DNA from: Promethearchaeota archaeon
GTDB taxonomy: Archaea; Asgardarchaeota; Thorarchaeia; Thorarchaeales; Thorarchaeaceae
Assembly: GCA_014728035.1 (NCBI GenBank)
Contig: WJMJ01000059.1
Span: 186,001 to 250,000, forward strand
Length of the DNA: 64,000 bases
Direction: 5' to 3'
Below are positions 1-64,000 of the stretch, one piece after another. How positions within the stretch are numbered: the first letter of the stretch is position 1; every line of letters begins with the position of its first letter. A model generated the notes under the pieces. That model made no database searches. It was not told the DNA's origin and saw only the letters and a program-made list of their open reading frames with translations. The translations under genes were made by a program, and so were the position numbers.

Positions 1-983
1 TCTTCTTCTTCCTCTTCTTCCTCCTCCTCTGGTTCATCTGTTGGCTCATCAGAGACGGCCGGTGTGGGTGCTGCGGCTGCAGCACTTTGAACCTGGCTGA
101 GGACTTCAGCGGGGATTGCATCTGGGTCTTTTTCAGCAAGAGCACTTGCCAGAGCAAATGCTTGTGAATTTGCCTTTGATAAGAACTCACCAAGCATATC
201 GGGTTCGAAGAAACCAACCTCTAGGGCTAGTACTTTTGCGTCCGAATTGGCTTTTGCGAGTATCAGTGGAATTGTGTCTGTGGTTGGATAACCACTATTT
301 ACTGACAGATTTACAGCATACTGGTGTCCCAGTAAGACTTGTTCAAATAGACTTTCTAGGTCGATTTCAAAGTCTTCTGCAGTTAGAACTGCACCATCTG
401 TATAGGCTGCCACGAGCTTCAGCTGAAGCTCCATTGGTTCTATTCCAAGTCTTCCAAGCATCTGAGCCATTGCGTTAGACACCACTTCACCTGCTTCTAC
501 TGCAACAGTATCTTCAGTGATGTGAATAACACCACCTTTAACCCGGGAGGGTATATCAAGACCTGCAAGTTCTGTAATGAACGGTCCTGGTGCAACACCA
601 GTGTTCATTGCAGGGACAATGATGTCTTTTGGGGTTGTTTGCCCTCCTTTTGCAGGAGCAGCTGCTTTATTCTCAGCAAGAAACTTACTTAGAATGAAAG
701 GATCTTGGTCACTGAACACAAAGGCTACTGGGCCTTTTACAAAGTCAGATAATCCTTTGATACCCTTGGCTTTTGCATCCTCGATTGCTCTTCGCATGAG
801 GGTGTTACGAGCCATTTTGATTTTTGCAGAGCCTCTGAGGCTTTCTCTGATACCCTGCAACTGTTTTGCCCCAACACCTTCAACATTGACAAGACCAACC
901 ATTTTGCTCTCTTGGATTGCAGACGTGAGTTCTTTGACAGCATCCCGCTTCCATTGAGGTATTACACGTTCTTCTAATGCCAT
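1..983 (-). CDS. rpl10: Ribosomal protein L10 / P0 (3' end outside window)
   Basis: Reverse-strand ORF from ATG at 983 (MALEERVIPQWKRDAVKEL...), ends in Ala-rich then Glu-rich stalk tail; next to L1 and L11. Confidence 0.93.
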   Translation of the reverse strand, partial: MALEERVIPQWKRDAVKELTSAIQESKMVGLVNVEGVGAKQLQGIRESLRGSAKIKMARNTLMRRAIEDAKAKGIKGLSDFVKGPVAFVFSDQDPFILSKFLAENKAAAPAKGGQTTPKDIIVPAMNTGVAPGPFITELAGLDIPSRVKGGVIHITEDTVAVEAGEVVSNAMAQMLGRLGIEPMELQLKLVAAYTDGAVLTAEDFEIDLESLFEQVLLGHQYAVNLSVNSGYPTTDTIPLILAKANSDAKVLALEVGFFEPDMLGEFLSKANSQAFALASALAEKDPDAIPAEVLSQVQSAAAAAPTPAVSDEPTDEPEEEEEEEEE

Positions 984-996
984 TCATGTACACCTC

Positions 997-1650
997 TCAT
1001 TGTATTTCGATTGCAGGACCCATGGTGGTCTTAACATATACCGAATCAACACGTTCGGACAGTCCCTTGTTCTCAACAAAATTGAGAACGGCCTGTATGT
1101 TTTCTGCAATCTCTTCATCACTCATCTTAACATGGCCTACCTTAACATGAAATGTGGGAGTATTTCTCATTACTATTCGAACAGTTTTGTGGTACTGTTC
1201 AACCACACCTGTCAATTCGGCCTGGGGTGGGAATGGTTTGGGCATTTTTCCTCGGGAACCCAAGACCTGTCCAAGATATCTGCCAACAAGTGGCATTGCA
1301 TCTGTAACAGCTATGAAGAAATCATAGCTTTTAGCTAGGCTCTTACGTGTCTTCTTGTCTTCACCTATCTTGGATATCTCATCTTTTGATACCACTCTTG
1401 ATACTCCAGCTGCTTCTGCATTAGTGGCAAACTCACCGTCTCCAAACGCGCATATTTGAGCTGGAGGATATAATGCTTGAGGCAATACAAGTTCATCTTT
1501 GAATCGGTTCTCATTTTTTGAGAGGTCCATTTCTTTTCGTCTGAAATTGACTGCAATGTCGATACTCTGGTCGAAATTGATTCCTCTTTCAAGACCTTTC
1601 TCCCGTGCTTGTGCTACGGCAGTTTTTATCTCGTCAGTACTATATGACAT
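997..1650 (-). CDS. rpl1: Ribosomal protein L1
   Basis: 217 aa, typical L1 motifs (GRYLGQVLGSRGKMPKPFPP); operon context. Confidence 0.95.
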   Translation of the reverse strand: MSYSTDEIKTAVAQAREKGLERGINFDQSIDIAVNFRRKEMDLSKNENRFKDELVLPQALYPPAQICAFGDGEFATNAEAAGVSRVVSKDEISKIGEDKKTRKSLAKSYDFFIAVTDAMPLVGRYLGQVLGSRGKMPKPFPPQAELTGVVEQYHKTVRIVMRNTPTFHVKVGHVKMSDEEIAENIQAVLNFVENKGLSERVDSVYVKTTMGPAIEIQ

Positions 1651-1654
1651 GTAT

Positions 1655-2167
1655 TCATGCCTCCCTAAGTGGCTCGTCTAGTTGTTCATCCCATTTACCA
1701 TCTCGGACCTCTTGTTGAAACTCTTTTGCCATTTTGCCTTCAATTGTAACACCCATTGAAACACAGGTGCCTGAAACAATCATAACAGCAGTTTTCATAG
1801 TCAGAGCTGATATATCCGAAGCTTTTCCCTTTGCTACATTTTTCAGTTGGTCAATGGTAAGGTCTCCAATTATTACCTCGTTTGGTTCGCCTGATCCACC
1901 TGATTGCCCGATCTCTTTCAAAATCAGTGCACTGGTTGGTGGTGTTCCGACATCTACCTCAAAGCTTTTAGTGGCTGGGTCTACAGTGATTGTTACTGGT
2001 ACTTTCAACCCCACAAAGGGTTGAGTTACCTCATTTATCTTTGTAACCACTTGGAAAATGTTAACACCTGTAGGACCTAAAGCCGGACCAATTGGTGGTC
2101 CTCCGGAGGCTTTGCCTCCTTCTACCATTGCCTCTACTACTATTGGTTTTTCACTCACAATAATCAC
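1655..2167 (-). CDS. rpl11: Ribosomal protein L11
   Basis: VEGGKASGGPPIGPALGPTGVNIFQVV signature; GTG start. Confidence 0.95.
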   Translation of the reverse strand: MIIVSEKPIVVEAMVEGGKASGGPPIGPALGPTGVNIFQVVTKINEVTQPFVGLKVPVTITVDPATKSFEVDVGTPPTSALILKEIGQSGGSGEPNEVIIGDLTIDQLKNVAKGKASDISALTMKTAVMIVSGTCVSMGVTIEGKMAKEFQQEVRDGKWDEQLDEPLREA

Positions 2168-2458
2168 GACTCCTGCTGCAGTATCTTAGGTGATTTTGAA
2201 GCTCACCATATAGGTCGACCTTCCATGTAAAACAAGTGTTGAATTCATTCAGGTCTACTGCATACATTGTCACTTTTCTTCACCCCGGACATGATTTCTA
2301 ATTCATGTCGAATTAAGGAGTTAATGAAAGCGAGAGAACTCTCGTTTTAAGAGTTACGGACTGTCCATCATTCTGCGTATATTCTATTTTAAAAAATAAG
2401 AAAAAGAAGGAGTTTTTTACTCCTGTCTTTTAGTTGAAGTTTATAGTATATTTATTAT

Positions 2459-3130
2459 CTAGTCTCGTGCCCAGAATGAATCATCATCGAGAGAGTCATC
2501 TTCTACTTTGTCATCATCACTCTCTTCTGTATCTTCATCCTTTGGTTCCGATTTTGCTTTTTCAACAAGTTTTGCAAAATCTGCATGAACACGAACTGGA
2601 ATTGTATACGGGCTATCTAATAGCTCTAGGATTAGCTCCTCTTTAGCACTATCTACACGAGATACTTTGGCACGTTCTCCATTGAATGGTCCTGAAATGA
2701 TTTCCACAACATCATCAATGGAAATGCCTTCTGCAGCTGGCTTTGGAACAAGAAACTTATCGATTTCTTCAAGCGTTACCTTTCCGCCAACTCTTCCTCG
2801 TACATGAGGAACTCCAGATATTGCAATCTCTACATCTCTAAACTCTTGTGTTTCGATGAATACATACCCTCTGAGAGTTTCGGGGACTAAGATAGCTTTC
2901 ACTCTTCCCAGAAGCTGATTCTGAGAAACTAAATTTGGTTCTCCATCTTTTCCCTTTTTACATTTCTTCATGTGGGTTTTAGTATCTTTTTTAGTGGAGA
3001 ATTGTTCTTTACAGAAGGGGCACTCCCATACATCGGTTTCACCAATAACTGCTGTTGTGATGAGATCAGTTACTCCTTTCTCTTGACCGATTGTTGTTCG
3101 TACAGCGTAGATACTTGTTCTCGGTGGCAA
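2459..3130 (-). CDS. spt5: Transcription elongation factor Spt5/NusG with inserted zinc finger
   Basis: NGN (YAVRTTIGQEKGV ... ILVPETLRGYVFIE) and KOW (VVEIISGPFNGERAKVSRVD) present; CPFC-x-HMKKC inserted; acidic tail. Confidence 0.93.
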   Translation of the reverse strand: MPPRTSIYAVRTTIGQEKGVTDLITTAVIGETDVWECPFCKEQFSTKKDTKTHMKKCKKGKDGEPNLVSQNQLLGRVKAILVPETLRGYVFIETQEFRDVEIAISGVPHVRGRVGGKVTLEEIDKFLVPKPAAEGISIDDVVEIISGPFNGERAKVSRVDSAKEELILELLDSPYTIPVRVHADFAKLVEKAKSEPKDEDTEESDDDKVEDDSLDDDSFWARD

Positions 3131-3181
3131 TTCTTTGCCTCCTATTTTATTATATAGTTGTTAGACTCACTTCGAGTCCTA

Positions 3182-3370
3182 TTATCCTGGAAGCTGACCC
3201 CATTCTGATGTTAGTAGGGTCATTAAGATTTGTATAATGAAGCTGAGCATTCCTACCAGGACCATTGCAAGAAGACTAATCTTAGTGCTTGTCCAAATCT
3301 CTTCTCTGGATGGTTTCTGAGCTAGTTTCAGAATACGTCTGCTGTCATTTATGAAATCGCCAATTCCCAA
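3182..3370 (-). CDS. secE: Preprotein translocase SecE/Sec61-gamma
   Basis: 62 aa single-TM protein directly downstream of ftsZ and upstream of spt5, archaeal SecE pattern (KPSREEIWTSTKIS). Confidence 0.85.
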   Translation of the reverse strand: MGIGDFINDSRRILKLAQKPSREEIWTSTKISLLAMVLVGMLSFIIQILMTLLTSEWGQLPG

Positions 3371-3459
3371 TATGGTTTCACATCCTAGGTACTACCGACT
3401 CAGTAGTGCCGGAATCATCTTCCATCTTTTCTAGTATGCTTTTAATACTTGCTGAGTGT

Positions 3460-4608
3460 CTATGTCAGTCTTGATAGGCCAAAGTCTGACTCCAAATCCT
3501 CAGCTAATGGGGGGACGGGTTCTGTGCCAGAGTCGAAAACATAGGGAGAATTGACTCCAGAGGCAATTATTGTGACTCGGAGACGGTCTTCTAGTTCTGG
3601 TACTATCAGTGCCCCATATATCACTTCAGCTCCTGGATTTGCCTGCTCTGTAACCAACTCCACCACGCGTTTAGCTTCCATCAGCTGAAGATCAGTACTA
3701 CCACTAACATTCACGAGAATATTTCTTGCATTTTCAATAGATACATCGATGAGAGGATTGCGTAATGCATTGTAGACTGCTTCTTCAGCACGTTCTGGAC
3801 CTTGTCCTTCACCAAGAGCAATAATCGAAACACCTCCGTTCTTCATAGTGGTTCGCACATCTGCAAAATCTAGATTGACCAACCCAGGTTTTGAAATCAA
3901 TTCTGCAATACCCTTCACAGCTCTAACTAAGACTTCATCTGCTACCATGAATGCTTCTGGCATAGAGAGATCTGGAGCAATTTCAAGCAGTTTCTCATTG
4001 GGAATAGCTATTAATGTGTCTACATAGTCCATTAATGAGTTTAGTCCTTTTGTGGCATTTCTTTTTCGAGTCGAACCTTCCACCTCAAAAGGCAAACAAA
4101 CTATAGCTACTGTTAAGGCACCGTTCTCTTTCGCTGCTTTTGCAATTTGTGGTGCAGCTCCTGTTCCGGTTCCTCCTCCCATACCTGCAGCAATGAATAC
4201 AAGGTCCCCTCTAACAATATCTTTGATTACTTCGTAAGTTTCAATTGCTGCTGCTTCGCCAATTTCTGGATTATTTCCTGCACCAAGTCCTCCACACTTT
4301 TCTTTACCTAAGAGCAACTTGTGATGAGCATGACAGAAGTAGAGGTCTTGTGCATCAGTGTTTACTGCAAGAGTTTCAGCACCCTCTACACCTACTTCCA
4401 TCAATCTTGTTATTGCATTATTGCCAGCTCCTCCAACACCAACCACAAGAATTCTCGCACTTACATTTTCTAGCAAGTCAGCAAGTTCTTCATCTGTTGT
4501 CTGTTGACGTGATGTCCTTCTAGTTGGGGTTGATCTAGAAGGGATAGTATCACGTCTGGCACTTGATCCGTTGAGTACTTCTTCGAGTAATGGATGCATT
4601 TGTGTCAC
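3460..4608 (-). CDS. ftsZ: Cell division protein FtsZ
   Basis: GGAGNNAI, GMGGGTGTGAAP tubulin signature, T7 region NLDFADVRTTM. Confidence 0.97.
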   Translation of the reverse strand: MTQMHPLLEEVLNGSSARRDTIPSRSTPTRRTSRQQTTDEELADLLENVSARILVVGVGGAGNNAITRLMEVGVEGAETLAVNTDAQDLYFCHAHHKLLLGKEKCGGLGAGNNPEIGEAAAIETYEVIKDIVRGDLVFIAAGMGGGTGTGAAPQIAKAAKENGALTVAIVCLPFEVEGSTRKRNATKGLNSLMDYVDTLIAIPNEKLLEIAPDLSMPEAFMVADEVLVRAVKGIAELISKPGLVNLDFADVRTTMKNGGVSIIALGEGQGPERAEEAVYNALRNPLIDVSIENARNILVNVSGSTDLQLMEAKRVVELVTEQANPGAEVIYGALIVPELEDRLRVTIIASGVNSPYVFDSGTEPVPPLAEDLESDFGLSRLT

Positions 4609-4697
4609 TCACACCTAAACGTCTGATTTGTTGATGTATTATGCTAACAAAAAGTAGTGTAGTCTTCTGGTTAGTATGTGGGTAATACATGGTCAAA

Positions 4698-5648
4698 TTA
4701 TCGTCTTTTTGAGCCAAAGGTTCTAAGAATTGCTCCAATATCCACATCGAATTTTTTGAGAAGACTAGCGGTTTGATTTAAGGAAGGCTGCCCTCTTTGT
4801 GCACCTGACTCCGTAATAGTAAGAGCAGCCACAGCATTTGCCATATGAAGGGCTTTTTCGATATTCTCTGCACGTGTCCAGGCCGTCACGAACCCAGCTG
4901 CAAATGCATCTCCCGCTCCTAATGTGTCTTTTACGGGCACTTCGAACACTGGCGAAGTATAATATTCAAAACCATCTGTTGCTATAGCACCTTCAGCACC
5001 CAACTTGATAATCACAATACCTGGAAATGATCTAGCTAGAGATATCAAATCAGATTGCTTTGGTTCTAATTTGAAATGCTGTTTGAGTTCACTTCTATTG
5101 AGGAATAAAAGGTCTGTATGTGGTAAGACCTTTGAAAAATCAATTCGGTCCCCTGTTCTGCCGGGGTCAAGCGAAAACACAATACCATTAGTGGTTGCTA
5201 TTTTCATTGCTTGATTTGCCATTTGTTGAAATCCTCCAGCAACATGGATTACTCGAGCTCGAATAATTGAGTCCATGTCAAGAATACTTTGATTCAGAAA
5301 TCTGTTAGCACCCGGTTGACTGATTACAAAAGACTCGTTCTGTTTGGACCGAACCAACATAAAGACTCCTGTTGGTTGGTTTTCTAATACTAGAATTGAT
5401 TTGGTTTCAATACCCATCTTGGCTATTTCTTTGAGTGCTATTTGTCCGTAGACATCATCACCAATACAACTTACCAAACCTGACTTTATTCCAAGTTTTG
5501 CTAACTGCATTACAAAATTTGCGGCTGATCCTCCAAATGAGATTTGGCCATCATGTCCTATTATGTGGTCGGATTTTTTGGGTAGTTTTTCAATATCTAT
5601 TGTTATATCAATATTGATTCTGCCTATCCCAATTACTTCTACGGACAA
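4698..5648 (-). CDS. PfkB-family carbohydrate/nucleoside kinase
   Basis: GGSAANF and DTLGAGDAFAAGF signatures. Confidence 0.9.
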   Translation of the reverse strand: MSVEVIGIGRINIDITIDIEKLPKKSDHIIGHDGQISFGGSAANFVMQLAKLGIKSGLVSCIGDDVYGQIALKEIAKMGIETKSILVLENQPTGVFMLVRSKQNESFVISQPGANRFLNQSILDMDSIIRARVIHVAGGFQQMANQAMKIATTNGIVFSLDPGRTGDRIDFSKVLPHTDLLFLNRSELKQHFKLEPKQSDLISLARSFPGIVIIKLGAEGAIATDGFEYYTSPVFEVPVKDTLGAGDAFAAGFVTAWTRAENIEKALHMANAVAALTITESGAQRGQPSLNQTASLLKKFDVDIGAILRTFGSKRR

Positions 5649-5660
5649 ACTATGCGCCTC

Positions 5661-6584
5661 TTAGATTGTAAGAACCATTATCGCTTTTTGAGCATGGAGC
5701 CGGTTCTCAGCCTCATCAAATACCACACTATGTTTGCCATCCATCACACTATCTGTTATCTCTTCATTTCTGTGAGCAGGTAAGCAATGCATCACAATCA
5801 CATCTTGTTTTGCCGATGCAACTAATTGGTCATTTACTTGAAATGGCATCAATGCATCTTCTTTTTTCTCATCTCTTTCTTGACCCATACTGAAGAAGGT
5901 ATCCGTATAGATTACATCCGCATCCGCAACAGCAGCATGTGGGTCGTTCTCAATAGCAATTGTGGTGTTATACCTTTCACTGAGCTCGTTGGCCTTTTTC
6001 ACGATTTCTTTTGATGGAGTATATCCTTTTGGAGACCCGATTACAACATCCATCCCCATGATGGTACATCCTTGCATAATTGAGTTGCTAACATTGTTAG
6101 AATCTCCAACATATGTTATCTTCAGTCCCTGCAATCTTCCTTTGTGTTCTTCAATAGTAAGCATATCTGCCATTATTTGACATGGGTGTAATAGGTCTGA
6201 TAATCCATTAATTACAGGGACCGTGGCATGTTTAGCTAGGTTGACTACTTCATCATGTCCATAAACCCGTGCCATAATACCATCACAATATCTGCTCAAT
6301 ACTTGTGCAGTATCTCCAATTGTTTCGCCTCTTCCAAGCTGAGTGCCACTCGGGCTGAGGTATAGGGCATGTCCTCCTAATTGGGTCAGTCCCACCTCAA
6401 AAGATACTCTCGTTCTCGTCGAGGACTTCATGAAAATCATAGCTAATGATTTCCCCTTGAGTAGCTCGTGGGGCTCTCCGCGTTTTTGTTTTCGCTTTAG
6501 ATCATGGGCTGTATCTAAAATTCGCCGCAGTTCATATCTTTCGAAATCTGCGAGATCAATAAAGTGTCTACCTTTTAGGCTCAA
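5661..6584 (-). CDS. argF: Ornithine carbamoyltransferase
   Basis: STRTRVSFE, HPCQIMADMLTIEE, MHCLPAHR. Confidence 0.95.
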   Translation of the reverse strand: MSLKGRHFIDLADFERYELRRILDTAHDLKRKQKRGEPHELLKGKSLAMIFMKSSTRTRVSFEVGLTQLGGHALYLSPSGTQLGRGETIGDTAQVLSRYCDGIMARVYGHDEVVNLAKHATVPVINGLSDLLHPCQIMADMLTIEEHKGRLQGLKITYVGDSNNVSNSIMQGCTIMGMDVVIGSPKGYTPSKEIVKKANELSERYNTTIAIENDPHAAVADADVIYTDTFFSMGQERDEKKEDALMPFQVNDQLVASAKQDVIVMHCLPAHRNEEITDSVMDGKHSVVFDEAENRLHAQKAIMVLTI

Positions 6585-6650
6585 GATTATTACCTCTGAC
6601 CAGTTACTATGTTTCGGTCATAGCAACTCAGTAATAAAATTGTCCCATTA

Positions 6651-7562
6651 TCACTTTTCACCAACTAGCCTCTTTGCAAACCACTCGGGATCAAAATCTC
6701 GCAAGTCATCATAAGTCTGCCCCACACCTACATAAACTACGGGTTTGCCAGTCACATATGCAATCGACAATGCAGCTCCCCCTGATGGATCTGCATCCAC
6801 TTTTGTTAAAATAGCTCCGTCGATACCGATTGCCTGATTGAACTCATTTGCTTGAGACAGTGCATCATTTCCTGCAAGAGCATCACCTACAAACATTTTG
6901 ATATCGGGATTTGCTACTCTTGCGATTTTCTGCATCTCAGCTATGAGATTCTTATTTCCCTGCATTCTCCCTGCTGTATCAATCAAAACGATATCTATTT
7001 TTTTAGCTGTGGCATGTGCAACAGCATCATATGCAATAGATGCCGAGTCCGAACCATAACCTTGTTTGATAACTCTGATTCCCAAATTTTGAGCATGTTT
7101 CTCTAATTGTTCGATACTTCCTGCACGAAATGTATCTCCTGCAGCAATAACTATAGAGAAACCATGATCTTTGTACATCTTTGCCATCTTTGCAAGTGTA
7201 GTTGTTTTTCCTGTTCCATTAACCCCTACAAACAATATGACTGTAGGTTCACCTTTCATTTTTTTATCTCTGGCGAAAATTAGTGGATCAAGCGGATATT
7301 CGGGAGTGAGTACTTCTAAAATCGAATCATATATGGCTTTTTTGAAAATCTTTGTGAGATTTTCTAATCTTCCCGTCCGTTTTCCAAGCAATTTTTCTTT
7401 GGTCAATTCACAAATATGTTCAGCTACTTGAACCGCAACATCATTCTGTAATAGGACCATTTGGATTTCCCAAACAGCATCACTCAGATTCTGTTCATTA
7501 AGCTCCTTTGTAGTTGCTTTTGTGACAGCACCATCAATGGCACCACGGAGCTTGTCGAACAA
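6651..7562 (-). CDS. ftsY: Signal recognition particle receptor FtsY
   Basis: GVNGTGKTTTLAKMA, DTAGRMQ, TKVDADPSGGAALS. Confidence 0.96.
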   Translation of the reverse strand: MFDKLRGAIDGAVTKATTKELNEQNLSDAVWEIQMVLLQNDVAVQVAEHICELTKEKLLGKRTGRLENLTKIFKKAIYDSILEVLTPEYPLDPLIFARDKKMKGEPTVILFVGVNGTGKTTTLAKMAKMYKDHGFSIVIAAGDTFRAGSIEQLEKHAQNLGIRVIKQGYGSDSASIAYDAVAHATAKKIDIVLIDTAGRMQGNKNLIAEMQKIARVANPDIKMFVGDALAGNDALSQANEFNQAIGIDGAILTKVDADPSGGAALSIAYVTGKPVVYVGVGQTYDDLRDFDPEWFAKRLVGEK

Positions 7563-7569
7563 TCAATCA

Positions 7570-8001
7570 TTACTCTCCTTGTTGTAACATTGCAGCAATC
7601 TGCTGTAGTTGATTCTCTAGCTGTGCCTGATATCCCAAATACTTTTGATACTCTTCTCTGATTTTTCTCTCTTGGTTTCTTAGGTTTTTGATGGAAGATT
7701 CTATAGAGTCATGAGCAGCTTGAGTCTTCTGTTCAATACTAATTTCGCTTCCAATAGCCCGTGTTACTTTTTGGGGATTGACTATTTTGACCTCAATGAA
7801 TATATTTCCTCCAACATTCATCAAGACCTGTTCATCTTTCTCCTTTTTCATAACTTCTTTGAGAAAACTTAATCCAGAATCGTAATCATTCAAAAGCACT
7901 TGTATCCTCTCAATCTGCTGCTGAAGCACTTGTAGATTGTTTTCGACCAAGTCTTTTTGCATAGCAAGCTGCTGAAAGACAGCTCTGGGATCTTGACCCA
8001 T
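7570..8001 (-). CDS. pfdA: Prefoldin alpha subunit
   Basis: Coiled coil-hairpin-coiled coil protein between ftsY and LX. Confidence 0.88.
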   Translation of the reverse strand: MGQDPRAVFQQLAMQKDLVENNLQVLQQQIERIQVLLNDYDSGLSFLKEVMKKEKDEQVLMNVGGNIFIEVKIVNPQKVTRAIGSEISIEQKTQAAHDSIESSIKNLRNQERKIREEYQKYLGYQAQLENQLQQIAAMLQQGE

Positions 8002-8252
8002 TATACTTCGCTCTCCACACCAAGTAGTTTGCGAAGTTCAAGATTGGTAAGCTCTTCAGGTTCAATCTCCTTAATTGTTTTAATATCAATCTCTCTTCGC
8101 TTTACTCTGTGTCGACTACCGAGTTCCGACAGAACTCTTTCTTGAACATGTGATTCTTTATCAGCTAACATTTCGATATTGAATCTGTATGTTCGTCGTT
8201 TCTTCTTGTATTCTCCTATGGCTCGCCAGACCTTTCTACTCATTATAATCAC
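8001..8252 (-). CDS. rplX: Ribosomal protein LX (L18a/L20a)
   Basis: 83 aa, LGSRHRVKRREIDIKTIKEI; between pfdA and aIF6. Confidence 0.88.
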   Translation of the reverse strand: MIIMSRKVWRAIGEYKKKRRTYRFNIEMLADKESHVQERVLSELGSRHRVKRREIDIKTIKEIEPEELTNLELRKLLGVESEV

Positions 8253-8918
8253 CTATACAAATCCGAGTATTTGGCTAATATGTGCAAGTTCAACACCGGT
8301 CGTGTCTGTTCCTGCAATCATTCCATCAATATTTGCGAGGACTCCAAGTTTTGTGTATGGGGATCCTCTATTGACTGTGCCCACCTCGACATGGACTTTT
8401 AATAACTCCGATATCCTATTCATCTCTTCATCGGTTGCCATTGGATGCACTACTGCTCCACGATTTGTTATAATGGTATTCGCGCCTACAATAGGCAATT
8501 TTGCAACGGTCCCTGGATGAACTTCTACATCAAGGATATCTGAAATCTTTTTTCTTGATTTGGAATCAAATTCCGGATGGCATATTGCTCCATGATCATT
8601 TGCCAGAATTATATTTCCCATAGCTGTCATCTTACTATCAATCCAATCGACATTGATATCTGTATTTTCTTTAAGATAAGCAAATTCTTCATCAGTTGTG
8701 GTGTACGGTAGTAGCATTCCATGTGAATTGGCTACTGCTACCAAACCTATAGCATCAAGACTTGCTATTGTTGATTGAATTATTGGAAGATTGAATGCTC
8801 GTTCAAATACTTCAAGAGCCTTTTCAGACATATTTGGACTGATACATATCATTTGGTCTGTAACGACTCCAAAGGCTCCTACGTTAACATCGCCCTCGAA
8901 GTCTGTACGGGCGATCAT
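8253..8918 (-). CDS. eif6: Translation initiation factor 6
   Basis: Repeats around VGANTIITNRGAVVHP, ANSHGMLLP. Confidence 0.95.
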   Translation of the reverse strand: MIARTDFEGDVNVGAFGVVTDQMICISPNMSEKALEVFERAFNLPIIQSTIASLDAIGLVAVANSHGMLLPYTTTDEEFAYLKENTDINVDWIDSKMTAMGNIILANDHGAICHPEFDSKSRKKISDILDVEVHPGTVAKLPIVGANTIITNRGAVVHPMATDEEMNRISELLKVHVEVGTVNRGSPYTKLGVLANIDGMIAGTDTTGVELAHISQILGFV

Positions 8919-8925
8919 ATATCAG

Positions 8926-9309
8926 TTACCCCTCCGCTAAATAAACTCTGACAAGATTATCAGAATTCTTTGTGACTCTGATTCTGATTCTTCGGGGTGG
9001 TTTTTCTATTCCTCTGCTCCAAAGCCTTCTATTCACTTCGGGTTGAATCTCGAGTTCTTCTGGTTTCATATGTCTTTCAACGAATTTACGTAGAATCTTT
9101 ACTGCACGGTTTGTCCTGCGAAGTCTTGTTCCTGTCCAGTATGCCTTTCTTAATGGCACGGTGTAAATCCTCTCATCTATGATTTCTTCTTCAGGCAGAA
9201 ACTCATCTGCAACAACCTCTTCTTCTTCTACCTCGTCTGGAGTAGTAATCTCCATGTCTGGTAAATCTTCTTCAATATCAATTTCCATTTCTTCTGCCAT
9301 TGCAAACAC
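8926..9309 (-). CDS. rpl31e: Ribosomal protein L31e with acidic N-terminal extension
   Basis: C-terminal ~80 aa is L31e (RIYTVPLRKAYWTGTRLRRTNRAVKILRKFVERHM); ~45 aa Glu/Asp-rich N-terminus. Confidence 0.93.
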   Translation of the reverse strand: MFAMAEEMEIDIEEDLPDMEITTPDEVEEEEVVADEFLPEEEIIDERIYTVPLRKAYWTGTRLRRTNRAVKILRKFVERHMKPEELEIQPEVNRRLWSRGIEKPPRRIRIRVTKNSDNLVRVYLAEG

Positions 9310-9312
9310 CTT

Positions 9313-9468
9313 TTACGGCTTCAATTTCGTGCTACGCCAGTGGCGTTGTTTTGGGTTTCTTCTTATTTTCCCACTAGTTTTCATGATGACCCAGGTTGGT
9401 ACACTACTGTTGGACTTGAGAGCTTTAGCCATCCTGAGTTTCTTTGGGAGTGATTTGTTTCGTGCCAT
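9313..9468 (-). CDS. rpl39e: Ribosomal protein L39e
   Basis: Hand translation [51 protein letters not shown] (51 aa); below the ORF-track length cutoff. Confidence 0.95.
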
Positions 9469-9484
9469 TCTATTCACCTTTGTT

Positions 9485-9814
9485 CTACCGGAATTTTATC
9501 TTTCGTTCGCGTTCTCGTCCTTGCAATTGTTTAAGGAGTTTCTTAAGCTGATCATCAGTTACTTTTCCTCTGAGACGTCCAGAAGAAGCCAGCTGAATAA
9601 GCTGGTATTCAATCTGCTCTGCGAATTGAGGTTTGACCATTCTGATGTTGGTAAGCCTTGAACGGGCATCAGGAGTGAGAATCTGCCTAAGAATTGCTTC
9701 TTTTTGAGCTTCTGCTTCTGCCTGCTTTTGTTCCTGCAATTGCTCTTGGGTAGCCTGCTCTTTAAGTGCAGCAAGCTTCCGTTCACGAATTGCATCAAGC
9801 TCATCATCACTCAT
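9485..9814 (-). CDS. PDCD5-like DNA-binding protein
   Basis: [20 protein letters not shown]... [27 protein letters not shown]. Confidence 0.93.
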
Positions 9815-9828
9815 CTATGTCACTATTC

Positions 9829-10287
9829 CTAATACTTCTCTAATGCTGGAATCGCCTTTGAAAGTTCAGCTTTCAACCCAGATGAAAGCTTGTCCATATA
9901 TGACCTTCCAATGTCAGTAAGTACTCTGCCTTTGTTACCTTGTTTCTTTATGAAACCGGCTCTTTCAAGCTGTTGAAGTGCTGTACGTACTATTGCTCCA
10001 CTGCCGCGATGAAATCTACTTGGTTTTGATCCCCTTCGTTTTCTACCTCCATAGCTGATACGAAGTCTTTCTGTACCAATTGGACCTCTTAGGTAGACCT
10101 TTCTCAAAATACTGGCACATCTTACATGCCACCAGTCATCTGATTCTGGGGCTCTTTCCTTATGGACTCCTGTTTTAACAAAATCCGCCCATTCGGGAGG
10201 TTTGATTTCTTTTCGGGATTTCAGCTCTTGTGCAAGACGCCGAATGTATATATTTGCTGGGATATCGTAGACAGTGGGCATTGTCAA
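9829..10287 (-). CDS. rps19e: Ribosomal protein S19e
   Basis: TVYDIPANIYIRRLAQELKS, DWWHVRCASILRKVYLRGPIG, YGGRKRRGSKP. Confidence 0.96.
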   Translation of the reverse strand: MTMPTVYDIPANIYIRRLAQELKSRKEIKPPEWADFVKTGVHKERAPESDDWWHVRCASILRKVYLRGPIGTERLRISYGGRKRRGSKPSRFHRGSGAIVRTALQQLERAGFIKKQGNKGRVLTDIGRSYMDKLSSGLKAELSKAIPALEKY

Positions 10288-10408
10288 TCACCATTTCTGC
10301 TATGAGCAGGTCACAGCACTCTATCTAGGCTGATGGCCTAACTCAGAAGGCTGGAAACGCAACTTATGAGTTAACATAAAAGACTATCGTTGTAATCGGA
10401 ATTTGAGT

Positions 10409-10678
10409 TTATCTTTTCCTTGGTCTGAATATTACAGCCGTATTTCCTCGAATTCCAATCAACTGTGCTTTGGTTTTGGAGCAGAGATTCACGAATATCT
10501 CCTTTTTTGGACCCATGTCTAGTGCACTTCTGAGCAAGCGCACTTTGATGTATTCGTGTCTTTTTAAGAGGCGTTTCGCCTCAGCTATCACTCTCTCGTT
10601 TAACCCTGCCTTTCCAATCTGCAGCATGGTCGGGTCTTGCCATGCCATGCCAACTCTTGTTGCATCGGGTTTAGTCAT
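10409..10678 (-). CDS. YhbY/CRS1 RNA-binding protein
   Basis: QIGKAGLNERVIAEAKRLLKRHEYIKVRL ... GNTAVIFRP. Confidence 0.85.
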   Translation of the reverse strand: MTKPDATRVGMAWQDPTMLQIGKAGLNERVIAEAKRLLKRHEYIKVRLLRSALDMGPKKEIFVNLCSKTKAQLIGIRGNTAVIFRPRKR

Positions 10679-10711
10679 TCCAGTTCAATTCAATTTTCTA
10701 AACATGCTTCT

Positions 10712-11035
10712 TTAAGCTTGTCTTGTGACTAATATTCTCTTAATTGCTCCACAATTCTTGCATGTAATAGTCATATGCTTTGTTCGATTGTGACGAATAC
10801 GCACTTGACAATTTCGACCATAAACATATACTGATCCACAATTCTTGCATATTCTTTGTCCTATTTCCTGAGGAAGTTTTATCCTGGCCTTTGCAGCAAT
10901 TTTCCTTGCAGTGTTAACCCATTCTCTTGCAAGTTCTGGCCTAGATATTGCATATTTCTTTGCCTCTTTCCAAAGAACGTGAATCCGCTCTGTTGCAATT
11001 TCTATCCTTTTCTTTTTGGCTCTTCTTTTTACCAT
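10712..11035 (-). CDS. rnp4: RNase P protein component 4 (Rpp21/Rpr2)
   Basis: CKNCGSVYVYGRNCQVRIR ... ITCKNCGAIKR zinc ribbon. Confidence 0.9.
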   Translation of the reverse strand: MVKRRAKKKRIEIATERIHVLWKEAKKYAISRPELAREWVNTARKIAAKARIKLPQEIGQRICKNCGSVYVYGRNCQVRIRHNRTKHMTITCKNCGAIKRILVTRQA

Positions 11036-11092
11036 GTTATCTGTAATTGATTCATACTCCTTAAAACATTCTCAACTTATTGTGATGTAGGT

Positions 11093-11815
11093 GTGCTGAT
11101 GCTACATATTATCCTCTTGGAATGTGGAATCGAACTGGTTCCCTCTGAACTTACCGCTCTAAAACCAGTTCAGAAACACGCGGGAAGGCGAAAGAAAAGA
11201 CCTAACGACCTTCTTCTTGATCAATCATATCATGGAATGGTAATGCCCCGTCTTGAAGACCATGAAAGAAGAGGCCGACCAGACATCGTATATCTTTCAC
11301 TTCACTCCTTACTTGAGACCCCGCTTTGTAAGCATGATGGTTTACGAGTCTATCTCCATCTACGCGATGGTCGTATTATACGGGTAAATCCCAAGGTGCG
11401 GATTCCACGAAATCAGGAACGTTTTAACGGATTAATAGAACAATTGCTTTCTATCGGAAAAGTTCCTCCTACTGGGGACATATTGTTAGAAGTCACAGAC
11501 CATACACTTTCATCTCTACTTTCAGAAATCAAGAAATCTAGCACTTCTGTTGAGTGTTTTTTGGCTGATGAATCTGGCAGTGATACAACATTTAGTCAAC
11601 TTGTCGAAATCTTTCCTGTTGAATTAGACCAATCTGTAGTTTTTGGTATTGGTGCTTTTCCTCACGGAGAATTCTCTTCTTCTGTCCGTAGCCTCTTTGA
11701 AACTCCCCTCTGTTTTGACAATGGTGTGATGATGGCTTGGCATGTCTGTGCAGAAATTTTGTGGGCATATTCAAAGAAATTTGAGATTATTCGTAAGCGA
11801 TATGATACAGACTAA
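11093..11815 (+). CDS. nep1: rRNA small subunit pseudouridine methyltransferase Nep1
   Basis: ECGIELVP, GRPDIVYLSLHSLLETPL, IRVNPKVRIPRNQERFNGLIEQLL. Confidence 0.92.
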   Translation: MLMLHIILLECGIELVPSELTALKPVQKHAGRRKKRPNDLLLDQSYHGMVMPRLEDHERRGRPDIVYLSLHSLLETPLCKHDGLRVYLHLRDGRIIRVNPKVRIPRNQERFNGLIEQLLSIGKVPPTGDILLEVTDHTLSSLLSEIKKSSTSVECFLADESGSDTTFSQLVEIFPVELDQSVVFGIGAFPHGEFSSSVRSLFETPLCFDNGVMMAWHVCAEILWAYSKKFEIIRKRYDTD

Positions 11816-11985
11816 TCTTTTCTTTCCCTGACACCACCCGCAACACATTGCATCACTTCATTGACCGTCAAGAACAATATCCTTAAATCTCTACAAAGTG
11901 GTCCGATTATCAGTCGTGTACAATCCTTACATGGCTTATCCGAACACCTCTCTCTGAGGTTTGTTCAAATATCTGTCTAAACATC

Positions 11986-12090
11986 GCGGTTGTTGTCTAG
12001 CCGTGTCAAACTTCTTGGCGCGGGGCGATGGGGCTAGGATTCCAGCCTTCCAAGCTGGTGGCCCGGGTTCAATTCCCGGCGACCGCACCA
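11986..12090 (+). tRNA. tRNA-Gly(UCC) with D-loop intron (~12001-12028)
   Basis: Acceptor GCGGTTG (11986) pairs with CGACCGC; anticodon arm CCAGC-CTTCCAA-GCTGG; T arm CCGGG-TTCAATT-CCCGG; encoded CCA. Works only if a ~28-nt D-loop intron is removed. Confidence 0.9.
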
Positions 12091-12102
12091 TCTTCATCTC
12101 TT

Positions 12103-12825
12103 TTAATTTCCGTCAGCTTTGTCAATGAGTGATTTTGCAGTGCGCATGTGATTCTCTAGTGCTGCTTTATCATATGATTGACTCATGAGAGCAAGTACTT
12201 GGATTACTCCTGTAAGATTGAAGCTTCTTTTCTTGAGCATCTCAATTAGTCTTCTATCTGCGGAAGGACAAAGGACAGTATAATGGATTATTTTATCGAA
12301 ACAGAGAACGAAACGTTTCCATAGGGGACTTCCTCTCTCTATGATATCTATTGCTTGGTTTCGATACTTCTGCCAATTTTTCTCAATTGCATTTAGCAAC
12401 TGGTCGAAAAACGGCTCAAATTCGTTATCATTCAGTGTTGTTCTCAGAGATGTGAACAGACACATTGGATAGTATGGCACCTCTCCACTGGGATTATAGA
12501 ACTCGTCTAAGCTAGCCACTCCCCAAGAAAAAGGAAAGAGCAAATAATAGCCTTGTGCCAAACCAACAATCTTCTTCTCTGACTGATTTTCTGCCCAGAT
12601 TGAGAATATGCGAGTGCTCCGTTTATCGATATCTGGTATTTCTTTTCCCCATGGATGAATATTAGAGAAATCTATGACATATGGCCCTGTTTCTTCAGTG
12701 ACATGAACCGTCCCTCTCTCAGTGGATTCATAAAGTAATTCAATTACACTTTCCGAGTCAAATTTTGCCATCTGATCAGATGTGGCTTGCTTCACTCTCC
12801 CATCATGAAAAATAATCTGCATCAT
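12103..12825 (-). CDS. Hypothetical protein (240 aa)
   Basis: Long ORF, no family recognised. Confidence 0.7.
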   Translation of the reverse strand: MMQIIFHDGRVKQATSDQMAKFDSESVIELLYESTERGTVHVTEETGPYVIDFSNIHPWGKEIPDIDKRSTRIFSIWAENQSEKKIVGLAQGYYLLFPFSWGVASLDEFYNPSGEVPYYPMCLFTSLRTTLNDNEFEPFFDQLLNAIEKNWQKYRNQAIDIIERGSPLWKRFVLCFDKIIHYTVLCPSADRRLIEMLKKRSFNLTGVIQVLALMSQSYDKAALENHMRTAKSLIDKADGN

Positions 12826-12977
12826 TTAACCTCTAGCTATGTTGTTTCATTCTTTTTGAATGTATAAATTCACTGTGATTCATATCAGTATCACAACCTT
12901 TTTTTCCAATCTACTTAGAACTTTTCTCTGATTCACTCAGTACCAATAATCTTAGACTCACTCTCAGAGGCTTATTC

Positions 12978-14987
12978 ATGGACTCCTTGAAACACAATGG
13001 CATTCTTGTACTTCGACCACCAGAACCACATGGTTTTGTAATAACAGTAAAAGGCAAAGAGATCACACTAGATAATCTACAGGAAGAGATGGCTATTGCT
13101 TGGGTTAAGAAGTTAGGAACTCCTTATGTTGAGGATCCCGTTTTCATTGAGAATTTCATGAGCGATTTTTCAAAGATGCTTGAACTTGATGATCCTCCCT
13201 CTACTGATGAAGTTGATTTCTCACAAGTAATCAAATATGTAGAATCCGAACGGGCTCGAAAAGAAGGGATGACCAAGGAAGAAAAGAAACAGGCAAGAGA
13301 AGAACGAAAAGTCATTCGTGAAGAGCTCAAAGAAAAATATGGCTATGTCTATGTTGATGGAGAACGAATGGAGCTTGCGAACTATCAGACTGAACCCTCT
13401 GGCATCTTCATGGGTAGAGGCGAACATCCTCTTCGTGGAAGATGGAAAGTTGGGGCTACTGAACAAGATATTACCCTCAATCTTAGTCCTGATGCAGAGA
13501 TTCCTCCTGGTGATTGGGGAGAAATCGTCTGGAAACCCGATTGTCTCTGGATTGCGAAATGGAAAGATGAACTGACTGGAAAAAACAAGTACATCTGGTT
13601 TCATGATAGCACCCCTATAAAGCAAGAGCGTGAAGAAGCAAAGTTTGACAAAGCTGTTAAATTTGAAAAAAGGCTGGATGAGGTCCGTGCACATATCTCA
13701 AAAGGACTTCTTTCCGATGATTCAAAAGTCCGTATGATTGCTGCGGCATGTTATCTTATTGACCGGCTCAGTCTTCGAGTTGGTGACGAAAAAGATCCAG
13801 ATGAAGCTGATACCGTTGGTGCAACTACTTTGCGAGTTGAACACTTAACATTCTTGGATGGTGTTGTAAAGTTCGATTTTTTGGGAAAAGATAGCGTTCC
13901 TTGGCATAAAGAGTTGGACATGCCTCCTGATGTTTATAGAGTATTCAGGGAGCTTTACGATCGTGCTCAAGAAAGGTTGCAGGATTTCAAAGCGAAGAAA
14001 CGCAAAAAGACCAAAGCTGATCCAAAAAAGATTGCACAAATATTTCCTCGTGTACGAAGCAGCCACGTAAACCAGTTTTTGAGTGAAGTAGACCCTGAAT
14101 TTTCTGCTAAAGTCTTTCGCACGAGTCGTGCTACTGCTATAATGCGTGAAGAACTAGCTTCTAGTGGTGTCAAGAAGACAGACCCTGACTTTGTAAAGAA
14201 ATCTGCAGCAAAACGAGCTAATCTTGAAGTAGCTCGGGTCATGAACCACACTAAGCAGGCTCCTAAAGGTTGGAAAAAAAGGGCAAAACGGTATGAAGAA
14301 CGATTGAAAAAAGCAGATACACGGATTGAAAAGGCCAAACTAAAGGTGAAAGAAGCCAAGAAGAAGTATAGAGCACGTAAGCGTAAGGAAGCCTCTACAC
14401 TAAAGAAACGAAAGGCTACCATAAAGAAAAAGGAAGAACTAGTTGAAAAATACAAAGGATACTATGATTCTTGGGTTGAAAAACGAAAGGGTGCTAAGGA
14501 AACTTGGGATCGAGCTCGCGAGCGAAAGCGAACTATTCGTAGTAGCACACGAAAATCAAATCGTACTAAACAAGAACGTCTCGAAGAGGCTCAAGAACGA
14601 ATCGATAGAACCCGTGGTACTCTAGACGAATATAGAACTAAGACCGACAAGGCGAGAAAACGTTACCAGAAGAGCAAGGAGTCTCTTGAGAAGAAAAAGG
14701 CGGCATTGGAGAAATGGAAAGAAAAATCAGCTGCTAGAATCGAGCGTGCAAAACAACGTGTCCAAAAAGAGAAAGAACGGGTCAAGAAAGCTGATTTGGC
14801 AAAGAAAAAAATAGAAATGGATTACGCACTTGCAAAAGAAGGTAAAACTCTCAACCTTGGAACATCTTTGAAATCCTATATTCATCCGCGTGTTGTGTAC
14901 AAATGGTGCCAGAAAGTAGATTATGATTGGAGAAAAATCTACTCTAAGGCGTTGGAACGGAAGTTCGATTGGGTCGAAAATTGCTGA
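12978..14987 (+). CDS. DNA topoisomerase IB, eukaryotic type
   Basis: N-terminal TopIB core (WKDELTGKNKYIWF...DRLSLRVGDEKDPDEADTVGATTLRVEH), catalytic-Tyr region LGTSLKSYIHPRVVYKWCQK, very long Lys/Glu-rich linker. Confidence 0.94.
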   Translation: MDSLKHNGILVLRPPEPHGFVITVKGKEITLDNLQEEMAIAWVKKLGTPYVEDPVFIENFMSDFSKMLELDDPPSTDEVDFSQVIKYVESERARKEGMTKEEKKQAREERKVIREELKEKYGYVYVDGERMELANYQTEPSGIFMGRGEHPLRGRWKVGATEQDITLNLSPDAEIPPGDWGEIVWKPDCLWIAKWKDELTGKNKYIWFHDSTPIKQEREEAKFDKAVKFEKRLDEVRAHISKGLLSDDSKVRMIAAACYLIDRLSLRVGDEKDPDEADTVGATTLRVEHLTFLDGVVKFDFLGKDSVPWHKELDMPPDVYRVFRELYDRAQERLQDFKAKKRKKTKADPKKIAQIFPRVRSSHVNQFLSEVDPEFSAKVFRTSRATAIMREELASSGVKKTDPDFVKKSAAKRANLEVARVMNHTKQAPKGWKKRAKRYEERLKKADTRIEKAKLKVKEAKKKYRARKRKEASTLKKRKATIKKKEELVEKYKGYYDSWVEKRKGAKETWDRARERKRTIRSSTRKSNRTKQERLEEAQERIDRTRGTLDEYRTKTDKARKRYQKSKESLEKKKAALEKWKEKSAARIERAKQRVQKEKERVKKADLAKKKIEMDYALAKEGKTLNLGTSLKSYIHPRVVYKWCQKVDYDWRKIYSKALERKFDWVENC

Positions 14988-15000
14988 TTGGTTGTATCTA

Positions 15001-15450
15001 CTATAGTTTTAGTGAGCTCATAGGATCGTTCATGGTCTTTCCCTGAAGAAGAAACTCCTTGATTCGTCGTTCGATCTCATCTCGAGTTTCTCTGAATACG
15101 GTAAGAATCTCCATATGGGAGCCTTGGAATGCAGCAGGGTCTTCTAATGACCAATGGTCTATTTTCTTTGCTCCTGGAAATGTCGGACATTCTTGTTTTG
15201 CATGGTCACAGACAGTTATCACTATATCAAATGTCTGACCTTCAAACTCACTCAATAATTTCGGTCGTAGTCCTGTAGTATCAATTTCTTTTTCTTTCAG
15301 CACTTCGATTGCGAATGGATTAACTTCTGATGCGGGATTGGTTCCTGCACTAAAGACCTCGTATTTTCCTTCTCCAAGCTTTCGGAGAAGAGCCTCAGAC
15401 ATCTGACTTCTTGCAGAATTTCCGGTACAAAGAAAGAGTACTCGTTTCAG
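15001..15450 (-). CDS. ArsC-type low-MW phosphatase/arsenate reductase (start apparently CUG)
   Basis: In-frame upstream extension LKRVLFLCTGNSARSQMSE carries the CX5R P-loop; track ORF 15001..15402 lacks it. Confidence 0.85.
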   Translation of the reverse strand: MKRVLFLCTGNSARSQMSEALLRKLGEGKYEVFSAGTNPASEVNPFAIEVLKEKEIDTTGLRPKLLSEFEGQTFDIVITVCDHAKQECPTFPGAKKIDHWSLEDPAAFQGSHMEILTVFRETRDEIERRIKEFLLQGKTMNDPMSSLKL

Positions 15451-15529
15451 TCATATCATCTCCTTTACTTAAATTCATCGAAAAACATCGATATTTAACT
15501 TGCCTGCATACGATTCATACGAAAAACTT

Positions 15530-15763
15530 TCATTCCTCCGGAATGAATTCTGCTAACACTTCTCTAAGACGATCTCTGAAGCCATCCCCGTCCTCTTTCA
15601 GGCGTTTCCTCACCATTTTCCATGTTGCCGCACAATTTGGATAATCTACACTTAGCCAGTAGTGGAGTTTTTTATCGATGGCACTTTTATTGTCTTTTGT
15701 TACTTCTATACCAAGGTCACCAAGCAGTTTCTTCATCCGTGAATTACTGAAATAACAGGTCAT
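15530..15763 (-). CDS. Conserved hypothetical protein
   Basis: 77 aa compact ORF, MTCYFSNSRMKKLLGDLGIEVTKDNK... Confidence 0.6.
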   Translation of the reverse strand: MTCYFSNSRMKKLLGDLGIEVTKDNKSAIDKKLHYWLSVDYPNCAATWKMVRKRLKEDGDGFRDRLREVLAEFIPEE

Positions 15764-16156
15764 CGAACATCAAGTTGTGGCAACCACACTGATTGATAAG
15801 TTTCTCTGCTATTTATGGTACTTTTAAATAATCAAAGCTAATCCCCGTCTATTATGCAGTATTTTTTTGCATATTATTGCTGTTGAGATACAATCTTGTC
15901 AGCTTTATCTTTTCTTATGTGTATCGGGCCCAATCGAGCTTTCGGTGAGTTGCGAATGGTTGAGGACGGTGAGAAGAATCATATCCTCTTGCTGGAGTAA
16001 TACTACCACTGTCTGTAGGACCTGGTTGGCTAGTTTTTAGCTATAATAGGCTCGTATTGCTGTTTGATTTGGCATCAATCCAATATGTATTGATTAATTC
16101 ATGGAGATTATTACGAATTTACCAAGCTAGTCTGGTTCATCACACAGGATTGTCTG

Positions 16157-16660
16157 CTAATCTCTCTTTTCAGAAAGAGCACGTAAAGATTCTAACACAT
16201 CCTCATCAACACAATGCAGTTTGATCATTTTCTCTGTATCAATATCATAGATTAGAATGTTATACCATGTTCCTGCATCTTCATGGTCTTCAGAGATTTT
16301 CAGAAATTCGTTAGTTTTCTTGTCAATAAAGACAGAGCGTGGAATTGCTTCAATAATCCCGGCCCCTCTAACCTCAATAATCCTCTGATTAGTGAGGTAA
16401 TATGAGGTTCTCCTGATATTGATGAATCTTGCAAGATAGTATATAATACCAGCTAGTAACAGGATTGAAATTCCAATCCCCCATCTCTCGCCCAATACAA
16501 TTGCAGAAATTGGAATCACAAACACGGATGCCAATGGTAAGCATCCTCCACAAAACATTGTTAGGAAAGGAGTTCCTGCCTTTTCGTGCCAAATTACTTG
16601 TTCATCCGTTTTTAATCCGTATTCTGGTGGATTAAAGCGTTCTCGCTCAACATATGTCAT
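16157..16660 (-). CDS. Membrane protein with bacterial PH-like domain
   Basis: Two hydrophobic segments then TSYYLTNQRIIEVRGAGIIEAIPRSVF. Confidence 0.65.
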   Translation of the reverse strand: MTYVERERFNPPEYGLKTDEQVIWHEKAGTPFLTMFCGGCLPLASVFVIPISAIVLGERWGIGISILLLAGIIYYLARFINIRRTSYYLTNQRIIEVRGAGIIEAIPRSVFIDKKTNEFLKISEDHEDAGTWYNILIYDIDTEKMIKLHCVDEDVLESLRALSEKRD

Positions 16661-16768
16661 GAGAAATCAAAAATTGATTGTTTCTCTTGGATTTGAATCT
16701 TCTTAGCTACCAGAAAATACACCAACTATATGGTTTCAAATCTCGTTGCCCTCTGGAATTAGAAGAAA

Positions 16769-16843
16769 TGGTGCGCTCGCCGGGACTTGAACCCGGGCCG
16801 GATCCGTGGCAGGGATCCATCATAGCCACTAGACAACGAGCGC
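16769..16843 (-). tRNA. tRNA-Gly(GCC), CCA encoded, intronless
   Basis: GCGCTCG...CGAGCGC A CCA; anticodon arm GGATCC-CTGCCAC-GGATCC; D loop AGTGGCTA. Confidence 0.95.
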
Positions 16844-16963
16844 GATAAAACCCACGTTTTATTGTGCGGGTTTCAGAGAGAGTCCACGCTGATAAACTTC
16901 AACTGTGAATCCTTTCTGACCTATTCCGCATAGCATGCGTTAAAAAGCTTATCGAAGTAGTAA

Positions 16964-18148
16964 ATGTCAAGAAGGAATAATTCAATCCAGAACATGGGAG
17001 CAAACAGAATGCAGCGTTCGGGACCACGAAGAATGCAATGGCTGGATATAGCAAAAGGGTTTGGAATAATAATTGTAATGATTATCCATTCCATCATGCC
17101 CGTGGTAAATGCCATCTCGACGCATCTGAGTAGTTTTGTGATTCCACTATTTTTCTTTATGGCTGGAATAACCTATAATAATGAAAAGCATCGGGGCCGA
17201 TTGACAAGATTTGCAAAGACTCGGGGAAAACGTTTCTTGATTCCTTACTTTATTATCTACATTTTTGTTCTTCTGGTTCTTGTTCCTGCTAGTATCTTTG
17301 TCGAGCTTCCTATTACAGCAAATGAGCTATTTTTCTGGTTCATTTATGGTGCTGGTCCTCCATACATGGCCCTTCACATCTGGTTTTTACCAGTACTGTT
17401 CTTTGGGCTTCTTCTCTTTGCTGTTGGAGATCGTATTGCAAATGGGAATGAGTTTGCGCTTTTTGGAATTTTCGTTCTCTTAATGCCCCTTGCAGCATAT
17501 TTTCTTTGGATTATGTTTCAGCCCGTGCTTATACCCTGGCACCTCAGTAGTATTATGTTGGCATCGATCTTCGTATATGTTGGAAATACATTCCGATATA
17601 AGCGGGGTTTGACCCCCCTCACCAAGGACAATACTATCCTTGATATTCTTGCAGTTGTTATCTTATCTGCTATTACCCTTTTAGTATCCCAATTGAACGG
17701 ATATGTGGATATGGCAATGGATAACTATGGGGTATCACCTTTCTTGTATCTCATAACCGGAATCACGGGCTCGATTCTGATTCTTGTCCTATCTCATCTT
17801 ATGACAAAAAGCTCTCACGCTAGCCGATTCATGCTTGCATATGGTAGTCAGTCTCAAGAGATTTATGAGAGTCATCCTGCAGGGTTTCCTCTTACTGCCG
17901 GGCTGTTTATACTTCTTGGATTTTCCATTGCTGATTTAGCTAATTTGCATCTAGTACTATGGCCAGCAAGGTTTATTGCTGCTATGCTTGTTGGTTACTA
18001 CTTTGTAAAATATGGTGTCAACAGAAGCAGAGTACTATCCTTCATCTTCAGAGGTGTTGCAAAGACTGAGGCCGGAAGAAAGACTAGTAAACTACCTGGT
18101 TCTGAGAAGCCCACTGAGCTGCCGTATTCGAAGCATTCGGAAAGTTGA
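16964..18148 (+). CDS. Acyltransferase-3-like integral membrane protein
   Basis: MQWLDIAKGFGIIIVMIIHS ... PLFFFMAGI; ~10 hydrophobic helices. Confidence 0.8.
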   Translation: MSRRNNSIQNMGANRMQRSGPRRMQWLDIAKGFGIIIVMIIHSIMPVVNAISTHLSSFVIPLFFFMAGITYNNEKHRGRLTRFAKTRGKRFLIPYFIIYIFVLLVLVPASIFVELPITANELFFWFIYGAGPPYMALHIWFLPVLFFGLLLFAVGDRIANGNEFALFGIFVLLMPLAAYFLWIMFQPVLIPWHLSSIMLASIFVYVGNTFRYKRGLTPLTKDNTILDILAVVILSAITLLVSQLNGYVDMAMDNYGVSPFLYLITGITGSILILVLSHLMTKSSHASRFMLAYGSQSQEIYESHPAGFPLTAGLFILLGFSIADLANLHLVLWPARFIAAMLVGYYFVKYGVNRSRVLSFIFRGVAKTEAGRKTSKLPGSEKPTELPYSKHSES

Positions 18149-19003
18149 TTCGCATTCGATTTCTGCCTTAGTACGTTCATGAAGATCCATTGCCATAAAA
18201 TCTCCATTAATCCAAAATCCTTCCTCTTTGTGACTTAACATACATTCGGGAAACAGATATGTTCCCTTTGGGGTTCTATATGATTCTAAATCTCCGAGTG
18301 CTTTTCTAAACCATTTACTCTCTTGAATAATCCATAGTGGTGCTAGCAATTCCAAAATGAGTAGTAAGTTGTTTTGTCGTTTTTCCACTTTTGAAATGAT
18401 GCTTGACAAGAGATAGTCACATCTTTCAGCTTGACTCATCTCATTCTTTTTCACTTCTTTACACACTTGAAAAACAATTTCCTCTATTTGATTTCGAGTG
18501 AATTCGTTTTTCATGAGGGTCTGCATATGGCTAAGACCAATGACATCATAAATTGAAATGTTCTGAGGATTTTTGTTCAAGTCCCCAAGTCTGTCGTGAT
18601 ACATGTTTTGGACTGGACGTATGGAACCATATCCTGTTAGAGAAAGAAATGCGCTTACGATTTGACAATCCTGGGATTTCGGATCATTGTTTCGCTTCAA
18701 CCAAACTCGATACGGCAAGGTCTTTAGATCAAAGAGCTGCATTCCAGCCCGTATTCCCATTTGGAATAGTATGCCCATTATATTTTCGAATGCGTAGAGA
18801 GATGCTGAGTGGATTGATTCTGAATTGATTTCATTTGGTATTGCTTCGACCAGCTCCACTATGGCTGGGTCCATTTCCAACACGGAGAATGTTCTTCCAA
18901 CTTCTCCAATATCTGGTCTGTCTAGAATGTCAATCAAAGTACGAAATTTCACAGTGGTACCTGCGTTATTGACCAGCCAGTTAGTCAGCTCGAAATCCTG
19001 TAT
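18092..19003 (-). CDS. Hypothetical protein (alpha-toroid-like C-terminus?)
   Basis: ORF extends to 19090 with a TTG; SD GGAGG at ~19012-19016 points to a start near 19003; C-terminus FWINGDF...ESTFRMLRI. Confidence 0.65.
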   Translation of the reverse strand: MQDFELTNWLVNNAGTTVKFRTLIDILDRPDIGEVGRTFSVLEMDPAIVELVEAIPNEINSESIHSASLYAFENIMGILFQMGIRAGMQLFDLKTLPYRVWLKRNNDPKSQDCQIVSAFLSLTGYGSIRPVQNMYHDRLGDLNKNPQNISIYDVIGLSHMQTLMKNEFTRNQIEEIVFQVCKEVKKNEMSQAERCDYLLSSIISKVEKRQNNLLLILELLAPLWIIQESKWFRKALGDLESYRTPKGTYLFPECMLSHKEEGFWINGDFMAMDLHERTKAEIECESTFRMLRIRQLSGLLRTR

Positions 19004-19089
19004 TGTAGAAACCTCCTGTTTTCGTGGATAACATAGAGCAAAGCGCAGAGTTAATAGAAGTTGTTTTCTGTCGTGTTTATGAAAATGCA

Positions 19090-19806
19090 ATGAATACTTC
19101 AGTTGATTTAGCTCACTTAAAAAAAGAGATTATGCAGGATATATACAACAATCGTATGCTCCTTACTTCAAAACGTGACCGTCCTGAGGGCTGGACTTTG
19201 CATTCCGGTCTCTGGAGTCCATTCTATATACAACTGCGAATTCTTAGCTCATTTCCTTCCACTCTGAAGAAAGTCGGTGTAGCAATGACTCGATTGATTC
19301 ATGAAAAAGTTCCTCATGTTGATAGGATTGTTGGCATTGCTTTTGCTGGGGTTCCCATTGCTACAGCTATTTCGTTGGAATCGCGGATTCCTTCATGCCA
19401 TACCAGAAAACTATCCGGTGTTCGCAGCTCCGATGAACTATCAGAAGCTCTCTCATCTTATGGTCAACACTCACTACTGGAAGGAGAAATAAATGATGGT
19501 GATGTTTTGTGTTTAGTTGACGACCTTGTTACTGGGATGACGAGCAAGTTGGTCGCACGCGACCAGATTCAAGCAGAAATTAAAAGACGCAACTTGACCG
19601 ATGTCATATGTGAGGATATTGTAGTAATCGTAGATCGTCAACAGGGCGCTGTAGAAAAAGCAAAAGCAGCTGGATTAAACCTCTATTCCTTAATTGATTT
19701 TGTTGATGAAGGTTTACCCTTTTTGAAAGATCTCATGGTAAAAGAGGAATACGAACTTGTGTCGGGCTACTTGACAAATCCTCAAGATTTTCAACCAGGT
19801 GATTGA
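19090..19806 (+). CDS. Orotate phosphoribosyltransferase-like protein
   Basis: LHSGLWSPFYIQLR, VDDLVTGMTSKLVARD (PRPP-loop region). Confidence 0.85.
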   Translation: MNTSVDLAHLKKEIMQDIYNNRMLLTSKRDRPEGWTLHSGLWSPFYIQLRILSSFPSTLKKVGVAMTRLIHEKVPHVDRIVGIAFAGVPIATAISLESRIPSCHTRKLSGVRSSDELSEALSSYGQHSLLEGEINDGDVLCLVDDLVTGMTSKLVARDQIQAEIKRRNLTDVICEDIVVIVDRQQGAVEKAKAAGLNLYSLIDFVDEGLPFLKDLMVKEEYELVSGYLTNPQDFQPGD

Positions 19807-19849
19807 TATCCATTATCCTTATCTCACATGTAGTATATGTAGTTGAAAT

Positions 19850-20299
19850 ATGAGTCGTCGTGAGAATCCAGTATACAATATGTTGAATTTGGCTCTTGCC
19901 AATTCATTGAATCATATTCAGTTCTATATGGACGCTGCTAATGTGGTTGAAACTCCTAAGATTAAAGCTCTATTATTGGTTCTTGCAGAAGCTGAGGAGG
20001 AGCTGGCTGAGAAAATTGAGGATATGATGCTAACCGGAATTGTAGACGAAGTGGTTGAAGCTGCTGATATGGACTTGCAGGATCCCGATGAAACCCCTTT
20101 CGATTTAACACGTGAAGATTCAGACCCGCGGATATTCATATGCAACAAAGCTCTACGACAAGAAGTAAACGGATTTTCATTCTATCGTTCAATTGCATTT
20201 CGCGCCAAATCTCCAGTTGTGAAACGACTTTTCACATTCTTTGCAAATTTCAAAATGGAACAGATTAAGAAAATTCGGAAAATTTGCAAAACCTTCTGA
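19850..20299 (+). CDS. Ferritin-like four-helix protein
   Basis: Helical ORF resembling rubrerythrin-type fold; iron-ligand EXXH not evident. Confidence 0.5.
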   Translation: MSRRENPVYNMLNLALANSLNHIQFYMDAANVVETPKIKALLLVLAEAEEELAEKIEDMMLTGIVDEVVEAADMDLQDPDETPFDLTREDSDPRIFICNKALRQEVNGFSFYRSIAFRAKSPVVKRLFTFFANFKMEQIKKIRKICKTF

Positions 20300-20367
20300 T
20301 TTTCTCTTTTCATCTAATGTATGCATTCAATGGACGTTTCAGACGTTTCTAGGATTCTAACCTGTTT

Positions 20368-20387
20368 ATTAGAACACGTGTTCTAAT
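20368..20387. promoter_or_regulatory. 20-bp perfect palindrome ATTAGAACACGTGTTCTAAT
   Basis: Read directly. Confidence 0.7.
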
Positions 20388-20554
20388 TATTCTACATTAT
20401 TTAGAAGAACATCTATTCGAATAAAAACATAGATATATTTATATATAATTGATTATATACTATTCTTGTGACGGCCGGGAGGTCGAACAAAGACAACTCT
20501 CTCTACCACTTCCACTGGAAGTGAAGGGGTAGGGGGGATTGGAGCAGTAAACTG

Positions 20555-20944
20555 GTGAACGACGTGATCGATGATAAATCCGTATTTATTCCGCCCATTG
20601 TTCTGGCGGAGTTTGAAGAGTTCAGACATTTCGCACGGCAGGCAGCAATAGTAGCCTATAAGCCCGAGTATTTCCACAGCCCATTTCTCGATGACACAAA
20701 GAGACTAAGACGAATTACACTCAATGCGATTGGTGTTAGAGTGAAGGGTGTAGCATTGACGTTCAAGTATGTCTTGGATTACAACACTCTTTGTGACCCA
20801 TCAAAGACATGGGACGAACAAGTTGCAGAAGTGGATGATCTCATGAGCAGTGTGGTCAACTGTCTCAGAGAAGAAAGCACACTTGTACGTGGTAGTTTGG
20901 ATACTGAAACCGCTTTAGGCGAAACTTTGGTAATGCGCCCGTGA
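20555..20944 (+). CDS. Hypothetical protein (GTG start)
   Basis: 129 aa ORF, protein-like composition. Confidence 0.55.
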   Translation: MNDVIDDKSVFIPPIVLAEFEEFRHFARQAAIVAYKPEYFHSPFLDDTKRLRRITLNAIGVRVKGVALTFKYVLDYNTLCDPSKTWDEQVAEVDDLMSSVVNCLREESTLVRGSLDTETALGETLVMRP

Positions 20945-21078
20945 ACTGTGCATGCTTCACAAACCGCATTTGTCTGGAAGAATAGCTGCTTCCCCCTACC
21001 CATATTTAGAAAGGGCCTGCTCCAGTCCCTACACCAAAAATCATATGCGATGCTGTAATCGATAGAGTGTGAACCAAA

Positions 21079-21600
21079 GTGAATGAAGTCGAACCAGTCG
21101 AGGACCTATTTCCTCGAATATTAGAAAAGTTCAATGAACATCCTAGAGGGTGGAGGGTGCTAAGCACACCGCATGGAGAGATGCTATTTGTTGGAACTGA
21201 CACTTCTTTTCAGGTAAAAGCAATTCCTTTGGGCCCCAAAAAATTCACAGGCGCCGGAATGGAGATTTCTAGTCCGAGAAAAGTTATTGATACTTTGAGA
21301 AGAACACCTGAATATGGACTACGTCCCTTGAAACGAGTTGACCTTCAAAAACTTATGGCGTCTATGGAAAATCCTAGTCTTACTTCTGAACACCTCCAAG
21401 AGATTATTCAGCGGGCTCCTATAGCTCCCCATGAAATCAATCCCGAACTTGAGAATCCTTTTCTAACTGGTCCTGTGCTTACTAGGCCTGACTTGAGTTC
21501 TATAAGTACAGAAATTGGAACATCACAGAAACGTCTTGATGAATATGCTCGAGAGAATTTTCGGAAACGCTATCCTATGCGTGCGGGTATGTATTTTTGA
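21079..21600 (+). CDS. Hypothetical protein
   Basis: 173 aa ORF. Confidence 0.65.
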   Translation: MNEVEPVEDLFPRILEKFNEHPRGWRVLSTPHGEMLFVGTDTSFQVKAIPLGPKKFTGAGMEISSPRKVIDTLRRTPEYGLRPLKRVDLQKLMASMENPSLTSEHLQEIIQRAPIAPHEINPELENPFLTGPVLTRPDLSSISTEIGTSQKRLDEYARENFRKRYPMRAGMYF

Positions 21601-21667
21601 TTCATACCCGAAAGACTATACCGATAATTGAATCATCCCGTCATGTTATATTGGAGCTTTAAATTTA

Positions 21668-22156
21668 ATGATTCGAAATATAATCATACTTGATGATGTT
21701 GGCAGACATCTTTTTGCTACAAACTTTGGAGCGTGTCACTCTTTAGGTGAGGACTCTGAAGCATTAACTGGTTTCATTAGTGCTCTCCATTCATTTGGTC
21801 ATGACCTCTCTGGCTCTGGAGTTGATGAGATTCAATTTGGTGACCTCTATATTCTTCTTTTACACAGACAGAATCTGATATTCGCATTAACTGCTGATGA
21901 TGATGCTGCTGAAAAAAACAAAGTGAAGCTTGGGATAATATCGGATATGTTTCTTAAACACTATCAAGCAGTTCTATCAAACCTAAGTGATTCGGATGTT
22001 CTTGATTCTTTTGCTGAATTTGAAGACTTATTGTTACAGAATGATTTAGTGATGAAAAATTGTGGAAAGCTTGATGACTGTAGTCAATGTCCTAATCGTA
22101 CGAAATCCCTTCCGCTTGATATGATTTCAGGACCTACTAATGATACTGAAACATGA
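21668..22156 (+). CDS. Longin-domain-like protein
   Basis: beta-beta-alpha-beta-beta-beta-alpha pattern: IRNIIILDDVGRHLFATNFG...FGDLYILLLHRQNLIFALTAD...ISDMFLKHYQAVL. Confidence 0.55.
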   Translation: MIRNIIILDDVGRHLFATNFGACHSLGEDSEALTGFISALHSFGHDLSGSGVDEIQFGDLYILLLHRQNLIFALTADDDAAEKNKVKLGIISDMFLKHYQAVLSNLSDSDVLDSFAEFEDLLLQNDLVMKNCGKLDDCSQCPNRTKSLPLDMISGPTNDTET

Positions 22157-22162
22157 CCAATC

Positions 22163-23305
22163 TTGTGTATAGTCTGCGTTGAAACTCTATCTAATATATT
22201 GAAAATACACAAGCTAATTCGATTTGTAATGAACATCCGATTGCTAATCTTGGCTATTCTCTTAGTTTCACTCACATATACTCCTACCACTCGTGGTATA
22301 GCAGCAGAAGACCAGGTATCTGATATTAACGCACTTGTTCTTATTGGTGACTATTTTGGTTGGAATTATTTTGATGTCCGGGATATTCTATTATCTTGGG
22401 GCGTATCCGTAACAACGGTGGCATATTCACTTGATCATGAGATTCCCTCATGTTCCAATAGAGAACCACGACCAATAACTGCAGATCTATTGTTTTCTGA
22501 ATGCAGTAATGATATGTTACTTGATTATGACTGCCTAATCATCCCTTCTGGAGGTCAGTGGCATACACTATCATCAAGTGCTCGTGTTGTTGAATTCATC
22601 ACTGCTGCATATGAACGCGGACTTGTGGTTTCTTCAATATGTATTGGAAACCAAGTACTTGGCCAGGCTGATGATGTTGTTAATGGGTCTCGTGTAGCTT
22701 CATATACTGGTTCGAATGAACGAATGCATAGTGCAGGTGCAATACCAGTTTCTGGAACCGAAGTGGTAGCTGATGGTAGAATAATCACAGGCGGTGGTGG
22801 AGGTAGCATATCTGGAGGTGGCTATACGGTCGCACCGACCTATCAAACTTGTGCTTCAATAGTGTCTGAGATTCTAAAGGTATCTTATCTAGACTCTCTT
22901 CTCATTGAATCTGTCCCATCAGAATCTGCTGGTTTTTCCTATTTAGCACAGGTTGAAATCAACAATCCGTCTCTTGAATATTCGTTTCTCAATTCAACTG
23001 AAATCGAGTCGGTCAGTCTGGAGATTGTGTCTGTTACTGGAGAGATTATTGATGAGATAGACCTTACCGGCGATTCAGGAGTGTACTTTGGTTCTTTCAG
23101 TGTTGAGTCTGGCACATATCAGACTAACATCAAGGTCACTACTGTGGACAAAGTGTTGGACATATCGCACGATGTTGAACCAATCAATACAGGTATAGCA
23201 ATTAATCCATTGATAATTGGAGCTCTATCTGTATCTATAACAATTGCAGTTGTAATGATAGTAATTATCGCTCGCAGGCGTCAGAATATGCAATCAATCA
23301 ATTAA
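22163..23305 (+). CDS. Secreted/membrane-anchored DJ-1/PfpI-like protein
   Basis: Signal-like N-terminus, SSICIGNQVLG elbow, C-terminal TM + RRRQ; start probably the internal MNIRLL. Confidence 0.75.
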   Translation: MCIVCVETLSNILKIHKLIRFVMNIRLLILAILLVSLTYTPTTRGIAAEDQVSDINALVLIGDYFGWNYFDVRDILLSWGVSVTTVAYSLDHEIPSCSNREPRPITADLLFSECSNDMLLDYDCLIIPSGGQWHTLSSSARVVEFITAAYERGLVVSSICIGNQVLGQADDVVNGSRVASYTGSNERMHSAGAIPVSGTEVVADGRIITGGGGGSISGGGYTVAPTYQTCASIVSEILKVSYLDSLLIESVPSESAGFSYLAQVEINNPSLEYSFLNSTEIESVSLEIVSVTGEIIDEIDLTGDSGVYFGSFSVESGTYQTNIKVTTVDKVLDISHDVEPINTGIAINPLIIGALSVSITIAVVMIVIIARRRQNMQSIN

Positions 23306-23366
23306 TACCGTTGAAGAAAGTGAAAATTTGGTCTATGAACTGATTGAAGTATGATTGTATAGAAAA

Positions 23367-23444
23367 TGGTGGGCCGAGCCGGATTCGAACCAGCGATCAC
23401 CGCACTGTCAATGCGGTATCATAGCCGAGCTAGACCATCGGCCC
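23367..23444 (-). tRNA. tRNA-Val(GAC), CCA encoded, intronless
   Basis: GGGCCGA...TCGGCCC A CCA; anticodon arm CCGCA-TTGACAG-TGCGG; T arm GCTGG-TTCGAAT-CCGGC. Confidence 0.95.
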
Positions 23445-23535
23445 ATTAATTCTTTGCACCACGTTAGGAGATTAAAAAGATTGTGTCTTTGCCAAAAGTG
23501 TAGGCGATTATTAGGGCCAGTCATAACTAGTCTTC

Positions 23536-23772
23536 ATGACAATACGAAAATGGCGGGTCATTGATGGTCATGTGTATCGCCTATCTGGCAAATATGATGA
23601 TATGCGACAGGCATTAGCTAAGGTGCAAAGTCTGCGTGAAGAATCATCAACCGCTGTAATCGAAACAGCTGAAGGTTTATGGTTGGTATATTGGAAACCA
23701 AGATTGGATATTGAACGGTGTTCTAGTCTTTATGCAATACACAACCAGTCGAAGTGCAATTCATTGGATTAA
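23536..23772 (+). CDS. Hypothetical protein
   Basis: 78 aa ORF MTIRKWRVIDGHVYRLSGKYDD... Confidence 0.55.
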   Translation: MTIRKWRVIDGHVYRLSGKYDDMRQALAKVQSLREESSTAVIETAEGLWLVYWKPRLDIERCSSLYAIHNQSKCNSLD

Positions 23773-23802
23773 ATTAAATATCATTATTGTTGAGATGAAA
23801 GT

Positions 23803-24108
23803 ATGACATTGGATAGGATTCGTAATGATGACTCTACGGATGAACACATCAAAACGATTGAAGAAATGGGGTGTGTCGTTTCCTTAGAGAACCTTGGCGT
23901 ATTTGAAAAGATGATTCGAAACCATCTCCCCACTACTACTATCAATATTTCCCAGTGGACATTCTATGCTATCAGATCTCTCCTTTTGATTTGCAGAGAG
24001 CATAATCTTCGCATCCAAATGATATATGATGGCACTCATATCACCGTTGATTGTTACTTGGACAAACTTGGACATCAAGCAGTCCGTCCAGCAACGGTAC
24101 TGGACTGA
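23803..24108 (+). pseudogene. Hypothetical gene probably interrupted by the IS607-like element
   Basis: ORF runs into the element's right inverted end at 24058; plausible C-terminal remnant beyond left end at ~26628-26715. Confidence 0.55.
24058..24075 (-). repeat. Element terminal inverted repeat, right copy: ATGTCCAAGTTTGTCCAA (minus strand)
   Basis: Plus strand ttggacaaacttggacat. Confidence 0.85.
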
Positions 24109-26216
24109 TACACATCAATAATATTTCTTGCGGCATTGACATCCGCGTGTAACTCTGACCCACAGTGAGGACAATAGAAGTATTCCCCGCCGGGACGTTT
24201 GGTTCGAGCTCCCTGTTTCTCCACCCGCATCCCACGCTCTCCACAGGCATGACAATCCTGAGAGGTGTAGGCAGGATTTACAGTCCAGACCCCACCGTAC
24301 TTGTGACCGAGGGCTTGCCGCATGTAGGTAGTGGTGTCAAGGACCTTGGCCCAGAGATTGGTACTCAACTTCCAAGACAGCGTACCTGCACCCCATCCCT
24401 TGGGAGGCTTGTAGGACTTGAGGTTCTCAAAGTACAGGGTCTTGACCCCGTGCTCCTCACAGAACCACGTTGTACGATAGGCCACCAATCGAGCAATCTC
24501 GCGGTCTATCATCCGAACCTTCCGCCAGTGAGCATCCAACAGGCTTTCCTTCTTTTTCAGATGGCCGGGATGTTCCATATCAGGATGTTTTTGTTCCCAG
24601 TTGTTCCGCATCTTCCGGACCAGCGAGCTCAGCTTTCGAGTCTGGTCTCTGAGAAGTTCCCGTTTGTCTATCAGGTGGTCGAATCCCACCAGCTCGTCAA
24701 CATAACCACTTCCATTCTTTGTTGAAAGGACTATGGCGACACGGATTCCTCGGTCAGCACCAGCTCTCCTGCTGTAGGTGCGGTCACCGAGAATCGAGTC
24801 GATGAGCTCGGGATGGGGGGGTTGGAAAGGGATCTGCAAAGTCAACCTCTTCCTTCGTTTGACCAGTCTGGGAGGACCACATCGACGGGAATCGCGCAAT
24901 CGCTGTATCTTCTCTTGCAATTCAGCTATTGTTTCCTCGTCACGGTCACTCCGGTTCTTGAGTCTTGCTAGTTGGTAGGTTGCATGTTGTAGGTCGATGG
25001 TGTTTCTGAGTTGATGGTGCTGGTCTGCGTACTTTGCAGCTCGAAACCTGAGTTGCATGGCTCGGAGATGTTTTCCCTGTTTTTCAGCCCTCTCTGCTTT
25101 CTCCAAATCACGCTTGACAGCTCGGGGGAACCAGTCAAAGAAGCGAAGGGTCAGGTTTTTGGTCCTATAGGGATTATCTGGATGGGGCTTTCCCTCTACC
25201 GGAGCTGGGAGTTTGATGGAGAAGAATATCTCGTTCTCACGCTCTGTGTCCCACGAGTACCAATATCCCTGGCCTGGCATATTCTCTGTGGAACCAGAAA
25301 AGTCCGTTGCAAAGCTCTTCATCAGTGGAGTCTCGAAGGGATAGCCGTTGGTCAACCAGCCTTCGACCAGACTCTTGGCTCTCAGCATAACCCGACCATT
25401 CTCTTTGAGATACTTCTTTACTCTGTATCTCTGGGAACCTCGTGTCCGTAATGGTTCTCCTCGGTCAGTGAGGATGGTCTCGTCAAGAGTTCTACGAAGC
25501 TGTCGCAGAACAGAAAGGGCATAGTAGTAAACAGACCCCTTCTTCTCCACCGCTTCACACGCTTCCCGAATCTCTTTTATCAATCCAGGGGGCACTCGTT
25601 TTCTAGCTAGTAGCAGCTCTAACTTGTTTGAGTCTTCATGGACAATTTCCAAGGCTGTGGTGAGCAGTTGCCGTCTCATCCAATCTGAGAGGAGGATTCG
25701 TGCTGCTTGTTCTAAGGCATTGCGATACAATCGTTCGAAGGTATCTGCCTTTATCTCAGGATTATGCTGGTAAGAAAGGGTTGGTTCCTTTCGTAACAAG
25801 ACATATCCCTGCCCTCTATATCCTGCCAAGTCTGAACAAATCCGGTTAAACTCATACGAGTCTGCATAGACTCGATTCAGGACTTCATTCACCATCTCAA
25901 TAAATTTCTCAAAATACTTAGACACAATAGAGAGGTCAAGTTTGTTGATCTTCTGCCCAGTAGTTTCATGCAATCGTTGTTGGAACTGTTTTACTGCATC
26001 TCTCCTAAAGGAGGGGTCAGGCCTATACCCTTTCCCCTTCTTCTGGATGACTCGTTCAACAGAATTCAGTCGGAATTCAGATACAAGATATTTCAGTCCC
26101 GTATATTTCGCAGTGGTCGATGACTCCAATATAAGTTTGTCATCCATTGTCTGTTGCCTTGAAGAGTCCTTCTTTGGCTCCCGGAGATGACACCGGGCTT
26201 GTTTTTCAATCATCAA
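24075..26216 (-). CDS. tnpB: Large TnpB-like RuvC nuclease (713 aa)
   Basis: RuvC-I GADRGIRVAIVLS, RuvC-II LYFENLKSY, NPAYTSQDCHACG...CPHCG zinc finger, RuvC-III HADVNAARNI. Confidence 0.93.
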   Translation of the reverse strand: MMIEKQARCHLREPKKDSSRQQTMDDKLILESSTTAKYTGLKYLVSEFRLNSVERVIQKKGKGYRPDPSFRRDAVKQFQQRLHETTGQKINKLDLSIVSKYFEKFIEMVNEVLNRVYADSYEFNRICSDLAGYRGQGYVLLRKEPTLSYQHNPEIKADTFERLYRNALEQAARILLSDWMRRQLLTTALEIVHEDSNKLELLLARKRVPPGLIKEIREACEAVEKKGSVYYYALSVLRQLRRTLDETILTDRGEPLRTRGSQRYRVKKYLKENGRVMLRAKSLVEGWLTNGYPFETPLMKSFATDFSGSTENMPGQGYWYSWDTERENEIFFSIKLPAPVEGKPHPDNPYRTKNLTLRFFDWFPRAVKRDLEKAERAEKQGKHLRAMQLRFRAAKYADQHHQLRNTIDLQHATYQLARLKNRSDRDEETIAELQEKIQRLRDSRRCGPPRLVKRRKRLTLQIPFQPPHPELIDSILGDRTYSRRAGADRGIRVAIVLSTKNGSGYVDELVGFDHLIDKRELLRDQTRKLSSLVRKMRNNWEQKHPDMEHPGHLKKKESLLDAHWRKVRMIDREIARLVAYRTTWFCEEHGVKTLYFENLKSYKPPKGWGAGTLSWKLSTNLWAKVLDTTTYMRQALGHKYGGVWTVNPAYTSQDCHACGERGMRVEKQGARTKRPGGEYFYCPHCGSELHADVNAARNIIDVYQSSTVAGRTA

Positions 26217-26577
26217 CCTTGCACCTCTCTATCATTATATCCAATCCATATATTCTCCTAGAAGTGCAATAGAACCCAGACCAACTTCCTTGATTCTTTG
26301 GAAACTTTCGACTGTGCTGGCAGAGTTCCTCCACCTTCCGAGCCAGGTCTCCCGCCGCCTTCTGTCGGTGACTAGACACTCTTGCGTAGACTGCGGGATG
26401 AGCTGGAAGTAACTTCTCTTGGGCGGTTCCATGTTTGATCCGAGCTATCTCTCTGAGGGGGATACGACGATGATTACCAAGAGTTCGATAACATTCTATC
26501 AAGCCCTGTTTATCCCACCTTCTGATGGTCTTGGTGCACACTCCCAATCGAGCTGCTGCAATCGATACCGAAAACAT
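26206..26577 (-). pseudogene. tnpA: IS607-type TnpA (MerR-like HTH + serine recombinase N-terminus), truncated/frameshifted
   Basis: MFSVSIAAARLGVCTKTIRRWDKQGLIECYRTLGNHRRIP...VYARVSSHRQKAAGDLARKVEEL then unrelated sequence. Confidence 0.85.
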
Positions 26578-26605
26578 GGGGACGTATTGACCTATTACTT
26601 AATCA

Positions 26606-26623
26606 ATGTCCAACTTTGTCCAA
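26606..26623 (+). repeat. Element terminal inverted repeat, left copy: ATGTCCAACTTTGTCCAA
   Basis: Read directly; matches 24058-24075 in inverted orientation. Confidence 0.85.
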
Positions 26624-26706
26624 AGTTCTGGTATCAGCCCGCAACCCCTGTTGCTCTTCCAAGAGGGCCTATGCTTGATATGTTTGTTCAGGCTATACTT
26701 GATGGT

Positions 26707-27153
26707 TCATTCTAAGCCTGTGCTTCCAAACCCACCTTCTCCACGCTCAGATTTTCCAAGATCTTCCACTTGCTCGAAAATCACATCTGGTACTCTTCTG
26801 ATAGCAAGTTGTGCTATCCGCATTCCTTCCTCTATCATGAAGCTTTCCGTTCCATGATTTATCATGATGGATTTTATTTCTCCTCTATATCCACTATCTA
26901 TTGTTCCTGGACTATTGAGCACAGTTACACCATGTTTGATTGCAAGTCCACTTCTTGGTCTAACAACCCCTTCGTACCCAAATGGAATCTCTAGTGCAAT
27001 ACCCGTTGCTATTGCGTATCGTTCACCTGGTTTCAATTCATATTTCTCTGTTGAGAAAAGGTCGAATGCAACATCTCCTTTTCTGGCAGCCTTTGGTATT
27101 TTCCCTTGTGGCGATAGAAGCTTGACTCTAATCCTAATCTTTCCATCCAGCAC
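26707..27153 (-). CDS. dut: dUTPase-family protein (dUTP diphosphatase / dCTP deaminase fold)
   Basis: RPRSGLAIKHGVTVLNSPGTIDSGYRGEI, RIAQLAI. Confidence 0.93.
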   Translation of the reverse strand: MLDGKIRIRVKLLSPQGKIPKAARKGDVAFDLFSTEKYELKPGERYAIATGIALEIPFGYEGVVRPRSGLAIKHGVTVLNSPGTIDSGYRGEIKSIMINHGTESFMIEEGMRIAQLAIRRVPDVIFEQVEDLGKSERGEGGFGSTGLE

Positions 27154-27253
27154 CTGTTTCTCTCCCAGTATTGATTTCTAGTTGTCTTCCAGAACCCCAT
27201 TTATCATTTTGCACACCTAACAACACTTATATGTAAATAAAATATAGTACTAT

Positions 27254-27298
27254 ATAACACACAGTGTATAATTACACACAGCGTTGTGTTATACACTA
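27254..27298. promoter_or_regulatory. Nested inverted repeats upstream of padR-like gene
   Basis: TATAACACA (27254)/TGTGTTATA (27286) and AGTGTATA (27264)/TATACACT (27291); palindromic ATATAGTACTATAT at 27243. Confidence 0.65.
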
Positions 27299-27314
27299 TT
27301 TGGGTGTGGTACTA

Positions 27315-27674
27315 ATGACAAGTAAAGCAGACAAGGAATACGACCGATGGTCCAAAGAGGTAAAACGTGGTGCAGTTACACTCGCCATTCTCGCATTATT
27401 AGAGCGTGAAACCGCTTATGGCTATGAAGTAGTTAAACGGCTGGAGGATATGACAACTTTTCTAGCTCTCGAACAGGGAACTGTGTATCCTCTTCTTCGT
27501 CGACTTGAGAAACGTGACCTATTGGTTTCCGAATGGAATTATGAAGACAAGACGAAACCAAAGAAGTATTACCGAATTACTGCCGAGGGTAAGACATCTC
27601 TTAACATGATGAAAAAGACATGGGCTGACCTCTCGCAGGAAATGAATACAATTTTGTTTGGAGTTGAAAAATAA
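27315..27674 (+). CDS. PadR-family transcriptional regulator
   Basis: LALLERETAYGYEVVKRLED...LEQGTVYPLLRRLEKRDLL; ATG 27315 preferred over track start 27264. Confidence 0.9.
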   Translation: MTSKADKEYDRWSKEVKRGAVTLAILALLERETAYGYEVVKRLEDMTTFLALEQGTVYPLLRRLEKRDLLVSEWNYEDKTKPKKYYRITAEGKTSLNMMKKTWADLSQEMNTILFGVEK

Positions 27675-28771
27675 TGACTAAAGACCCAATGAAGATGATT
27701 GATGAATATCTGGAACGTGTGAAAATCTACCTCCCGCTCAATAGTGAAGAGTCACTCATTGAGATACGAACCCATTTGATAGAGGAGGCAGAACGGATTG
27801 GAGATGGGAAGATATCCCCTGGCTCAGTTATGATGGCTATTGAACGGTTTGGTGATCCGAAAACAGCTGCGACTGAATATGCTGGCACCAAGAAGAAGGT
27901 CCGATTTATTCCTGCTGAATATGTTCATCCCTTATTTCGAATTTTTGTTACTTTTATTGCAGTAGGAATTGCGTTTGTGGCGGGAGCTTTCATTACAGGA
28001 CTATATATCCCTGGCTTGGTTTTTTCCGAAATTATGATTTTCTTGATTCCGTTGATGATAATTGTCAATCTTATTTTTGCAATTGTAATAATTGCTGGAA
28101 TATCTAAGATTGATCAAGATAGACTGGCAACTGAAAAAACCATTGTCGAATCTGTTCTTGGAATTGGTTCTGAGGCGTTCAAACCAAAGAGCAAGCTAGA
28201 TTCAATAGGAGAGGTTATCATGAGCGTGATATTTTCGATTATTCTGTTACATCCTGCAATGATTGCTATTTACTCTCCTGTACTTATACCATTCATTATT
28301 CCCCTTGCTACCATGGCATTAGCTGGTGCTTTCAAAGGATTCCTTTTTGTTGTGGGTGGTGAAAATAATCTAACTCTTATCTTTGAGCTAATTTTGAGTG
28401 GAATATGGATCATATTTGCAATGATTATTGTAAATATTGGCTGGCCTTTCACAGGGGTCTATGTATTTTCAGACGGAGTTTGGCACCTCGTAGATTTGGC
28501 AACAATATTTTCAGAGAATGCAATTCCCTTCTGGCCATTTGATGGCATCTGGGCTTTCATTATCTTTGTGTCCGTAGTTGTTGCCACATGGCATGTTATT
28601 GTTTCAGCAACGAAGATATCCATGTATCTACAGGAAGGAAAAGGTATATGGTGGAAAGGCAAGTGGGGTGAACGAGACCCGATTTCCGCTACTAGTAAAC
28701 ACATCACTGAGGGAACACCTCTCGATTCTCTTAGATCCGATAGTGCTGATTGTGAAGACGAATCGAATTAG
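27674..28771 (+). CDS. Multi-TM membrane protein with N-terminal HAAS/DUF1700-like domain
   Basis: Overlaps padR stop; MIDEYLERVKIYLP...EIRTHLIEEAE...FGDPKTAATEY then TM helices. Confidence 0.75.
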   Translation: MTKDPMKMIDEYLERVKIYLPLNSEESLIEIRTHLIEEAERIGDGKISPGSVMMAIERFGDPKTAATEYAGTKKKVRFIPAEYVHPLFRIFVTFIAVGIAFVAGAFITGLYIPGLVFSEIMIFLIPLMIIVNLIFAIVIIAGISKIDQDRLATEKTIVESVLGIGSEAFKPKSKLDSIGEVIMSVIFSIILLHPAMIAIYSPVLIPFIIPLATMALAGAFKGFLFVVGGENNLTLIFELILSGIWIIFAMIIVNIGWPFTGVYVFSDGVWHLVDLATIFSENAIPFWPFDGIWAFIIFVSVVVATWHVIVSATKISMYLQEGKGIWWKGKWGERDPISATSKHITEGTPLDSLRSDSADCEDESN

Positions 28772-28847
28772 ACTGGTTGACATAACAGTTGGGAGGTTTT
28801 TTCCTCCCCTCCACTTTTTAGAATATTGAATAGTAATGAGATAACGA

Positions 28848-28954
28848 TGGTGCCGAGGGCCGGAGATTCAGACCCAGTGGAAGTCACCAAGTCATTTGAA
28901 CCAGCGACAACACGGTCTTCAGCCGTGCGATCTCCCTGGCTGATCTACCTCGGC
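28848..28954 (-). tRNA. tRNA-Phe(GAA) with 30-nt T-loop intron (28865-28894)
   Basis: GCCGAGG...CCTCGGC A CCA; anticodon arm CACGG-CTGAAGA-CCGTG; T stem GCTGG/CCGGC interrupted by intron. Confidence 0.95.
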
Positions 28955-29040
28955 AAGAAATAATCCCCATGACCAGGGCTCACGGGGAATTTCTGTAATT
29001 TGATGTGGTCAAGTTTTCTGATATAAATATAGCGGACTAT

Positions 29041-29535
29041 CTATTTGGAAAGTTCCTCTACTGCTTTTTTGACCTTATCAAATGGTGGTAGTTTTCCTGG
29101 ATTATCACTAACCCATGCATATTTTATTACTTCGTCCTGTCCAATAACAAAGACCGAGCGTTTTGCTACTTCCTTCATTCCAGCTAAGTCTGGAAGTACG
29201 ATGTCATAATCGTGAATTGTTTTCTTTTCCCAATCTGATAGAAGTGGAAATTGTAGATTATTCTTCTTCTTGAACTCGGCATGACTGAAGATTCCATCAA
29301 CAGAGATTCCAAATACATTTGCTCCAAGTTTGTTATATGTTGCAATGGCATCTCTAAAAGTGCACAATTCTTCTTGGCATGTTGAAGAGAAATCCGCAGG
29401 ATAGAATACTAATACGACTGGTCCTTTTTCCAGCTCTTTACTAAGAGTAATTGATTTTCCAGGTGCTTCAAGCAACGTGAAGTCGGGTGCTTTACTTCCT
29501 GTTTGTAGTCCTCCAGACATAGTGATATACCTCAC
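29041..29535 (-). CDS. Peroxiredoxin (AhpC/Bcp family)
   Basis: KAPDFTLLEAPGKSITLS, VLVFYPADFSSTCQEELCTF. Confidence 0.92.
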   Translation of the reverse strand: MRYITMSGGLQTGSKAPDFTLLEAPGKSITLSKELEKGPVVLVFYPADFSSTCQEELCTFRDAIATYNKLGANVFGISVDGIFSHAEFKKKNNLQFPLLSDWEKKTIHDYDIVLPDLAGMKEVAKRSVFVIGQDEVIKYAWVSDNPGKLPPFDKVKKAVEELSK

Positions 29536-29598
29536 TATAGTTAAGAGATTAACCCTCTTAAGATTTCAGGTGAGTAACACGAATTGATCTTACCATGT

Positions 29599-30129
29599 TC
29601 ATTTGATCTTAACGTTCATATAGCTTGCAATAACTGCACAAGCGATTGCAGATATGTTGACAGCCAGTGGGTACTGGAATATGGGGTCAAGAAATGAGAG
29701 GGTTGCTAGCCATGAAGGCAAATTGGATGCAGCTGAGATACCAAATGGTACGAAATAGAACATAAGAAACACACTGGTAAGAAGAGCCACTCCAACAAAT
29801 GCTGGCATGTCCGAAAATGATCTGGCAAATTCAGAAAGCTTGGTAAGCCAATCGGCTTGGGATCTTTGACGCCTTCTAACTTTTCGTTTTGACACAATAT
29901 GAGCCCATCGGTACATAGCCTCTGCCATGAGCACATAGGAACCAGCTAAGACTACCATTGCTCCCAAAGCCACAATAAGTTGTAGCTCTGCACTGAGCAC
30001 TTGGATATATGCCTGTGCGTGCCAAAGAATGGGTATCTGCACGAATCCTGCAATACCAAGAAACATTATCATTAGACCGGGCTTGCTGCCACGTTTCCAC
30101 CAAACTGCTAGGCTCATTTTTGTTAACAA
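29599..30129 (-). CDS. Hypothetical membrane protein
   Basis: 176 aa, several hydrophobic segments. Confidence 0.65.
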   Translation of the reverse strand: MLTKMSLAVWWKRGSKPGLMIMFLGIAGFVQIPILWHAQAYIQVLSAELQLIVALGAMVVLAGSYVLMAEAMYRWAHIVSKRKVRRRQRSQADWLTKLSEFARSFSDMPAFVGVALLTSVFLMFYFVPFGISAASNLPSWLATLSFLDPIFQYPLAVNISAIACAVIASYMNVKIK

Positions 30130-30244
30130 CCTGTTCGTGTGTTATCGAGGTCAGAAAAAGGTTCCCACTTTAAGCTTTTGGAACGATTGAATCAGTACTA
30201 TCTTTGACAAAATTATGTTCTAATGAATAACATACATGTCAGTT

Positions 30245-30805
30245 CTATTTTGTGGCAATAATTGAAAAATAGTGATACCTATCGTCTAATTTGATGATAT
30301 CAAACCCCGTTCTTGTGATCATTGAACTGATACTATCTATGGTCTGATTCTGTCTACCTCTTACTAGATATCTCATTATTGAGATGGTGTGGTCAGGAAA
30401 CTTGTATTTCACCCGGAAATGAAATTTTGGTTCTTGACAGTCTATTTTTGCAGAGAGTACAGAGACTCTTCCGCTATCTTTGAGCACTCTATGAATCTCC
30501 TCAAATACACGCACCTTAGCGTCTGTATTTGCAATATATCCTAACGAAAACCAAAGACAAGCTTTTGTAAACTGTGCATTTTGTATGCCTAGTTGTATTG
30601 CATTTCCGAGTATCCAATCTGCTCCTGATTGGTATATCTGAGCCTCTCTAATCTTACTTATACTGATATCTACTGCACAGACTTTAGCTTGAGTTATTCT
30701 GGAAACTAAAGCTTCACTACCTGCACCAATATCAATAACAATCTCGTCATTGTGTATTTCAGGTAATGTGATTTCTTGTGTTGGGACCTCATGGGTGGAT
30801 TTCAT
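30245..30805 (-). CDS. SAM-dependent methyltransferase
   Basis: VIDIGAGSEALVSRI, VCAVDIS, FEEIHRVLKDSGRVSVLSAK. Confidence 0.8.
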   Translation of the reverse strand: MKSTHEVPTQEITLPEIHNDEIVIDIGAGSEALVSRITQAKVCAVDISISKIREAQIYQSGADWILGNAIQLGIQNAQFTKACLWFSLGYIANTDAKVRVFEEIHRVLKDSGRVSVLSAKIDCQEPKFHFRVKYKFPDHTISIMRYLVRGRQNQTIDSISSMITRTGFDIIKLDDRYHYFSIIATK

Positions 30806-30934
30806 AGTTTCAAAATCACTTTGCTTGATAGAAGAAATCTGTTGAAAAATTTAACGTGATAGCTGTCATGGAAAAGGATAATTTTGAGTGTTTATCGTCG
30901 TTTGTGATGTAGGTCCTGTTGTGAAGGTGAATTC

Positions 30935-31495
30935 ATGGAAAAAGCTTGGATTTTCAGAAAGGCATCATTGGACGATGCATCTTTCATCGCAAAGATTAAT
31001 GCAATGCACGTAGGAAATAAAGGTCCTGGTGGGTTTCTCATTATTGCTTTGGATGAATCGGAGATTCGTCATCTTATTGAAAGCGCCGATATTGATTTTT
31101 ATGCTGCAAAAAGATCAAACGGTGAATTGCTTGGATATGCAGAAATCACTTCACAATTCGACAGGACACTTCTGAATAACATGACTTGGGTAAATGGTAT
31201 ATTTGAACAATCGATAAAGCAAATACTTTCTGGTGACTTTATCTATATCAAACAACTGGCAATTCATCCTTCTTATCAACGTCAAGGTGTAGCTACATTT
31301 CTATACAAGAATCTGGAAGCCGCGATCAAGAAGGACATTATTGTCTTTGCAGCACATCGTCCATTTCATAATGAACCCTCTATTGCCTTTCACAAGAAGA
31401 TGGGCTTCACTATGGTTGCAAAATTACATAGGTCCGATTTTGGTGGACACTCGGAATATGAGAGTTTCTTTTTCATGAAGAAGCTGTCTAATTAG
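30935..31495 (+). CDS. GNAT acetyltransferase
   Basis: IKQLAIHPSYQRQGVATFLYKNLEA, FHKKMGF. Confidence 0.88.
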   Translation: MEKAWIFRKASLDDASFIAKINAMHVGNKGPGGFLIIALDESEIRHLIESADIDFYAAKRSNGELLGYAEITSQFDRTLLNNMTWVNGIFEQSIKQILSGDFIYIKQLAIHPSYQRQGVATFLYKNLEAAIKKDIIVFAAHRPFHNEPSIAFHKKMGFTMVAKLHRSDFGGHSEYESFFFMKKLSN

Positions 31496-32921
31496 ACCTG
31501 AGTTTACTAGAGATAGCTGTAGATGCTCGAATGACACCGAATACTATAATTGCTATCATTAGTGATGCAATAAACAAAATGGATCCCCAATCTAGATGCG
31601 TGGAGGTTGGATCGTAGAAAAACAACGCAATAACTTCAGCTGCGAGACTTATGATGAATACGATTTGGAGGTTCTTCAACAATGTATTTTCTTTCTCATG
31701 TTGCAGTGTTTCAAGCATCTCACGCTCCCGCGCGACCGTTTCTTTCATTTGTACAAGGAATGAATTCATAGCTTCTCGATACTCGTTTCCGTGCAATCTC
31801 TCAATCATAATCCTGAATAAAGTTAATTTGAGAATTGATGTAAACATAAGGCGTGGCACTCTTGTTATCATAAGGTCATCACCAATCTCAAGAGATATTC
31901 TATTCAATTCGATTTCTAATGCTCTAACTTTATCTGCAATCTCATTGAGGTCTGGCTCTTCTTGAGCTCTCATCTCCTCGACTTTCTTTTGTAGTTCCTT
32001 CATTTTATCAACGATTGATGTTACATGAACTAATGCTAAAAATCGTTGAACATTTCCCATTTCGGTTGCAAATATAACATCAACAAGTTTGTTTTTCATA
32101 GAATCGGTATCGGTTAACTCCTTATTTGGCACAATCACATTTCCAGCATTTGTTATATACACTGCTGAATTTTCATATGGACTGAGATTTTGAATTTCTC
32201 TCTCAAAGAACTCTGTTCGCATTGCATACCAATCATCTGCACGCTGCGTAAGGCCCAGGGCGTGTTTGAAGTATTTCCCACCAACTTCGAAATCTTTCTG
32301 CCATTGATCATCTTGATAGCTTTTTTCGTCTGTAACCTCAGTTCCCTTGATTATCCATGTATGATGCCAAGGACACACATCTGTTTCAATTTTTATTGCA
32401 TCTTTTTTGCTTGTATCCAGGTTTGTCTTGCAGTATATCTCAACAATCTGTTTAATTTCATTCAACTTAGTTTCAAAATAATCCCAAAGTGTCATATTTT
32501 GGTTAAGTAGTAAAATTTCAGTTGGAACAGAGTTTACAACATATTCCTGAATAGTATACATTGATGCAAAATCAAATTTACAATCAAATAAAACACAACC
32601 ACCGTAATGAAGATGTGTTTCAACAATTATAGAACCTCTTATTCCCTTGTGCGTTTCAAATTGGTCTTCGACTAGTCTAAATGTGAGTGGCAGATATCTG
32701 TCTGAAGACTTTGCAAGCCATCCCAGTTCATGCGACTGTCCTTCTTCATCAAAATATCTGTATTTTTTTGTATTTTTAGAAGGCACTTCTAGAAGTCCAT
32801 TTTTTTGAAATAGATCAAGTAGTTCTGGACTGTGAAAGTCATCAACATCATAACCAATGTGAAATAATTGCCAAAAAACCAATCTTGTTTTAATCTTTAG
32901 AGATTTTTCAGGTACTGACAT
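31488..32921 (-). CDS. Hypothetical protein with coiled coil and two C-terminal TM helices
   Basis: 477 aa; coiled coil KMKELQKKVEEMRAQ...; C-terminal hydrophobic pair. Confidence 0.7.
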   Translation of the reverse strand: MSVPEKSLKIKTRLVFWQLFHIGYDVDDFHSPELLDLFQKNGLLEVPSKNTKKYRYFDEEGQSHELGWLAKSSDRYLPLTFRLVEDQFETHKGIRGSIIVETHLHYGGCVLFDCKFDFASMYTIQEYVVNSVPTEILLLNQNMTLWDYFETKLNEIKQIVEIYCKTNLDTSKKDAIKIETDVCPWHHTWIIKGTEVTDEKSYQDDQWQKDFEVGGKYFKHALGLTQRADDWYAMRTEFFEREIQNLSPYENSAVYITNAGNVIVPNKELTDTDSMKNKLVDVIFATEMGNVQRFLALVHVTSIVDKMKELQKKVEEMRAQEEPDLNEIADKVRALEIELNRISLEIGDDLMITRVPRLMFTSILKLTLFRIMIERLHGNEYREAMNSFLVQMKETVAREREMLETLQHEKENTLLKNLQIVFIISLAAEVIALFFYDPTSTHLDWGSILFIASLMIAIIVFGVIRASTAISSKLRSN

Positions 32922-33048
32922 TTCCCAAGCTCCAGATAGTCAATCTTTTGAAAAATTGAGATATAACTATTCCACTTCTAATTTCCTATAATCTAAAAAA
33001 CTGAAGTGATATTGCAGGCAAAGATAGTAAATGCAAGCAGTTGATATT

Positions 33049-33942
33049 TCATGTTCGTATTAGCTTGAATTTGCAGCTCTTATCTCCAGTTGCTCTACAT
33101 GATATTTCTTTGACAGAAATACTGGGGTTGTCTAAGGCTCCTTCGATAAAACCACTGAAGAAGTGGCACATTGGGTTTTCTGCACTTCGATTTCGACATA
33201 TTGGGCAAAGAGTCACATCAAATACTTCTTCTTTTTTGTCATACTTGACTATGGAAATCTCACTAAGAAGATCATATACATCTCGCTGGTCAATTACTAT
33301 TTCGCCTTTGAATGTCTGTTTTGCTATTATGTGTCCTGAATACCTTCCTAGTGTTTTGATTATTGCAATTTGTTGGTTATCGTTTTCTTTGAAATGTTTG
33401 TCTATTTGCCTGACTAATTTTATGGTTTCATCCGGATATCCCTTGATTAGGTCTAGACCAAGATTGAGAATCTCATATAACTGTGACAGATGGACGAATG
33501 ATGGTATGAATTCTAATAGTTCTGGATACTGTTTGTTGAGCGTATTGAGCTGTGTGTAGATGTCCCTGATGTTTTTTTCAAAAGGCACAAATCGGTCTCT
33601 GTGAACAAAAAATTCTTCCTCGCTGAAAAACTGTTCATAGGATTCTATAAATTCATGCTCTATTTGTTTTATTAGTAATTTCGCAAAGGTCTCATCATCA
33701 TCCTTTGTGGTATGTATTATGAACAAAATCGGACCATTCGAGCTGTATACCAAAGAACCCTCCTCGACTGATACGGCACGAAGCTCTTTGTGTCCTAACT
33801 CTTTGATTAAAGTATTTATTGCACTTGAAACTCCCCCAAAGAGTTCAAGAAATTCTTCCAGCTCATCTTCTCTTTTTGCATCTATACTTACTCGTAATAA
33901 TGGTACTCCATCTCGATGAACAACAAAAATCGTCTTAATCAT
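33049..33942 (-). CDS. Longin-like + V4R-like fusion protein
   Basis: N-term IFVVHRDGVPLLRVSI...SNGPILFIIHTTKDD..., C-term DVTLCPICRNRSAENPMCHFFSGFIEGAL...VKEISCRATGDKSCKFKL. Confidence 0.65.
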   Translation of the reverse strand: MIKTIFVVHRDGVPLLRVSIDAKREDELEEFLELFGGVSSAINTLIKELGHKELRAVSVEEGSLVYSSNGPILFIIHTTKDDDETFAKLLIKQIEHEFIESYEQFFSEEEFFVHRDRFVPFEKNIRDIYTQLNTLNKQYPELLEFIPSFVHLSQLYEILNLGLDLIKGYPDETIKLVRQIDKHFKENDNQQIAIIKTLGRYSGHIIAKQTFKGEIVIDQRDVYDLLSEISIVKYDKKEEVFDVTLCPICRNRSAENPMCHFFSGFIEGALDNPSISVKEISCRATGDKSCKFKLIRT

Positions 33943-34340
33943 GTTTCCTCAGCTGTTTCTTGTTCTGTTCCCATTAGTCTTTTTGAAAACGCATAAAATT
34001 GTCTAAATGCGAATATCAACATGAAGATTCCAATCAATAATAGGGATAGGCGTGTTGGCTTCCATATGAAATCATAGAACGCTTTTGGTGTAAACCAAAA
34101 CCACTCGTCAAAGGCATCCATTGAAGTGCTAACTATCCCAAAAATACTGAATCCAATTAGTGGCAAGAATGTGATATTACGGTCTATCATTGGATATCTC
34201 CGTCTAGCTTGAAGGATAACTAACAATACAACTACAAATGCAATGACTGCACCTAAGTCCAGAAATGCTTTGGTGATACTCAATATGTCATCCGGTGGAT
34301 GAAATTCAATCAATATATCCTGCATTCTTATAGCCCCCAT
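33939..34340 (-). CDS. Small ~3-TM membrane protein (tandem paralog A)
   Basis: Overlaps the longin-V4R start and the upstream ORF end. Confidence 0.65.
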   Translation of the reverse strand: MGAIRMQDILIEFHPPDDILSITKAFLDLGAVIAFVVVLLVILQARRRYPMIDRNITFLPLIGFSIFGIVSTSMDAFDEWFWFTPKAFYDFIWKPTRLSLLLIGIFMLIFAFRQFYAFSKRLMGTEQETAEET

Positions 34341-34669
34341 TGTTCTGCACCGTATTCTGTAATCATATAGATTCCAATAGCAAATAGAATCAATCCGATT
34401 ACGAACGTACTGCCATCTAAGATGTTCAAAATATCCACAATAATATCATCAAATTGAAGGGTGTCAAAGACATCAAAGACCGAATGCAGCAGTATGAATA
34501 TCAGTCCTATAATGATGATAGCCCATCCTCTTGATGTGAGAGTTGGATAGCGCAAATAGACCAAGATAGCTATTACTATGGCTATTGCAACTCCAATTGC
34601 AATCAATGACTCAACACCAAATAAGAACAGATCGTCTGGTGACAATAATTCAGCTTGGATGGTAACCAC
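34328..34669 (-). CDS. Small ~3-TM membrane protein (tandem paralog B)
   Basis: Same helix spacing and P-x4-R...FD motifs as 33939-34340. Confidence 0.65.
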   Translation of the reverse strand: MVTIQAELLSPDDLFLFGVESLIAIGVAIAIVIAILVYLRYPTLTSRGWAIIIIGLIFILLHSVFDVFDTLQFDDIIVDILNILDGSTFVIGLILFAIGIYMITEYGAEQWGL

Positions 34670-34806
34670 CTGATTTCCTGAATGAAATCTAGGAGTTAAA
34701 TCTTCCTAAGTATTCAGTGCTAGTCGATTCACCATTTTCTAAGATATTACAAATACTCATCTGGTCTGAATTTTTAAAACAAGACCTGATGAATACTTGT
34801 CCTATA

Positions 34807-35742
34807 CTATACTATGATTGATTCTTCTGGGACTCTTGGAAACAATGTGGTTTCTCGGATGTGTTTTCTTTTTGTCAAGAATCGAATTAGACGTTCAATT
34901 CCAAGACCTCCTCCTGAGCTAGGACAAAGCTGTTTTGCTCTTGCCAATTCTAAATATGGTGTGAAGTCTTTAGGGTCTTGTCCTCTCTCAAGTATTTTTC
35001 TCACCAGTACCGAGTATTCATAATCTCTCTCGCCACCGGAGAGAGCTTCACCATATCCATTGGGATAACACAAATCGTAGTTTATGTATGTCCCTTTATC
35101 CTCTGGGTCTTCTCGGTCATAGAATTCTCTATCAAAATCTGTTATCCAGAATAGATCTTTCTCTAGCTGTGATATCTTTGATTCAAAGTCAGCTCCATAC
35201 TTTTCAAGCAGTTTCTTACTTGAATACACTCTGAAAGGTGCCTGAGGCACAATGATATCGATTCCAAGTTTCAAACACTCCTCTTCGCAATATTCCTTGA
35301 CTCTTGAGAAAATATGAACCATTAATCCTTCAACTAATCTTCTGAAGTCTTCTTCAGGCATATCTCGTATCTCTATATCTAACTGGGAGAATTCGAGCAG
35401 GTGTCTATCGCTCTTCACTCCTTTTTCCAATCTGACGTTTGGTGAAATAATGTAGATGCCACGTACATCCAATCTGGCAATAGCAATCTGTTTATGGAGG
35501 ATCATACTCTTTGTAAGCTGCAACTTTTGTCCCAAGTAGTCTATAGACGCATCGTAGACCTCGTGGTTCAAAGGATCAGTGACTGGAGAAAGCATTACTG
35601 GCATCATTTGCACAATGCCTTCTCTATGTAAAAATTCATGAGCTGCAAGTAGTACTTGACTCTGGATTTTGTAGATTTCCCCTAAGGCTCTATCTGTTTG
35701 CATATCGGTCTGTCTTGTTGTGGAAGCTGTCTGAAAGGTCAT
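34807..35742 (-). CDS. Archaeal-type asparagine synthetase (AS-AR, AsnRS paralog lacking anticodon domain)
   Basis: Class II core: LEFSQLDIE, GGERDYEY, GGGLGIERLIRFL; no OB domain; preferred start MTFQTAS. Confidence 0.85.
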   Translation of the reverse strand: MTFQTASTTRQTDMQTDRALGEIYKIQSQVLLAAHEFLHREGIVQMMPVMLSPVTDPLNHEVYDASIDYLGQKLQLTKSMILHKQIAIARLDVRGIYIISPNVRLEKGVKSDRHLLEFSQLDIEIRDMPEEDFRRLVEGLMVHIFSRVKEYCEEECLKLGIDIIVPQAPFRVYSSKKLLEKYGADFESKISQLEKDLFWITDFDREFYDREDPEDKGTYINYDLCYPNGYGEALSGGERDYEYSVLVRKILERGQDPKDFTPYLELARAKQLCPSSGGGLGIERLIRFLTKRKHIRETTLFPRVPEESIIV

Positions 35743-35852
35743 TATACACCACTCTGGTTTTGGGATATATCCGACTAGAACCATTTGAAAACAAAAGATT
35801 TTGCTGTAAAATTTGGATTATTTTGCTAAAATGGTATTATTTTTAATGAATA

Positions 35853-36320
35853 GTGGAATATTTTTCCATTATGACGTTTCTCGATGAAAAAGACTTACAG
35901 ATTATAGCTCTTTTACAGGAAAATGCGCGGTATTCCACCAAAGAGATGTATCAGAAGTCTGGCATTCCTCAGACTACCATCTATAATCGGATTAAACGAT
36001 TACGCGAAAGGGGAGTTATCACACGGTTTACCATTGAACTTGATAGAAAGAAGATGGGAAGAGGACTTCTTGCCTATATTATGTGTACCGTATCTTATCG
36101 TACTTCTAAAGGCAAAAAGATTGACCAGTATCAGGTTGCTGAACTAATTCGCCAGTTTTCAGAGGTGGAAGAGGTTTCGATCGTCACTGGTGAGACCGAC
36201 CTCATCGTACGTGTTGCTCTGAAGGATGTTGAGGCACTCAATGAGTTTGTGATATCCAAATTGCGGGATATCGATGGAATTGAGAAGACCAAGACTAGTG
36301 TGGTATTGTCACTGCTATGA
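35853..36320 (+). CDS. Lrp/AsnC family regulator
   Basis: LDEKDLQIIALLQENARYSTKEM..., TTIYNRIKRLRERGVI, RAM-like C-terminus. Confidence 0.93.
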   Translation: MEYFSIMTFLDEKDLQIIALLQENARYSTKEMYQKSGIPQTTIYNRIKRLRERGVITRFTIELDRKKMGRGLLAYIMCTVSYRTSKGKKIDQYQVAELIRQFSEVEEVSIVTGETDLIVRVALKDVEALNEFVISKLRDIDGIEKTKTSVVLSLL

Positions 36321-36424
36321 GTCTTTTCGATTCGAATTCTATCTATCTTGTTTGGAGTAAAGAACCACTTTTGTATGTCTTTATTAGCATCACTTGCTAC
36401 AATGAGGTGTTAGCTAAATGTTGA

Positions 36425-37714
36425 GTGTACATATTATTGAATGATGACTCTTTACAACAATCTTCTGCTTCTATAGATACAATTGTGCGTAGTGCCCCTG
36501 ATAGTCTTCTCTCTGTGTGGTTTGACCAATATTTCTATTTCAAACGGAATGATCTGAGAAAAATTTTGTATAATGTATGTGATACACTCAATATTGAAGG
36601 CACATCATCTGAAAGAATAGAACAACTGAATACCTGCATGAGTAAACAAATTCCTAACAAGCACTTTCACAAATTGTCACTGAATAATGGAACCGTTCGC
36701 CTTTCGGGAATGATGTTATCCTTTTTACTTTCGGTTCTTGGGATTTCTGTGCGTGAGGTTCAAAAATTCGTTGTACGCGTATGTGGACGGAACGGTCATG
36801 GTGGTATCAAAAAGCCAAACATGATGGAGGGTGAAGAACTCGAAGTGTTCAGAGCTCGTTTTGCTGCAATCGTGAACAGTGATTGCTGGCTTGGTGAAGA
36901 TGGTAGATTACAGTATACTGAAGCTGATAGAGGTCGAATCAAAGTGGTTTTCGATATACTACAGATGATTGGGGATATCCCAATTGAACTGGTTCCGAAT
37001 CCTGTTAATCGCAGCGTGAAGATATGGTTACCAAAACCTCTTGGCCCCGCCTTTATTCGATGGGGCTTTACAACAGGTGACAAGTCTATTCAAAATGAAC
37101 GTTTAGTAGAAATAGTTAGAAATGGGTCATTGATCTCGCATAGAGGATATCTTGAAGAATTGATTTCTGAAGATGGCTGCTTTGAACAATTTGCTGGTTT
37201 CAAATGGAGTAGAACTATTGTTCTCAATTTGGGGATTTATGATACCAAATATAATCTCGAACCAAAGCTTTCCAATCAAGACTGTGAGCTTCTTCTATCA
37301 TTTGATAAAGCTCGAAAAGACATGAAGAAAAAGTGTACTATTGTATCAATACACCAGCTTGAGAAGGCAATTGAACATGATTTTGCCCAGGATGTATTGG
37401 AAATAGTTTCAACATCTCGTAGTAGTCTTCTGGATGATGAGGTATCTCTTGCTGAGCAATTTGGTATTAGAATTCTATCATACCCCGAATACATTACACT
37501 GTATGAGAGTGGACGAGTATCCGTCAAGTGGGTTGCAAAGACAGCAACCAAATTAGATGCCATCCGATGGGCTCTATTATTCCCTCCAAATGATCCGAGA
37601 AAAAGAAACAAAGTTAACCAATGGTTAAAAACTCAAAGAGATGAAACTTCAATTATTCGAGATCATCTTGAACGAGAAGGAATCCTAACGTATGGTGGAC
37701 CGGGCGTGATTTGA
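36425..37714 (+). CDS. LAGLIDADG-like (homing-endonuclease fold) protein
   Basis: FIRWGFTTGDKSIQNERL...GYLEELISEDGCFE resembles second LAGLIDADG repeat; IVNSDCWLGEDGRL first. Confidence 0.55.
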   Translation: MYILLNDDSLQQSSASIDTIVRSAPDSLLSVWFDQYFYFKRNDLRKILYNVCDTLNIEGTSSERIEQLNTCMSKQIPNKHFHKLSLNNGTVRLSGMMLSFLLSVLGISVREVQKFVVRVCGRNGHGGIKKPNMMEGEELEVFRARFAAIVNSDCWLGEDGRLQYTEADRGRIKVVFDILQMIGDIPIELVPNPVNRSVKIWLPKPLGPAFIRWGFTTGDKSIQNERLVEIVRNGSLISHRGYLEELISEDGCFEQFAGFKWSRTIVLNLGIYDTKYNLEPKLSNQDCELLLSFDKARKDMKKKCTIVSIHQLEKAIEHDFAQDVLEIVSTSRSSLLDDEVSLAEQFGIRILSYPEYITLYESGRVSVKWVAKTATKLDAIRWALLFPPNDPRKRNKVNQWLKTQRDETSIIRDHLEREGILTYGGPGVI

Positions 37715-37799
37715 ACACGCGACCTCCTCCATGCCAAGGAGGCGATCTTTCCCGACAGCCACATAATGCTGGACTGTTACCGAGCTGATCTACCGGCCC
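37693..37799 (-). tRNA. tRNA-Ala(GGC) with 30-nt D-loop intron (37749-37778)
   Basis: GGGCCGG...CCGGTCC A CCA; anticodon arm CCTCC-TTGGCAT-GGAGG; T arm GCGTG-TTCAAAT-CACGC; D stem GATC/GATC. Confidence 0.95.
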
Positions 37800-38147
37800 G
37801 TGATATTGCACAGGGCATCCGAAGATAACCAGTGGTGTGCAATTTGTTCTGCACACATATCAGGTTAAAAGAGTTATGGCATGAAGATTCCAGATATATT
37901 TACTAGATGATTTTAATTGGGACAAGAAGAAACTGATTTTGAAAGTTGCTAATGTGCTTGTTCTATCCTATCTGATACTATCCAGTCACTAATAAAGTCC
38001 GATAAATACTGAAATCCAAATTGAGAGTAATGACTAGTTTTTTCTTGAATTTTAAGGAAAAGTAGCTAGAATTTTCGCTGTATTTTGTTCGCTCTCCATG
38101 GATATTACTACTTAGAATAAAGACAATTCAAAGGAGACAAACAAAAG

Positions 38148-38186
38148 ATGAACTTTCCAGAGCCACATCCCGACGGACCTTGGTAA
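38148..38186 (+). CDS. Candidate 12-aa microprotein MNFPEPHPDGPW
   Basis: ATG preceded by AAAGGAGAC, stop TAA, then terminator-like hairpin. Confidence 0.35.
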   Translation: MNFPEPHPDGPW

Positions 38187-38201
38187 CCAACTATTTCAAT
38201 G

Positions 38202-38232
38202 GATGTCTTGATATCAAGACATCTCTATTTTT
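38202..38232 (+). terminator. Palindrome GATGTCTTGATATCAAGACATC followed by T-rich tract
   Basis: 22-nt perfect palindrome 38202-38223 then TCTATTTTTTC. Confidence 0.6.
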
Positions 38233-38260
38233 TCTTGAATCTAAACGTAGATGGATTTAA

Positions 38261-40318
38261 CTATATTTCAAGGTTAATCCTGTGCCAATATAATTCCACT
38301 AACCAGAAATCAATCCATTCGTTCATTGTCATTCCTCCTACATGACCCGTTTGTTTCCGAACCCATAAAATAATTGGAGAATCTGAAGATAGTCTACTTG
38401 CTTTCTCTTGAAGATGTGCCAATAATTTTGTTGTGTGCATCAAGTTTGCTCTTGCATCATTCTCTGCTACATAGAAGAGTGTTGGAGGATATTCTACAGA
38501 TTCTGATACGTTATGATATGGTGAATATGAATGGAGGTAATGAAACTCTTCAGCTTTCGATGGGTCTCCGTACTCATTAATCCAATATGAAGCGATTGGA
38601 TCTCTGGTGTATCTTATCATGTCTGCAAGTGGGGCTGAGGCATATACTGAACCAAAACACTGTGGTTCTTTCATCATTGCTGATAAGACCATCAGTCCAC
38701 CATTGCTTGACCCACGAATTCCAATCATCTCATGTGTCGAATATCCCTCATCTACAAACCATTTCGCTGCATGAATCACATCTTCTATGACATTCATTTT
38801 GTTCTCGAGCTTTCCATCTCTGTGCCATTTTTCGCCGAATTCACCTCCACCTCTAATATTAGCGATTGCATAGTAACCTCCTAATTCATTCCATAGCACA
38901 TGAAACGGTGAATAAGTTGGATGCTGTGAAATGCCGAAGCCTCCATAGACATGTATGATAGTAGGATGTGGGACACTGGTATCTAGGTCTCGGCGATACA
39001 TCAGAAACATCGGGATTTCTGTTCCGTCAAAGGATTGGAACCAGACCTGTTTGCACACATATTCTGTTTCAATCAAGCTTATTTTTGGCTTGAAGAATGA
39101 GCTTACTTTAGTTAAAGGCGAGTAAGCTTTGTATTGAATTGGTGAATAGAATGAATTCACCCCGAACATGATAATCTCTTCACCATCAGTGGAAAGATTG
39201 ACAATTTGTGTGATTTCTTCGTTACCAAATATAATCTCAGATTGATGTGTATTCAGGTCGAACTTTGTAAGGAGCGAGTGCACATTTTCTGTTTCAGCTA
39301 TAATCAGTGATTCGTTAAATGGAATAAGCAAATCAATTGGGTTCTTTGTTTTGTATGGTATTGTCTGCCGTTGTATTACGATATCTTCTGAAGGAGAAGG
39401 TAATGCATAATGACTGATTTGTTGTCCCGATTCTGGGGATTCATGGGCGATGTAGAGTGAATTTTGATACATATATGGGATAATTTTCGATTGATTCTCT
39501 AATAGTACAATTATTTCAGAGGCGCATTCAGGATGAAAGACAACCAGATCAATAGATACTCCTTGGTTTCTTGTGTATACCAGCCAGCTAGAATTTTCGC
39601 ATCCATATAATTCAACACGTTCGGGTTTTCTTCCCTCTCCTGATATCATACAGATATCGTCCTCATAATTCGTACCAATTCTATGGTAAAAGATACTGCC
39701 AGCAAAACGGCCATTTTCTTCAGGAGTGAATGAAGTGAAGGGATAGTAAAATCCAGAGTTGTCTTTATTCCAAATAATCGTTGCATATAGAAGATTCGGG
39801 ATGATGTCATCCAGATGTTCGGAATTGGCAACCTTGACTATACGAAGTGTCGATTTTTCACGTCCGCCTTTCGAGTAACCATAAGCGACATATGATCCAT
39901 CCCATGATGGAGAAAACCATTCTATCTTTATTGTTCCATCTGCAGCAATGCTAACTGGATTAACCAAAGTAATTCTATCTCCAGTAATTCCATCTTGATA
40001 ACAAAGACGCATCTGTGGATCATTCTGATATCTGAATAAATAGAAGAAACGATGGTCTTTTCTTCTTTTCCTAATAACAATCCCTTGTGTTGACATCGAG
40101 TTAAATAGCGATAATTCACTCAGTCGTTTTTGGATATCTTTTTGTTGTGAATACCCAGAGAGAACACGTTTGCCTAATTCATCCTGTTCTTCTAACCATT
40201 TTTGCACCTCTGGATCCTCATTGTTCTCTAACCACCTATAGGGGTCTCGAACCTTGACTCCATGAATTGTTTCGACTATATTATCACGACGCGTGCTCGG
40301 ATATCTTATCTTGCCCAT
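38261..40318 (-). CDS. Prolyl oligopeptidase (S9A)
   Basis: PYRWLENNEDPEVQKWLEEQ, GIRGSSNGGLMV, ANIRGGGEFGEKWH. Confidence 0.95.
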   Translation of the reverse strand: MGKIRYPSTRRDNIVETIHGVKVRDPYRWLENNEDPEVQKWLEEQDELGKRVLSGYSQQKDIQKRLSELSLFNSMSTQGIVIRKRRKDHRFFYLFRYQNDPQMRLCYQDGITGDRITLVNPVSIAADGTIKIEWFSPSWDGSYVAYGYSKGGREKSTLRIVKVANSEHLDDIIPNLLYATIIWNKDNSGFYYPFTSFTPEENGRFAGSIFYHRIGTNYEDDICMISGEGRKPERVELYGCENSSWLVYTRNQGVSIDLVVFHPECASEIIVLLENQSKIIPYMYQNSLYIAHESPESGQQISHYALPSPSEDIVIQRQTIPYKTKNPIDLLIPFNESLIIAETENVHSLLTKFDLNTHQSEIIFGNEEITQIVNLSTDGEEIIMFGVNSFYSPIQYKAYSPLTKVSSFFKPKISLIETEYVCKQVWFQSFDGTEIPMFLMYRRDLDTSVPHPTIIHVYGGFGISQHPTYSPFHVLWNELGGYYAIANIRGGGEFGEKWHRDGKLENKMNVIEDVIHAAKWFVDEGYSTHEMIGIRGSSNGGLMVLSAMMKEPQCFGSVYASAPLADMIRYTRDPIASYWINEYGDPSKAEEFHYLHSYSPYHNVSESVEYPPTLFYVAENDARANLMHTTKLLAHLQEKASRLSSDSPIILWVRKQTGHVGGMTMNEWIDFWLVELYWHRINLEI

Positions 40319-40482
40319 TGCAAAATTCCTACCATGATTTTGAATATGACTTATAGAAACTCTATCTTAATAGTGATTTTGGTGCTAGAAATAATTTGAT
40401 ATTCTGAACACGAAATATTCTGAATCTTGTTGGATATACCATAAAAGAAGAATTAGAGAGGCTGCCTATGCAGCCTATTAGT

Positions 40483-40671
40483 TTAACCACGTACACGAGT
40501 GCCGTGTACTTTCTTGTGCGCCCAGCTGTACTTACGCATTCTCTTGGATGCTCCATAGCCACATGCGGCGCATCGCTTTTTCCGTACATGGTATGATCTT
40601 CTTCCGCATCTTCGGCATCTGATATGATGAGGGTTATTCTTCTTACCCTTTGCTGGGGTTCCCTTTCCCAT
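40483..40671 (-). CDS. rpl37e: Ribosomal protein L37e
   Basis: [39 protein letters not shown]. Confidence 0.96.
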
Positions 40672-40685
40672 TGATTATCTACTCC

Positions 40686-40946
40686 TTATTTTGGGGGTTT
40701 TGGTGGTGGTGATACTAATACCACATTGTCGCCTCGGACAATCACAGTCTGTATTTGTTCAACGACCTCTTCTTCACTTTCTAAATCGAATGTGAACTCA
40801 TCAGCGTTCTCTAGGATTAAATTCAGGTGTTGGTCGTAACCACGGAGTTTGCCTTTGATTTTTCTGCGTCCTTTTAGTTCAACAAGAACCTGTTGACCAA
40901 TCGCTTTTGATAAGAGTTCCATGGGTTTACCTGCGTTCAATGACAT
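40686..40946 (-). CDS. LSm / Sm-like protein
   Basis: VLVELKGRRKIKGKLRGYDQHLNLILENA ... VIVRGDNVVLVS. Confidence 0.94.
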   Translation of the reverse strand: MSLNAGKPMELLSKAIGQQVLVELKGRRKIKGKLRGYDQHLNLILENADEFTFDLESEEEVVEQIQTVIVRGDNVVLVSPPPKPPK

Positions 40947-41103
40947 TCACCATCAGAAGAGGCGTCGAGCATGATGTGCCCGTACCGCTCGGCCTAGTCT
41001 TTTTACTGGACTTTTAAAGCTGACGATGGTACTATTGCATTTTATTCATCAGGTACATGTGATTTCGTAGCTTTCAAAAGGGAGTCGTCTTTCTGTTAGC
41101 AAA

Positions 41104-41607
41104 ATGCCAAAGATTGAACGAATTAAAAAACGGCACTTTCTGAAAAAAGGAGATCAACGTGACCTCTTGGATTATATTGAGAACACTCTTGCTACAGAGG
41201 TAAATCTTGACTCCAAAGCTAGATTTGAAGAGGGAATACTTGATGATGGGTCAAAAGTTATTCTTCTTGATGATGAGATAGTATTCATCGAGATGGAGGG
41301 AAGAATCTTTCCCACCCTTAAAGCACTTCTTCAAAAAATCATCTCTATCCCCTGCATCACGGTAGATATGGGGGCTGTTCGATTTGTTGCCAACGGTGCA
41401 GATATTATGCGTCCTGGGATAACTAAAATTGATGAGGGTATTGAGAAAGATACCATTGTTGCAGTAGTTGACGAACGCCATGGGAAACCTCTTGCAATAG
41501 GAATATCTACAATGGATACAGAAGCACTTCGTGCTGCTGATTCGGGTAAGGTCATCCTATCAAAACATTACGTTGGGGACGACCTTTGGGAATATGGAAA
41601 GGTCTAA
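41104..41607 (+). CDS. PUA-domain RNA-binding protein (MCT-1/DUF1947-like)
   Basis: VDMGAVRFVANGADIMRPGI, AVVDERHGKPLAIG. Confidence 0.88.
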   Translation: MPKIERIKKRHFLKKGDQRDLLDYIENTLATEVNLDSKARFEEGILDDGSKVILLDDEIVFIEMEGRIFPTLKALLQKIISIPCITVDMGAVRFVANGADIMRPGITKIDEGIEKDTIVAVVDERHGKPLAIGISTMDTEALRAADSGKVILSKHYVGDDLWEYGKV

Positions 41608-44282
41608 TCATCTCTGTCCATTTGTGCTCTTACATGTGACAGAGCTGCCTTGTATATCTCCTTGGCGAAATCTGTTTCAAAACCAGAATTCTTTGCGAAT
41701 CGATCTCTAGCGAGACCACGTTTTGAAGGGTCGATATCCTTCCTGACAATTTCAGAAATAGAATGATATCCGTTTTCATAGAGAGTTCTTACTTCTTCAC
41801 GACTGAGTCGTCGTGAAATAGAGGTCTCATTTTCTGGAATTATAAGTTCCAGCATATCGGTACGTGCGATATCCTCTTTTACTCCAAAACGAAACTGTCT
41901 GCTCAATATGTGTAATCTCTCAGCTAGATTGTCTTTACCCATTTCTTTGAAGAAAGATGAGAGGTCATTAGCTGTTTCGCTGCAAAATGCCACCAAGGTT
42001 CCAAGGTCACCATCATCAATATTCATCCCTCTAACTTGGAGATTCTTTGCCGTATCTTTTGCGAGTGTTAGCACGTCAGCTACTGGATTCTCACGAATCC
42101 AATGTTCAAGCACCTTCTGCTTAACAATAGCTCTTCCCTTTGCTAGATTGATATACCATTCTTCGGGGGGATCCAAATCCATTGCTTCTAATTCTATATC
42201 TGTTGGTATCAATGATCGGGGTCTCATTGCTTGAGGTAATCTAAATCTCAGAATAAGCTGCACCAATTCGTCTTCTTTGGGGTTGTCCATTGCTTGGAGC
42301 ACATCCCGAATCTTCACGTACTGAATAAGGTCGAATCCCGATTGTACCGCGTGTTTGGCACTTTCCGAAATCTTGTATCCCTCCGTTATTTCAACAAAGG
42401 CTCCGTTTTTCACGAACCAATCAAACAGAATTGAAAACATCCTTTTAATTCTATCAACACATCCTTCTACAGTCTTACAACGTAGAGTTCGAGATGCGAT
42501 TTCAACTAATTCTTCTTCTAATTTTCTTTTTTGAAACTCTGTCTTATTGATTGGTGATCTGGTCATGAGATTAGCCATAAGTGACGGATAGAGTTCTCCT
42601 GGTCTTAGTGGTTCTAGTGGCCGATGAAGTAGCTGTTCTTCCATCTGTTCTGCATTTTCAAAACTTCTTGTGGGTGATTCGAATATTATGTATACTCTCC
42701 CTCCATGTTCTGCAAGATGATATTCTCCAATCCTACCAGCTACTTGCATATATCGAGACCTTGCTTCTAAATAGTACATGCTTGAGCCAAACAAAATAAT
42801 CACACAATCAAAGGGAAAACTCATACCAGATGTAATTCCCGTGGTTGAAACAACCGTTCTCACTGTCTTTTTCTTGATATTTTCTTCAAGCTTGTCTCTT
42901 ATTGATTCATGCAAGCCCGAATGATGAAATGCAATGCCTTTTTCTAAGACTTTCTTAAGTCTCTGTGCGACTGGCATATCTGCAACTTCTCCAATGATTT
43001 GAGAAACTAATTTTTCCGAAATTTCCCGTGGATGGCTCTCCGCAAGCCTTCTTGTGTAGTATTCTGCATCATTTCGCGAACCAGCAACTATCAAAACAGA
43101 CTTTTTATCGTAGTCGCCTAAATGGTCTATAACAGCTCTAAGCATATTATCAGATTCAAGTGTGGAACTTTGAGTTCCATCACTGCTGTGAATATACACC
43201 ACATCATCATCATGAGTGACAATGAACTCATCTGGGCGCAATCGCACACTCGGCCTAAAAACGTCTGCGTCAAGCCATTCAGCAATCTCATCTGTTTCTC
43301 CGAATCTTGATGAAAGAGTTATAATCTGTGCAGTTGGCTTCAGTAATGCTATGAGGTAATCCAGATTAACACTTCTGTCTGTACCCAGAAATGCTGCTTG
43401 GGCATGCTCTCTTGGAGAATCCAGTTCTGTAAGCTCATCAATTACAAGAAGGCCTATTTCATTTGTCCATGACTTTCTCTCATGAAATGCGGATGCGAAT
43501 GACTCGTAAGTAGCTACTATGATGTCAGCTGAATCAAGCTGTTCCTCTGTAGCTCGACTCTGTCCATCCTGTCTTACCATTGAAAATTCCAGATCCTCAA
43601 AAATGTCTTTGTATTCATCGATTACCTGCCCATTAAGTGATGTATATGGACTTAGATAGAAGCTCCTCTTCCCCTTCTGTAATGAAATTAGAATCAGAAT
43701 CATAGCTAGGAATGTCTTTCCTGATCCCGGAGGCATTTGAATGACAAGATTTCTGGAAAAGTCTTCAATCTCTCTCAGAAAGAGGTCTTGTGCTGGCAAT
43801 AATCTAATGAAATTTTTATGGCGAAGCAACAGTTTTGCAGTTTGTTGTATCTCAGTATCCTCTCTTGTTGGACCTATCATTCCAGTTAGAGCCGCTAATG
43901 CGAGTCTTCCATCATGTGTGATTACAAACTGCCGGTTCTTTTTTCCTCGTTTTCCAATTGCGGTGACAAATCCAGCTTTCACCATTTTAGTCATGGATTC
44001 ATATATGGTTCCACCTGAAACCAATGATTTGCGTTCCGATTCATACTTTACTTCTTTCTGAGTTTTTTCTTTGCTTCTTCTTTCGGGCGGCTTGTCAATA
44101 CCTTTCAGGTGGAGCATACCCTCTACTATTTCATCCCACCCCATACTCTGAATAACTTCACCTGCATCTGGATTAAGCACTTGTAATATTTCTACAGCAT
44201 ATCTGTTGCTTAGTGCTTTCAGTTGCTTTCGAATCAAGTCAAGTCTTGATTCGTCAAGGCCACCTTTTGTCATCGTACTCAC
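41604..44282 (-). CDS. Ski2/Hel308-like helicase with N-terminal winged-helix-like region
   Basis: Walker A MPPGSGKT, motif II VIDELTELD, STTGITSGMSFPFD, QVAGRIG. Confidence 0.85.
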   Translation of the reverse strand: MSTMTKGGLDESRLDLIRKQLKALSNRYAVEILQVLNPDAGEVIQSMGWDEIVEGMLHLKGIDKPPERRSKEKTQKEVKYESERKSLVSGGTIYESMTKMVKAGFVTAIGKRGKKNRQFVITHDGRLALAALTGMIGPTREDTEIQQTAKLLLRHKNFIRLLPAQDLFLREIEDFSRNLVIQMPPGSGKTFLAMILILISLQKGKRSFYLSPYTSLNGQVIDEYKDIFEDLEFSMVRQDGQSRATEEQLDSADIIVATYESFASAFHERKSWTNEIGLLVIDELTELDSPREHAQAAFLGTDRSVNLDYLIALLKPTAQIITLSSRFGETDEIAEWLDADVFRPSVRLRPDEFIVTHDDDVVYIHSSDGTQSSTLESDNMLRAVIDHLGDYDKKSVLIVAGSRNDAEYYTRRLAESHPREISEKLVSQIIGEVADMPVAQRLKKVLEKGIAFHHSGLHESIRDKLEENIKKKTVRTVVSTTGITSGMSFPFDCVIILFGSSMYYLEARSRYMQVAGRIGEYHLAEHGGRVYIIFESPTRSFENAEQMEEQLLHRPLEPLRPGELYPSLMANLMTRSPINKTEFQKRKLEEELVEIASRTLRCKTVEGCVDRIKRMFSILFDWFVKNGAFVEITEGYKISESAKHAVQSGFDLIQYVKIRDVLQAMDNPKEDELVQLILRFRLPQAMRPRSLIPTDIELEAMDLDPPEEWYINLAKGRAIVKQKVLEHWIRENPVADVLTLAKDTAKNLQVRGMNIDDGDLGTLVAFCSETANDLSSFFKEMGKDNLAERLHILSRQFRFGVKEDIARTDMLELIIPENETSISRRLSREEVRTLYENGYHSISEIVRKDIDPSKRGLARDRFAKNSGFETDFAKEIYKAALSHVRAQMDRDD

Positions 44283-44425
44283 TCACTATTTCCGAGCGTC
44301 TTTGATATACCTTTTTCCTTGTGCTTGATAATCAATCTCTTTGCGATAATGTGATTTACTAGATAATACTCGCCCTTTTCTTTAACGTTGACATCACAAT
44401 ACTTGAAAACAGAAGGTGTTTCCAA

Positions 44426-44824
44426 TTGCGATTCTTCTCACGGAAAAAAGAAACAGATGATGAAGACCATAGTGATGAGTCTAGTAGTTCTTTGACAAGT
44501 CTTGGGATATTTGCTCCTGGTATTGAGGTCACACAATCAGACCCTGTTAGAGAACATAGAAGAATGAGAGAACTAGATCAAATTTTCATTCGCTCGAAAA
44601 AACTCGAGTCTCTTGAAGATGTACCTTATGTTGTTAATCAAATATGCAATGGAAATATTGTGCTTCTTGATATCACTCGTTTGAATGATGGAAAAGAACA
44701 AAACCATCTTGCTCTCAAACGAATTATTGAACGTATTCGCGGAGAAACTCGTGGTTACAATGCAGAGATTGCATTAGTCAATGATGGTTGTATGATCGTA
44801 ACACCAGATTTTGTCAAGTTCTAG
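44426..44824 (+). CDS. sepF: SepF-like cell division protein
   Basis: LESLEDVPYVVNQICNGNIVLLDITRLND...RIIERIRGETRGYNAEIALVNDGCMIVTPDFVKF; TTG start. Confidence 0.85.
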   Translation: MRFFSRKKETDDEDHSDESSSSLTSLGIFAPGIEVTQSDPVREHRRMRELDQIFIRSKKLESLEDVPYVVNQICNGNIVLLDITRLNDGKEQNHLALKRIIERIRGETRGYNAEIALVNDGCMIVTPDFVKF

Positions 44825-44827
44825 TTT

Positions 44828-46741
44828 TTATCGGAGCTTCATACTCTCGGTAACCATTAGTGCTTTGGTTTCCACTTTTAGAACCTTATGGATTGTCGAT
44901 GCTAAGTTCAAGCATTTTGACGCCTCTCCATGGCATGTGAGAACGACTTCAGGTGTTGGATTTACTCTCTTGACAAAGTTAAGGATTTGTTTTCTATCGG
45001 AGTGGCCTGAAAATCCTTCTACTGTTGTCACATCAAAGTTCACAGGAACGACTGTTGTTTTTCCATCTCGAGTACGCATCTGGACTTCTTTCCATCCTTT
45101 CTGAACTCTTCTTCCCAAAGTACCTTCTCCTTGGTAGCTTACAAACATCAGCGTATTCTTTTCATCGGGGGCTAACATTCTGAAGTAATCTACACTCGGC
45201 CCTCCGGCTAGCATACCAGAAGTTGCCATGATTATACACGGCTCTCCTTCAACTATCTCTTGTCTTTGATCCGGATTATCAACTTGTACGAATATATCGC
45301 TGAGAAACGGATTCACTCCCTGGTGAAAAATCATTTCCCTGATTTTTTTACTCAAGGCTTCAGGATGTGTTGTGTGTATTGCTGTAGCTTGGGCAATCAT
45401 TCCTTCAATGTAGACTGGAACCTTTGGAATCCTCTTTTTACTTACCAAATCTTCCAACACAATCATCATCTCTTGTGCTCGTCCAACTGCTAATACTGGA
45501 ATGAGGACTTTGCCATCACGTTTTATCGTTCGCTTAATGATTGATGCAAACTTCTTTTCGACCTCTTGACGTGGTGGCATCTTATCATTTGGATGTCCGT
45601 ACGTGCTCTCTACCATTAGTGTTTCTAGCCGTGGGAACGTAAATGTCGCAGGTTCTAGTAATCTGGTTCTTCCAAATTTGAAATCTCCCGTATATGCTAG
45701 ATTGTAAAGTCCGTCTCCGATATGTAAATGAATTATTGCTGAGCCAAGAATATGCCCTGCATTATGTAATGTAAGACGAACATCTGGTGCGATATCTGTC
45801 ACTTCTCCGTAATTGAGGGTGATTGTGTGAAGGATTGCTTCTTTTACATCTCTATCTCTATATGGTCTGAGTTTTCCTTCCCGTTCTGCAACATCCAGAT
45901 AATCCAGCTGGAGCAATGTTGAAAGATTGAGTGTTGGTGCAGTCATGTAGACTGGACCTCGATATCCATATTTGAAAAGAAATGGGACCATTCCACAGTG
46001 ATCCAGATGTGCATGACTGATAATCACAGCATCAAGTTGATCAATTTTAAATTCAGGCATATCTAATCGTGGAAATGCTTTAGTTGGAGTTCCAACATTC
46101 ACTCCACAATCCAATAGAATATTACTTTCTGAGGTCTGGATGAATATACATTGTCTTCCTACCTCTCTAAATCCGCCAAGCGCAGTAATTCTAATCCATC
46201 CATTATCGATAAGGGGTGGTCTATGAATTCTTCTTCCAATTTCTCGGAAAACTTTGTTTCGGGTGGCTGCTTCTGATTGAATGATATATCTGATTTGCTT
46301 AATCAATTTACTTTCAATTGGCGGCGTACGAATAACATTAGGTCTCCAGAAGGTTTGACGGGTTATTTCGCGGAGCGTTGAACCACTTCTGCCTATCACT
46401 AGACCTGGTTTCTGTGCTTCGATAATGACTTCCCCTCTGGATTCATCAAAATCAATAGATGTGATTTCTGCATCTTCAGGCACAAGCTTGCGTACGGTCT
46501 GTTCAGCATCCTCATGAGAGAGCCTAACTTCAGGTGCTGACCGTACAACAATTCTCTTTCGCATTTTTCTGGCAAGCGCTTTAATTTTATCTCCGTCATC
46601 AAGCAGGATTTTGGGTGCTTTGGAATATATCGCTATTTCTGGGCCTTCGTATTCTACCGAGCTAATTGCAGCAGAACGTGGTAACGCTTTCATTACCATT
46701 TCGCGAGGGTCAGTCTCATCATTATTCAGTTTTTTACCCAT
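44828..46741 (-). CDS. KH + MBL/beta-CASP ribonuclease aCPSF1
   Basis: [42 protein letters not shown]. Confidence 0.95.
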
Positions 46742-46874
46742 CTAAAATCACATCACAATCCTACGATTACATGTTAACCTTCTAACTACTTAGATACAAC
46801 TTACCCAGAGGGTGTGAATCTATTGAGTCTAGAACTCGGTCAGGCTCTCTGACCATTACTTCGACAAGATTTGT

Positions 46875-47519
46875 CTATTGCTTCCAAATCTTCATGATAG
46901 TGTCTTTGTCGACTTCCTGATATCCGTCTTTGTCAATGACACTCACAAGAATTGAATTACCTGAACCAGCATCACGTTCAATTGCTGCTGCAACAGCTGA
47001 TATAGCAAGCTCAATGGCCTTCTTCTTGGTGAGTCCGTCTTTGTACCCAGCTTCAAGCACACCCAAAGCTACAGGAGATCCTGAGCCTGTTGCTGCATAT
47101 GTATCTGGTAAAACGGAACCAATATAGTCGCTATAGAAGACCTGTGGGCCTTTGTCATCAAATCCTCCAACAAGACATTGAAGTAGGTATCCACCTCTCG
47201 CTTGAAACATGATGTTACTGAGTTGAGTTGTTAGTGCCTTAACTCGTATTGGACGGCCCCTTTCAATCTCATACAGTTTAGCTATTACTTTCAGCCAATC
47301 CATAATTGCTTGGGCATCAGCAACAGACCCTGCAATGGTCGCACCAATTCTATCTGTAATCTTGAAGATTTTCTTGGCGCTTTTATTTGCAATCAAATAT
47401 CCCATTGTTGCGCGTTGGTCACTTGCTAAGACTACACAGTCTTTTGCAATCAAACCTACAGTCGTTGTTCCTGTCTTTAGTGCCTCTATGGGGGCTTTTT
47501 GTTCATGTTCCATAGCCAT
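46875..47519 (-). CDS. psmB: Proteasome beta subunit
   Basis: GTTTVGLIAKDCVVLASDQRATMGYLIANK; GSGSPVALGVLE. Confidence 0.95.
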   Translation of the reverse strand: MAMEHEQKAPIEALKTGTTTVGLIAKDCVVLASDQRATMGYLIANKSAKKIFKITDRIGATIAGSVADAQAIMDWLKVIAKLYEIERGRPIRVKALTTQLSNIMFQARGGYLLQCLVGGFDDKGPQVFYSDYIGSVLPDTYAATGSGSPVALGVLEAGYKDGLTKKKAIELAISAVAAAIERDAGSGNSILVSVIDKDGYQEVDKDTIMKIWKQ

Positions 47520-47682
47520 TGTTGAATAACTCCATACGAATAAGAGTTGCCTTGGAGAACTAGTGACGAAATGAAATCATGAGTAATCTATTAAAAGGTT
47601 TTCTCAGTGACACTTTTCATCCGAAACTATATTCATTTTCCCGTGTTTTCTATTGATTATTAATTCTTTGAAATACGACATT

Positions 47683-48450
47683 TCAAGTCTGATTTTCTTC
47701 AGGTCTGTCAAAGACGGTGCAAATTTTCACTTTCTTTGCTTCTTCATACATTTTCAAAGCATCCGATGCAATTCCAACTTCTCCGAAAGCGATATTTTCA
47801 ATGTATCTAGTTTCTTTGGGAAGCTCTATGTTGATCACTTCACCATCGATAGTTACATTTACTCTTCCATCTTCAAGAACTGGAATCCTTCTTTTAACTA
47901 CAGCTTGCAGTCGTTCTAACGGGTCGACAATTATCTCTTTTACTTCCACATTGAAAATCAGGGTCTTTCCTGCCAATGGGCTATTGAAATCGACCCTTAC
48001 AGTCCTACCCATTACCGCCGTAATGACTCCACGCTCTCTTCCAAATGTGATTGATTCTCCTTTTATTGGACGGTCACCATGTTTTGCAAGCTTGGTCTTT
48101 GATATTGTCTTAATCTTTTTAGGGTCTGGAAATCCAGCTCCTTTCTCTGGAGGAATTTCTACTTTCTTTTCTTCGCCTAATTTCATTCCCACAATTTCTT
48201 CTTCAAGAGCCTCTAGAAGCCAATTCCATCCTAGAGCAACAAGCATTGGTTGATACCTTTCTTTCTCCTTGTATATTCCATGCTCTTTAGCTACCTCTTC
48301 CTGTGTTGTATCAAATACGGTGCTATCTTCTTTTGTCATTGCTGTGTAATCAATATAGATAACACTCTTTTCTTCAACAGTATCGGTTTTTTTGGACTTC
48401 TTTGCTGCTGACTTCTTCTTAGTCTTCTTGGCTGGCTCTTTGTCAGACAT
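47683..48450 (-). CDS. FKBP-type peptidyl-prolyl isomerase (SlyD-like)
   Basis: IYIDYTAMTKEDSTVFDTT, GEEKKVEIPPEKGAG, VDFNSPLAGKTLIFNVEVKEI. Confidence 0.9.
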   Translation of the reverse strand: MSDKEPAKKTKKKSAAKKSKKTDTVEEKSVIYIDYTAMTKEDSTVFDTTQEEVAKEHGIYKEKERYQPMLVALGWNWLLEALEEEIVGMKLGEEKKVEIPPEKGAGFPDPKKIKTISKTKLAKHGDRPIKGESITFGRERGVITAVMGRTVRVDFNSPLAGKTLIFNVEVKEIIVDPLERLQAVVKRRIPVLEDGRVNVTIDGEVINIELPKETRYIENIAFGEVGIASDALKMYEEAKKVKICTVFDRPEENQT

Positions 48451-48513
48451 AATACATCCCTTTTGGACTTTGACTCAGCGGCTCAGCCCTGCAGCTGCAT
48501 AAAATTATTTCCA

Positions 48514-49119
48514 TCAGGCCGTTAGTTTACCTTGAATAAGGTCAACCCGCTCCATGAAGAATATTCTGTGCCCTATCGATTGAACTTCCAAACCCCGTTC
48601 CTCCATTATCCTGATAATGTGGTCTGGATTTGAGTGAGATGATACAATAACATAGATTGTACTGTTCTTCTCAATGTGTTTACATGCCTGAGCGATATAT
48701 CTCTCACTTACTTCCGTGCCCGTTATACCCCCTATGAAAGCATGATCCATGGAAGTTTTGTGTTCATCTGCAGGCAGATACGGTGGATTGAAAACAATAA
48801 CTGAAAATTTTGCAGATGAATGAAATGCAGTAAGCAAATCCGATTGTATTACTGAGTTGTTCACTAGACGAGTGTTCCTTCTCAAAGTATCCATTGTATT
48901 TCTAACCGCTTCTAACGAAATATCGACAGCAATTGCTTTTTTGACTATCTTGGACGCCATAGCAGTTGCCAGTCCTACTCCACAACCAATCTCAAGAAAA
49001 GTGTCTGTCGGCTTTAATTCTATAGCATCTAATACAAGATACGAGTCCATTGCAGGTGAATATACTCCTTTATGTACATCAAAATCAATCTTATCTCCCT
49101 TGAAAGAATGCTCATTCAT
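48514..49119 (-). CDS. HemK/PrmC-like N5-glutamine methyltransferase
   Basis: VYSPAMDSYLVLDAIE, LEIGCGVGLATAM, FNPPYLPAD. Confidence 0.88.
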   Translation of the reverse strand: MNEHSFKGDKIDFDVHKGVYSPAMDSYLVLDAIELKPTDTFLEIGCGVGLATAMASKIVKKAIAVDISLEAVRNTMDTLRRNTRLVNNSVIQSDLLTAFHSSAKFSVIVFNPPYLPADEHKTSMDHAFIGGITGTEVSERYIAQACKHIEKNSTIYVIVSSHSNPDHIIRIMEERGLEVQSIGHRIFFMERVDLIQGKLTA

Positions 49120-49976
49120 AAATTTGGCATCCTCCCCTCTTGTATGAGGTCTGCTATTGTATTTGAAATTCTTATCAATGATTCTTGGGGTATTTCTCTC
49201 AGTCTCTCATTCCCCTCAATTCCAGCTGTGTTCTTTAGAATCAATCTACTCAAATCCGAATTCAAATCAAGTCTTTCTAACCATATTTTTAGAGCATTTC
49301 CGAGTTGCTTCTTTGGATACGGGTAGATTCCATGAACGAGTTTAAAAAATACATCTTCACTTTTTACAAACATCTTTTCTTCTCTTTTAGTTATCTTGAC
49401 AACTGTTGAGGTTACAGCTGGCTCTGGATAAAATGCATTTGATGGTACGTCCATAATCTTTTCAGCGTGGGCATAGTATTGAAAATCAATTGTCAATCTG
49501 GAATATTTTCTTGATCCGGGCTTGGCTACTAAACGGTCGGCAAATTCTTTCTGGTACATAAGTATAGCTACCTCAAAATCTATTTTTTTCAATATCCGAA
49601 AAGTGATTTCGGAAGAAATAGAATATGGCAGATTTGCTACTACTTTGTTTATTCTGGGGAAATCCACCTCAAGTGCATCACCTTCAATTATTGCAACATG
49701 ATTTTGGTGTTCAAATAGATCCTTAAGTGCTTGTACAAGACCAGTTTCTATCTCAATAATGAATAATTTTTGAGCGTATTTTGCCAACCACTCGGAGAGA
49801 ATTCCTAACCCTCCTCCAATTTCAAGGACAATATCACTATCAGAAATTTTGGCAGCATCAACTATTTTTTTAGCTACATATCTATTTGTTAGAAAGCTTT
49901 GCCCTCGTTTCTTATCTGGTCTGACTGAATATTTTTGTAGCAGAGAATATATCTCTTTTTTTGACAGGAAACTCAC
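49116..49976 (-). CDS. ksgA: rRNA adenine dimethyltransferase KsgA/Dim1
   Basis: KKRGQSFLTNRYVAKKIV, VLEIGGGLGILSEWLA, VVANLPYSISSEI. Confidence 0.95.
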   Translation of the reverse strand: MSFLSKKEIYSLLQKYSVRPDKKRGQSFLTNRYVAKKIVDAAKISDSDIVLEIGGGLGILSEWLAKYAQKLFIIEIETGLVQALKDLFEHQNHVAIIEGDALEVDFPRINKVVANLPYSISSEITFRILKKIDFEVAILMYQKEFADRLVAKPGSRKYSRLTIDFQYYAHAEKIMDVPSNAFYPEPAVTSTVVKITKREEKMFVKSEDVFFKLVHGIYPYPKKQLGNALKIWLERLDLNSDLSRLILKNTAGIEGNERLREIPQESLIRISNTIADLIQEGRMPNL

Positions 49977-49984
49977 CTTGCAAT

Positions 49985-50590
49985 TTACCGTCTAGCAGCT
50001 TCTTCTATTCGCGGAGGGGGGCGAACAAACAGATATCTCTTTTCTTCTTCTCGCAGCTCTTTCATAATTCTTGAAATTATGACCTTCTTTGGGTCTTGCA
50101 GTTTCGTCCGGTCCGCAATATCATCAAAACTTTTGAAGGGCATATTCTTCCTCTCTTCGAGTATTGCCCACATCAATGTCGATCCTATTCCGGGTAGAAG
50201 TTGAAGTGAATGCATTCGTGTGGTAAGAGGTTTTGCCTCGTTAAAAAATTGAACAAATTTTTGCTCATGTTTTGTAACAATAATTTCAACAACAAGAGGA
50301 AGCTCGGCACCACTCTCGGGAGATAAATCTTCAAATGAGATTCGCCTCTTAACATGGTCTATCTTACTTTTTACATCACGCTTTAAAACAACTCTTTCAT
50401 GTGGCCGCAGTTTTTTTCCTCTTTTTGGAGCAAGTTCTAATAGTGTGAAATGGGATTCTCCTACTGCTTGAATTACAGTTTCACCTCTAGGCCTAGAATC
50501 ACGTAAGAATGTTTTAGGTGCGACAACTGCCAAAATATACGCGTGTGACTCTAACATCCTGTTTTGAGATTCGTCCATTCTTTTTAACAC
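49985..50590 (-). CDS. DUF655 RNA-binding protein
   Basis: HAYILAVVAPKTFLRDSRPRGETVIQAVGESHFTLLEL; position between ksgA and rpoF. Confidence 0.85.
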   Translation of the reverse strand: MLKRMDESQNRMLESHAYILAVVAPKTFLRDSRPRGETVIQAVGESHFTLLELAPKRGKKLRPHERVVLKRDVKSKIDHVKRRISFEDLSPESGAELPLVVEIIVTKHEQKFVQFFNEAKPLTTRMHSLQLLPGIGSTLMWAILEERKNMPFKSFDDIADRTKLQDPKKVIISRIMKELREEEKRYLFVRPPPRIEEAARR

Positions 50591-50686
50591 ACCTTACGTT
50601 TTCAGGCCACATTATGAACTATGTATACTGTTTCGGATAAAAAGTATCCGGCTTACGAAAGCTATTATTCCAGTACAGATTAAAAA

Positions 50687-51019
50687 TCAGGTTTTGCTTG
50701 CCATAATCTCAACAATTTCAGCGTATTGTTCATCAGTGAGTTCGACACTTCGGGGATCCAGTATTGTCTTTAGTTCTTCTTCAGTAGTAGGTGCAAGATT
50801 GATTACCTGAACAGCTTGAGAGCGGGTGATCTCGTAGTTTTTCATGAGGCGTTCTACCAATTTGACTGATTCTACCGGTGCAAATTTTGAAAAAGTTGAA
50901 GAGTGTTCAAGTGTTATCGATTGCTGAAACGATAATTCTCCATCTTTACTCCTCTTTGAGAGAATCTTCTTTACCATTGGTAATGGAATTTCTTCCTTGC
51001 TAATTATTTCCCTTGGCAT
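50687..51019 (-). CDS. rpoF: RNA polymerase subunit F (Rpb4)
   Basis: Context L21e-rpoF-DUF655; RSQAVQVINLAPTTEEELKTIL. Confidence 0.88.
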   Translation of the reverse strand: MPREIISKEEIPLPMVKKILSKRSKDGELSFQQSITLEHSSTFSKFAPVESVKLVERLMKNYEITRSQAVQVINLAPTTEEELKTILDPRSVELTDEQYAEIVEIMASKT

Positions 51020-51029
51020 GTTGTATGAT

Positions 51030-51335
51030 TCAGCCCCTATTAGGTCTTAGATGTTCTGGTCTTATAATTAGTTTCTTCATAGCTTTGCCAAGACTGACAT
51101 CAATCTCATATGCTCTTCCTCTTTTACCAGTGATGACTCCTGTTCTTCCGTGATATCGTCGATGGGGCATTCCCTTGTGGAAGCCTGGATCTATCACTAT
51201 ATCTACTCTCTGACCAATCTCATAATCGATTAGCACGTTGCTTAGAGGTTGAAGACCTCTGCTACGTACTTTTTTGCTCATCAGACTTCTTGTTCTTGCA
51301 CGGAAACCATGACTTTTCTTGACCATGGAACTCAC
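51030..51335 (-). CDS. rpl21e: Ribosomal protein L21e
   Basis: SHGFRARTRSLMSKKVRSRGLQPLS, GMPHRRYHGRTGVI. Confidence 0.96.
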   Translation of the reverse strand: MSSMVKKSHGFRARTRSLMSKKVRSRGLQPLSNVLIDYEIGQRVDIVIDPGFHKGMPHRRYHGRTGVITGKRGRAYEIDVSLGKAMKKLIIRPEHLRPNRG

Positions 51336-51413
51336 CTGTCTTGGCTATTGAGTTGGCCTTTTCAAAATAGTAGTTTGAGAGACCAAGTCCTGAAAAACCT
51401 CCGGGGTCAACAC

Positions 51414-52784
51414 TTAAGCATTATGGTCTGGTTTGCCAGTGTAAATTGCAGTCACATTTAGTTCTGTACACAGACAGGGTGTTTCTAATACCTCTGTTAG
51501 TGATGGCTTTGTTCTTCCCTCGTCTCCTGAGATTAGCTCTTTGATGTACGTACCACCTTGCACTTTGAAAGAACCTTCAAGAAGTAGTTTTTCTTTTCTT
51601 TTCAGTTTTATTTCATATACATGTTTGACCCGAACAAGGTCACTTCTCCGGTGTGCCACTCTATTTGGTGTACGCTGTTCTATTTCTATATCTTTGAATC
51701 GTTTTTCTGCAATTCTCAGTAGCTCTTCTGATATCTCTTTTTCAGTTGAGATTGATGCAACATACTCTTTGATATTTTCAGAAGCATCTTTCTTCAAGTC
51801 TTGGGCTCGTGACCTTTCAGAAAACTCAAGGTCATGCACCTCTATCTTACCATATGCTTCTTTGTTGATTTCATGTGCAAGAACTTCAAGATTCAATTTT
51901 CGTTTCTTTGGCTCTGAAAGCTCTAATACAAAAGGTCTACCATCACCTAGCATTAGCGCATCGATGTCTTCTCGTCCTGCAGCATGAACTTTGAATCGAG
52001 CTGCGTGGGCAATTTTTACAGCAGGTTTTCCGATGTATTCAGATACAGAGTCCAGATACCTACGTCCCGTTCCATCACATTCCTCACATCCTTTTCCTTT
52101 GCATTCACCGCAATCCCACCTACTTTGTGGTATTCCTCTTTCCAATTTACGGTATTTTCCAAAAATGAATAAGGGATTCACCTGTAGACTGATTTGATCT
52201 TTCAACATGTCGTAGATAACAACTATTTCCGGCTTTGAGAAGTCGACTTCTCTTTTCAGCTTTTCAAATAGTTTCTTTCCAAATTCTCGATTGAATGATG
52301 ATTTCAATGGTTCGCTATTCAGAAGGTTGTATCTTGCGCATATTTCATCCTGCCTTTCTACGAGTTGGGGAAATGGGACACTCCCAACCAAAAATGTGTC
52401 AAACTCGTAATCTTGCAGAATCTCATCAACTTCATTTGTTATTCTTGGAATTCTCTCAAATACCGAGTCATCTTTAGTACAAAGATGACAGGTTTCTTTC
52501 AGCTCAAATGGAATGCCTGCATCCTTAGCTAATCTTCGGGCCGATTTCATCATACCATTTCCTGCAAGAATCTGGAGATATTCTGATGCCTTTTTTCTAT
52601 CTCCTCCTCTCAGAAATTCGTCTCCTATCATTAACAGAACCAATTTGATAGATCTTCCTCTTTGGATATTGGTTGTTCCAGTTGCTAACCATGCGAATAA
52701 TCTCCCCAAGCATTCATTGCAGAGTGGATATTCATTCAGAATGGTCTTCGAAACATCTATCATCGTATCGGTCATTTCATCCAT
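51414..52784 (-). CDS. pus10: tRNA pseudouridine synthase Pus10
   Basis: LCNECLGRLFA, AAGREDIDALMLGDGRPFVLEL, QGGTYIKELISGDEGRTKPSL. Confidence 0.94.
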   Translation of the reverse strand: MDEMTDTMIDVSKTILNEYPLCNECLGRLFAWLATGTTNIQRGRSIKLVLLMIGDEFLRGGDRKKASEYLQILAGNGMMKSARRLAKDAGIPFELKETCHLCTKDDSVFERIPRITNEVDEILQDYEFDTFLVGSVPFPQLVERQDEICARYNLLNSEPLKSSFNREFGKKLFEKLKREVDFSKPEIVVIYDMLKDQISLQVNPLFIFGKYRKLERGIPQSRWDCGECKGKGCEECDGTGRRYLDSVSEYIGKPAVKIAHAARFKVHAAGREDIDALMLGDGRPFVLELSEPKKRKLNLEVLAHEINKEAYGKIEVHDLEFSERSRAQDLKKDASENIKEYVASISTEKEISEELLRIAEKRFKDIEIEQRTPNRVAHRRSDLVRVKHVYEIKLKRKEKLLLEGSFKVQGGTYIKELISGDEGRTKPSLTEVLETPCLCTELNVTAIYTGKPDHNA

Positions 52785-52840
52785 TGGATACAGGCCCCAG
52801 AAAAAACAGCGGTGTTTCCTTCATAAAGGCAGTTGTTTGA

Positions 52841-54043
52841 CTAGAGGGGAATTCTTAGATAACGAATTGCCTTCAGTCCCGCAAGGAACGTTTTAGGGTT
52901 TCCTAGTAATTTTGCTATCACTCTTCCTTGCCTATCCATATCGCCCTCTTTTTTCACGGTGCTTACAAGTCCTAAATCAGCGGCATCACCAATTAGAGAA
53001 TCCAGTCCCTTATTGGAAAGTGAACCTATCAATTTCTGAACCAAATACATTAATCGTAAATCATTCATCAGAGATTTTCTCCATATTTTTTCAAACTTCT
53101 CTAGATGTGTCTGCCCTCCTGAGTCAGCTTCTAGGGATTGAGCAATGTGTTTCCCAGCCAATCTAGCTACTTTACCGCCCAAAATCACACCCCCTCCTGT
53201 AGTTGCTTTAACAATTCCTGCAGCATCTCCAACCACAACAAAATTACTTCCTATTGTTTTCTTGATTGGTTTTCCTACTAATACTATACCTCCAAAACCT
53301 CTTTCAACTGTGGCATTTCGAAGACGCTTCTTTAAAATCGGGTGATGCGAAATTGCAGATTTTAGTCTTATTTTGCTATAATCTCTAGCTGCCAGTCCAA
53401 CTCTAGCTCTTCTTTCTCCAAGTGGAATTAACCAACAGAAGAATCCTGGTGCTACACGATTGTCATAATACATTTCGACCAAGTCTTCATGAGCATCGAC
53501 ATTTTTCAACTCAAATTGATATGCTGGCATTTTGCTTTTTCTTGGGACTGAATAAAAACCGATAGATCTTGATATGTAACATCTTACACCCTCCGCATTA
53601 ACGACTCTTCTTGAAGATATCTTTTCTTTTGATTCCTTTTGCTTAATATGTGCAATCCACTCAGTTTCATTGTTAACAATCTTTGTGACTTGAGAACTGG
53701 TTTTAATTTGTACACCTGTATGATGTGCTTTATCAGCTAGCCATCTATCAAATGCAATACGATCCACAACAAAGGCTTCTCGCTTTCCTCTTTCGATTAA
53801 TATTGATTTTCCAGATGGTGAAAATATGCGTGCTCCTGATACATGATTCTGAATTACATCTTTAGGCAGCTTGAGACCGAGTTCTTGTATACCGGATGTA
53901 CTAAGGAGACCTGCACAATGGTCCGGTTTACCTATTGCTGGATGCTCTTCGAAAATCAATACTTTGTGTCCTCTACTTGCAGCATCGATTGAGGCAAGGA
54001 TACCAGCAGGTCCAGCACCAATGACTGTTACATCAGCTTTCAG
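52841..54043 (-). CDS. Geranylgeranyl reductase-type FAD flavoprotein (start apparently CUG)
   Basis: Extension LKADVTVIGAGPAGILASIDAASRGHKVLIFEEHPAIGKPDHCAGLLS supplies GxGxxG absent from track ORF. Confidence 0.88.
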   Translation of the reverse strand: MKADVTVIGAGPAGILASIDAASRGHKVLIFEEHPAIGKPDHCAGLLSTSGIQELGLKLPKDVIQNHVSGARIFSPSGKSILIERGKREAFVVDRIAFDRWLADKAHHTGVQIKTSSQVTKIVNNETEWIAHIKQKESKEKISSRRVVNAEGVRCYISRSIGFYSVPRKSKMPAYQFELKNVDAHEDLVEMYYDNRVAPGFFCWLIPLGERRARVGLAARDYSKIRLKSAISHHPILKKRLRNATVERGFGGIVLVGKPIKKTIGSNFVVVGDAAGIVKATTGGGVILGGKVARLAGKHIAQSLEADSGGQTHLEKFEKIWRKSLMNDLRLMYLVQKLIGSLSNKGLDSLIGDAADLGLVSTVKKEGDMDRQGRVIAKLLGNPKTFLAGLKAIRYLRIPL

Positions 54044-54124
54044 TTTTTACTCCTCAAATCCTCCTCGATAAGACCCTTTTTATCTGTCACCACTGGTGAA
54101 ATACTGTTTCTGGAGAATCACGTT

Positions 54125-54493
54125 ATGCCAAGACATCAATTTACGTACAAACAAGTCATTGTCGTACGAACTGATTTGGATATGAGTAAAGGTAAGACTG
54201 CTGTACAGGTTGCTCATGGGTCTTTGAGTGCGTCTGAGCGTGCACGTGGAAAAACAAATGATATTTGGAAAGCATGGTTTCGGGAGGGCCAGAAAAAGGT
54301 CGCACTAAAAGTTCGTTCTGAAGACGATTTAAAGACATTAATATCCCAAGCGATACAGGCTGACTTACCATATGCAATGATTAGAGATGCTGGAATGACC
54401 GAACTACCTCCTGGTACGGTTACGGTTATTGGTATAGGCCCGGCACTAGCAGAGAAAATAGACAAAATCACAGGCGATCTCAAGTTATTGTGA
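54125..54493 (+). CDS. pth2: Peptidyl-tRNA hydrolase Pth2
   Basis: QVIVVRTDLDMSKGKTAVQVAHGS, IRDAGMTELPPGTVTVIGIGP. Confidence 0.96.
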   Translation: MPRHQFTYKQVIVVRTDLDMSKGKTAVQVAHGSLSASERARGKTNDIWKAWFREGQKKVALKVRSEDDLKTLISQAIQADLPYAMIRDAGMTELPPGTVTVIGIGPALAEKIDKITGDLKLL

Positions 54494-55857
54494 GTGGAAA
54501 TACGTTGAAAGAAGCAAACCCCTTTGAAAAAACTCTAGGTATAGAACTATATTCTACTGATTTTCCAGGCATGAATGGTAGAATAAAAAGTTGTTATGAA
54601 GATTTCATAGTGACAGAAATTTCTCCCGAGGAACGTACACTTCGAATCAAGAATATGGAAACTCTCAATGATTGGCACGGTGCAATTGATACACTAATTG
54701 AAGGAGAACGAGACCGTTTTGTTCGATTTATTATGCAAAAAAGTGGATTGTCCACAATGGATGTCGCCCATATATTGGCATCCGAACTGAATATCCCTCG
54801 ACACTTGATTAATTATGCTGGATTGAAAGATAAACGAGCTGTCACAGCACAATTCATGTCGATTCCTGCAAGCAGTGCTGAAATGCTGCCCAAATGCAGA
54901 TTATCCAGAATTCTCATTAGAGAAATGGAGTATACTCATCATCCAGTAAATATTGGCGACCTATGGGGAAACCGTTTTAAAATCCATTTTAGAGAAATTG
55001 ATTCTCCAATCGAAGAAGCTATGGAGCATGCTAGTTCTCTTTCTACTACGCCTCTCTTAAACTACTTTGGTGTTCAACGATTTGGCGTCACTCGTCCTTT
55101 CACACATCGTGTTGGAAAGGCTTTGATAAATAGAGATTACGAAAAAGCTGTAATGATAATGTTGACTGAAACCAGCAAGTACGAGCCTGTTGAACTAACT
55201 GAAACTCGAACAAAACTTGCAGAAGACTTCACCCCCTCAGAGGAATTGCTAGATGTGTTTCCCAAGAGCCAAAGATATGAGCGTAGGATTATCAAGCATT
55301 TAATCAAACATCCTAATGATTTCAAACGTGCAATATTGAAAATTCCACCACGGATTTTGACAATCTTCATCCATGCATATCAGTCATACTTGTTCAATCG
55401 GTTAATTAGTCAACGTGCAAGAAATGAAATGCCTTTGGAATTTCCTATTGTTGGCGATTTCTTGATACGGCTCGATACTACTCACTCAGGACGTGACTCG
55501 TGGATTTTTGTAACAGAAAGAAAACTTGAATCATGTATGGATCTTATCGCATCTGGTGAATATGGATTAGCAATGCCTATTCCTGGATATGCAACTAAAA
55601 CACCCCCGTCTGAACAAACTGATATGCTTAAGACTCTCCTGAAATCTGAACAGATTAGCCTGATTGCTTTTCGCAATCCCGAACATCGCTCATTAAATTC
55701 TCCGGGTGGTTTGCATCTATTATCTGTTCACCCACTTCAATTGAATGTCGAAGGAGTAGATAATCAACTTATTCTTGAGTTTTCACTTCGAAAAGGCTCT
55801 TATGCAACAATTGTTATGCGTGAACTGATGAAAAATCATCCAATTAATCGAGTATAG
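54490..55857 (+). CDS. truD: tRNA pseudouridine synthase TruD
   Basis: YAGLKDKRAVTAQ, LLNYFGVQRFG; overlaps pth2 by 4 nt, GTG start. Confidence 0.96.
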   Translation: MSGNTLKEANPFEKTLGIELYSTDFPGMNGRIKSCYEDFIVTEISPEERTLRIKNMETLNDWHGAIDTLIEGERDRFVRFIMQKSGLSTMDVAHILASELNIPRHLINYAGLKDKRAVTAQFMSIPASSAEMLPKCRLSRILIREMEYTHHPVNIGDLWGNRFKIHFREIDSPIEEAMEHASSLSTTPLLNYFGVQRFGVTRPFTHRVGKALINRDYEKAVMIMLTETSKYEPVELTETRTKLAEDFTPSEELLDVFPKSQRYERRIIKHLIKHPNDFKRAILKIPPRILTIFIHAYQSYLFNRLISQRARNEMPLEFPIVGDFLIRLDTTHSGRDSWIFVTERKLESCMDLIASGEYGLAMPIPGYATKTPPSEQTDMLKTLLKSEQISLIAFRNPEHRSLNSPGGLHLLSVHPLQLNVEGVDNQLILEFSLRKGSYATIVMRELMKNHPINRV

Positions 55858-55861
55858 ATTC

Positions 55862-56443
55862 TCAAAACCGTCTTCGGCTGGCAAACTCTTTCATTTTTTC
55901 ATCAAAAGCATCTTCAGGCTTCTCATCCGTTTGCACTCTTTCGTCTTGATACTGAAATATCACAGATTGTCCCATTATAGCGGATACAATCTTTCGCAAG
56001 TCGGATTTGGTGTAATCAATTCTATCTCTATCTTCAGTCCTGAGCATAACGATACTCTCTTTCTCACCGTTTGGAAGATAGAGGCTATTAACACCCACTT
56101 CAACTGCGGGATAGATTAATTCGCGAACAAGAGATCTCAGCTTGACCGGGCCTTCAAAAATCATAACCGATCCATATAGATTTTCCATTTCGCCAATTAG
56201 GTCAATCTGGTCTTTAAGTTGCTCAGCCTGTTTTTTCTTCACAATAATGATTATTTTACCTGCTGTCTTGATAGCTCTTCTGAAGGATAAATCTTCAATC
56301 TCTGGATAATCTTCAACTCTCTCTAATATCCATTTTGAGAAATCTATATCGAATTGAGTAATCTCTCCTCTATCTAATTTCCCTTGGCAGTTTGGACACA
56401 ACATATCCGTTTCGAGATCAAACTTACAGACTGGTAAACGCAT
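55862..56443 (-). CDS. Archaeal NusA/KH-related zinc-containing protein
   Basis: LPVCKFDLETDMLCPNCQGKLDRGEI. Confidence 0.7.
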   Translation of the reverse strand: MRLPVCKFDLETDMLCPNCQGKLDRGEITQFDIDFSKWILERVEDYPEIEDLSFRRAIKTAGKIIIIVKKKQAEQLKDQIDLIGEMENLYGSVMIFEGPVKLRSLVRELIYPAVEVGVNSLYLPNGEKESIVMLRTEDRDRIDYTKSDLRKIVSAIMGQSVIFQYQDERVQTDEKPEDAFDEKMKEFASRRRF

Positions 56444-56512
56444 TTCAAAGGCCTCGTTGAACGATTGTTCCTATTTCTGTTGGTTCGTTCAATTAACCAT
56501 ATGAAATTTGTG

Positions 56513-56887
56513 TTAGTCAACTTTTGCCAATGTAATATCTATGGTACTTACGTTCAAATCGCTACCCTTGTCTGTTTTGACAGTAGTAGTGTCGATTATT
56601 ATCTCCTTTACTTCGAGGTCTGTAATGAATCTATGTCGTGTTATTTCTGCCACATCAACAGCACGACTTATCAGTCGTCCTCTTGCCTTGATGACTACTT
56701 CTTCCGCTCCTTTGTTGAATAGTGTCACACACGCTAGAACATAACTCATTACGTTCTTGTTACCTACAAGTATTACGTTGCCATTTCTGTCGTCTTTGTC
56801 TGATTTTGATGTATCTTTGTTTTCTGTTTCTGGTGTCACCAATAGACTCTCCGCACACTCGCTCGCAATCTCTCTCCGGTCTAACAC
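56513..56887 (-). CDS. alba: Alba-family nucleic-acid-binding protein
   Basis: [45 protein letters not shown]. Confidence 0.93.
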
Positions 56888-57028
56888 AAAGATAGAATTA
56901 TCAGATATAGATTTCGCTTAATATATTGTATTATCTTTTTATTAATTGGAGAAATACGTTTTAGCTTTCTGTCATTCAGTAATGTTTTTGTGGTTTATGA
57001 TTGGGTTTCTTGGTGGATGTATTATTAG

Positions 57029-58297
57029 ATGGCACAAATCACCTTTTTGGGATCAACCAGGAATATAGGACGTGCTGGATTTTTCATAGAAGAAAATGAT
57101 GAAAGCATGCTAGTAGATTATGGTGTACAGTTTGGAAATCCTCCTACTTTTCCTGACATGATACCTATCGATGGTCTACAGGGTGTAGCTCTTACACATG
57201 CTCATCTCGACCACTCGGGTGGTCTTCCTATTGTTCTATCTAAGGACCGAGGAATTTCATTATTTTGTACGCCTGCAAGTCGAGACCTCACGATTCTATT
57301 ACTTCGTGATATGATCAAAATATCACGAGGTCGATTACCATATGATAGAAAAGATGTTACAAAGGTTCGTCGCCAATGCCAAGCGACTCCATATGAAAAT
57401 ACTGTGCCTCTAGGGCGACATTTTGAAATGACCCTTTTCAATGCAGGACATATCCCTGGCAGTGCAATGGTTTCTGTACGTGTTGATGGGAAACGCATCT
57501 TATTCACTGGCGATTTTAATGCTACAGAATCACAGCTTACACCCGGAGCAAGAGTCAATCTTCCAAAACATGATGTTGTGGTAACCGAAAGCACCTATGC
57601 TCAACGAATCAATCCCGATCGTGAAGAGATTGAAAAATCATTGATTGATGCCACTATTGAAACACTCGAACGTGGTGGAACTGTATTGATTCCTGCATTT
57701 GCAGTTGGGCGCAGCCAAGAAATAATGTGTATATTGGAGAAACACAAATTACCGAATAAATATCCGATTTATGTTGACGGAATGGCTAGGAAAGTGAATG
57801 ATATTCTTGTTCGTCATCCTGAATATCTTCAGAGTCCTCAGGCATTTTCACGAGCTGTATCTCGAACTCATGAGATTCGTGATAATAGGGATCGAAATCG
57901 CGCAATGAATGCTGGTGGTGTAATTATCTCTCCAGCTGGAATGCTTAAGGGTGGTGCATCTCATGTGTATTTCAAACGTCTGCATGATGACCCTCGAAAT
58001 TCAATTATTTTAGTAAGTTTTCAAATTCCTGGAACTCCTGGTGCTGAATTACTCGCTACTAAAACAGTAGAAGTCGGAAGAAAACGATTCGATGTCAAAG
58101 CTGATGTGCAACAGTTCCATTTATCCTCTCACTCGGATTCTAAGGGTCTAGTCAAAATGCTCACAAATATTCCTGGAAATCCAGAGTTCTATTTAGTTCA
58201 CGGAGAATCTGAATCCTGCGACATCCTTGCTGAAAATCTGCAGAAAATGGGACGAAAAGCAACAGTGCCCGAGAAAAACGAGGCTTTTGAGGTTTAG
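57029..58297 (+). CDS. MBL/beta-CASP nuclease (aCPSF2-like)
   Basis: THAHLDHSGGLPIV, FTGDFN, SSHSDSKGLVKML; no KH domains. Confidence 0.93.
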   Translation: MAQITFLGSTRNIGRAGFFIEENDESMLVDYGVQFGNPPTFPDMIPIDGLQGVALTHAHLDHSGGLPIVLSKDRGISLFCTPASRDLTILLLRDMIKISRGRLPYDRKDVTKVRRQCQATPYENTVPLGRHFEMTLFNAGHIPGSAMVSVRVDGKRILFTGDFNATESQLTPGARVNLPKHDVVVTESTYAQRINPDREEIEKSLIDATIETLERGGTVLIPAFAVGRSQEIMCILEKHKLPNKYPIYVDGMARKVNDILVRHPEYLQSPQAFSRAVSRTHEIRDNRDRNRAMNAGGVIISPAGMLKGGASHVYFKRLHDDPRNSIILVSFQIPGTPGAELLATKTVEVGRKRFDVKADVQQFHLSSHSDSKGLVKMLTNIPGNPEFYLVHGESESCDILAENLQKMGRKATVPEKNEAFEV

Positions 58298-58509
58298 ACC
58301 TCTTCAGCCTTGGTTCGAGCTTCAATAATTTGGCACTTGACTTGTTGAAGCACTTCTTCGGCTTTCTGTGGTTCAAGGACCAGAGTATAAAGATATCTTG
58401 CTGTGCGAAGTTTGAGCTTTACTTGATCGCTTGTCCTTCTCACACGACATTCGACGGCATCCTCCGTCATTTCAAGGAACTTGTCAACATCATAGATTTG
58501 TTTTGGCAT
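58294..58509 (-). CDS. rpl38e: Ribosomal protein L38e
   Basis: KLKLRTARYLYTLVLEPQKAEEV matches eL38 core RYLYTLV. Confidence 0.85.
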   Translation of the reverse strand: MPKQIYDVDKFLEMTEDAVECRVRRTSDQVKLKLRTARYLYTLVLEPQKAEEVLQQVKCQIIEARTKAEEV

Positions 58510-58553
58510 GATTCGGGCCTCTTGTATTGATTAGCGTCTATGACCAGGATTAG

Positions 58554-58658
58554 TGGGCCGGGCCGGAGCTTCAGTCACGGTGTGATTCACCCAGACTTTT
58601 GAACCAGCGATCCCCGCCGTGTGAAGGCGGTATCATAGCCGAGCTAGACCACCGGCCC
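58554..58658 (-). tRNA. tRNA-Val(CAC) with 30-nt T-loop intron (58568-58597), CCA not encoded
   Basis: GGGCCGG...CCGGCCC A; anticodon arm CCGCC-TTCACAC-GGCGG; T stem GCTGG/CCGGC interrupted. Confidence 0.95.
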
Positions 58659-58680
58659 TGATTGCTGGTGCTATTACTGA

Positions 58681-58839
58681 CTATTGCTTCTTTCGACGCT
58701 TTGGTCTGAGGTCTTTGTTTTTGCATTTTCTGCACTTCTTAGCATTCATTGGATTTGTAGCTCCACAGGTGCGACAAACTTTCTTGTATAGTAAGTAATG
58801 CTGTGCAAGTCTGCGTTTTTCTATGTCAACAACTGGCAT
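58681..58839 (-). CDS. rpl40e: Ribosomal protein L40e
   Basis: Hand translation [52 protein letters not shown] (52 aa), below track cutoff. Confidence 0.95.
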
Positions 58840-58963
58840 CTTAAGACCTCGTATCTTAGTAAGCTGACTCTATTGAAAAAGTCTGCTCAGGGCAACCATT
58901 CAGGTGAGATTTTAAACCTTGTGTTTGCACATCTAAAATCTCACCTGTGCATTCTTTGAAAAG

Positions 58964-59833
58964 TTACATCACATCTTTCAGTAGGGTTGCAACGTCACTA
59001 GGTTTCTCAGCAACTGGAATTCCAGCTTTGTTGAAGGCCTCAATTTTTGCTTTCGCAGTTCCAGTACTTCCACTGATAATTGCTCCAGCATGCCCCATTC
59101 TTTTTCCGGGTGGTGCAGTTCTACCTGCGATGAATGCCACAACAGGACGGTCGTAATTCTCTTTAATATAGGCAGCAGCACGTTCTTCAGCGTCCCCTCC
59201 TATTTCTCCAACTAACACAAGAGCTTTGGTCTTTTTGTCCTCCTTGAAGAGCTTGACACCCTCAGCAGGGGTTAGTCCAACACAAGGGTCTCCTCCAAGT
59301 CCTATGGCTGTAGAAATTCCAATACCCGCATGGGTCATTCCAGCTGCGATTTCATATGTGAGAGTTCCACTTCTCGACATGAGACCAACATCTCCTCCAG
59401 AAAACACATGACCCGGCATTATTCCTAGTTTCTGTTTATCTCCAGGAGTGATGATTCCAGGAGTATTTGGCCCAATAACTGTAATCCCTTTCTTCTTAGC
59501 AGCATGGATGACTCTGATTTCATCTTTGACCGGTACATGTTCTGTAATCAATACGACTGGATTCAGATTGGCAGCAATCGCTTCCATGGCGGCATCGCCT
59601 GCGAATGGTGCTGGCACGAAAATTACGGATGCAGTTACATCGTGTTCTTCTTTTGCTTGTTTCACACTATCGTAAACCGGAACTCCATGGATCTCTTCTC
59701 CACCTTTTCCAGGTGTCATTCCTGCAATAATTTTTGTACCGTATTCTAACATTGCTTCAGTATGGAATGTTCCCTGAGAGCCTGTTATTCCTTGGATTAT
59801 CACTTTAGTATCTTTATCAACTAGTACTGGCAT
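58964..59833 (-). CDS. sucD: Succinyl-CoA synthetase alpha subunit
   Basis: GITGSQGTFHTEAML, GPNTPGIITPGDKQKLGIMPG, GHAGAI. Confidence 0.96.
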   Translation of the reverse strand: MPVLVDKDTKVIIQGITGSQGTFHTEAMLEYGTKIIAGMTPGKGGEEIHGVPVYDSVKQAKEEHDVTASVIFVPAPFAGDAAMEAIAANLNPVVLITEHVPVKDEIRVIHAAKKKGITVIGPNTPGIITPGDKQKLGIMPGHVFSGGDVGLMSRSGTLTYEIAAGMTHAGIGISTAIGLGGDPCVGLTPAEGVKLFKEDKKTKALVLVGEIGGDAEERAAAYIKENYDRPVVAFIAGRTAPPGKRMGHAGAIISGSTGTAKAKIEAFNKAGIPVAEKPSDVATLLKDVM

Positions 59834-60979
59834 CTATTTTCCCTCCTCGACAAGACCCACAACTTTTTCGGCTGCTTCTTCCATTGTCTTGAGGAATGGT
59901 ATTCCTGCGTCATTCAAAATCTTCTGTCCCTCTTCTTCGTTTGTTCCTACCATTCTTATGACCATAGGCACCTCAATACCATATTTCTCTCTGGCTGCTA
60001 AGATGCCATTGGCTACGTCATCACATCGTGTGATTCCTCCCATGATATTGACGAGTATTGCCTTCACATTTTCGTACATCTGTGCTATTTTTATTCCCAT
60101 TTCTACTCTCTCTGCATCTGAGCCACCACCAAGATCCAGAAACGTGCTTGCACTCCCTCCGTAGAGTGACACTGCGTCAAGAGTTGCCATAGTTAATCCT
60201 GCACCATTACAGATACATGCAATATCTCCATCAAGTTCTACATATGCCATACCATGATCTGTAGCAAGTTGCTCCCGTTCGTTTTGTTCAACTGGCTCAC
60301 GTTCTAGTTTTTCAATTAGTTTTTTGTGTCGATAGAGAGCATTATCATCTATATTCAATCTTGCATCAGCAGCAAAAAAGATTCCATCTTCAGTCAAAAT
60401 TAATGGATTGATTTCAGTAAGCTCCACATCGTAGCTGTCAACGATTTGCCATAGTTTTAGAAAGAATCCAGCTAGCTTATTGATTGCTTTCCCAGTGAAT
60501 CCCATAGCTATTGCCATCTGTCTTGCCTCGAAGGGTTGGAAGCCTGTATCGGGATTCACATGCATCTTGATGATTTTCTCAGGGCTTTCTTCTGCAAGCT
60601 CCTCGATTGACATTCCACCTGCTGAACTTCCAATCACCACATACTTTCTTGTATTTCTGTCAATTGTAATTCCTGCATAGATTTCTTGTTTAATGTCCAA
60701 TTTTTCTTCAACGAGCACTGCCTCAACTGGAAGGTCGTTTATTTTCATAGCGAGAATCTCTTTTGCAAGCTGTTCTGCTTGCTCTGGAGTATCCGCGAAT
60801 TTCACTCCTCCTGCTTTACCTCGTTTTCCTGAGAGCACTTGTGCCTTAACTACTACTGGTTTACCCACTTCAGTAGCACGCTTCTTTGCCTCTTGAGGGG
60901 TCTTTGCTACACCACCTGGTGGGAGTGGCATACCAAAGGCTCGGAAGATATCCTTTGCTTCATGTTCAAAGAGTTTCAT
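59834..60979 (-). CDS. sucC: Succinyl-CoA synthetase beta subunit
   Basis: VVKAQVLSGKRGKAGGVK, CNGAGLTMATLDAVSLYGG. Confidence 0.96.
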   Translation of the reverse strand: MKLFEHEAKDIFRAFGMPLPPGGVAKTPQEAKKRATEVGKPVVVKAQVLSGKRGKAGGVKFADTPEQAEQLAKEILAMKINDLPVEAVLVEEKLDIKQEIYAGITIDRNTRKYVVIGSSAGGMSIEELAEESPEKIIKMHVNPDTGFQPFEARQMAIAMGFTGKAINKLAGFFLKLWQIVDSYDVELTEINPLILTEDGIFFAADARLNIDDNALYRHKKLIEKLEREPVEQNEREQLATDHGMAYVELDGDIACICNGAGLTMATLDAVSLYGGSASTFLDLGGGSDAERVEMGIKIAQMYENVKAILVNIMGGITRCDDVANGILAAREKYGIEVPMVIRMVGTNEEEGQKILNDAGIPFLKTMEEAAEKVVGLVEEGK

Positions 60980-61058
60980 CGATTTTTACCACCGCAGTAC
61001 GGGGCATCATATTTAGCCCCTAAACTCGTTGCGACAGCCTAAATAATCCATAAAAAGA

Positions 61059-63278
61059 TTAACTTATTGCGGCTAAAATTATACCTAGTCTTTCATCTAA
61101 TTTCTTACAATCTTCCAGAAGATGGGTGTGGATATCAGATTCTATAAGGTTCAGCAAAATCAGATTCACATATTGTATTTCTTCAATACAATTTTCAATC
61201 ACACCCGGAAGATCATTTTCACAGGCAATATTTTCAATACTTTCAGACCCAATCGACTTCAAAATACGTGAAATCATCTCATTAGGTAATCCCGTTCTTG
61301 ATTTTACAAGTTTCTCCAGTATTAAATTCAGATTTTTCTTTTTCTTTTTTAAAGCTCTTAGTACAACTTTTGCATCCCGAACAGGAACACCCAGTAACGA
61401 TACACTTTCTCCTAATTCTGTACACTCTATCTTCTTTCCCTCTCTGTAGACCAACCCTTCTCGTTCAAGGTCTTCTAGAATTTCCATCCCTCGGAATGCT
61501 TGTTTGATTACTCCCGGTGCATATGGTTTGGTTTCATCATTAGCTAATATGAACCTAGAAAACTTCACTAAATGTTTACAAAGTCTCTGGCGTTTCACTC
61601 CCTGATATTTCCAAGACTCGCACGAACAAGACACCCCCTCTTTACTTTTCAATGTGACAAAATGCCATAGGTCTCTACTCTGACTTCTCACAAGTCCTTC
61701 TATCTTGTATGGTGTTACTGAAACTAAACTAACCATCTTATCTTCAATTTCTGAAGCTCGTTTTTGTGTGCTTTTGGTTGATTGAAGGCCAATAAGTTTC
61801 TCGATGTCTATTCCCTCAGATGGAAAAACTCTCTTGGTGATGTCTGTTGTCCGATTTATTGATGCCCAAAAAGTACGATAAAGAACACTGAATGGGTCTT
61901 TTTCTTCTACTCCTGATTGACACATCTGATTTAGAATTAGATCTTGTATATTCTCACGGGTGTCCATGAGACTATCTACTTCACCTTTTACTGGAAAGAT
62001 ATAACCATCCTGGTTTTGAACAAAATATTTTGATAATATTCTTCTTCGTTCTGTTTCGTTATCAACTACTACTGTGCCAAATCCCTCATTATCTAAACCA
62101 ATTCTACCTGCAGAATGTAATGCTTCATCTAATTCCCATTCGGTTAGCATGGTCAAATTTTCTTCTCCAGATAGCTCCATACCAATGCCTTGCATAAATA
62201 CTCCCATCAGGAATACAACTGTAGCCTTCATTCCACTTGCAATAGAGAATCTTGTAGGCATTACTAACACTGGGATAATTCCTTCTGACCAAGCTTTTGA
62301 AATTGCTCTTCGTTGAGCTGATGCTACTCCTTCATGAATAAATGGAACACCCATTCTTATTGTTTCAGCCAATTGTTGAGTCATGGTACACTCAGCATAT
62401 TTTTTCATAACTTCATTTGATACTTCTATTAGTCTATCTTTATGTTCTGGCTTGAGTCGTAGATCCAACTTGTCATCAGGATTTGATCCTAATCCAGAAA
62501 GTTGCATTGCAATTCTTTCACATGTGGAAGTATTGGGACAAAGAATTAGAGTCAATCCTCGTGAGTAATGAATGTATTCTGTAAGGTCTTTGAATTGTTT
62601 ATCAATACCCTCAAATTGTTTCACGCTAAATATGCGTTTCAAATCTGGTTTTGGATCTTCTACGATTGTTGCTTGTAACCATTCTGCTAGTTCTGTAATA
62701 TCAGCTACAGAGGGACATATCGCGAGATACTGAATCTTTTGACCTAACCCCATCATTTTGACAATTATACTTTCAAGTCTTGGGCCAATGCTCGTCCTTC
62801 CAATTAGGTCCATTCTCTTAATAACTACACATCTCAGATTCTTGAGGATTTCGGGATGTGTTCGAATTGCAATACTGAATGCTCGATATGTAGCAACAAT
62901 GACTCTTCCTATATGCAAGTCTGATTGGATAGCTTTTCTTCGTCTATCTATAAGGGTTGCTTCTACACCTAACCGGAGACATTTCTGCCCAATACTTTTT
63001 AGTGCTTGATTTGCAGAATGGGGATTTGGACATAGAATTACTCCTTTCGCTCGAAAGTCTGTTGCTATTGTACTGAGGAGACTTATTTCTGAAATTTGGT
63101 ATGCTTCTTCATAGTCGTAGGTTACAAGAATTTGGTTTTGTTTTCTAAGGATTCCTTTTTGAAGCGCATTCATCTGAAAGTCTGTAAGCTTGTCCATCCC
63201 TTCTCTTCTAAGAATCTCAAGAAGCCGAGGGGATCTCATTTCGAGTTCCAGCTCACGTAATGCACTCATTATTATCAC
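61059..63278 (-). CDS. Ski2-like pseudo-helicase with SWIM zinc finger
   Basis: Hel308-like layout but ILVTYDYEEAYQ at motif I and VVIKRMDLIG at motif II; SWIM CSCESWKYQGVKRQRLCKH. Confidence 0.8.
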   Translation of the reverse strand: MIIMSALRELELEMRSPRLLEILRREGMDKLTDFQMNALQKGILRKQNQILVTYDYEEAYQISEISLLSTIATDFRAKGVILCPNPHSANQALKSIGQKCLRLGVEATLIDRRRKAIQSDLHIGRVIVATYRAFSIAIRTHPEILKNLRCVVIKRMDLIGRTSIGPRLESIIVKMMGLGQKIQYLAICPSVADITELAEWLQATIVEDPKPDLKRIFSVKQFEGIDKQFKDLTEYIHYSRGLTLILCPNTSTCERIAMQLSGLGSNPDDKLDLRLKPEHKDRLIEVSNEVMKKYAECTMTQQLAETIRMGVPFIHEGVASAQRRAISKAWSEGIIPVLVMPTRFSIASGMKATVVFLMGVFMQGIGMELSGEENLTMLTEWELDEALHSAGRIGLDNEGFGTVVVDNETERRRILSKYFVQNQDGYIFPVKGEVDSLMDTRENIQDLILNQMCQSGVEEKDPFSVLYRTFWASINRTTDITKRVFPSEGIDIEKLIGLQSTKSTQKRASEIEDKMVSLVSVTPYKIEGLVRSQSRDLWHFVTLKSKEGVSCSCESWKYQGVKRQRLCKHLVKFSRFILANDETKPYAPGVIKQAFRGMEILEDLEREGLVYREGKKIECTELGESVSLLGVPVRDAKVVLRALKKKKKNLNLILEKLVKSRTGLPNEMISRILKSIGSESIENIACENDLPGVIENCIEEIQYVNLILLNLIESDIHTHLLEDCKKLDERLGIILAAIS

Positions 63279-63434
63279 TCATTTCCAAATGCGCAATTAC
63301 TTCTTACATCTATTATTCACTAAATAAACTAATGGTTTTCAATATATCGAGCTATTGTACCAAAAATGGAGCATTTTTTGGTTGTTGCGAATAGTTTAAT
63401 GGGGATTGAGCTAGACTGCAGCTGGTGATGTGCT

Positions 63435-64000
63435 ATGGAATTAGCAAGGTCTATCAAGTGCAAGGAATTGATGAAGCTCGACGTTGTTGATGCTGATGGG
63501 AAAGAAGTAGGCCACGTCGGTGATTTCACATTTGCCTTTAAAGATAAATTAGAGCTCCGCCAATTTGTCTTGGAAGGTTCGGCTTGGGAGGAATTTCTTG
63601 AGTCAATTAAAGTAAAACCGGACAGAGATCCTGTATTTGATGCATCAACAATAAAGAAGATCGATAAGAAACTATACTTATCTACTAATACTGATGAATT
63701 AAAGACTACTTGTGAAAACGATTGGATACCTGAAGATGAATACAGACTATCCGAACTTGAAAAGATGGATATTATTGACCGAGCAGGTATCAAAGTTGGT
63801 CGAATCATTGATGTTCATTTTGATGTTGATGGGTCTGCCTCATTGATAGTTGGAGGCGGCTTTTTTGAAGAAGCTCTTGAAGCAATTGGTCTGAAAGAAG
63901 ATGTTGACTTCGTCGTTCCAGGAGATGTACTTACTTGTCTTGGTGACAAGGTTCAGCTTGCTGTTACAAAAGACGAGTTAGGAACGACCATGGAAAAAGC
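63435..64000 (+). CDS. PRC-barrel domain protein (runs off window)
   Basis: Hand translation MELARSIKCKELMKLDVVDADGKEVGHVGDFTFAF...; two PRC-like repeats. Confidence 0.75.
   Translation, partial: MELARSIKCKELMKLDVVDADGKEVGHVGDFTFAFKDKLELRQFVLEGSAWEEFLESIKVKPDRDPVFDASTIKKIDKKLYLSTNTDELKTTCENDWIPEDEYRLSELEKMDIIDRAGIKVGRIIDVHFDVDGSASLIVGGGFFEEALEAIGLKEDVDFVVPGDVLTCLGDKVQLAVTKDELGTTMEK

Follow-up and report, generated by a model that had tools for sequence, protein, structure and literature searches.

Evidence for a standardised 30-nt design of non-canonical tRNA introns in Thorarchaeia

Among known archaea, the Asgard lineage is the one most closely related to eukaryotes, and both its tRNA introns and the enzymes that may remove them can be set beside several described systems. 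In the Thermoproteales (Pyrobaculum and others; Sugahara 2008, Fujishima 2010), bulge-helix-bulge (BHB) introns are described at many sites other than 37/38, sometimes several per gene, with signs of copying between tRNAs. High tRNA intron density is already published for Asgard archaea as well: in Atabeyarchaeia and Freyarchaeia (Valentin-Alvarado 2024, PMC11291895), introns occur in 92-95% of the tRNA genes and are often non-canonical and often several per gene. The tRNAscan-SE 2.0 paper gives 0.21 introns per gene in archaea and 0.84 in Thermoproteales (PMC8450103). On the enzyme side, the crenarchaeal (alpha-beta)2 EndA of Aeropyrum pernix (PDB 3P1Z) has the catalytic Y/H/K and the lysine of the Crenarchaea-specific loop (CSL) in its alpha subunit, while the product of a second gene has no catalytic histidine; broad specificity is reportedly conferred by the CSL lysine (PMC6379350; PMC12397907), and the CSL is described in a review as conserved in crenarchaeal enzymes (PMC6379350). 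A first-pass annotation of the DNA studied here had pointed to the dense non-canonical introns of Thermoproteales and could not say whether they were reported for the lineage at hand; the precedent exists for the other Asgard archaea cited above, and the literature searched held no intron-density report for Thorarchaeia, no report of the CSL in Asgard enzymes and no report of a 30-nt tRNA intron standard.

The window, a stretch of 64,000 nt (G000:C25:186001-250000, where G000 is the host genome and C25 the host contig), belongs to a Thorarchaeia (Asgard) archaeon whose 4.33-Mb MAG comprises 173 contigs and is 97.9% complete and 8.5% contaminated. The assignment rests on eIF6, encoded in the window (8253-8918): seven of its eight named matches are from Thorarchaeota, the best at 87%, and the remaining one is labelled simply 'archaeon'. 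ARAGORN reported two of the six window tRNAs and Rfam, at its gathering threshold, three, with tRNA-Val(CAC) missed by RF00005 in the whole-genome search. A BHB-aware scanner was therefore written, which excises BHB introns of 12 to about 100 nt at any site and has no length preference. It returned exactly six tRNA genes in the window, four of them with introns (Table 1), and no gene in 128 kb of shuffled window sequence.

Table 1. tRNA genes and introns of the window (G001, a genome of the same genus; G020, another genome)
Feature	Position	Strand	Remarks
tRNA-Gly(TCC) with intron	11986..12087	+	CCA encoded at 12088-12090; orthologue with the same intron in G001
Gly-TCC D-loop BHB intron, 28 nt (15/16)	12001..12028	+	hairpin CCGTGTCAA-ACTTC-TTGGCGCGG
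Gly-TCC intron, alternative register, 30 nt	12000-12029	+	equally good
tRNA-Gly(GCC), intronless	16772..16843	-	
tRNA-Val(GAC), intronless	23370..23444	-	
tRNA-Phe(GAA) with intron	28851..28954	-	intronless same-locus orthologue in G001
Phe T-loop intron, 30 nt (59/60), strict hBHBh'	28865..28894	-	hairpin GACTTGGTG-ACTTC-CACTGGGTC, then TGAA pairing with T-loop TTCA
tRNA-Ala(GGC) with intron	37696..37799	-	intron site the same in G001, G020 and others
Ala-GGC D-loop intron, 30 nt, HBh' type	37749..37778	-	CTCG/CGGG central helix
tRNA-Val(CAC) with intron	58554..58658	-	
Val-CAC T-loop intron, 30 nt (59/60), strict hBHBh'	58568..58597	-	hairpin GTCTGGGTG-AATCA-CACCGTGAC, then TGAA

Among the neighbours of these genes, a eukaryote-type topoisomerase IB gene with three Pfam domains (12978-14987) adjoins the Gly-TCC tRNA. 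Just downstream of tRNA-Val(GAC), a locally higher-GC stretch (24075-26577) encodes a TnpB-like protein, which has a Cas12f1-like TNB domain, and beside it a MerR/HTH-type protein resembling a truncated IS607 serine recombinase. The Val(CAC) tRNA has no encoded CCA, the discriminator being followed by CTA (58551-58553), and differs in this from the other three intron-bearing tRNAs of the window.

All six tRNAs and the four non-canonical introns lie where the first-pass annotation had placed them, and the lengths it gave (three of 30 nt and one of about 28 nt) were recovered, at 30 nt each for Phe-GAA, Ala-GGC and Val-CAC and 28 or 30 nt for Gly-TCC. The same is true of its two introns at one T-loop site with a TTCA/TGAA helix (Phe and Val-CAC), its two D-loop introns (Gly-TCC and Ala-GGC) and the ACTTC pentaloop common to the Gly and Phe inner hairpins. 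Each of the four introns displays a 4-bp central helix with all four pairs standard and two 3-nt bulges on opposite strands, and its excision leaves a near-perfect tRNA cloverleaf. The description of these motifs as relaxed BHBs suits Ala-GGC and Gly-TCC, in which the outer helix is not contiguous, but not Phe and Val-CAC, in which the 5-bp T-stem next to the 3' bulge provides the outer helix of a strict hBHBh' motif. Registers are ambiguous for Gly-TCC, as listed, and for Leu-CAG (24, 30 or 32 nt). The TTCA/TGAA helix was also considered as evidence of a common origin of the Phe and Val-CAC introns and rejected, because it is dictated by geometry, TTCA being the conserved T-loop itself.

The splice junctions can be read from a close relative. 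In G001 the matching locus has similar flanking sequence, and its tRNA-Phe gene is intronless and identical to the spliced window gene (74/74 nt). This fixes the splice sites and shows that an intron was gained or lost within one genus; Thr-GGT follows the same pattern in G001, here for a 37/38 intron. That the four window genes are pseudogenes or assembly errors, as a draft MAG with 8.5% contamination might lead one to suspect, is extremely improbable: the cloverleaves are perfect after excision, each gene is the sole copy of its anticodon found on host contigs, and shared introns occur in a second genome.

A broad-specificity endonuclease had been invoked in the first-pass annotation, and the sequence of the host enzyme supports it. 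The host possesses two EndA genes, on contigs C151 and C51, and is of the two-gene alpha+beta type; most of 59 Asgard genomes likewise have two EndA genes. The alpha subunit aligns to A. pernix EndA, its nearest solved structure, with an E value of 7e-42; all 30 Asgard alphas aligned, the host's included, keep the catalytic triad of Tyr, His and Lys as well as the CSL lysine (K44 of A. pernix), and the host's beta has no histidine at the catalytic site. This is the arrangement of the crenarchaeal enzymes, with the difference that the CSL is found here across Asgard archaea. An RtcB gene is also present. Given the contamination of the MAG, we note that the contigs encoding beta and RtcB also carry host tRNAs and that alpha matches other Thorarchaeia. 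On these grounds, the window introns are predicted to be removed by EndA and the exons to be joined by RtcB. After transcription of the pre-tRNA, the 30-nt hairpin would fold with a 4-nt exon clamp, an (alpha-beta)2 heterotetramer carrying the CSL lysine would cut both bulges after their second nucleotide, and RtcB would then seal the exons.

The tRNAs of the genome were surveyed by combining whole-genome Rfam matches with a scan of 1.12 Mb and with two-intron and relaxed readings, the two-intron genes (Met, Asn, Ala-TGC) being read partly by hand; tRNA arrays on contigs C26, C161, C122 and C74 are excluded from the host count as viral or foreign. The survey gave 40 archaeal tRNA genes, 23 with introns and 17 without, and 26 introns, or about 0.65 per gene. 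Twelve of these lie at 37/38 and 14 are non-canonical, located at 10/11, in the D loop, at 43/44, in the V region and at 53/54, 57/58 and 59/60. The four introns of the window are thus not isolated, unrelated cases, and the lack of anticodon-loop introns, correctly noted for these four, does not extend to the genome. The window was also considered as a special intron cluster, a possibility rejected on the counts of non-canonical introns (4/6 vs 14/40, p 0.10); it is typical of its genome. Introns reach 57% of tRNA genes in this host, against the higher share in Atabeyarchaeia and Freyarchaeia, for which we found no length or loop rule in the available part of the report. Two hand readings deserve mention. 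The tRNA-Ala(TGC) gene (G000:C61:28050-28185) has two apparent 30-nt introns, one in the anticodon loop and one in the D loop at the same site as in Ala-GGC, and a CAT-anticodon tRNA gene (G000:C9:218563-218729), with long inserts in G001, G004 and G005 too, has an apparent anticodon-loop intron of about 62 nt and a V-region intron of about 30 nt.

The non-canonical introns share a preferred length. In the host genome 9 of the 14 are exactly 30 nt long, or 10 with the alternative Gly-TCC reading. The family sample is an uneven one of 222 distinct tRNA genes from about 43 genomes, collected via four pre-tRNA queries with fuller sets from three to four genomes; in it, the 52 non-canonical introns include 26 of exactly 30 nt and 6 of 29 nt, and the T-arm introns follow the mode more closely still (20 and 4 of 26, respectively). 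The 30-nt unit is found alike in the D loop, at 53/54, at 56-60, in the V region and at 37/38. It coexists with exceptions of 16-19, 24, 37-38 and 65 nt. In G010 and G009, which represent other Asgard families, the same scanner returned lengths of 17-35 nt and 18-39 nt, respectively, and the 30-nt share differs between the family and G010 (Fisher p = 0.001); the length rule is absent from another Asgard family.

Inside the 30 nt, the layout is regular. Across 39 introns of this length, each of nine stem positions is paired in 30 to 39 cases and shows five or six pair types, which amounts to strong covariation of a 9-bp helix. The pentaloop has a central U in 30 of 33 introns, an A in first place in 18 and a C in last place in 22; with one intron kept per tRNA and site, the central U persists in 17 of 20, and within-loop shuffles never reach the observed loop information (p < 0.0002). 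The standard intron can accordingly be modelled as 1 nt, a 9-bp helix strand, a 5-nt loop (commonly A/C-N-U-N-C), the other helix strand, 4 nt that would pair with the upstream exon, and 2 nt, adding up to 30. Could these be ordinary non-canonical BHB introns whose equal length reflects coincidence or search bias? The sites 53/54, 56/57 and 59/60 are known in archaea, above all in Crenarchaeota (PMC4090602), and introns are abundant in other Asgard classes (PMC11291895). However, the other lengths given by the same scanner in G010 and G009, the Fisher test and the loop bias speak against this explanation, which we consider improbable. We conclude that these are very probably archaeal BHB introns of a standardised design in Thorarchaeia, the proposed cutting and joining machinery included. 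The standard 30-nt architecture appears to be new. Beyond belonging to an Asgard archaeon, these introns appear to differ from those of Thermoproteales in their strong preference for 30 nt, their 9-bp stem and their biased pentaloop, and in a whole-intron similarity between tRNAs that is weak here, Phe and Val excepted.

Comparison between relatives bears on the age of these introns. Across the family, Phe introns occur at 59/60, 58/59 and 56/57, in the D arm and in the V region; those in the T arm always measure 29-30 nt, and 16 genomes have no Phe intron. Since the same-site Phe intron occurs in other genera, G001 most likely lost its copy. By contrast, both genomes of this genus have the Gly-TCC intron, which the Gly-TCC genes of 22 other genomes lack, and the Val-CAC 59/60 intron is confined to this genus, the other genomes comprising 10 with an intronless gene and two with introns elsewhere. 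From this distribution, both look like recent gains that arrived in the standard format. New introns may thus enter in this format through copying of an existing intron or T-arm, through selection, or through both.

The uniform format could be the mark of copying or of selection, or of a mixture of the two, and we do not decide between them. If a single ancestral intron had given rise to the 30-nt introns by moving from one tRNA gene to another, whether through reverse splicing or through recombination and gene conversion of T-arms, the 4 nt pairing with the exon would have adapted afterwards. This has close to an even chance of being correct. It is favoured by the Phe and Val-CAC introns, which together with their T-arms match at 80% over 51 nt (E 1.8e-6), by the genus-confined Val-CAC and Gly-TCC introns, and by a precedent in Thermoproteales, where intron transposition on a large scale is described (Fujishima 2010, according to PMC4090602). 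On the other hand, among 66 hairpin pairs compared between introns one was convincing, that of Phe and Val-CAC (15/23, p 0.002), and this hairpin match by itself fails correction for the 66 pairs. Most stems are little more alike than pair-preserving shuffles (z 3.1 in the host genome, 2.0 for all introns), and no copy of the nine introns searched for was found outside tRNAs in 1.13 Mb of the genome. The intron-spreading process suggested by the first-pass annotation draws support from the genus-confined gains and the Phe/Val-CAC match but is not proven, the stems of the other introns being weakly similar.

Selection for the format, which we rate just as highly, would require that the 9-bp stem and the A/C-N-U-N-C pentaloop are needed either by a protein, be it EndA, RtcB or some other, or by the intron itself once excised and possibly circular, with introns arising by several routes and converging. 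Loop similarity between introns is strong (z 6.6-10.7) and exceeds that of the stems (z 10.7 vs 2.0), and the same format occurs at unrelated sites, including the three T-arm sites of Phe introns in different genera. Yet no partner is known, the standard introns occur alongside others of 16-19 and 65 nt, and archaeal EndA reads bulges, with no known sensitivity to intron length. We tentatively propose, as a possibility somewhat short of even, either one family of 30-nt elements spreading to any tRNA site that offers 4-bp pairing or a format held by a putative partner of the loop.

These introns offer a setting in which the same tRNA occurs with and without its intron, on identical exons, in close relatives, making intron gain open to direct study, and the apparent recent gains of one standard size bear on how tRNA introns are acquired. 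A CSL endonuclease throughout Asgard archaea bears on the passage from the broad archaeal enzyme to the eukaryotic one. In practical terms, Rfam and ARAGORN miss or misread tRNAs with such introns.

Two contigs of the bin excluded from the host count carry tRNA arrays of their own. The 26-kb contig C26 (11289-25040) has about 20 intronless tRNA genes, with Asp(GTC) in triplicate and Trp in duplicate, as well as HNH endonuclease and thymidylate-kinase-like genes; it probably derives from a phage or another foreign source and was binned with the host genome. The virus-like contig C161 encodes a family B DNA polymerase with two apparent inteins, a dUTPase and a phrog_850 RNA-binding protein, and its array (38329-39409) includes His, Ser, Asp, several Asn and Thr. 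In the tRNA-Asp(GTC) of this contig the T loop is interrupted by a 29-nt BHB intron whose stem spans 9 bp, which suggests that C161 may be a virus of an archaeon sharing the same splicing system.
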